Source: a virus
Virus record (IMG/VR): IMGVR_UViG_3300025120_000603
Location: 1 to 22,755 of that record
Strand: one strand, 5' to 3'
Length of the DNA stretch: 22,755 nt
The position numbers and the translations under genes were made by a program. Below, piece by piece: positions 1 through 22,755 of the stretch (its first letter is position 1; each line of letters opens with the position of its first letter). A model generated the notes under the pieces. It was not told where the DNA came from and did no database searches. It saw only the letters and a program-made list of their open reading frames with translations.

Positions 1-1483
1 TATGTAATAAGTTTATTGATGCGGTTCCTGTTATTAATAAATTAGATGCTGTTAGATTAGTAAAAGGTTGTTTAATATTTGAGGCATCTACATATGAAGC
101 TGTTTGGGCATTTTTAGCATACGATGCAGTTTGAGCAAATGAACTTGATATTGCTTCTAAAGCAGATCCTGATAATGAACCTGTAAATGATTGTGCTATA
201 ATATTTGCACTTGAACTTATAATAGATGCTGTTAGAGGAGTATTTAAAAAATCTATAAATGAGCCTGATACTAATAATGAGCCTGTTATTGATGTAGGAC
301 CCGTTATTATTGTAGGACCTACTACAGATAAACTTCCAGTAATATCAGCTGAACCTGTGTAGGGGAATGGGTCACTATTTAAAGCATGGGATGCAGTTAT
401 AGCATATGATGCTGTTAATTCATTTATTTGGTATGGGGTAGCATTGAAGGATGAAGCTGAAATGTATCCACTTGCGCTTATATTACCTGATGCAGAAATA
501 TTTGCTTTAAAATCAGGAGCAGCAAAATCTAAATCATAAGCGGGAAGTAAAGTTATAGGATTTCCTGAAAATAGTGCATGGGGTTGAGCTTTTAATTCTG
601 TGTAATGTACATTATTAGATTCACAATAAAATCTTGCTACAGATTGAGTTCCATTATTTTTAATAGATAATATACCTTTATTTATTTCAATATTTCCTGA
701 TGAAGTTATATTAGAACCAAAAATAATATTAGATCCTGTTTGGTATATAGATCCGGTTATTATAATATTAGCATCTAAATCATTTGGTGCAGGATTAGAT
801 CCAGATATTACTATACCAAACCCATTTTGTTTTCCTAATTTAACTGTATTATCTTCTTGGACTTCTAAAATAGGAGTACCTGATACATTGTTTACTGAGA
901 ATAATGTACCATCACTTTCATCATCATCTATTGTAAATAAAGTCCCTCTTGAACCTTCTATACTAAATATTGTTGAACCACTACCATATAACTGTAAAGC
1001 TTGTGTTTGGTTAGATGCAGATATTACTAAAGATCCTGTTATTACAGCATCTCCTACGAAAGGAAATATGCCTGAACCTTCTACATATGAAGCTGAAACA
1101 GCGTTTAAAACATATGATGCGGTTTGCGCTGTTATAATATAGCTAGAAGTTTGAGCATTTTCTACATATGATGCAGTTTGAGCATTACTTGAAGATATAA
1201 TACTATTTGAACCATAAGGACCATAAACATTTGATCCTGTTACAAATGATGCTGTATCTGATGCTGGTGCATTTTCAACATAGGAAGCTGTTAAAGCATA
1301 TGAAGAAGAAAAACTATTTAAAATGCCAGGTGTACCTGTAAGAGGACCTTGCATTGTAAGAGAACCTGAAACGGTAATATCATATGCTTCTGCTCCCGTA
1401 AATGCTATTATGGATTGGGAAACGTGTTGAGCTTCAATAGCTTCTCCAGTCTGTATATCTAATAATGATAATATTTTAGCCAT
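1..1483 (-). CDS. Repeat-rich tail fibre protein, truncated at left edge
   Basis: Partial gene: the frame opens with ATG at 1483-1481 and stays open for 494 codons to the window edge, so the C-terminus is missing. The product is rich in Ser, Thr, Ala, Asn and Gly, with no catalytic motif seen. Residues 1-46 resemble the N-terminus of the neighbouring 408-aa fibre (TG-x-AI, then D-[IV]-[TS]-[VI]-x-G-[SA]-L), which suggests a shared attachment module. Blocks of a 9-residue repeat, typified by AQTASYVEN, follow at about residues 101-136 and again near 450-467. Between them are short beta-strand-like ITGSL/ISASG segments typical of trimeric fibres. I remember TASYV-type repeats from marine phage fibres. 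It lies 13 nt after the S74-domain fibre gene and probably forms part of the host-recognition apparatus. The missing C-terminus could carry the receptor tip or another chaperone domain. Confidence 0.8.
   Translation of the reverse strand, partial: MAKILSLLDIQTGEAIEAQHVSQSIIAFTGAEAYDITVSGSLTMQGPLTGTPGILNSFSSSYALTASYVENAPASDTASFVTGSNVYGPYGSNSIISSSNAQTASYVENAQTSSYIITAQTASYVLNAVSASYVEGSGIFPFVGDAVITGSLVISASNQTQALQLYGSGSTIFSIEGSRGTLFTIDDDESDGTLFSVNNVSGTPILEVQEDNTVKLGKQNGFGIVISGSNPAPNDLDANIIITGSIYQTGSNIIFGSNITSSGNIEINKGILSIKNNGTQSVARFYCESNNVHYTELKAQPHALFSGNPITLLPAYDLDFAAPDFKANISASGNISASGYISASSFNATPYQINELTASYAITASHALNSDPFPYTGSADITGSLSVVGPTIITGPTSITGSLLVSGSFIDFLNTPLTASIISSSANIIAQSFTGSLSGSALEAISSSFAQTASYAKNAQTASYVDASNIKQPFTNLTASNLLITGTASINLLH
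83..136 (-). repeat. Two tandem 27-nt repeats of the same TASYV family
   Basis: Two units, 136-110 (AQTASYAKN) and 109-83 (AQTASYVDA), repeat the 9-residue motif of the larger array at 1076-1183 in the same frame of the same fibre gene, about 310 residues downstream. A looser copy (LTASYAITASHALN) is encoded at about 415-375. Confidence 0.8.
1076..1183 (-). repeat. Four tandem 27-nt repeats encoding A-Q-T-A-S-Y-V-x-N
   Basis: Four consecutive 27-nt units (1183-1157, 1156-1130, 1129-1103, 1102-1076) encode AQTASYVEN, AQTSSYIIT, AQTASYVLN and AVSASYVEG. The period is exact at protein level, but the DNA units differ at many synonymous and some non-synonymous positions. They are therefore old, purifying-selected protein repeats rather than a recent slippage array. 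They lie inside the truncated tail fibre gene, and the regular period suggests a repeating beta or shaft structure. Confidence 0.85.
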
Positions 1484-1496
1484 TAAACTTTATTTT

Positions 1497-2723
1497 TTAC
1501 ATTTCACCATTAATTTGTGCCTCTAATGCTTCTATTCTTGTTTGTTGTGTCGATATTGTTACTGCACTACTTGATACTTGAGTTTGTAAAAGTTCAGTAG
1601 TTAATTGTAGTTTTTGAACTGCCCCATATAATGAATTCATTATTTGGGTGTCTGTCATTATTTTAAAATCTGGGATTATAGTTGATCCAGCATTTACATC
1701 TTGAACTCTATCTCCAGGTTTAATAATGTCTGTTCCATTAGAAGCATATATTGGTGTGTTACCCTTATATGTAACCCATGTAGTGAAAGGGCTTGTTCTA
1801 ACCGATTTAGGGTAGATAGTTTCTACATCTTGAGCTATCCATCCTAAAGTATGAGTATCTGTGTTTGGACGTTCAAGAATTTCTTCTTTATATGAATATT
1901 TTTTTAGTTTTAGATTTTTAATATTATTATAACATATATCTAAATCTGCATCTATAATACTTTCTTTATATCTTGAATCTGAGACATTTGCCCATCCTGC
2001 AGCTCCGGCTTTATTAGCATATTCTGAACCAAGGTTTAAACTTCCTCTTATATATAAACCACCATTATTTTCTGAAGGTGCTGCATTTGTTACTGTATTA
2101 TTAATGTAAAACGTGAGTTGGTTAACAAATTCGGTAGCTCCTCTAAAAGCTATTGTAGATAATTCATTACTATTATTTATAATGTAAAGGGGTCTTGATG
2201 TTGCTGTTCCTGTTTGATTTGCATTAAATCCAAAAACTGAAAATGTATCATAGTTTTCGAGATTTAATTGACTTAAACCATTAGCATTTCCCCTTAGTTT
2301 TAGAGAAGAAAAATTAGAAAACGTAGATACTTCAAATCTTTGATTTCCAAAAACTCCTCCATCTGAGTTTTGATAACCCGCAGTAATATTAGATCCTATT
2401 TTAATAAATTGTTTTACTGTCCCAACAAAGCTTGAAGTTTGGTTAGATCTTCCAAATGTAGTAGTTGAAGTTGCAAGACTTCCAAATTGTGTTCCCCCAA
2501 CATAAGAACCTGTAATCCCAACAGCTGTAAAAGGGGATGTAAAGGATGAACCACTTATTTGAGCTAGTGAAGCTGATACATCGGCAAAACCTGGGAGAGA
2601 AAGTGCTCCTTTTATACTAACATCTGTAGAATTAGTCCCATCTAAAGCTTCTATAATGTTAAGAATTTGAGTTGTGGTTATTGCTTGTCCTGTTACTATG
2701 CCTGTTTTTGGAATTGTTGCCAT
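1497..2723 (-). CDS. Tail fibre/spike with C-terminal peptidase S74 chaperone domain
   Basis: A 408-aa receptor-facing fibre. Residues 1-45 form a putative attachment segment shared with the downstream fibre. Residues 45-245 are Ser/Thr/Asn/Gly-rich, as in beta-structured fibre shafts. WANVSDSRYKES, with Ser248-Asp249-Ser250-Arg251-Tyr252-Lys253, matches the S-D-x-R-x-K signature at the start of the intramolecular chaperone of endosialidase type (peptidase S74). Known members trimerise the fibre and then cut themselves off, N-terminal to this serine. LGWIAQDVE (near residue 294) is the second conserved block of the family. The last 45 residues, heptad-like with Leu, Gln and Ile, look like the coiled coil that usually closes this domain. 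Mature fibre would thus be about 247 residues. The start is ATG with no Shine-Dalgarno; an ATATTTATA motif lies only 3 nt upstream. Confidence 0.88.
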   Translation of the reverse strand: MATIPKTGIVTGQAITTTQILNIIEALDGTNSTDVSIKGALSLPGFADVSASLAQISGSSFTSPFTAVGITGSYVGGTQFGSLATSTTTFGRSNQTSSFVGTVKQFIKIGSNITAGYQNSDGGVFGNQRFEVSTFSNFSSLKLRGNANGLSQLNLENYDTFSVFGFNANQTGTATSRPLYIINNSNELSTIAFRGATEFVNQLTFYINNTVTNAAPSENNGGLYIRGSLNLGSEYANKAGAAGWANVSDSRYKESIIDADLDICYNNIKNLKLKKYSYKEEILERPNTDTHTLGWIAQDVETIYPKSVRTSPFTTWVTYKGNTPIYASNGTDIIKPGDRVQDVNAGSTIIPDFKIMTDTQIMNSLYGAVQKLQLTTELLQTQVSSSAVTISTQQTRIEALEAQINGEM

Positions 2724-2726
2724 GTT

Positions 2727-2735
2727 TATAAATAT
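2727..2735 (-). promoter_or_regulatory. ATATTTATA motif upstream of S74 fibre gene
   Basis: Exact copy of the 9-mer found in three other gaps. Its 3' end is 3 nt before the ATG at 2723, and its 5' base overlaps the stop codon of the upstream gene. This is too close for an ordinary -10 element of the 408-aa gene unless the message starts inside the gene, so it is the weakest of the four as a promoter. Confidence 0.25.
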
Positions 2736-3745
2736 TATAAATCTAAATTAACTAATACAGTAGTATCAGTAATGTTTGAACTTTGTAAAGGTTGTGATAA
2801 TTTTCCTACAGCTACTAATTGATTTGCTCCATTATATAATCCAACAGTTGTAATATAGGGTTCAAAATATGATCCTGTTAAAAAATCATAAGGTATTCCA
2901 CTATTAGTACTTCCGGAAATAGCCGATGGGTTTTGAGTATATGTAAATTCATTTGGGGAAAAAGTACATTTATATTGTGACTCAAATATAGTCATTGTGC
3001 TTTGAAATGAACAAGTAACACTTGAAGATGAAATAAAGAAATTTAAATCATTTGTATTTTTTATACTATATCTTGCAGTTCCATATCCTAAATTAAATGA
3101 ACTATTTGGTCCGTAGCGACTTCCAGTAATAGAAGATCCTGCGGATGTAATAATAGCCATTCCATGTTGGTATACTATATCTCCAATTTTTTCACCACTT
3201 TCAAATAACCCACCATCTCCATCGTCAGTAATAATACCACTTACTGTTATAACATTAACCCCAGTATTTAAGGTTCCATTATATTCATATTTAAAAGTTC
3301 CGGGTTTGATGTATTCTCCAAATAAATTAGAAGGTATAGATATAACTCCTATTTCATCATTTGATGATGTTGGGAATAACCTATTTGCAGTTAATGTATT
3401 ATCTAAATAATTTTCATACATAGGTTGATATGAACCACTATTACCCTGTACTGTTATAGTACCATCAGAATTGAATTGGGGTAAGTTTGCAGGAGAACCA
3501 TTCCTACCATTTACAAAATTAGAATAATATAATTGTTTAGCTGATTGGTATATTAAAGCTTGGGATTGGGAAAGAATTTGACCTGTTAAATCTGACCCAG
3601 ATATATAAGGGGTATTTTTTCCTATAAATCTATCTATACCTACATTAGAGCCAGTAAAAGCATTACCTTTAAAAGAAAAACTTTTGTTTACTTTAAAAGG
3701 TGTTACTACAACATCTGATGTGGTTAATGACTTGTAAACGCTCAT
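2735..3745 (-). CDS. Structural tail/baseplate-periphery protein, paralogue of the preceding gene
   Basis: A 336-aa protein of unknown exact role, related to the 337-aa product encoded immediately upstream. The C-terminal 70 residues (267-336) share the pattern F-x-Y-x-x-NPS-x-ISGST, then TTVG-[LM]-YN-x-AN-x-x-[VI]-AV-x-KLS-x-P and a final V-x-LD-[LF]. Weaker resemblance continues into the middle (an I-x-PGTF block near residue 158). No signal peptide, membrane segment or enzyme motif is visible, and the composition is Ser/Asn/Gly/Thr-rich like the other tail proteins here. I remember C-termini of this pattern from marine phage structural proteins. The position between the large baseplate-associated proteins and the fibres suggests a connector or a baseplate-rim component; that is inference. 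It lies 5 nt after its paralogue, with no Shine-Dalgarno. Confidence 0.72.
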   Translation of the reverse strand: MSVYKSLTTSDVVVTPFKVNKSFSFKGNAFTGSNVGIDRFIGKNTPYISGSDLTGQILSQSQALIYQSAKQLYYSNFVNGRNGSPANLPQFNSDGTITVQGNSGSYQPMYENYLDNTLTANRLFPTSSNDEIGVISIPSNLFGEYIKPGTFKYEYNGTLNTGVNVITVSGIITDDGDGGLFESGEKIGDIVYQHGMAIITSAGSSITGSRYGPNSSFNLGYGTARYSIKNTNDLNFFISSSSVTCSFQSTMTIFESQYKCTFSPNEFTYTQNPSAISGSTNSGIPYDFLTGSYFEPYITTVGLYNGANQLVAVGKLSQPLQSSNITDTTVLVNLDL

Positions 3746-3750
3746 TCATC

Positions 3751-4764
3751 TTAAAAATCTAGTTTTACTCTTATCAAACTTTCTTTAGTAAAATCTTTAA
3801 GTAAAGGAGTTGATAATTTTGCTACCGCTATGCATTCATTTGCATCATTATACATCCCTACTGTAGTCATGTATACTTGGGGGTTGTTTATAAAATTTGT
3901 AAAAGCTACTTGCCCTGTTGAACCTGATATAAATGATGGGTTAGTAGAATAATTAAATTCACTGTTTCTTGATCTACAAAAAATAAAATCAGATGTAATG
4001 GTTTCTTGAGAGTTCATTGTGAAGGATTCACCTGATTTAATTGCTGTAAACATTAAATTTGCATTGGAATAGTTAGAAGCAGGGGTTGATGATCTGTTAG
4101 GAGTTAGCCCAATTACAGCCTCAATTGCGGATGGATTCAATAATATTGTTCCTATATCTGGGAATAATAAACCATATGAGCCGGAACCTGGTTCATATCC
4201 TGTAGAATTGTAAGCTTTTCCATAAGAACCTGATACTATTTGAAATACTCTTGTAGATCCTAAAAATGTTTGAACTGTTACGTCAAGTGAATTATCTGTT
4301 AACTGAATCGTACTAGTATTATTTTTTAAAGTTAAATTAAATGTACCGGGAAAAATACTTTCTTTATACCTTGCTCTATCAGGGGAAATAACAAAAAAAT
4401 CATCAGGAGTGAGTGTATTTGAACCATCACCATATGTAAAATCAGTATTTTCATCTTCTAATATCATAGTTCTATATTGACCATATGAGGTTGCAGATGG
4501 AGTATATTGAGGAAAGAAAGGATTAAATGCTAAACTTCCACTTCCAAGCTTATTTCCATAAGCAACATCAAACTGTATAGCAGCATTTGGCTCAGTAGAA
4601 GCCGTTTGATATACACTTACATAGTAATTTCCTGATGTTCCTGCTAACTGTGCTGGGTTGGAGTAGAATTCTGTTAATGTTGGTTGGTTAGTTGACCATG
4701 CGGTCCCTTGTACTGAATCAGAACTTACTACAAAGTCTTCAGCGTCTAATCTTTTAAATCCCAT
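3751..4764 (-). CDS. Structural tail/baseplate-periphery protein, paralogue of the following gene
   Basis: A 337-aa protein whose C-terminal 68 residues (270-337) match those of the next gene's product (NPS-x-ISGST, TTVGMYNDANE, AVAKLSTP, RVKLDF). The block just before it also aligns by pattern (SF, a cysteine about 6 residues before [NS]-EF). An IFPGTF segment near residue 138 corresponds to IKPGTF in the paralogue, so the two are probably homologous over most of their length. The function is not known to me beyond being a conserved structural type in T4-like marine phages. No enzyme motif is visible. It sits 3 nt after the 223-aa gene, with ATG preceded by an A/T-rich leader lacking Shine-Dalgarno, and is likely cotranscribed with both neighbours. 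Confidence 0.72.
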   Translation of the reverse strand: MGFKRLDAEDFVVSSDSVQGTAWSTNQPTLTEFYSNPAQLAGTSGNYYVSVYQTASTEPNAAIQFDVAYGNKLGSGSLAFNPFFPQYTPSATSYGQYRTMILEDENTDFTYGDGSNTLTPDDFFVISPDRARYKESIFPGTFNLTLKNNTSTIQLTDNSLDVTVQTFLGSTRVFQIVSGSYGKAYNSTGYEPGSGSYGLLFPDIGTILLNPSAIEAVIGLTPNRSSTPASNYSNANLMFTAIKSGESFTMNSQETITSDFIFCRSRNSEFNYSTNPSFISGSTGQVAFTNFINNPQVYMTTVGMYNDANECIAVAKLSTPLLKDFTKESLIRVKLDF

Positions 4765-4767
4765 ATT

Positions 4768-5439
4768 TTATGAATTTGTTGTTGTTTGATTTATTGTAAT
4801 AGGTATTGTTAATCTAGCTCCACTATCTAGCCCTACTACTGTTATTGTAGTAAATAATTGAGTACTACCTCCAAATAAAGTATTTACTGTGGTTGCAGTT
4901 AAATTAATTTGTGTACCTATTACAGTAGCAGATACATTAGTACCTAATGTTGTAGTTGAAGTAGTATTTTGATCTTGAGCAGCCGTACTTTGAACTCCTA
5001 CCCCATTAAATGTAGACATTGTTCTAACATCTGCTATAGTGGCTGTGTATCCTGAGGTTTCAAATGCTGTAGCATTACCTAAATAATTTAAAGTTTGTGG
5101 TGTTATTGCTATTGAAGCTCCTTGTTTTAAGGATATAGATGGAAATCCTAGATCTAATACAGGTAAAACTGCAGTTCCTCTTGGTAAAGTAGCAATTTTA
5201 TATTTCATTATTTGACTTTCATCCGGGAATGCTTCTAATAAAGGCATATTTTGGATTGCTTCTCCATAAAAAGCAGAACCTGATGTATTGCTTGGATTAT
5301 ATTGAGTATAGTCTATTTCATCATCTGCTAATGCAAATTGTGTTATTCTGAATGAACCATCATTTTGAGCCAATAGTTGTCTACCTTTTTTTGTTAAGAT
5401 AGCATCAACTGTTATTACTTGATTATTTAAATATCCCAT
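4768..5439 (-). CDS. Conserved phage structural protein (MGYLNN family)
   Basis: A 223-aa protein. Residues 1-105 carry a strongly patterned N-terminal region: VDAILTKKGRQLLA, ITQFALADDEIDY, GEAIQNMPLLEAFPDE, KYKIATLPRGT, then LDLGFPSI and ITPQTLNYLG. I recognise this as a conserved protein in tail gene clusters of marine T4-like phages, but I know no assigned function. The C-terminal half is Thr/Ser-rich, with alternating hydrophobics suggesting beta strands. Its TVVGLDSGA segment near residue 200 faintly resembles TTVGLYNGA of the 336-aa protein, so it may share a domain with that pair. It starts after the longest gap in the window (61 nt), which holds a putative promoter, and probably heads a transcript covering the left-hand tail genes. 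Confidence 0.75.
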   Translation of the reverse strand: MGYLNNQVITVDAILTKKGRQLLAQNDGSFRITQFALADDEIDYTQYNPSNTSGSAFYGEAIQNMPLLEAFPDESQIMKYKIATLPRGTAVLPVLDLGFPSISLKQGASIAITPQTLNYLGNATAFETSGYTATIADVRTMSTFNGVGVQSTAAQDQNTTSTTTLGTNVSATVIGTQINLTATTVNTLFGGSTQLFTTITVVGLDSGARLTIPITINQTTTNS

Positions 5440-5457
5440 TGTGTTTAATTATATGCG

Positions 5458-5466
5458 TATAAATAT
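5458..5466 (-). promoter_or_regulatory. Putative late promoter element ATATTTATA before the 223-aa gene
   Basis: Exact 9-mer in the 61-nt gap (5440-5500), with its 3' end 18 nt before the ATG at 5439. That spacing would give a short leader if the motif acts like a -10 element. The same 9-mer occurs in the other two longest gaps. It is the reverse complement of T4's late-promoter core TATAAATA. The rest of the gap is A/T-rich with no hairpin that I would call a terminator. Confidence 0.45.
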
Positions 5467-5500
5467 GTATATGTTTTGTTTCTAATCCAAATTATTTTCA

Positions 5501-8248
5501 TTAAGTTTTGTTACTTCCAAATTCTTTAGTAATAGATTCAATGTTATCCGTAATTTCTTTAGGGGTGAATTTATCTGCAAAGTATCCAGGTCCGACTCCT
5601 TTTAATTCATCTTGGATTACAACATATTCTTCTCCTGTTACTTGTTCCTTTCCAACCGCTAACCACACAAAAGCTCCTAACCCATTAGTTTGTGAATCTC
5701 TATATTGGTTATTATAAGTAGTAATTGAAGTTCCTATATTTATTACTTTAACTTTATTATCAAATATTGAGAATATCTTGAATTTTATAGGGGTTCCTCC
5801 AGTACCACCGAATTCTGAGGTTGGGATTACTATTACATCTCCAAATTCAAAATCTCCTTTTTGGGAATCTAAAAATACCCTATTTCCTGATGGTGAGCTA
5901 AGGATTTGAGTTTCATTTAATAAATCAATTTCTAAGATTACCTCTGGTCCTGGTCTTCCTTCTACACTTCCTGTAACAAAAAATGAACCTCCAAGGTTTC
6001 CATTATTAACATTAAAAGATCCTGAAGGAAAGGTTGGGAAAGTAGTTATATAAGCAGAACCTGATACAATATCAGGGTCAAATTTAACTGGAGGATAGAT
6101 AGTCATTATTGTAACTTTAGCATTCTTCTGAAAATCAGAATATCCATTTCCTAAAATTTCGTATACTCCTTGTGCAGCTAAGGGAAAATCATAATCGCCA
6201 TCTTCATTTAATTCATTATATCCATAATTCCAAGGTTTTAATCTTGAACCTTTAGTTAAAGCGTCTTCTAAAGATTGAGATGGACTAGGACTTTCTAATT
6301 CTCTATATAGTGTTATATATGCTCTTTCCGATAAATTCAATCCTGAATTAAGTGTATTTGAAAATATGTCTGCTTTCTCAACTACACCCCCTACTTGAAC
6401 AGCCCCTACAGCATTTAGTTTAGTTGAAGATATTGGACTATTTATATAACTATTATATGCATTTGGATAAGTAAACCCTCCCCAAAATATTAAGTCTCCC
6501 CTAGAGCTGTCTATATAAGCATATGACCCACTGAGTCTAGCTACTTCATTTGTACCCGCATTCTCTTGCATAGTTAAACCACCAGTATAAGATGAAGTAA
6601 ACATAAAATTAGGTTTTTCTGGGGTTGCCCACCCTGTTGCTAATATTTTTGAAGTATTAGGCATAATAGGATCTGCTATAGAATTAGCTGAATAATTTCC
6701 TAATTGAATTTGAGAGTTTTTTTTATTAGAACCATTTAAAATTTGATAAAATTCACCTCTAGATTGTTGCAATATATAATAATAATATGTTCTGGTGTAG
6801 ACGTTAACTGATCCATAGGTAGTGCTAACTGATCCTGTTACAAATGGTAGATCTAATGTTGAATTTGTATCTCTAAAACTTCGAATGACGGGTTGAGAAG
6901 TTGTTATATAACGTCCATCTGGGTATGGTTTCTTAATAGCATTTGAGGTTTTTTGTACTATTTTTACTTGATCTTTAGATGAAGCTTGTAGAATATTACT
7001 CATTTTTAATTGTCCATAATTTAATATCATTGGATAAGTAGAACTTCCCCATTCATATTCAAATATATTAATTTGTTCTTGTGTAATAGGGGAAACATTA
7101 CCAAAGGTTCCAACATTTATAGGACCTCCAAAAACAGTATTACCTGCATTTTCTTTATATATATTAACTCCACTGGATTGATTTTTACTTCCTAAATATC
7201 TACTACTTATTTGAGCATGGGAAGTGTAATAAGATTCTGGTACTTCTCCTCTTGCAGCTGTTCCACTAATTATTAAGTCTATATTAACAGGGATACTTGG
7301 GTTAGTTGAATAATCTATATCTTGTAAGAATGGGTTTGATGTTGTTTTACTTACATTATTTATTGTTACATCACAGTCACTACCTTCAAATCTTGATGTA
7401 AAATAAGGTTCTGGTACTGTTCCTATTGCTGGTCCTGTTGCTGTAGTTGAAGAAATATATATTTCTGATCCAGCAAGTATAGTAACAGGAGCATCTTGTG
7501 CCCCTCCTATTACTCTTACTTCTATAGAAGAACCTGGAGGTATATTTCCTACTGGCACATCAACATCAAATTCTAGTGTACTAGGATTTGGTGCACCTTG
7601 TCCAACATTGTTTGATAATTTATATAGATATGGATTTGTGCCATTAATTCCATTAAATACTGTTGCTATTGGATTTGGAAGTAAATCTGTAACTCCTGGG
7701 GGTATTATGTATATTCCAAACCAATTTGTTGTAAATACTACGTTGGTTGGGCTAAAAATTACTTTAGCTCTTATATTTAAAGTTTTTTGTGGTAATGTAT
7801 TTAATAAATATTTTTCATTTCTTTCATCATAAAAATTTGCAGTATCTTTACTAGAAGCTGCTATGGAAATATTATTAGAATTATACGGAGTTGGAAATAT
7901 TGCATATGCTGAAGCAGGTCCTATTGCAACTCCAGTATTTAAAGATCCTGTAAAACTATAATCTAAAGAAGCAGAATCATTTAAATCAGGTTCTTTAGAT
8001 GGAGGGTTTACAGTATATGTAAAATAGTTTCCAGAATCCGTAATACCATTTACAAGGAATACACTACTATTTCCATTAGAAAAGGGTATTGTAATTGTTG
8101 TTAAAGATTCTAATGTAGCAGTTAAATCTTCACCATTATCATTTATTTTAGAAATTTTTATATAATCCGGAACTACTCCAGGGGTTGAACCTGCACTACT
8201 ATATACATTAACCACACTGTCTTTATCTTTAATATAAACTTTAGCCAT
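5501..8248 (-). CDS. Large tail/baseplate structural protein, 915 aa
   Basis: A 915-aa protein that I do not recognise with a named function. It is rich in Ser, Asn, Thr, Gly and Tyr, has alternating hydrophobic stretches suggesting mostly beta structure, and shows no signal peptide or membrane helix. A compact segment near residues 575-600 (IDSSRGDLIFWGGFTYPNAY) and a following region about 620-700 (VGGVVEKADIF, LSERAYITLYRELESPS, YDFPLAAQGVYEILGNGYSD) look like ordered domains. The C-terminus is charged and helical (DKFTPKEITDNIESITKEFG). It sits 16 nt after the 1761-aa gene and precedes the 223-aa conserved protein, so it probably belongs to the outer baseplate or fibre-attachment assembly. 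By gene order it occupies the area of T4 gp8-gp10, but I see no similarity to those proteins. Confidence 0.7.
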   Translation of the reverse strand: MAKVYIKDKDSVVNVYSSAGSTPGVVPDYIKISKINDNGEDLTATLESLTTITIPFSNGNSSVFLVNGITDSGNYFTYTVNPPSKEPDLNDSASLDYSFTGSLNTGVAIGPASAYAIFPTPYNSNNISIAASSKDTANFYDERNEKYLLNTLPQKTLNIRAKVIFSPTNVVFTTNWFGIYIIPPGVTDLLPNPIATVFNGINGTNPYLYKLSNNVGQGAPNPSTLEFDVDVPVGNIPPGSSIEVRVIGGAQDAPVTILAGSEIYISSTTATGPAIGTVPEPYFTSRFEGSDCDVTINNVSKTTSNPFLQDIDYSTNPSIPVNIDLIISGTAARGEVPESYYTSHAQISSRYLGSKNQSSGVNIYKENAGNTVFGGPINVGTFGNVSPITQEQINIFEYEWGSSTYPMILNYGQLKMSNILQASSKDQVKIVQKTSNAIKKPYPDGRYITTSQPVIRSFRDTNSTLDLPFVTGSVSTTYGSVNVYTRTYYYYILQQSRGEFYQILNGSNKKNSQIQLGNYSANSIADPIMPNTSKILATGWATPEKPNFMFTSSYTGGLTMQENAGTNEVARLSGSYAYIDSSRGDLIFWGGFTYPNAYNSYINSPISSTKLNAVGAVQVGGVVEKADIFSNTLNSGLNLSERAYITLYRELESPSPSQSLEDALTKGSRLKPWNYGYNELNEDGDYDFPLAAQGVYEILGNGYSDFQKNAKVTIMTIYPPVKFDPDIVSGSAYITTFPTFPSGSFNVNNGNLGGSFFVTGSVEGRPGPEVILEIDLLNETQILSSPSGNRVFLDSQKGDFEFGDVIVIPTSEFGGTGGTPIKFKIFSIFDNKVKVINIGTSITTYNNQYRDSQTNGLGAFVWLAVGKEQVTGEEYVVIQDELKGVGPGYFADKFTPKEITDNIESITKEFGSNKT

Positions 8249-8264
8249 TATAATTTTTTATTTA

Positions 8265-11200
8265 TTATGATTCTAATTTAACTTTTACTGCAAATATTTT
8301 ATATTCAGTAGCTGACCATAAAACTTGAGTAGTTTCTTTAGGTATTGCAAATTTCCCAGTAAGTCCATTTAAATCCTGAACATAGAAATATACCCAATAG
8401 AACTTTGGAAGACCTTCTCCAACATTAGTTCCATCATATCCTATTTCTAAGTACCCATCAGTTGATATACTTATACTAAAATAACTATTACTTTGAGTAG
8501 TATTATCAACATCTACAGACCAAGCATTAACAGCATTTCCTGAACCAAACTCAGCCCCACCTCCAGCACTGACAAATTCAAGTGTTGAGAGAGATACTGA
8601 AGTTCCATCCAATATATCTGAACCAACTCCATTTCTAAATTGAGCTGCGGATTCTACTGCAGTTGGAGATGCTGAGTATCCATTGCTAAATGTTTTTACT
8701 GATGTACCATTAGTAAAAATACTATTATTACCTGGGTTTGGTGTTGGATTTGGTAATGAGATAGAGGAATCTAAAGAATAAAAGGTTGAAGCAATATTAT
8801 ATTCTGGTATTTTATTATATAAAGAATGAGTTATCCCAGATACAGCATATGGGAAGTTAATATCTATAGCAGGTTTAATATTGAAAGAGGCATCTCCAAT
8901 AACCGTTGTTCCCGCTGTTGTAATAGATGAAGTAATGTCAAAATTTAAATAAATATTATCTTTAGAATTTGATCTTTCAAGTACTTGGGGATTTGCATTA
9001 CGTTGGAATTTAATTCTGTCAGGATCACCAATAGTTGATCCTCCTTCTTTAGTTATGGTCCATTCACTAGTAACATCATTATTACCTTGAGTAATAACAC
9101 TTATATTATTTAAATCGAAATCATAAATAACATCACCAAATTGGTTGGTTGGAAGTAATCTAGTATATCCGTTACCCATATCCTGCTGAGAGCTTGAAAT
9201 ATCTATTATATCTCCATTATTAGTGCCTTCATTCCAGTTCCATATAAAATCTGTTGTTGGGCTAGTGTAATAGGCTATATCGGAAGTTGAATTGGAGACG
9301 GTGTTATATACTTTAAAACTTGTTGGTGTATTTGCAATTCCAGCTGATGTAGATTGAACCACAGTGTTACCTATTGTTTCACCTACACTATTTTTAGCAT
9401 AAGCTGTAATATAATAGGTTGTGGAGGCTATTAAACCATCAAAATCTCCATCAAAATTATTTGGAGGCAATAGTGGGGTTATAATTGTTTTTGGATTTAA
9501 TGTAACCGTAGAATTAGTTCCAAAGTAAAATCCTTTTTCTGTTAGGTTGCTACTTCCTGTAGAAGTAATATTTCCATCTACAATTATCTCAGTTTGGCCA
9601 ACAGAAGATGGAGTTAATGTTGTAACCGAGGGTGCAGATGGTGGTTGTGCGAATGATGTAAATATTGATATATATCCATTTTGAGGATCATTTGAAGTAT
9701 TAATAAAAGCTGATTGGGAGTATTCCAAATCAGAATACATTCTAATTTTGTAATTTGCTAATTGAAAATTTGTATTCTTAAATTGATCACATTCTTCATT
9801 TAATTCACCATTAGTAACTAATATATCAGAACCACTAAATTCTCCATTGTAAAACTCAGCTTGATCATCCTGTATTGTAGTTATGCTACCTGATAATGAA
9901 GGGGTTGTTACACTCCAGCTTTGGGTTATATTATATCTGTTATTTGGACCTTGTCCTAATGATCCAGATGGGGATGTTGTAGTACTATTAAATTCATTAA
10001 ATGAACCTCCAGCTCCTCCTGATATTGCAGAAATTGGAATTGATCCTGATATTAAAAGTTCTTCTTGGCTAACTTGAGGTTGAGAATATTTATTTCTTTC
10101 TAATAAATGTTGTTTAATTACTATACCAGATGCTAAACCTGTTCTAGCAGGTATAAAATCTTTTATCATTTTAAATAATGAATTGTCAAAGAATTTTATT
10201 AACCTAACAAAATCAGTTAAATCATATTGTTTAATATATTTTTTAAAATATTCTTCACTTAAATCATTTAAATCAGGGTAATTGTCTCCTGTGAATCTTT
10301 CAGATGGATCACCTATATAATCACCAATATTAAAATGACCCATTTGTCCTATAATATCATCATTAATTTGGTTTTGTGGAGAAAATGCTACTTCTAAATA
10401 GTTTATATTATCAGTATAGGATGCACTTGCTTCTGTTATTTGATTTAATTTACGTATTGGGGATAAAGTATTCCCTGTTGGTAAATGATCTTTTTCAGAT
10501 CTAATCTTATCTGTGATTCTATTTTTTATTCCTGCTGCTGGTTGGTCTAAAAAGAAATATTCAGTATTAGTAGAATATGAAGAAGTATTGTTAAAATAAA
10601 ACTTACTATCACTTGCAAAAGATGAAGTAGTAGTCCAAGATCCTGTTACTCTAGGATGGATTGAGGTTTGGTTTAAAGTTCCATCAGCCAATGAATTTGC
10701 TTTTACTAATTCACTTCCTAAAGCTGCTCTAAATATTAATTGGTCAGGTGCACTATTAATTCCATTACCTTCAAAAGATAAAGGATTCATTATAAAATCT
10801 TTAAATACACTTTCACTTATTATAGTATTGTAATATCTTATTTCTTGTAAAGATCCTGAAAATGAGGGTTGGGTAGATGAAGTAGCAAAGTATGCTATAG
10901 TAGATGTAGACCAAGTTCCTGAATTTATATTTGAAGATGAAATATAACCTATAGAAGTTCCATCATTTCCGTTGTATATTTTATTAGCAGCAGTTAATTC
11001 AAAACCATTTGAACTACCACTTGTTATCATTACGGACCACCAACCTTTATCAAAAAATGGTAAATATATGCTTGCAGAGTTATTAGCTGTAGAAGTATTT
11101 GGAATCCATTTTAGATTAGCGTATTGGTAATATGGATCTTTAATAGAACCATTATATAACGAACTACTTGTTAAACCCGATCCTGTATATTCTAAAACTA

Positions 11201-13550
11201 AATCTGATATTAAAGTAGAGCCATTATATAAACTAAATAAAGATTGTGATAAATTTGTTGGAGGAAATTCCTCAGCTTTAAATCTAAATTGTACTGTAGA
11301 TGGTCTATCACTTATAGCATTCCAATCACTATTTACAGCCCAGGATGAGGATACAAAATTATTTGATGTATTAAAAGCATAATTAAAATTATTTTGATAT
11401 AAATCGTAATCATTAGCGTTAACTTGATCTTTACCGCCGAATTCAGATATTCTTAATATAGTATCAGGTATACCATATGATGTTATCAACGCTCGTAATC
11501 CAGCTAAAGTTCCTTTTGATTTGAGCAGGTATGGTATATTGTGATATAGTCTTTTATACAAAGATTTATTAGCATCATCTAAAGATGTGACCGATGATAT
11601 ATTTAGTATGTCTTTTTCTTGTAATAAAAATTCAATTTCGTTTGTAGTACCTCCTCCTTGCTTTGGGATAATTCCATCATCATTTAATAATATCCTATCT
11701 CCAACTTTATAACCACTACCTCCTAATATTGTAGTAATGTTAGATATACTTCCATCTGCAGCCACTGTAAATTGTAGTGTTGCTCCTTGACCTTTTGAAA
11801 CTGATATTATCCCACTATCTACTAAAAGGGTGTATGTTCCAGGGACACCATCATTTGCATAATACGTTTCACCTGATGGTGGGTAAGAAATTGAAGAAGA
11901 TAATTGGTTATCTACTGGGGATAATGCTCCTACATTGCCTTGAGGTAATATAAGGTTATCTATAAATTCTTTTCCTGTAGGTACAGGGGTAGTAAAACTT
12001 GCTTCAGGGTAAGGAAATAAAGAACCATTAGGAGTTATACCTAAAAACGCTGTATATAGTTCTGAGTTAGAGAAATTATTTTGATATAATTTAACTCCAA
12101 AATCTTTTATAGCATCAGATACTAAATCTTTACTAACCCCAAAATCTAATCTGTTATCCGCATTATATTTTTGAGTAATATCCTTTGTGTATAACCAAAC
12201 ATTATCATAATACTGAGCAACCATATCAACAAATAAATCATATTGTTTATTTGCAGGATCTTCTCTTAAATATTCTGGTATTGATTTTAGTAATTGATCT
12301 GGGTTAGCATTATCATAGTTAGATGCTGATAATAATTGACCCCCAAAATATACATTATTTTCATTTGCACTACCTAACCAAGTTAGAACTTGAGAACTAG
12401 TAGAAGGTAATAAAATGTAAGGTGGTAAAGATGTAGCTCTTTCACCTACACCTATTACTAGTTTTGGGTAAGCAGCAGAACCACTACTATAATACATAAA
12501 ATATTCAAATTTATCAAAATTATCTATAACATTTGATATCTTTTTATCTTCTATTAATTTGGTTGTTTCTGAACTGGTTACGTTTGTGAATGTGTTAGAG
12601 CTAGATGTATAAGATTCTATTAATCCTACTTTATAATAAAAATTTTCTATACGTGTTTGAGCTGAGCTAAAATTAATAAAATTATTAAAATCTGTATAAT
12701 CTACACTTATATTAATAGCTGACTGGGATAATAAACTATTTACTTGGTTTTGGGAACCTGTAGATGCACCACTGGTAATATCCGTATAAGATAAAGGTTG
12801 GGATGAATTATTAACTTGACCCTTAATTGGTATGTTAAAATTTGGACCTTGGATTTGTGTAAAATCCGTAAGTTCAATTGTTTCCGGGGGATAATTTACT
12901 AAAAAAGCTTCGGGTTCATTTAAAGTAGTAACAACCCATAATGTAGATCTTAAATCAAATTGAATAGGGAGAGGTTCATATAATTTAATTATTATAGTAG
13001 GGTTATCGGTTGTTTCATTAGCTAAATTAATATTATTAGCTATAACTAAATTATTAGAACCAAAATTAAGGTAAAAGTCTACAAAATAATCTTGGTTATC
13101 TCTAAAATCAATAAACTTATTAGATTCTGATACTATATTTATATCTTCAGTACTATCTAATCTAATTTCGGTTCTATCTGAAGATATTTCGGAAATAAAA
13201 AGGGTTGAGTTTGAATTGCCTATTTCATTATTTAAAAAATTATAATATGCTACATACCCTCCATTATCAAATCCTAAAGTTGTTACATCATCACCTGGGG
13301 AGATGTTAAATTGTGATATTTTTGGGATTGGTTGAGAAGCAGCTTGTCCATCTTCTTGGACATTGTATCTAACATAATTATAATTTTCTGATATTATATT
13401 ATTATTTAAATCATATATAAAAAATTCAATTGAGCTTTCTAGACTTACAAATTGAGTATCAATAGATGATGATGCTATTAGATTTTCATCTTGAGGTTCA
13501 TAAGTTTGGAGCTCAAACGTAATAGGATTAACTTTTGAAATTTCAACCAT
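8265..13550 (-). CDS. Giant multidomain tail/baseplate protein, 1761 aa
   Basis: By far the longest gene in the window. N-terminal region (1-650): blocks such as FNNFINFSSAQTRIENFYYKVGLIE and, near 440-510, IPEYLREDPANKQYDLFVDM and LDFGVSKDLVSDAIKDFGV, which I remember from large marine phage tail proteins. Near residues 660-705 it has LYKRLYHNIPYLLKSKGT, ALITSYGIPDTILRISEFGG. Residues about 730-930 look like a LamG/concanavalin-type beta sandwich (VQFRFKAEEF, WWSVMITSG, GSLQEIRYYN). A helical segment follows at about 1080-1170 (EEYFKKYIKQYDLTDFVRLI, FKMIKDFIPARTG). An Fn3-like domain lies at about 1303-1397 (APSVTTLTPSS, TTYYITAYAKNSVGE). The C-terminus is another beta-rich region. LamG and Fn3 modules in tail proteins usually bind glycans or act as surface adhesins. 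It starts 1 nt after the 179-aa gene. By position and size it may replace T4 gp7; that is inference. Confidence 0.8.
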   Translation of the reverse strand: MVEISKVNPITFELQTYEPQDENLIASSSIDTQFVSLESSIEFFIYDLNNNIISENYNYVRYNVQEDGQAASQPIPKISQFNISPGDDVTTLGFDNGGYVAYYNFLNNEIGNSNSTLFISEISSDRTEIRLDSTEDINIVSESNKFIDFRDNQDYFVDFYLNFGSNNLVIANNINLANETTDNPTIIIKLYEPLPIQFDLRSTLWVVTTLNEPEAFLVNYPPETIELTDFTQIQGPNFNIPIKGQVNNSSQPLSYTDITSGASTGSQNQVNSLLSQSAINISVDYTDFNNFINFSSAQTRIENFYYKVGLIESYTSSSNTFTNVTSSETTKLIEDKKISNVIDNFDKFEYFMYYSSGSAAYPKLVIGVGERATSLPPYILLPSTSSQVLTWLGSANENNVYFGGQLLSASNYDNANPDQLLKSIPEYLREDPANKQYDLFVDMVAQYYDNVWLYTKDITQKYNADNRLDFGVSKDLVSDAIKDFGVKLYQNNFSNSELYTAFLGITPNGSLFPYPEASFTTPVPTGKEFIDNLILPQGNVGALSPVDNQLSSSISYPPSGETYYANDGVPGTYTLLVDSGIISVSKGQGATLQFTVAADGSISNITTILGGSGYKVGDRILLNDDGIIPKQGGGTTNEIEFLLQEKDILNISSVTSLDDANKSLYKRLYHNIPYLLKSKGTLAGLRALITSYGIPDTILRISEFGGKDQVNANDYDLYQNNFNYAFNTSNNFVSSSWAVNSDWNAISDRPSTVQFRFKAEEFPPTNLSQSLFSLYNGSTLISDLVLEYTGSGLTSSSLYNGSIKDPYYQYANLKWIPNTSTANNSASIYLPFFDKGWWSVMITSGSSNGFELTAANKIYNGNDGTSIGYISSSNINSGTWSTSTIAYFATSSTQPSFSGSLQEIRYYNTIISESVFKDFIMNPLSFEGNGINSAPDQLIFRAALGSELVKANSLADGTLNQTSIHPRVTGSWTTTSSFASDSKFYFNNTSSYSTNTEYFFLDQPAAGIKNRITDKIRSEKDHLPTGNTLSPIRKLNQITEASASYTDNINYLEVAFSPQNQINDDIIGQMGHFNIGDYIGDPSERFTGDNYPDLNDLSEEYFKKYIKQYDLTDFVRLIKFFDNSLFKMIKDFIPARTGLASGIVIKQHLLERNKYSQPQVSQEELLISGSIPISAISGGAGGSFNEFNSTTTSPSGSLGQGPNNRYNITQSWSVTTPSLSGSITTIQDDQAEFYNGEFSGSDILVTNGELNEECDQFKNTNFQLANYKIRMYSDLEYSQSAFINTSNDPQNGYISIFTSFAQPPSAPSVTTLTPSSVGQTEIIVDGNITSTGSSNLTEKGFYFGTNSTVTLNPKTIITPLLPPNNFDGDFDGLIASTTYYITAYAKNSVGETIGNTVVQSTSAGIANTPTSFKVYNTVSNSTSDIAYYTSPTTDFIWNWNEGTNNGDIIDISSSQQDMGNGYTRLLPTNQFGDVIYDFDLNNISVITQGNNDVTSEWTITKEGGSTIGDPDRIKFQRNANPQVLERSNSKDNIYLNFDITSSITTAGTTVIGDASFNIKPAIDINFPYAVSGITHSLYNKIPEYNIASTFYSLDSSISLPNPTPNPGNNSIFTNGTSVKTFSNGYSASPTAVESAAQFRNGVGSDILDGTSVSLSTLEFVSAGGGAEFGSGNAVNAWSVDVDNTTQSNSYFSISISTDGYLEIGYDGTNVGEGLPKFYWVYFYVQDLNGLTGKFAIPKETTQVLWSATEYKIFAVKVKLES

Positions 13551-13551
13551 T

Positions 13552-14091
13552 TTATGTTTTTGCCCTCCTTAATTTATCTGCTGCTGCTGCTCCCTGTGAT
13601 TTTATTGAATTACTTGAAGAATCTATTTCAGATACTTTGTTAGAAAAGCTTTCAGCAATGCCTCCATTATTATTACTATTACCATTACTTCCTCTAGTGT
13701 TTGAGTTTGGATTAAGTCCTATATCAGCTAATTCATTAGTAGCAAGTGGATTTGGTAAAAGTGAGTTAACCGATTCTTGTTGGGATTGTAATAATTCCTT
13801 TCTTAAATTAGCTATTTCTAGTTGTAAAGCTTCTATTAATTCATTACCTTCATCAAAATTTATATATTCACTACTAGTTTTTATTAAAAATTCATGGGAA
13901 TTGGTTTCTCCTAATTCGTTTATTTGGTAGAATAATTCAGTATATAAATCAAAAAATTCTTGAACTGTAGGTTGGGCATCAAGTTGTTCTTGAATATTTT
14001 GTACTCCAAGTTCATTAAAAGAGGTATCTATAATTTTATTATAGGGTCTCTTAGCAAAAACTTCCTTATTTAATTTTATATTTTCTTCCAT
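13552..14091 (-). CDS. Coiled-coil structural or accessory protein, 179 aa
   Basis: Function unknown. Residues 1-75 form a patterned region (KRPYNKIIDTSFNELGVQ, TVQEFFDLYTELFYQI, TNSHEFLIKTSSEYINFDEG) that I remember from hypothetical proteins in marine T4-like phages. Residues 78-105 are a Leu/Glu/Gln-rich heptad-like helix (ALQLEIANLRKELLQSQQE) suggesting a coiled coil. After it comes a low-complexity Asn/Ser/Gly linker near 125-145 and a short basic C-terminus (ADKLRRAKT). The ATG shares one base with the stop of the 390-aa gene (TAATG). The giant gene starts 1 nt after its stop, so it is probably translated together with that gene. It could be a chaperone or assembly adaptor for the giant tail protein; that is only a positional guess. 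Confidence 0.68.
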   Translation of the reverse strand: MEENIKLNKEVFAKRPYNKIIDTSFNELGVQNIQEQLDAQPTVQEFFDLYTELFYQINELGETNSHEFLIKTSSEYINFDEGNELIEALQLEIANLRKELLQSQQESVNSLLPNPLATNELADIGLNPNSNTRGSNGNSNNNGGIAESFSNKVSEIDSSSNSIKSQGAAAADKLRRAKT

Positions 14092-15263
14092 TATAATGCG
14101 TTTACTACTTTAAAGTAATAACTATCATCTAATATAAGTGTAGAACCGTTAATGTTAGTTTTAATACAAACCTTATAATATCTTTCGGGTTCTAGACCAT
14201 TCATATACACATCAAAATAATTTCCTTCACTATCAGAACTTAATTGTGTATATAATGTACTATAATCTACGACAAATTCGTCGGTATCCAAATCTTTTAT
14301 AGCATAATATGAAGCTGTTGGTAAATAATCAGTTCCGGTAAATCGAGATGCAGTAGTCCACACAGCAGGTGGATATTTAGGTGCAACATTAAATCTAAAT
14401 CGGTTTACACTTTGTGGGGTAAATAAACCTGGATTTTCTGCTAATGAAGATACTAAATTAGTAGTTTTAACTATACTAGCAGTAGCGGAACCTGTTAATA
14501 CACTGTTATAATCTCTCCATTTAAATTCTAATTCTGGTGGGTATATAGTATTTGTATCAACACTATAAAACTGCATTACAGGTTGGATTTGAGTATTAGT
14601 ATTCCACTCAACATTATTTTCCCATTTTGTAATAAAACCATAATTAGGAAGTGAAGCAGAACTATTAACACCTAAAGAACTACTATACCATAATGAAACT
14701 ACAGTTTTAGCATTTACTTTTAAATCTTTACTTGTTCTTGTATCAAATGATTGTGTTACAGCATATAAAGTACCATCTGACCCACTATAATACCATGAAC
14801 CTCCACCTTGCATTACATAATTTAGATTTGTAGAACTTGTAATATAATGATTAGTACTATCTGAACCACTTAAAGTCCAAGATATACCTGAATTTTTAAA
14901 TTGGGGGGAATACCAATTAGTACCATCTGTAGTTAATGGTTGGTCTAAATATGTTCCTGTACCATTCCACCAATATTGAGCTGTGGGGTGTACTGAGAGA
15001 TCCGTTGATTCTACTACACCTTGGGCAGTTGCTATATATGATCTAAAATCTACATCCCATTGTTTTCCTTTAATTTTATTATTAATAACATCTTCTATTT
15101 CATCTTGAACAAATTCTGTTAGAAATCTTGCTACTTGGGGATTAGATGCTACAGCTATATTTAAATTAGAAATTTGGGTAATAGGATCTATTCCCGTATT
15201 CATATCAGGGAAAAATGAATATAATGTAGCGTCTTTATATGGAAAAAGTTTATATACAGCCAT
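14091..15263 (-). CDS. Structural tail/baseplate protein, 390 aa
   Basis: A 390-aa protein beginning MAVYKLFPYKDATLYSFFPD. This opening resembles phage structural proteins with DNRLRE-type beta domains, where an N-terminal strand pattern K-D-[AT]-[TF]-[LI] is followed by a small G/N-rich turn. The middle is rich in Trp, Tyr, Ser, Thr and Gly (WWNGTGTYLDQP, GGGSWYYSGSDG), as in beta-sandwich or carbohydrate-binding-like modules. The C-terminal part has FRFNVAPKYPPAVWTTASRF and MNGLEPERYYKVCIKT, the latter like the last strands of an Fn3 fold. No catalytic motif is seen. It starts 3 nt after the 161-aa gene and overlaps the 179-aa gene by one base. The placement just after gp6 suggests a wedge or baseplate-peripheral part. 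Alternative: a fibre-attachment protein. Confidence 0.7.
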   Translation of the reverse strand: MAVYKLFPYKDATLYSFFPDMNTGIDPITQISNLNIAVASNPQVARFLTEFVQDEIEDVINNKIKGKQWDVDFRSYIATAQGVVESTDLSVHPTAQYWWNGTGTYLDQPLTTDGTNWYSPQFKNSGISWTLSGSDSTNHYITSSTNLNYVMQGGGSWYYSGSDGTLYAVTQSFDTRTSKDLKVNAKTVVSLWYSSSLGVNSSASLPNYGFITKWENNVEWNTNTQIQPVMQFYSVDTNTIYPPELEFKWRDYNSVLTGSATASIVKTTNLVSSLAENPGLFTPQSVNRFRFNVAPKYPPAVWTTASRFTGTDYLPTASYYAIKDLDTDEFVVDYSTLYTQLSSDSEGNYFDVYMNGLEPERYYKVCIKTNINGSTLILDDSYYFKVVNAL

Positions 15264-15266
15264 GTT

Positions 15267-15752
15267 TTAAAATGTTGAATTATCTGGTAATGTTTCTGGG
15301 GTAAATGAATTTTCGTATTTGTTTCCAATTGAAGGTAAGTATCGGTGTAACATAGTATTAACAATAACTCCCTTTGTATCCATTAAAGGGCCCGTTGGAG
15401 TTTCTGTTTGGTATATACCTGAAGGAATATTATGAGCACCCGCAGTTGTTCTATTAGGACCTCCATCAGGGTTAGGATTTTCAACATCTAAACTGGTTCC
15501 TCCTGGGGTTTTGTTAAAAATGTTTTGGGGTGAAAGTTGAGTTCCATTTATACCATATGCACTATTAGGGCTTGCTTCTTCTTGATAATTATCTAAATAA
15601 GTATTACTTGGAGAATATTTATGATCATGGTTATATTGTGGAAAACTATTAGGTCCTCCTAAAGGTCGAGGATTATCAACATCATAACTAGTTTGATTAG
15701 CTGATCTAAAAGTATTATTTATTGCAAAAGGGTTTATTGGTGCTAAAGCCAT
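15267..15752 (-). CDS. Pro/Asn/Gly-rich repeat protein, 161 aa
   Basis: Unassigned function. The distinctive feature is a duplicated 12-residue motif: DVDNPRPLGGPN at residues 24-35 and DVENPNPDGGPN at 89-100. Each is preceded by [T/G]-T/S-S-[YL] and followed by a His-containing segment. The protein is low in charged helices and probably extended. Near the C-terminus VIVNTMLHRYLPSIGNKYE may be a short ordered element. It lies 12 nt downstream of gp6 and 3 nt before the 390-aa gene, so it is likely a small virion component. Extended Pro/Asn/Gly proteins in baseplates often act as linkers between wedge subunits, but nothing here proves that. Confidence 0.68.
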   Translation of the reverse strand: MALAPINPFAINNTFRSANQTSYDVDNPRPLGGPNSFPQYNHDHKYSPSNTYLDNYQEEASPNSAYGINGTQLSPQNIFNKTPGGTSLDVENPNPDGGPNRTTAGAHNIPSGIYQTETPTGPLMDTKGVIVNTMLHRYLPSIGNKYENSFTPETLPDNSTF

Positions 15753-15764
15753 GATTTTTAAATT

Positions 15765-17621
15765 TTATAGTGGTACTACTTTTCCTATAATATCAGTATT
15801 AGGATATTTAATTTCAAATATACTTGCATCTAAACTAGGATATATTATTTGGTTTTGGGTTGCTCCTTCTACATCATAAGCATATTGAGAATATCCTGAA
15901 GAGGTTCCTGCTTTATTTGATATAAAAATATTTTTAACTGTTTGAACTCCTTCTATTTTATCTAATCTAACAAATATTTCATTTACCATAATAGGTTGAT
16001 TTACCTGCCAATTATTTATATTAAAGTATTCTTGTAAAGATTCGATACAAGATAATATTACTTGACTATTTATAAAATTAGGTAATACTATTATTTCAAA
16101 ATTTAATTTAATGTTTATTATGTATACATCTTTTATTTCAATACTATCACCAACCATTTTATACTGGGAGAGATAAGTTCTTAAGTTTTTCTTTAAAGCT
16201 TCAGTAGCTGTAGCAAATTGACCTTCACTATTTTGTGATAAAATATATAAACATAAGGTTTCAAGTGTAGCTGATTGGTTATCTAATTGTGGTTTTTCAA
16301 TATATGCTTTAGATACTACACCAAATTCAGAAGGCATACTTAAAGATCTAATCATATAATCATCTAAGGTAACTGTTCTTTGTTGAGTTGTAGTTTGGAT
16401 TATTGTGTTTTGTCTTATTTCTTCATCTGTATCTCCTCCTCTACCTCCAGAAGCAGCGTCTGAATTAAGAGATGCTAGAGTTCCAAATATATAGTTTGCG
16501 GTGTTACTATCTAAGTTAATAGTATTAAATGTTGTATTAGTAGTATCTAAGGTAGTTAAATCCCCTCCAGGGACATTAGATTCAACACCACCACCTGTTA
16601 GATATCTTACTGTTAAAGTAGTACTAGAAGGTGCTATACCATAAGTATCTGTAAATAAGAAATTTGTAGGTGAGTAAGCAGTTGTAAGTTTGTTTTGGTT
16701 AAATGGTAAGCCTATACCTACATTATTAGGATTAGGTATTATTACCTCATCTATATCATTAGGGTTCCCAGCCCCAAATTGAATTTGTAGGTTTGTTTCA
16801 GAAGTGTGTCTTGTAGCAAAACGTCTTTGCACTTTTTTAAGTTGGAGAAGGAATGGTACATCTCCTGCATCTGCTACATTATTAGGATCATTTACATTAG
16901 TATTAGCTATATTATCATAAACCATTTCTTGACCTAGATAATCTACTTCATACCATGTATTACCATCTGAATCTATTATATCTAGTATTCCTATTATATT
17001 ATTTGAAGTAATATTAATTGTTTGAAATTGTTGTGGGGTTGTAAATGCAAAAGTTTCTGTATTGACGTTTGCAGAAATAGCATTTCTTTTTTTTGTTAAA
17101 AGATAATATTCTGGGTTATCTCCTGATATTTGGTATATTTGAATTGTAGTAGGATCTAAAGAACTAGAGATGGTAAAATCGCAACTGTCTTCAATTAAAA
17201 ATCCTATGTTTGGGTTTAATGAAGAAGCTATAGTGCTATTTTCTCCTATAGTTAAAGCATAATCAAAATCAGGTACATATTCATTACCTACTAATTTTGA
17301 TGGAATTTGTTGATATAAATCTATTGTAACTTGAGCTGCTCCTGTAGATTTTGGTTTATATCCAAACATATAAGCCAATTCATATAAGTTATTTGTTTGT
17401 CTAGCAAATTGAGTAAATGTTTCTTGTAGTTGGTTATCTAAATAAAATGACATTACATCACCTACGTAAGCTGCTTGTTCCATAAACATCATTCCAGGTG
17501 ATGTTGGAGTAAAATCATTGTAGGTGTTAGGGAAATAAGTCTGTGAGAACTCTACTAATTTAGCTCTAATATCAGAGAAATCTCTGTTTAAATATTTTAC
17601 GTCTCTATCTACTGTTGTCAT
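15765..17621 (-). CDS. 6: Baseplate wedge subunit gp6-like
   Basis: T4-type baseplate wedge protein gp6, a subunit of the ring that holds the wedges round the hub and transmits the sheath-contraction signal. Length is 618 aa versus about 660 in T4. N-terminal part: VKYLNRDFSDIRAKLVEF followed by TPTSPGMMFMEQAAYVGDV and SFYLDNQLQE, the usual opening of gp6 homologues. The Baseplate_J-type core is near residues 385-415, with GGRGGDTDEEIRQN followed by QRTVTLDDYMIRSL, matching the family pattern GG-x-D-x-E-x-x-R ... R-x-VT-x-x-D. The C-terminal domain (about 480-580) has the alternating pattern found in wedge gp6 dimer regions. Its ATG shares a base with the gp25 stop (TAATG), so the two wedge subunits are probably translationally coupled. 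No frameshift or missing block was seen. Confidence 0.92.
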   Translation of the reverse strand: MTTVDRDVKYLNRDFSDIRAKLVEFSQTYFPNTYNDFTPTSPGMMFMEQAAYVGDVMSFYLDNQLQETFTQFARQTNNLYELAYMFGYKPKSTGAAQVTIDLYQQIPSKLVGNEYVPDFDYALTIGENSTIASSLNPNIGFLIEDSCDFTISSSLDPTTIQIYQISGDNPEYYLLTKKRNAISANVNTETFAFTTPQQFQTINITSNNIIGILDIIDSDGNTWYEVDYLGQEMVYDNIANTNVNDPNNVADAGDVPFLLQLKKVQRRFATRHTSETNLQIQFGAGNPNDIDEVIIPNPNNVGIGLPFNQNKLTTAYSPTNFLFTDTYGIAPSSTTLTVRYLTGGGVESNVPGGDLTTLDTTNTTFNTINLDSNTANYIFGTLASLNSDAASGGRGGDTDEEIRQNTIIQTTTQQRTVTLDDYMIRSLSMPSEFGVVSKAYIEKPQLDNQSATLETLCLYILSQNSEGQFATATEALKKNLRTYLSQYKMVGDSIEIKDVYIINIKLNFEIIVLPNFINSQVILSCIESLQEYFNINNWQVNQPIMVNEIFVRLDKIEGVQTVKNIFISNKAGTSSGYSQYAYDVEGATQNQIIYPSLDASIFEIKYPNTDIIGKVVPL

Positions 17622-18028
17622 TATATGAAGTCTATTTCTAATGTATCGCTAATATTAGTGTTTATTACACTATAAATTAAAGATACGGTTATTGTGTTTA
17701 AATCTTCTTGTCTTAATATTTCTAAATTTCCTATAACTACATTTGGGAAAAATTCTTGAAGTTCACTTGTAATTCTTTCTTCAAGACCATCTAAATTATT
17801 ATCTGCGATTTGTTCAAAAACAAAATCTCTTAACCCACCACCAAATGTAGGATTTAAGGGACGTTCTCCTGGGTTAGTTAAAAAATAGTTTATTAAATTA
17901 TTTTTAATAGCAGCTCCTGTTGTATAGTTAGGTCTAAAACATGAAGGAGCATTAAAGGGTATATCTACTCCTACAGCTGCACTTTTGTCAAAGTCTATGG
18001 GTGATATTTGTTGCGCTCCAAATGCCAT
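17621..18028 (-). CDS. 25: Baseplate wedge subunit gp25-like
   Basis: Small wedge protein of the GPW/gp25 family, 135 aa versus about 132 in T4. In contractile tails and type VI secretion it sits in the wedge core and starts sheath assembly. The family hallmark is clear at residues 52-66: NPGERPLNPTFGGGL, with the conserved E-R-P (55-57) and the G-x-G turn, followed by RDFVFEQIAD. The C-terminal half has the usual strand pattern: EERITSELQEFFPNVVIGNL, then ITVSLIYSVIN and a final TLEIDF. It has one-base TAATG overlaps with both the 123-aa gene upstream and gp6 downstream. Together with gp6 it is the firmest evidence that this is a contractile-tailed phage. Confidence 0.94.
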   Translation of the reverse strand: MAFGAQQISPIDFDKSAAVGVDIPFNAPSCFRPNYTTGAAIKNNLINYFLTNPGERPLNPTFGGGLRDFVFEQIADNNLDGLEERITSELQEFFPNVVIGNLEILRQEDLNTITVSLIYSVINTNISDTLEIDFI

Positions 18029-18399
18029 TATTTAGTCATTAATCCCATTATTTGGTCCATATTTACTTCTCCTCCTGGTAGTGCTCCACTTGGTGATGTT
18101 GTATCGCCTTGACCTTGTGGATTAAAGGGTTTGTTACCAAATCCTTGAGCATCTCCACTTTTCATATTTATTCCTGTTTCTCCTAAAATATCCATATATT
18201 TTTGTCTTTGTTCAACTAAGGAATGTTTGGGGGTTTGTGTAACAGGTGCATGTGTAGTTGATGTAATACTTTCTTGTATTGGTTGTGTAACTATAGCTTT
18301 AGGTGCTTTAACTGCTTCTAATAAAACTTCCTTTAGCTCCTCTTGTATAGCCTCTCTAACGGCTTCTTTAATTATTTTTTTAAGTGCTTCGGTTTTCAT
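18028..18399 (-). CDS. Small helical protein with disordered linker, 123 aa
   Basis: Unassigned. Residues 1-33 form a strongly amphipathic, charged helix (MKTEALKKIIKEAVREAIQE, LKEVLLEAVKA) with heptad-like spacing, probably a coiled coil or oligomerisation segment. A Thr/Pro/Gln-rich linker follows at about 35-58. A short conserved-looking block HSLVEQRQKYMDILGETG lies near 59-76, then a Gly/Pro/Ser/Gln-rich stretch and a C-terminal VNMDQIMGLMTK helix. This layout resembles small virion or scaffold-like proteins in T4-like gene clusters, but I do not know its role. It is the first gene after a 25-nt gap with an ATATTTATA motif, so it may start the gp25-gp6 transcript. Its stop overlaps the gp25 start. 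Confidence 0.66.
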   Translation of the reverse strand: MKTEALKKIIKEAVREAIQEELKEVLLEAVKAPKAIVTQPIQESITSTTHAPVTQTPKHSLVEQRQKYMDILGETGINMKSGDAQGFGNKPFNPQGQGDTTSPSGALPGGEVNMDQIMGLMTK

Positions 18400-18411
18400 A
18401 ATTGTGTTTGT

Positions 18412-18420
18412 TATAAATAT
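18412..18420 (-). promoter_or_regulatory. Putative late promoter element ATATTTATA before the 123-aa/gp25/gp6 block
   Basis: Exact 9-mer in the 25-nt gap 18400-18424, with its 3' end 12 nt before the ATG at 18399. A leader of a few bases would remain if transcription starts 6-8 nt after the motif. The gap is otherwise A/T-only. It is the same sequence as at 5458-5466 and 21269-21277. Confidence 0.42.
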
Positions 18421-18424
18421 TAAA

Positions 18425-19618
18425 TTAATCTGCTTTTAAATCATTTGTTTGAATATAATATACTAATTCGTCTATTAAAATTTGGTCATTTGATGAGAAT
18501 GAAGGTTCGCCTTCTAACATTATTACTCCTGCTTTATTTCTAGCTATAGCTTTTCTACGTTTTAAACCATCAACACTAGAATTATCTACGGGTATTACAT
18601 CCATTTTAAACCCATTAACATTAGTAACTACTGGGGATAATTGTTCAGATTGTTTTTGGGTAGCTTCTAATAAATCGGATGATAGTTGTTCTTGAGAAAT
18701 TAATGTTTCTCCTGAAGATGTAACTGATAAAGCGCACCCACCAATTAAGGTGTCTAATAAAGCTAAGAAATTTAATACTCTTTGGAGTTCTTCTATTAAT
18801 ATTATTACTACTACTAAAGTATTATTAGAAACTACTCTTAATTTAGCTACAACTTTATCAATTTTTTCTATTATAAATTTTATTGGTTGACCAAAATTAG
18901 GAGCTCCAAAACCTGAAATAGGGAAGAATAGAAATACGGGTGTAATGGAATTTACTACTATATCAAGTGCAGTTACCACCCCAGCTATTGAGGATACTAC
19001 TACTCTTACAGTTTTTAAAAATTTCATTATATTGTTTAAAGCTTTAGTTAAGTTATTTTTTTTTCTAATAATATTATTTAATTCTCCTGAGTTAATAGGG
19101 CATGTTGCATTCATACTACTAAATTCTTGACCTATAAAATCGCTAGCATTTGGAATCCCAAAATCAGCTATTAAGGTGAGTACTTGAGGAATTAAAACTG
19201 TTTTAATTTGAACAATTACCCTATTCATAGCTTGTTGTTTAGCTACTTCAAGGTTCATTTTAGATGCCTTCATTATTCCCATTTGTACAGCAGTAAATGC
19301 AATTTGTTTGTCTATAGATTGCCTTAAATCCGCCTTTGAATCTTTTAGTGTTATAATTCCAATTCTTCCTTGGTTTTTTAACTCCTTTGACAAATTAAAT
19401 GGGTTTATCTTTTTTTGAGTATAGTTCTTAGAAAATATATTTATTTTAAACATTTCTCCAGGAGTGTATTCTCCTGTTAGACTGAAATTACCATCAGTAC
19501 CCGTTATAGCAGTATCACCTAAAGTAGAAGTAATTGTAGTCCCTGGGATTGGTTGTTGGTTTTTATCTATGATTTGACCTATTATTATATATCCTATGGG
19601 TGGGTTTGGGTTAGCCAT
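18425..19618 (-). CDS. Tail/baseplate protein with carboxypeptidase-regulatory-like N-terminal domain, 397 aa
   Basis: Residues about 8-80 read as a transthyretin-like (CarboxypepD_reg-type) beta sandwich: YIIIGQIIDKNQQPIPGTTI, then ITGTDGNFSLTGEYTPGE and FKINIFSKNYTQKKI. This domain type is very common in Bacteroidota surface proteins, which supports the host guess. Residues about 80-190 are helical (ADLRQSIDKQIAFTAVQMGI, VIVQIKTVLIPQVLTLIADFG). Residues about 190-300 are strikingly hydrophobic, with helix-like runs (VRVVVSSIAGVVTALDIVV, FLFFPISGFGAP, TLVVVIILIEELQRVLNFLA). The C-terminus is polar, with KRRKAIARNKAGVIMLEGEP. The hydrophobic part could be an internal tail-tube or hub segment, or membrane-inserting during infection. 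It is coupled by TAATG to the putative hub/spike gene upstream, so a hub-associated role is plausible. I cannot name a T4 counterpart. Confidence 0.68.
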   Translation of the reverse strand: MANPNPPIGYIIIGQIIDKNQQPIPGTTITSTLGDTAITGTDGNFSLTGEYTPGEMFKINIFSKNYTQKKINPFNLSKELKNQGRIGIITLKDSKADLRQSIDKQIAFTAVQMGIMKASKMNLEVAKQQAMNRVIVQIKTVLIPQVLTLIADFGIPNASDFIGQEFSSMNATCPINSGELNNIIRKKNNLTKALNNIMKFLKTVRVVVSSIAGVVTALDIVVNSITPVFLFFPISGFGAPNFGQPIKFIIEKIDKVVAKLRVVSNNTLVVVIILIEELQRVLNFLALLDTLIGGCALSVTSSGETLISQEQLSSDLLEATQKQSEQLSPVVTNVNGFKMDVIPVDNSSVDGLKRRKAIARNKAGVIMLEGEPSFSSNDQILIDELVYYIQTNDLKAD

Positions 19619-20898
19619 TATATTGTTTTACTTACACTAGATAAAATAGGTGTATTATCATTATCATCTTTTGTTACACTTGCTAGTACGGCATTTAATG
19701 CTATTTCTGTGGTAGCTGCGGTTATAGATAATGGATTATCAGATACAACATCTCCAATAGTTACTTGCATTAGTTGAAGTTGTTGTACTAATTGTTTCAA
19801 GTTGGTACATAAATTAAATAATTCAACTCTTAGGGTTTCACCCTTTACAAGAGGTTCAGTTGCATCTTTACTTCCTAATTTTATAGTAGTTCCTACTTGA
19901 ATTACAAAATTTGAATTAGTATCAAAGTTAAACCCTTTAACAGCTTCAAAGCTTATTGTTCTTTTAGAACTTAACATTATATGGTCAGTTTTAGAATTAA
20001 AAACTAAACGACCTGAATTTATTATAACTTGATTTCCATTAAATAATGAGGAATTTGTTGGAGTTTCTCCAAATTTAGTGGTATATGAAGTATATCTTTT
20101 ATTATTAAAAAGTACAGGATTTGTTACTATGGGAATTTGTTGTGTAGATGTTAAGTATATGGAGGATAAATCTTTATTAATATTTTCTGTTATAGGTACC
20201 CATCCTTCTTTTGGAGTATTTGGATCTTGACCATTTCTTATCAAAGTAATAGGATCTCCATTTTTACCTGAATCTGACCAGTTGTTATATACTGTTAAAT
20301 CATTTGGTGGGTTATTTTTATTTGGATTTGCAGTACTACCAAATCTAATACTATTTCCCCATCTACCACTTTGTATCATATCTCCGGGGAGAGGTAAAAG
20401 AGGTTTAATATTTGATCTTTCAATAAAGGTATTTTGACTTAAATTAAAAGGGCTATTTAATGGGGTAGAATTTCCTTCAGTAGAGGCTAAATAATTTTGT
20501 TCTGGTTGATTTGGTTTTACTGGGTTAGGGAATGCATTATGGTGTGGGTTGTTCCAAATACTAAACATATTAAGATAATAGTAAGATTTACTGGATGTAT
20601 TTGATCCAATATTATTATTAGGACCCTCAATCAAAAATATTAATTCATTAATCAGTGGGTAAGTAGAATTATTAGGGTTAAAAGGCCTAGCAGTATTACC
20701 TGTATTTGAACCTTGTAAATCATCTATAGAATAAAAAATAGTTCCAATGCTAGAAAATCCTCCAAATTCAAAAAATCTAGGATGGTCTGGGTTTAGTATT
20801 ATATCTGTAACTCTTGCTATTTGAGTTTTATCATTTAAAGTAGAAAATGGAGAAGATAAACCATCAGGATATAATATTTTTTTGGATCTTTCAGGCAT
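19618..20898 (-). CDS. Putative baseplate hub/spike protein (gp5-like, no lysozyme domain)
   Basis: A 426-aa protein probably belonging to the central hub or spike. Residues about 25-65 (KTQIARVTDIILNPDHP, FSSIGTIFYSIDD) and 165-215 (LPGDMIQSGRWGNSIRFGST, then GDPITLIRNGQDP) read as OB-fold-like beta segments. I remember the GD-x-x-x-x-GR-x-GNSIRFGST pattern from marine T4-like phage structural proteins. GWVPITENINKDLSSIYLTS is at about 229-248. Residues 290-350 have repeating short strands (NQVIINSGRLVFNSKTDHIM, RTISFEAVKGFNF, IQVGTTIKLGSKDA), as in the beta-helical C-terminus of VgrG/gp5 spikes. The last 75 residues start helical and end in a polar tail. T4 gp5 has a lysozyme domain between the OB fold and the beta helix; I see no lysozyme motif here. 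It has TAATG overlaps with genes on both sides. A different tail structural role is possible. Confidence 0.62.
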   Translation of the reverse strand: MPERSKKILYPDGLSSPFSTLNDKTQIARVTDIILNPDHPRFFEFGGFSSIGTIFYSIDDLQGSNTGNTARPFNPNNSTYPLINELIFLIEGPNNNIGSNTSSKSYYYLNMFSIWNNPHHNAFPNPVKPNQPEQNYLASTEGNSTPLNSPFNLSQNTFIERSNIKPLLPLPGDMIQSGRWGNSIRFGSTANPNKNNPPNDLTVYNNWSDSGKNGDPITLIRNGQDPNTPKEGWVPITENINKDLSSIYLTSTQQIPIVTNPVLFNNKRYTSYTTKFGETPTNSSLFNGNQVIINSGRLVFNSKTDHIMLSSKRTISFEAVKGFNFDTNSNFVIQVGTTIKLGSKDATEPLVKGETLRVELFNLCTNLKQLVQQLQLMQVTIGDVVSDNPLSITAATTEIALNAVLASVTKDDNDNTPILSSVSKTI

Positions 20899-21248
20899 TA
20901 ATCTTCTTTTTTAGGTGGAAGTTGTAAATTATTTATCTCAGTTAAAAGTTGTTCTTTTTCTGCTTCTGAGATGCCAAATCCATTTTCTTCTGTACCTTCG
21001 TTTGCAAATATACGTTGGAATATTGTTGCTACTTTTATAAGCGCTTCATCGTTTTTAATGCCAAGTTCCATGTATTCTTTGATAAGCGGCACAATCATTG
21101 TAGCATCGCCTATATCGCTAATTAATGGTTTAAGCTCATTGATTAATGCGCTAATTTGTGTTTCTTTCTTCTTTTGATTATCGTAAATTTCTTTAAGTAA
21201 ATCCGAGTATGATTTTTTACCGAATACTTTTTTATCTAAATGACTCAT
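20898..21248 (-). CDS. Small helical phage protein, 116 aa
   Basis: Function unknown. It is nearly all helical and charged: residues 8-30 VFGKKSYSDLLKEIYDNQKK, then TQISALINELKPLISDIGDA, IVPLIKEYMELGIKNDEALI and KVATIFQRIFA. An acidic Glu/Lys-rich C-terminus follows. I remember similar sequences (VPLIKEY, GIKNDE) as hypothetical proteins in marine T4-like phages. Its size (116 aa) and place directly after the late sigma factor invite comparison with T4 gp33, the 112-aa late co-activator, but I can point to no shared motif, so no symbol is given. It follows a 35-nt gap with a putative promoter element and overlaps the hub/spike start by one base, so it may head the hub transcript. Confidence 0.68.
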   Translation of the reverse strand: MSHLDKKVFGKKSYSDLLKEIYDNQKKKETQISALINELKPLISDIGDATMIVPLIKEYMELGIKNDEALIKVATIFQRIFANEGTEENGFGISEAEKEQLLTEINNLQLPPKKED

Positions 21249-21268
21249 AGTTATACGTTTAGTTCGAG

Positions 21269-21277
21269 TATAAATAT
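21269..21277 (-). promoter_or_regulatory. Putative late promoter element ATATTTATA before the 116-aa gene
   Basis: Exact 9-mer in the 35-nt gap 21249-21283 between the late sigma factor gene and the 116-aa gene. Its 3' end is 20 nt before the ATG at 21248. The spacing fits a -10-like element with a leader of about 12 nt. It separates the regulatory group on the right from the structural genes on the left, a sensible place for a late promoter. Confidence 0.45.
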
Positions 21278-21283
21278 GATTAT

Positions 21284-22018
21284 TTAATGTTTTTCGAAGT
21301 CTATATAGCCTGTTTCTAGATAAAAAACATAACTACCTTTAAATAAACCATATAATTTAGTAGCTATTTTAGTTATTTTAGGGGTTTTAACTTCTAAACC
21401 ATGACTAGCCATTATTTCTCGTATATAGATGTATAATGCTTTTTTATTAAATATTTCTAGATTTTCTCTTTTTCTAAATAATTCTAGTATAGCATCTGCT
21501 ACTTTATCATCATTTCCTTTTGGAAAAAAAGTATCAAATCTATCTTCTACATATTTTACATATGCATCTATAAAAATAGATAATCTATCTTTTTCTTTTT
21601 CTTCACCCATTTGGTATGAGTAATTATCATCTTTAAATAATTCATCTACAGGTGCTGTTTGAACACGTTTTTTGTAGTTTTTTGTATTATATACTATTAA
21701 CCAATTCTTTGTAATAGTACCAAAATAAGAATATGCTTTAGCTCCGTTTTCTGGGTTAAATAAGTGTAATTTGGATAGTAAAAATGTTATTACTTCGTGT
21801 TGTAGATGTTCTATTTGATCTACTTCTGTGTAGTAAAATTTAAAGGTGTGGATTATGTTTTCTGTTAATTTAAAAAAAGCATAATGAATTTCATCTCTGT
21901 AAATGTTACTTCTTACTTCCGAATCTGGTTCATTGTTGTACCTAACGATAGCGTTTTCGGTATCTTTAGTAAAGTAGTTTTTAGACTTAGGTCTACGTTT
22001 TTTAGCCACGGTAATCAT
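21284..22018 (-). CDS. 55: Late-transcription sigma factor gp55-like
   Basis: A T4 gp55-type sigma factor, which redirects host RNA polymerase to phage late promoters. It is 244 aa, longer than T4 gp55 (about 185). Residues 10-60 (PKSKNYFTKDTENAIVRYNN, IYRDEIHYAFFKLTENIIHT) are the usual opening of gp55 homologues. Residues 61-108 correspond to the sigma region 2 core, with IEHLQHEVITFLLSKLHLFN and then AYSYFGTITKNWLI (95-108), the segment expected to touch polymerase and the melted -10 region. No sigma region 4 helix-turn-helix is evident, as in T4 gp55. The C-terminal 100 residues (FIDAYVKYVEDRFDTFFP, VADAILELFRKRE, ALYIYIREIMA) are helical. The start overlaps the membrane-protein stop by 4 nt (ATGA). 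An A/T-rich putative promoter lies just after its stop. Confidence 0.87.
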   Translation of the reverse strand: MITVAKKRRPKSKNYFTKDTENAIVRYNNEPDSEVRSNIYRDEIHYAFFKLTENIIHTFKFYYTEVDQIEHLQHEVITFLLSKLHLFNPENGAKAYSYFGTITKNWLIVYNTKNYKKRVQTAPVDELFKDDNYSYQMGEEKEKDRLSIFIDAYVKYVEDRFDTFFPKGNDDKVADAILELFRKRENLEIFNKKALYIYIREIMASHGLEVKTPKITKIATKLYGLFKGSYVFYLETGYIDFEKH

Positions 22019-22299
22019 TTTATTTCTTTCAACTTAAAATCATTTAAGATATCTTGAATTTGTTGGACTGATTTAAAAAACTGTCCAACTTCATCATCAG
22101 AAGAAAATGTGCCTTTTTGGTCTATTTCTTTTAATTTTTTATCTGAAGCCTCTATAGTTTTAGATAGTCTATCAAGGTAATTTAAATATTCTGCTAATAT
22201 ATCTTCTTGTTTTTCATTCTTACGTAATAAATTACGGGTTGTAAAACCAAATAAAATGGTTAAGACTGATAATGCTGAGATTGTTATTATTTCTATCAT
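22015..22299 (-). CDS. Small membrane protein with coiled coil, 94 aa
   Basis: Residues 2-20 (IEIITISALSVLTILFGFT) form one hydrophobic helix followed by basic residues (RNLLRKNEK), so the protein is probably anchored in the host inner membrane with its C-terminus in the cytoplasm. Residues 28-60 are a charged, heptad-like helix (DILAEYLNYLDRLSKTIEAS) and the tail is helical too. Small proteins of this design are common and mostly uncharacterised in T4-like phages. It has four-base ATGA overlaps with the HD hydrolase gene before it and the gp55-like gene after it, so the three are likely translated as a unit. A spanin or holin role cannot be excluded, but there is no lipobox, second membrane helix or nearby lysis gene to support it. 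Confidence 0.7.
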   Translation of the reverse strand: MIEIITISALSVLTILFGFTTRNLLRKNEKQEDILAEYLNYLDRLSKTIEASDKKLKEIDQKGTFSSDDEVGQFFKSVQQIQDILNDFKLKEIK

Positions 22300-22755
22300 A
22301 AACTATTTAACATATTTTTTAAGCCTTCACTCTTAATCGAGCCAAGTGCTTTGGTTTTTACGTCTAACTTTTTTCCAATTGGTTCGTTTGGAGTACTTCC
22401 TTTAAATTTAGGTAACCATTCTTTTTCAAATTCAATTCTAGCTGCCATCATGTCTGCTTGATGTAAGATAAAAGGTAATGAGGTTCTTGGTTTAGTTTCT
22501 GGCATATATGATTTTAGATATTTGTCATTTGCTGGGTCATATAAACCATCATGTGTTTGAATACCTACCATCTCATTAAATGTATATCTAATACCATGTT
22601 CTTGAAGTAAAAATAATCCTCGATCTGGTACAGATGCAAATGCAATCTTTTTATTATGCATATAATCTTCACCTAATTTATCTTTTCTCCATTTGTCGGT
22701 TTGTGGGATGTAAGATTCATGTTCTGAATCACCCATTTTACCTAAATCATGGTTT
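22296..22755 (-). CDS. HD-domain metal-dependent phosphohydrolase, truncated at right edge
   Basis: Partial gene: the frame runs past the right edge, so the 5' end is missing and the ATG at 22736 is internal. Evidence for this is the in-frame NHDLGK encoded at 22754-22737, just before that ATG; it is the HD metal-binding motif of the family and would be lost if the gene began at 22736. Downstream are SVPDRGLFLLQEHGIRYTFN, IQTHDGLYDPANDKYL (a second His-Asp that may complete the metal site) and LPFILHQADMMAARIEFEKE, a His-containing helix. The family removes phosphate groups from nucleotides or related phosphorylated small molecules in the cytoplasm. I remember this arrangement in marine T4-like phages. 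It overlaps the small membrane protein gene by 4 nt. The substrate cannot be read from the sequence. Confidence 0.82.
   Translation of the reverse strand, partial: NHDLGKMGDSEHESYIPQTDKWRKDKLGEDYMHNKKIAFASVPDRGLFLLQEHGIRYTFNEMVGIQTHDGLYDPANDKYLKSYMPETKPRTSLPFILHQADMMAARIEFEKEWLPKFKGSTPNEPIGKKLDVKTKALGSIKSEGLKNMLNSL

Follow-up and report, generated by a model that had tools for sequence, protein, structure and literature searches.

Our results suggest that the nine-letter element ATATTTATA, which precedes four genes in the phage DNA studied here, serves a T4-related phage as the −10 element of its late promoters. It would be read by a phage-encoded gp55-type sigma factor, for which the product of gene 17 is the likeliest candidate. 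We put the probability of this reading at roughly 0.85. Together, the 8-mer TATTTATA and its reader very probably amount to a variant form of the T4 late-promoter/gp55 system, found in relatives of a Flavobacterium phage.

The whole stretch of DNA that was analysed (hereafter the window) comprises 22,755 nt with 31% GC. Every gene lies on the minus strand, and the intergenic DNA adds up to only 185 nt. The window encodes a T4-like baseplate and tail region, and the genes that matter for the argument are the following:

20898–21248, minus strand: gene 16, 116 aa
18028–18399, minus strand: gene 13
17621–18028, minus strand: gp25-like baseplate gene
15765–17621, minus strand: gp6-like baseplate gene
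4768–5439, minus strand: gene 5
1497–2723, minus strand: gene 2
within 2–2723, minus strand: tail-fibre-like genes 1 and 2

Judged by the gp6-like protein, the isolates closest to the window are Flavobacterium phage immuto (44% identity) and Microcystis phage Mel-JY01 (43%). At least 414 metagenomic viral stretches contain relatives of this protein, and at least 592 contain relatives of the gene 17 product. The immuto genome also carries QueC, QueD, QueE, FolE, QueF and DpdA, annotated as a group (18607–37015, L086), which suggests 7-deazaguanine modification of the phage DNA.

The element occurs at four positions in the window:

21269–21277, minus strand: ATATTTATA, putative late promoter −10 element, in a 35-nt gap, 20 nt before the ATG of gene 16
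18412–18420, minus strand: ATATTTATA, putative late promoter −10 element, in a 25-nt gap, 12 nt before the ATG of gene 13
5458–5466, minus strand: ATATTTATA, putative late promoter −10 element, in a 61-nt gap, 18 nt before the ATG of gene 5
2727–2735, minus strand: ATATTTATA, putative late promoter −10 element, in an 11-nt gap, 3 nt before the ATG of gene 2

The initial annotation had reported these four copies, their distances to the ATG, their location in the three longest gaps plus one 11-nt gap, and the lack of any further exact sense copy within genes. A count over the whole window agrees on each point: on the plus strand TATAAATAT, which is ATATTTATA on the transcribed minus strand, starts at 2727, 5458, 18412 and 21269 only, and sense coding DNA holds none. 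The opposite orientation occurs once, at 13135, within a 1761-aa open reading frame. When bases were shuffled inside the gaps, 0.04 copies were expected against the four seen, and none of 100,000 shuffles reached three. Since this 9-mer was picked after looking, a fairer test asks how often any 9-mer reaches at least four copies, which happened in ~4% of the gap shuffles. With such a post hoc chance the window by itself is suggestive, and genomes outside it were required.

The 21269 site has a counterpart before the orthologous gene in many relatives and, at 78885, in immuto, and the 18412 site is kept before the orthologous start (ATGAAAACC...) in most relatives. The 5458 site has an orthologous copy in immuto at 90661. 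Upstream of this box TTTGG stands at a sigma-A-like spacing, as it does in the relatives L042, L051 and L053, and the site is possibly a dual promoter in its subclade, with overlapping early and late elements. The 2727 copy overlaps the stop codon of the upstream gene 3 and has counterparts in a similar context in G001 (3 nt) and G023 (4 nt); we consider it a candidate leaderless promoter.

Across 81 loci, consisting of the window and 80 relatives with ~3% of their DNA intergenic, ATATTTATA was found 127 times between genes and 19 times in coding DNA, against 9 and 8 times for its reverse complement. This is the comparison of both orientations that the initial annotation had proposed. In two sets of loci that overlap in part, no intergenic 8-mers were more frequent than ATATTTAT and TATTTATA. 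In the complete 160-kb genome of immuto, ATATTTATA occurs 15 times between genes and once in coding DNA, and TATTTATA 25 times upstream of genes versus 4 times in sense coding DNA, a 114-fold enrichment. Sense copies of the T4 core TATAAATA, in contrast, number 8 upstream and 8 coding. Equal density in coding DNA, the result that the initial annotation had set against its own reading, is far from what we found in nine contigs of 50–106 kb, where TATTTATA was enriched upstream of genes 11 to 142 fold over coding DNA. Compared to TATTTATA, upstream sense copies of TATAAATA were rarer or absent in immuto and most contigs, and equally common in G024. The strand asymmetry of the motif relative to genes was strong both in immuto and in its relatives. 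Applied to a control region of T4, the same method found TATAAATA sites upstream of late genes, and some of the TATTTATA matches there stem from late boxes on the other strand, in gaps between divergent genes.

The immuto sites precede the genes for the terminase, portal protein (gp20), tail sheath, tail completion protein, baseplate hub and tape measure, as well as the orthologues of window genes 16 and 5. From the functions of these genes we infer that the genes preceded by TATTTATA are expressed late. An exact copy precedes 17 of the 35 immuto late-region genes examined; the other half or so, among them the major capsid gene, have none, and ~8 copies precede genes outside the structural region. 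At three places in immuto (MW353175; 43392, 118992 and 128572), terminator-like stem-loops with T-runs lie directly upstream of late boxes, as if they block read-through from the preceding unit before re-initiation.

Mel-JY01, whose reported host is a cyanobacterium, encodes a member of the gene 17 family and carries TATTTATA before its portal, tail-tube and neighbouring genes. Because Mel-JY01 keeps both in spite of a different reported host, the motif appears to follow the phage rather than the host. Most of its sites lie 31–52 nt upstream of the ATG, and some of its leaders contain Shine-Dalgarno-like sequences (L091, L092), which suggests that leader length adapts to the translation system of the host. 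LR756508, which is more distant, also encodes a homologue of gene 17, yet it has no clear motif and neither box; this limits the extent of the pairing between gene 17 and the motif.

The initial annotation had described the bases flanking the motif as not conserved, which does not hold over many sites. A logo of 75 non-redundant sites, in which only the flanks carry information because the sites were chosen by an exact TATTTATA, reads A(87%)/C(9%)-TATTTATA-NNN-A-A-A, with an A-run 4–6 nt after the box. In immuto, C precedes TATTTATA in 42% of the sites. No conservation was seen in the logo at the position of a −35 element. The A-run keeps a fixed distance from the motif, not from the ATG, and this distance is the one expected for a start one helical turn downstream of the box; a box at −12 to −5 or −13 to −6 would place the start site inside the A-run.

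The distance between motif and ATG ranges from 0 to 38 nt and is bimodal, with 3–5 nt in 25 of the 75 sites, 6–8 nt in 2, and mostly 9–22 nt in the rest (binomial P ~2e-4 for the trough at 6–8 nt within 3–11 nt). At the sites with 3–5 nt, the ATG sits where the conserved A-run would be. Most simply, these distances suggest that the mRNAs from such sites start with their AUG and that leaders of only a few nucleotides are avoided. Among the F. psychrophilum mRNAs with mapped starts, only 5.5% are leaderless (PMC9723704). The evidence for leaderless mRNAs is moderate, as four of the sites close to the ATG have a sigma-A-like TTG and the start codons come from a mechanical assignment.

The box and its surroundings resemble the late promoter of T4, in which a TATA box of 8 bp lies about one turn before the start, AT-rich DNA follows and no conservation is seen at −35 (PMC2988020). 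Shared features are an 8-bp AT-rich box before virion genes, the lack of a −35 element, an AT-rich downstream region, and a gp55-related sigma-2 protein, here encoded in the window. However, the box is not the T4 consensus core TATAAATA: in the same orientation, AA is replaced by TT at positions 4–5, and we therefore class TATTTATA as a variant that works like the T4 late box. Further differences from T4 are the preference for A or C before the box, the A-run at the presumed start and the many sites only 3–5 nt from the ATG. In KVP40, 44RR, S-PM2 and Aeh1, gp55 homologues read a late box of the same 8-bp type that varies from phage to phage (PMC2988020). The boxes of the first three are close to TATAAATA, and that of Aeh1 varies at its first two bases, in contrast to positions 4–5 here.

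If the motif was a late promoter, the initial annotation had argued, the phage would either use a changed −10 sequence or read the T4 box in the opposite sense. The changed −10 sequence is favoured by the distribution of the motif, its conservation before orthologues, its −10-only anatomy, the existence of a separate early class and the presence of a gp55-like gene. Since TATTTATA differs from TATAAATA only at positions 4–5, a reversed reading is not required. We reject use of the T4 box in the reverse sense, as the motif is directional and, read in the same orientation, only these two bases separate it from TATAAATA.

A second promoter class, TTG(G)-N20-TAnATTTA, occurs in the same phages, and we assign it to early genes. 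Among its 27 non-redundant sites, 18 have the TTG at one fixed spacing. Promoters recognized by sigma-A in Bacteroidota have a TAnnTTTG box at −7 and a TTG at −33 (PMC9723704); the early class shows both features, whereas the late logo lacks both. The AT-rich −10/−7 element is common to sigma-A promoters and the late class, but the latter is without the −33 element and the TTTG core. In immuto the early class clusters before small hypothetical genes at 60–76 kb, and most TATTTATA sites fall at 78–154 kb; in contig G025 the early class is found mainly at 1–13 kb and the TATTTATA class at 18–69 kb. About 20 repeats of TTG-N20-TAnATTTA, extended by GGTAT in immuto, precede small hypothetical genes (L087, which is immuto 49501–99500; G001, G023 and G025). 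A TTG within one base of the sigma-A spacing is present at nine of the 75 late-motif sites, which may work as dual promoters or as early ones.

An alternative explanation might be that the motif is a relaxed −7 element of the host sigma-A, of the TAnnTTTG type, used by unmodified host polymerase without any phage sigma factor. In line with this, TATATTTA(T) overlaps the early −7 box TATATTTA, and the nine sites just mentioned and the TTTGG upstream of 5458 would fit such a promoter. Yet the late sites show no overall conservation at −33, where the early sites so often do, and the C that precedes many TATTTATA copies in immuto removes the essential A of the TAnnTTT frame. Moreover, TATATTTG shows no enrichment upstream of genes, the TATA end and the downstream A-run are foreign to TAnnTTTG, and Mel-JY01 keeps the motif with a different reported host. 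We therefore consider this explanation improbable; host sigma-A on its own is disfavoured above all by the absent −33 element and the C-preceded immuto sites.

Likewise, the motif might have its role in the mRNA and not as a promoter, marking translation starts or RNA-processing sites. It does stand in A-rich leaders, near the start codon, and Shine-Dalgarno signals are missing in Flavobacterium (PMC6847099), but the wide, bimodal range of distances to the ATG, the long leaders of Mel-JY01 and an A-run spaced from the motif instead of the ATG are hard to reconcile with such a role. Furthermore, the motif is missing before most of the tightly packed genes and present in the longest gaps, so that a signal in the mRNA seems very improbable. 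The AT-rich composition of the intergenic DNA has the least to offer. Genomes in this group have 30–35% GC and A-rich gaps, and shuffles of the window did occasionally yield some 9-mer in four copies, but strand asymmetry, the large upstream enrichment, conservation before orthologous genes and fixed flanks leave a by-product of composition with a negligible probability; the independent genomes rule out a chance origin.

The candidate reader of the late promoter is encoded in the window itself:

21284–22018, minus strand: gene 17, 244 aa, putative gp55-family late sigma factor
21656–21970, minus strand: sigma region 2-like domain, gene 17 residues 17–121, aligned by hhalign to gp55 residues ~3–108 and matched by VIA to SigW
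21284–21601, minus strand: extra C-terminal domain, gene 17 residues 139–244, predicted with confidence

A search of the relatives for sigma families gave weak matches, all in one family of open reading frames, that of window gene 17. Sigma70_r2 was matched in 13 marine contigs and phrog_234 (gp55) in immuto26A_153, with every single-sequence match below the curated cut-offs. The standard gp55 profile phrog_12791 had no match in the relatives, and the gene 17 family, searched by sequence against the PDB, had none there either. Among 64 diverse family members, Sigma70_r2 was the commonest weak Pfam match (41/64), and phrog_234 was matched by 18/64 (E < 0.1). A profile-profile comparison with seven gp55 sequences gave E 2.8e-5, and a local hhalign rerun gave a score of 41.6 (E 1.2e-5); none of 60 column-shuffled controls exceeded 21.9, and the profile scored 14.6 when reversed. 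In a comparison based on family alignments that were built independently, gene 17 reached 33.5 against gp55, whereas the 18 remaining window families scored 25.7 at best.

The AlphaFold2 model of gene 17 is all helical, with a moderate pLDDT of 72.5. Foldseek hits were weak (best E 0.18), and nearly all structural matches were sigma factors. VIA placed residues 17–121 on the sigma-2 domain of SigW (Z 8.2; 3.1 Å over 93 residues) and also matched the N-terminal domain of SigE (2.3 Å over 79), which we take as supporting evidence only, as helical folds reach such Z-scores easily. The profile comparisons, the family matches and the predicted fold make it likely that gene 17, hitherto annotated as hypothetical, carries a gp55-type sigma-2 domain of remote homology, and it is now a candidate late sigma factor.

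T4 gp55 (185 aa) lacks the additional C-terminal domain of gene 17. Modelled alone, these 106 residues reached a pLDDT of 84.9, but neither Foldseek nor VIA found a convincing structural match; they gave no support for a sigma-4 domain, and the TFIIB-like rows were weak. In the gp55 family a short hydrophobic/acidic epitope at the C-terminus binds the clamp; the C-terminus of gene 17, LETGYIDFEK, is conserved and partly hydrophobic and acidic. T4 also uses gp33 and gp45, neither of which was recognized here: the gp45 clamp (PF02916) is absent from the records searched, and no window family resembles T4 gp33, although divergent versions of both may escape such searches. Comparison gave no support for gene 16 or any other window gene as gp33.

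We infer gene 17 as the reader of the motif, and likewise the start site, the leaderless state and the late timing, in the following scheme. The gp55-type sigma factor, most likely gene 17, would join the core of the host RNA polymerase, and this holoenzyme, independent of any −35 element, would open the DNA at [A/C]TATTTATA. Transcription would start at an A about one helical turn downstream, inside the A-run 4–6 nt after the motif. Where the motif lies 3–5 nt from the ATG, the ATG would take the start position and the mRNA would probably be leaderless. Early genes would use the separate promoter of the host sigma-A type, TTG-N20-TAnATTTA. Each copy of the motif would drive one block of tightly packed virion genes, delimited in the window by the sizes of the gaps between genes:

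18425–21248, minus strand: predicted late unit 1, genes 16, 15 and 14, tightly packed behind the 21269 promoter
5501–18399, minus strand: predicted late unit 2, genes 13 to 6, including the gp25-like and gp6-like genes, behind the 18412 promoter
2735–5439, minus strand: predicted late unit 3, genes 5 to 3, behind the 5458 promoter
2–2723, minus strand: predicted late unit 4, tail-fibre-like genes 2 and 1, behind the 2727 promoter

It is conceivable, though rather unlikely, that gene 17 is a single-chain late sigma factor, in which the gp55-like sigma-2 domain is joined to a domain that takes the place of gp33 or sigma-4, and perhaps of the clamp arm as well. Such a protein would read TATTTATA instead of TATAAATA and make a large share of the late virion mRNAs leaderless, in a Bacteroidota setting without Shine-Dalgarno sequences.

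In the freely accessible literature searched, we found no earlier description of TATTTATA promoters, of T4-like late promoters in Bacteroidota phages, of transcription in immuto or of Mel-JY01, nor any account of gene expression in these phages. Hundreds of metagenomic contigs encode relatives of the window proteins, and our results offer this uncultured virus group models of its early and late promoters, plus a candidate late sigma factor. A natural pair of sigma factor and −10 box that lies two positions from T4 makes the basis of promoter recognition by gp55 directly testable. A review of T4 asks why no fused late sigma factor exists (PMC2988020), and gene 17 is a candidate for such a protein.
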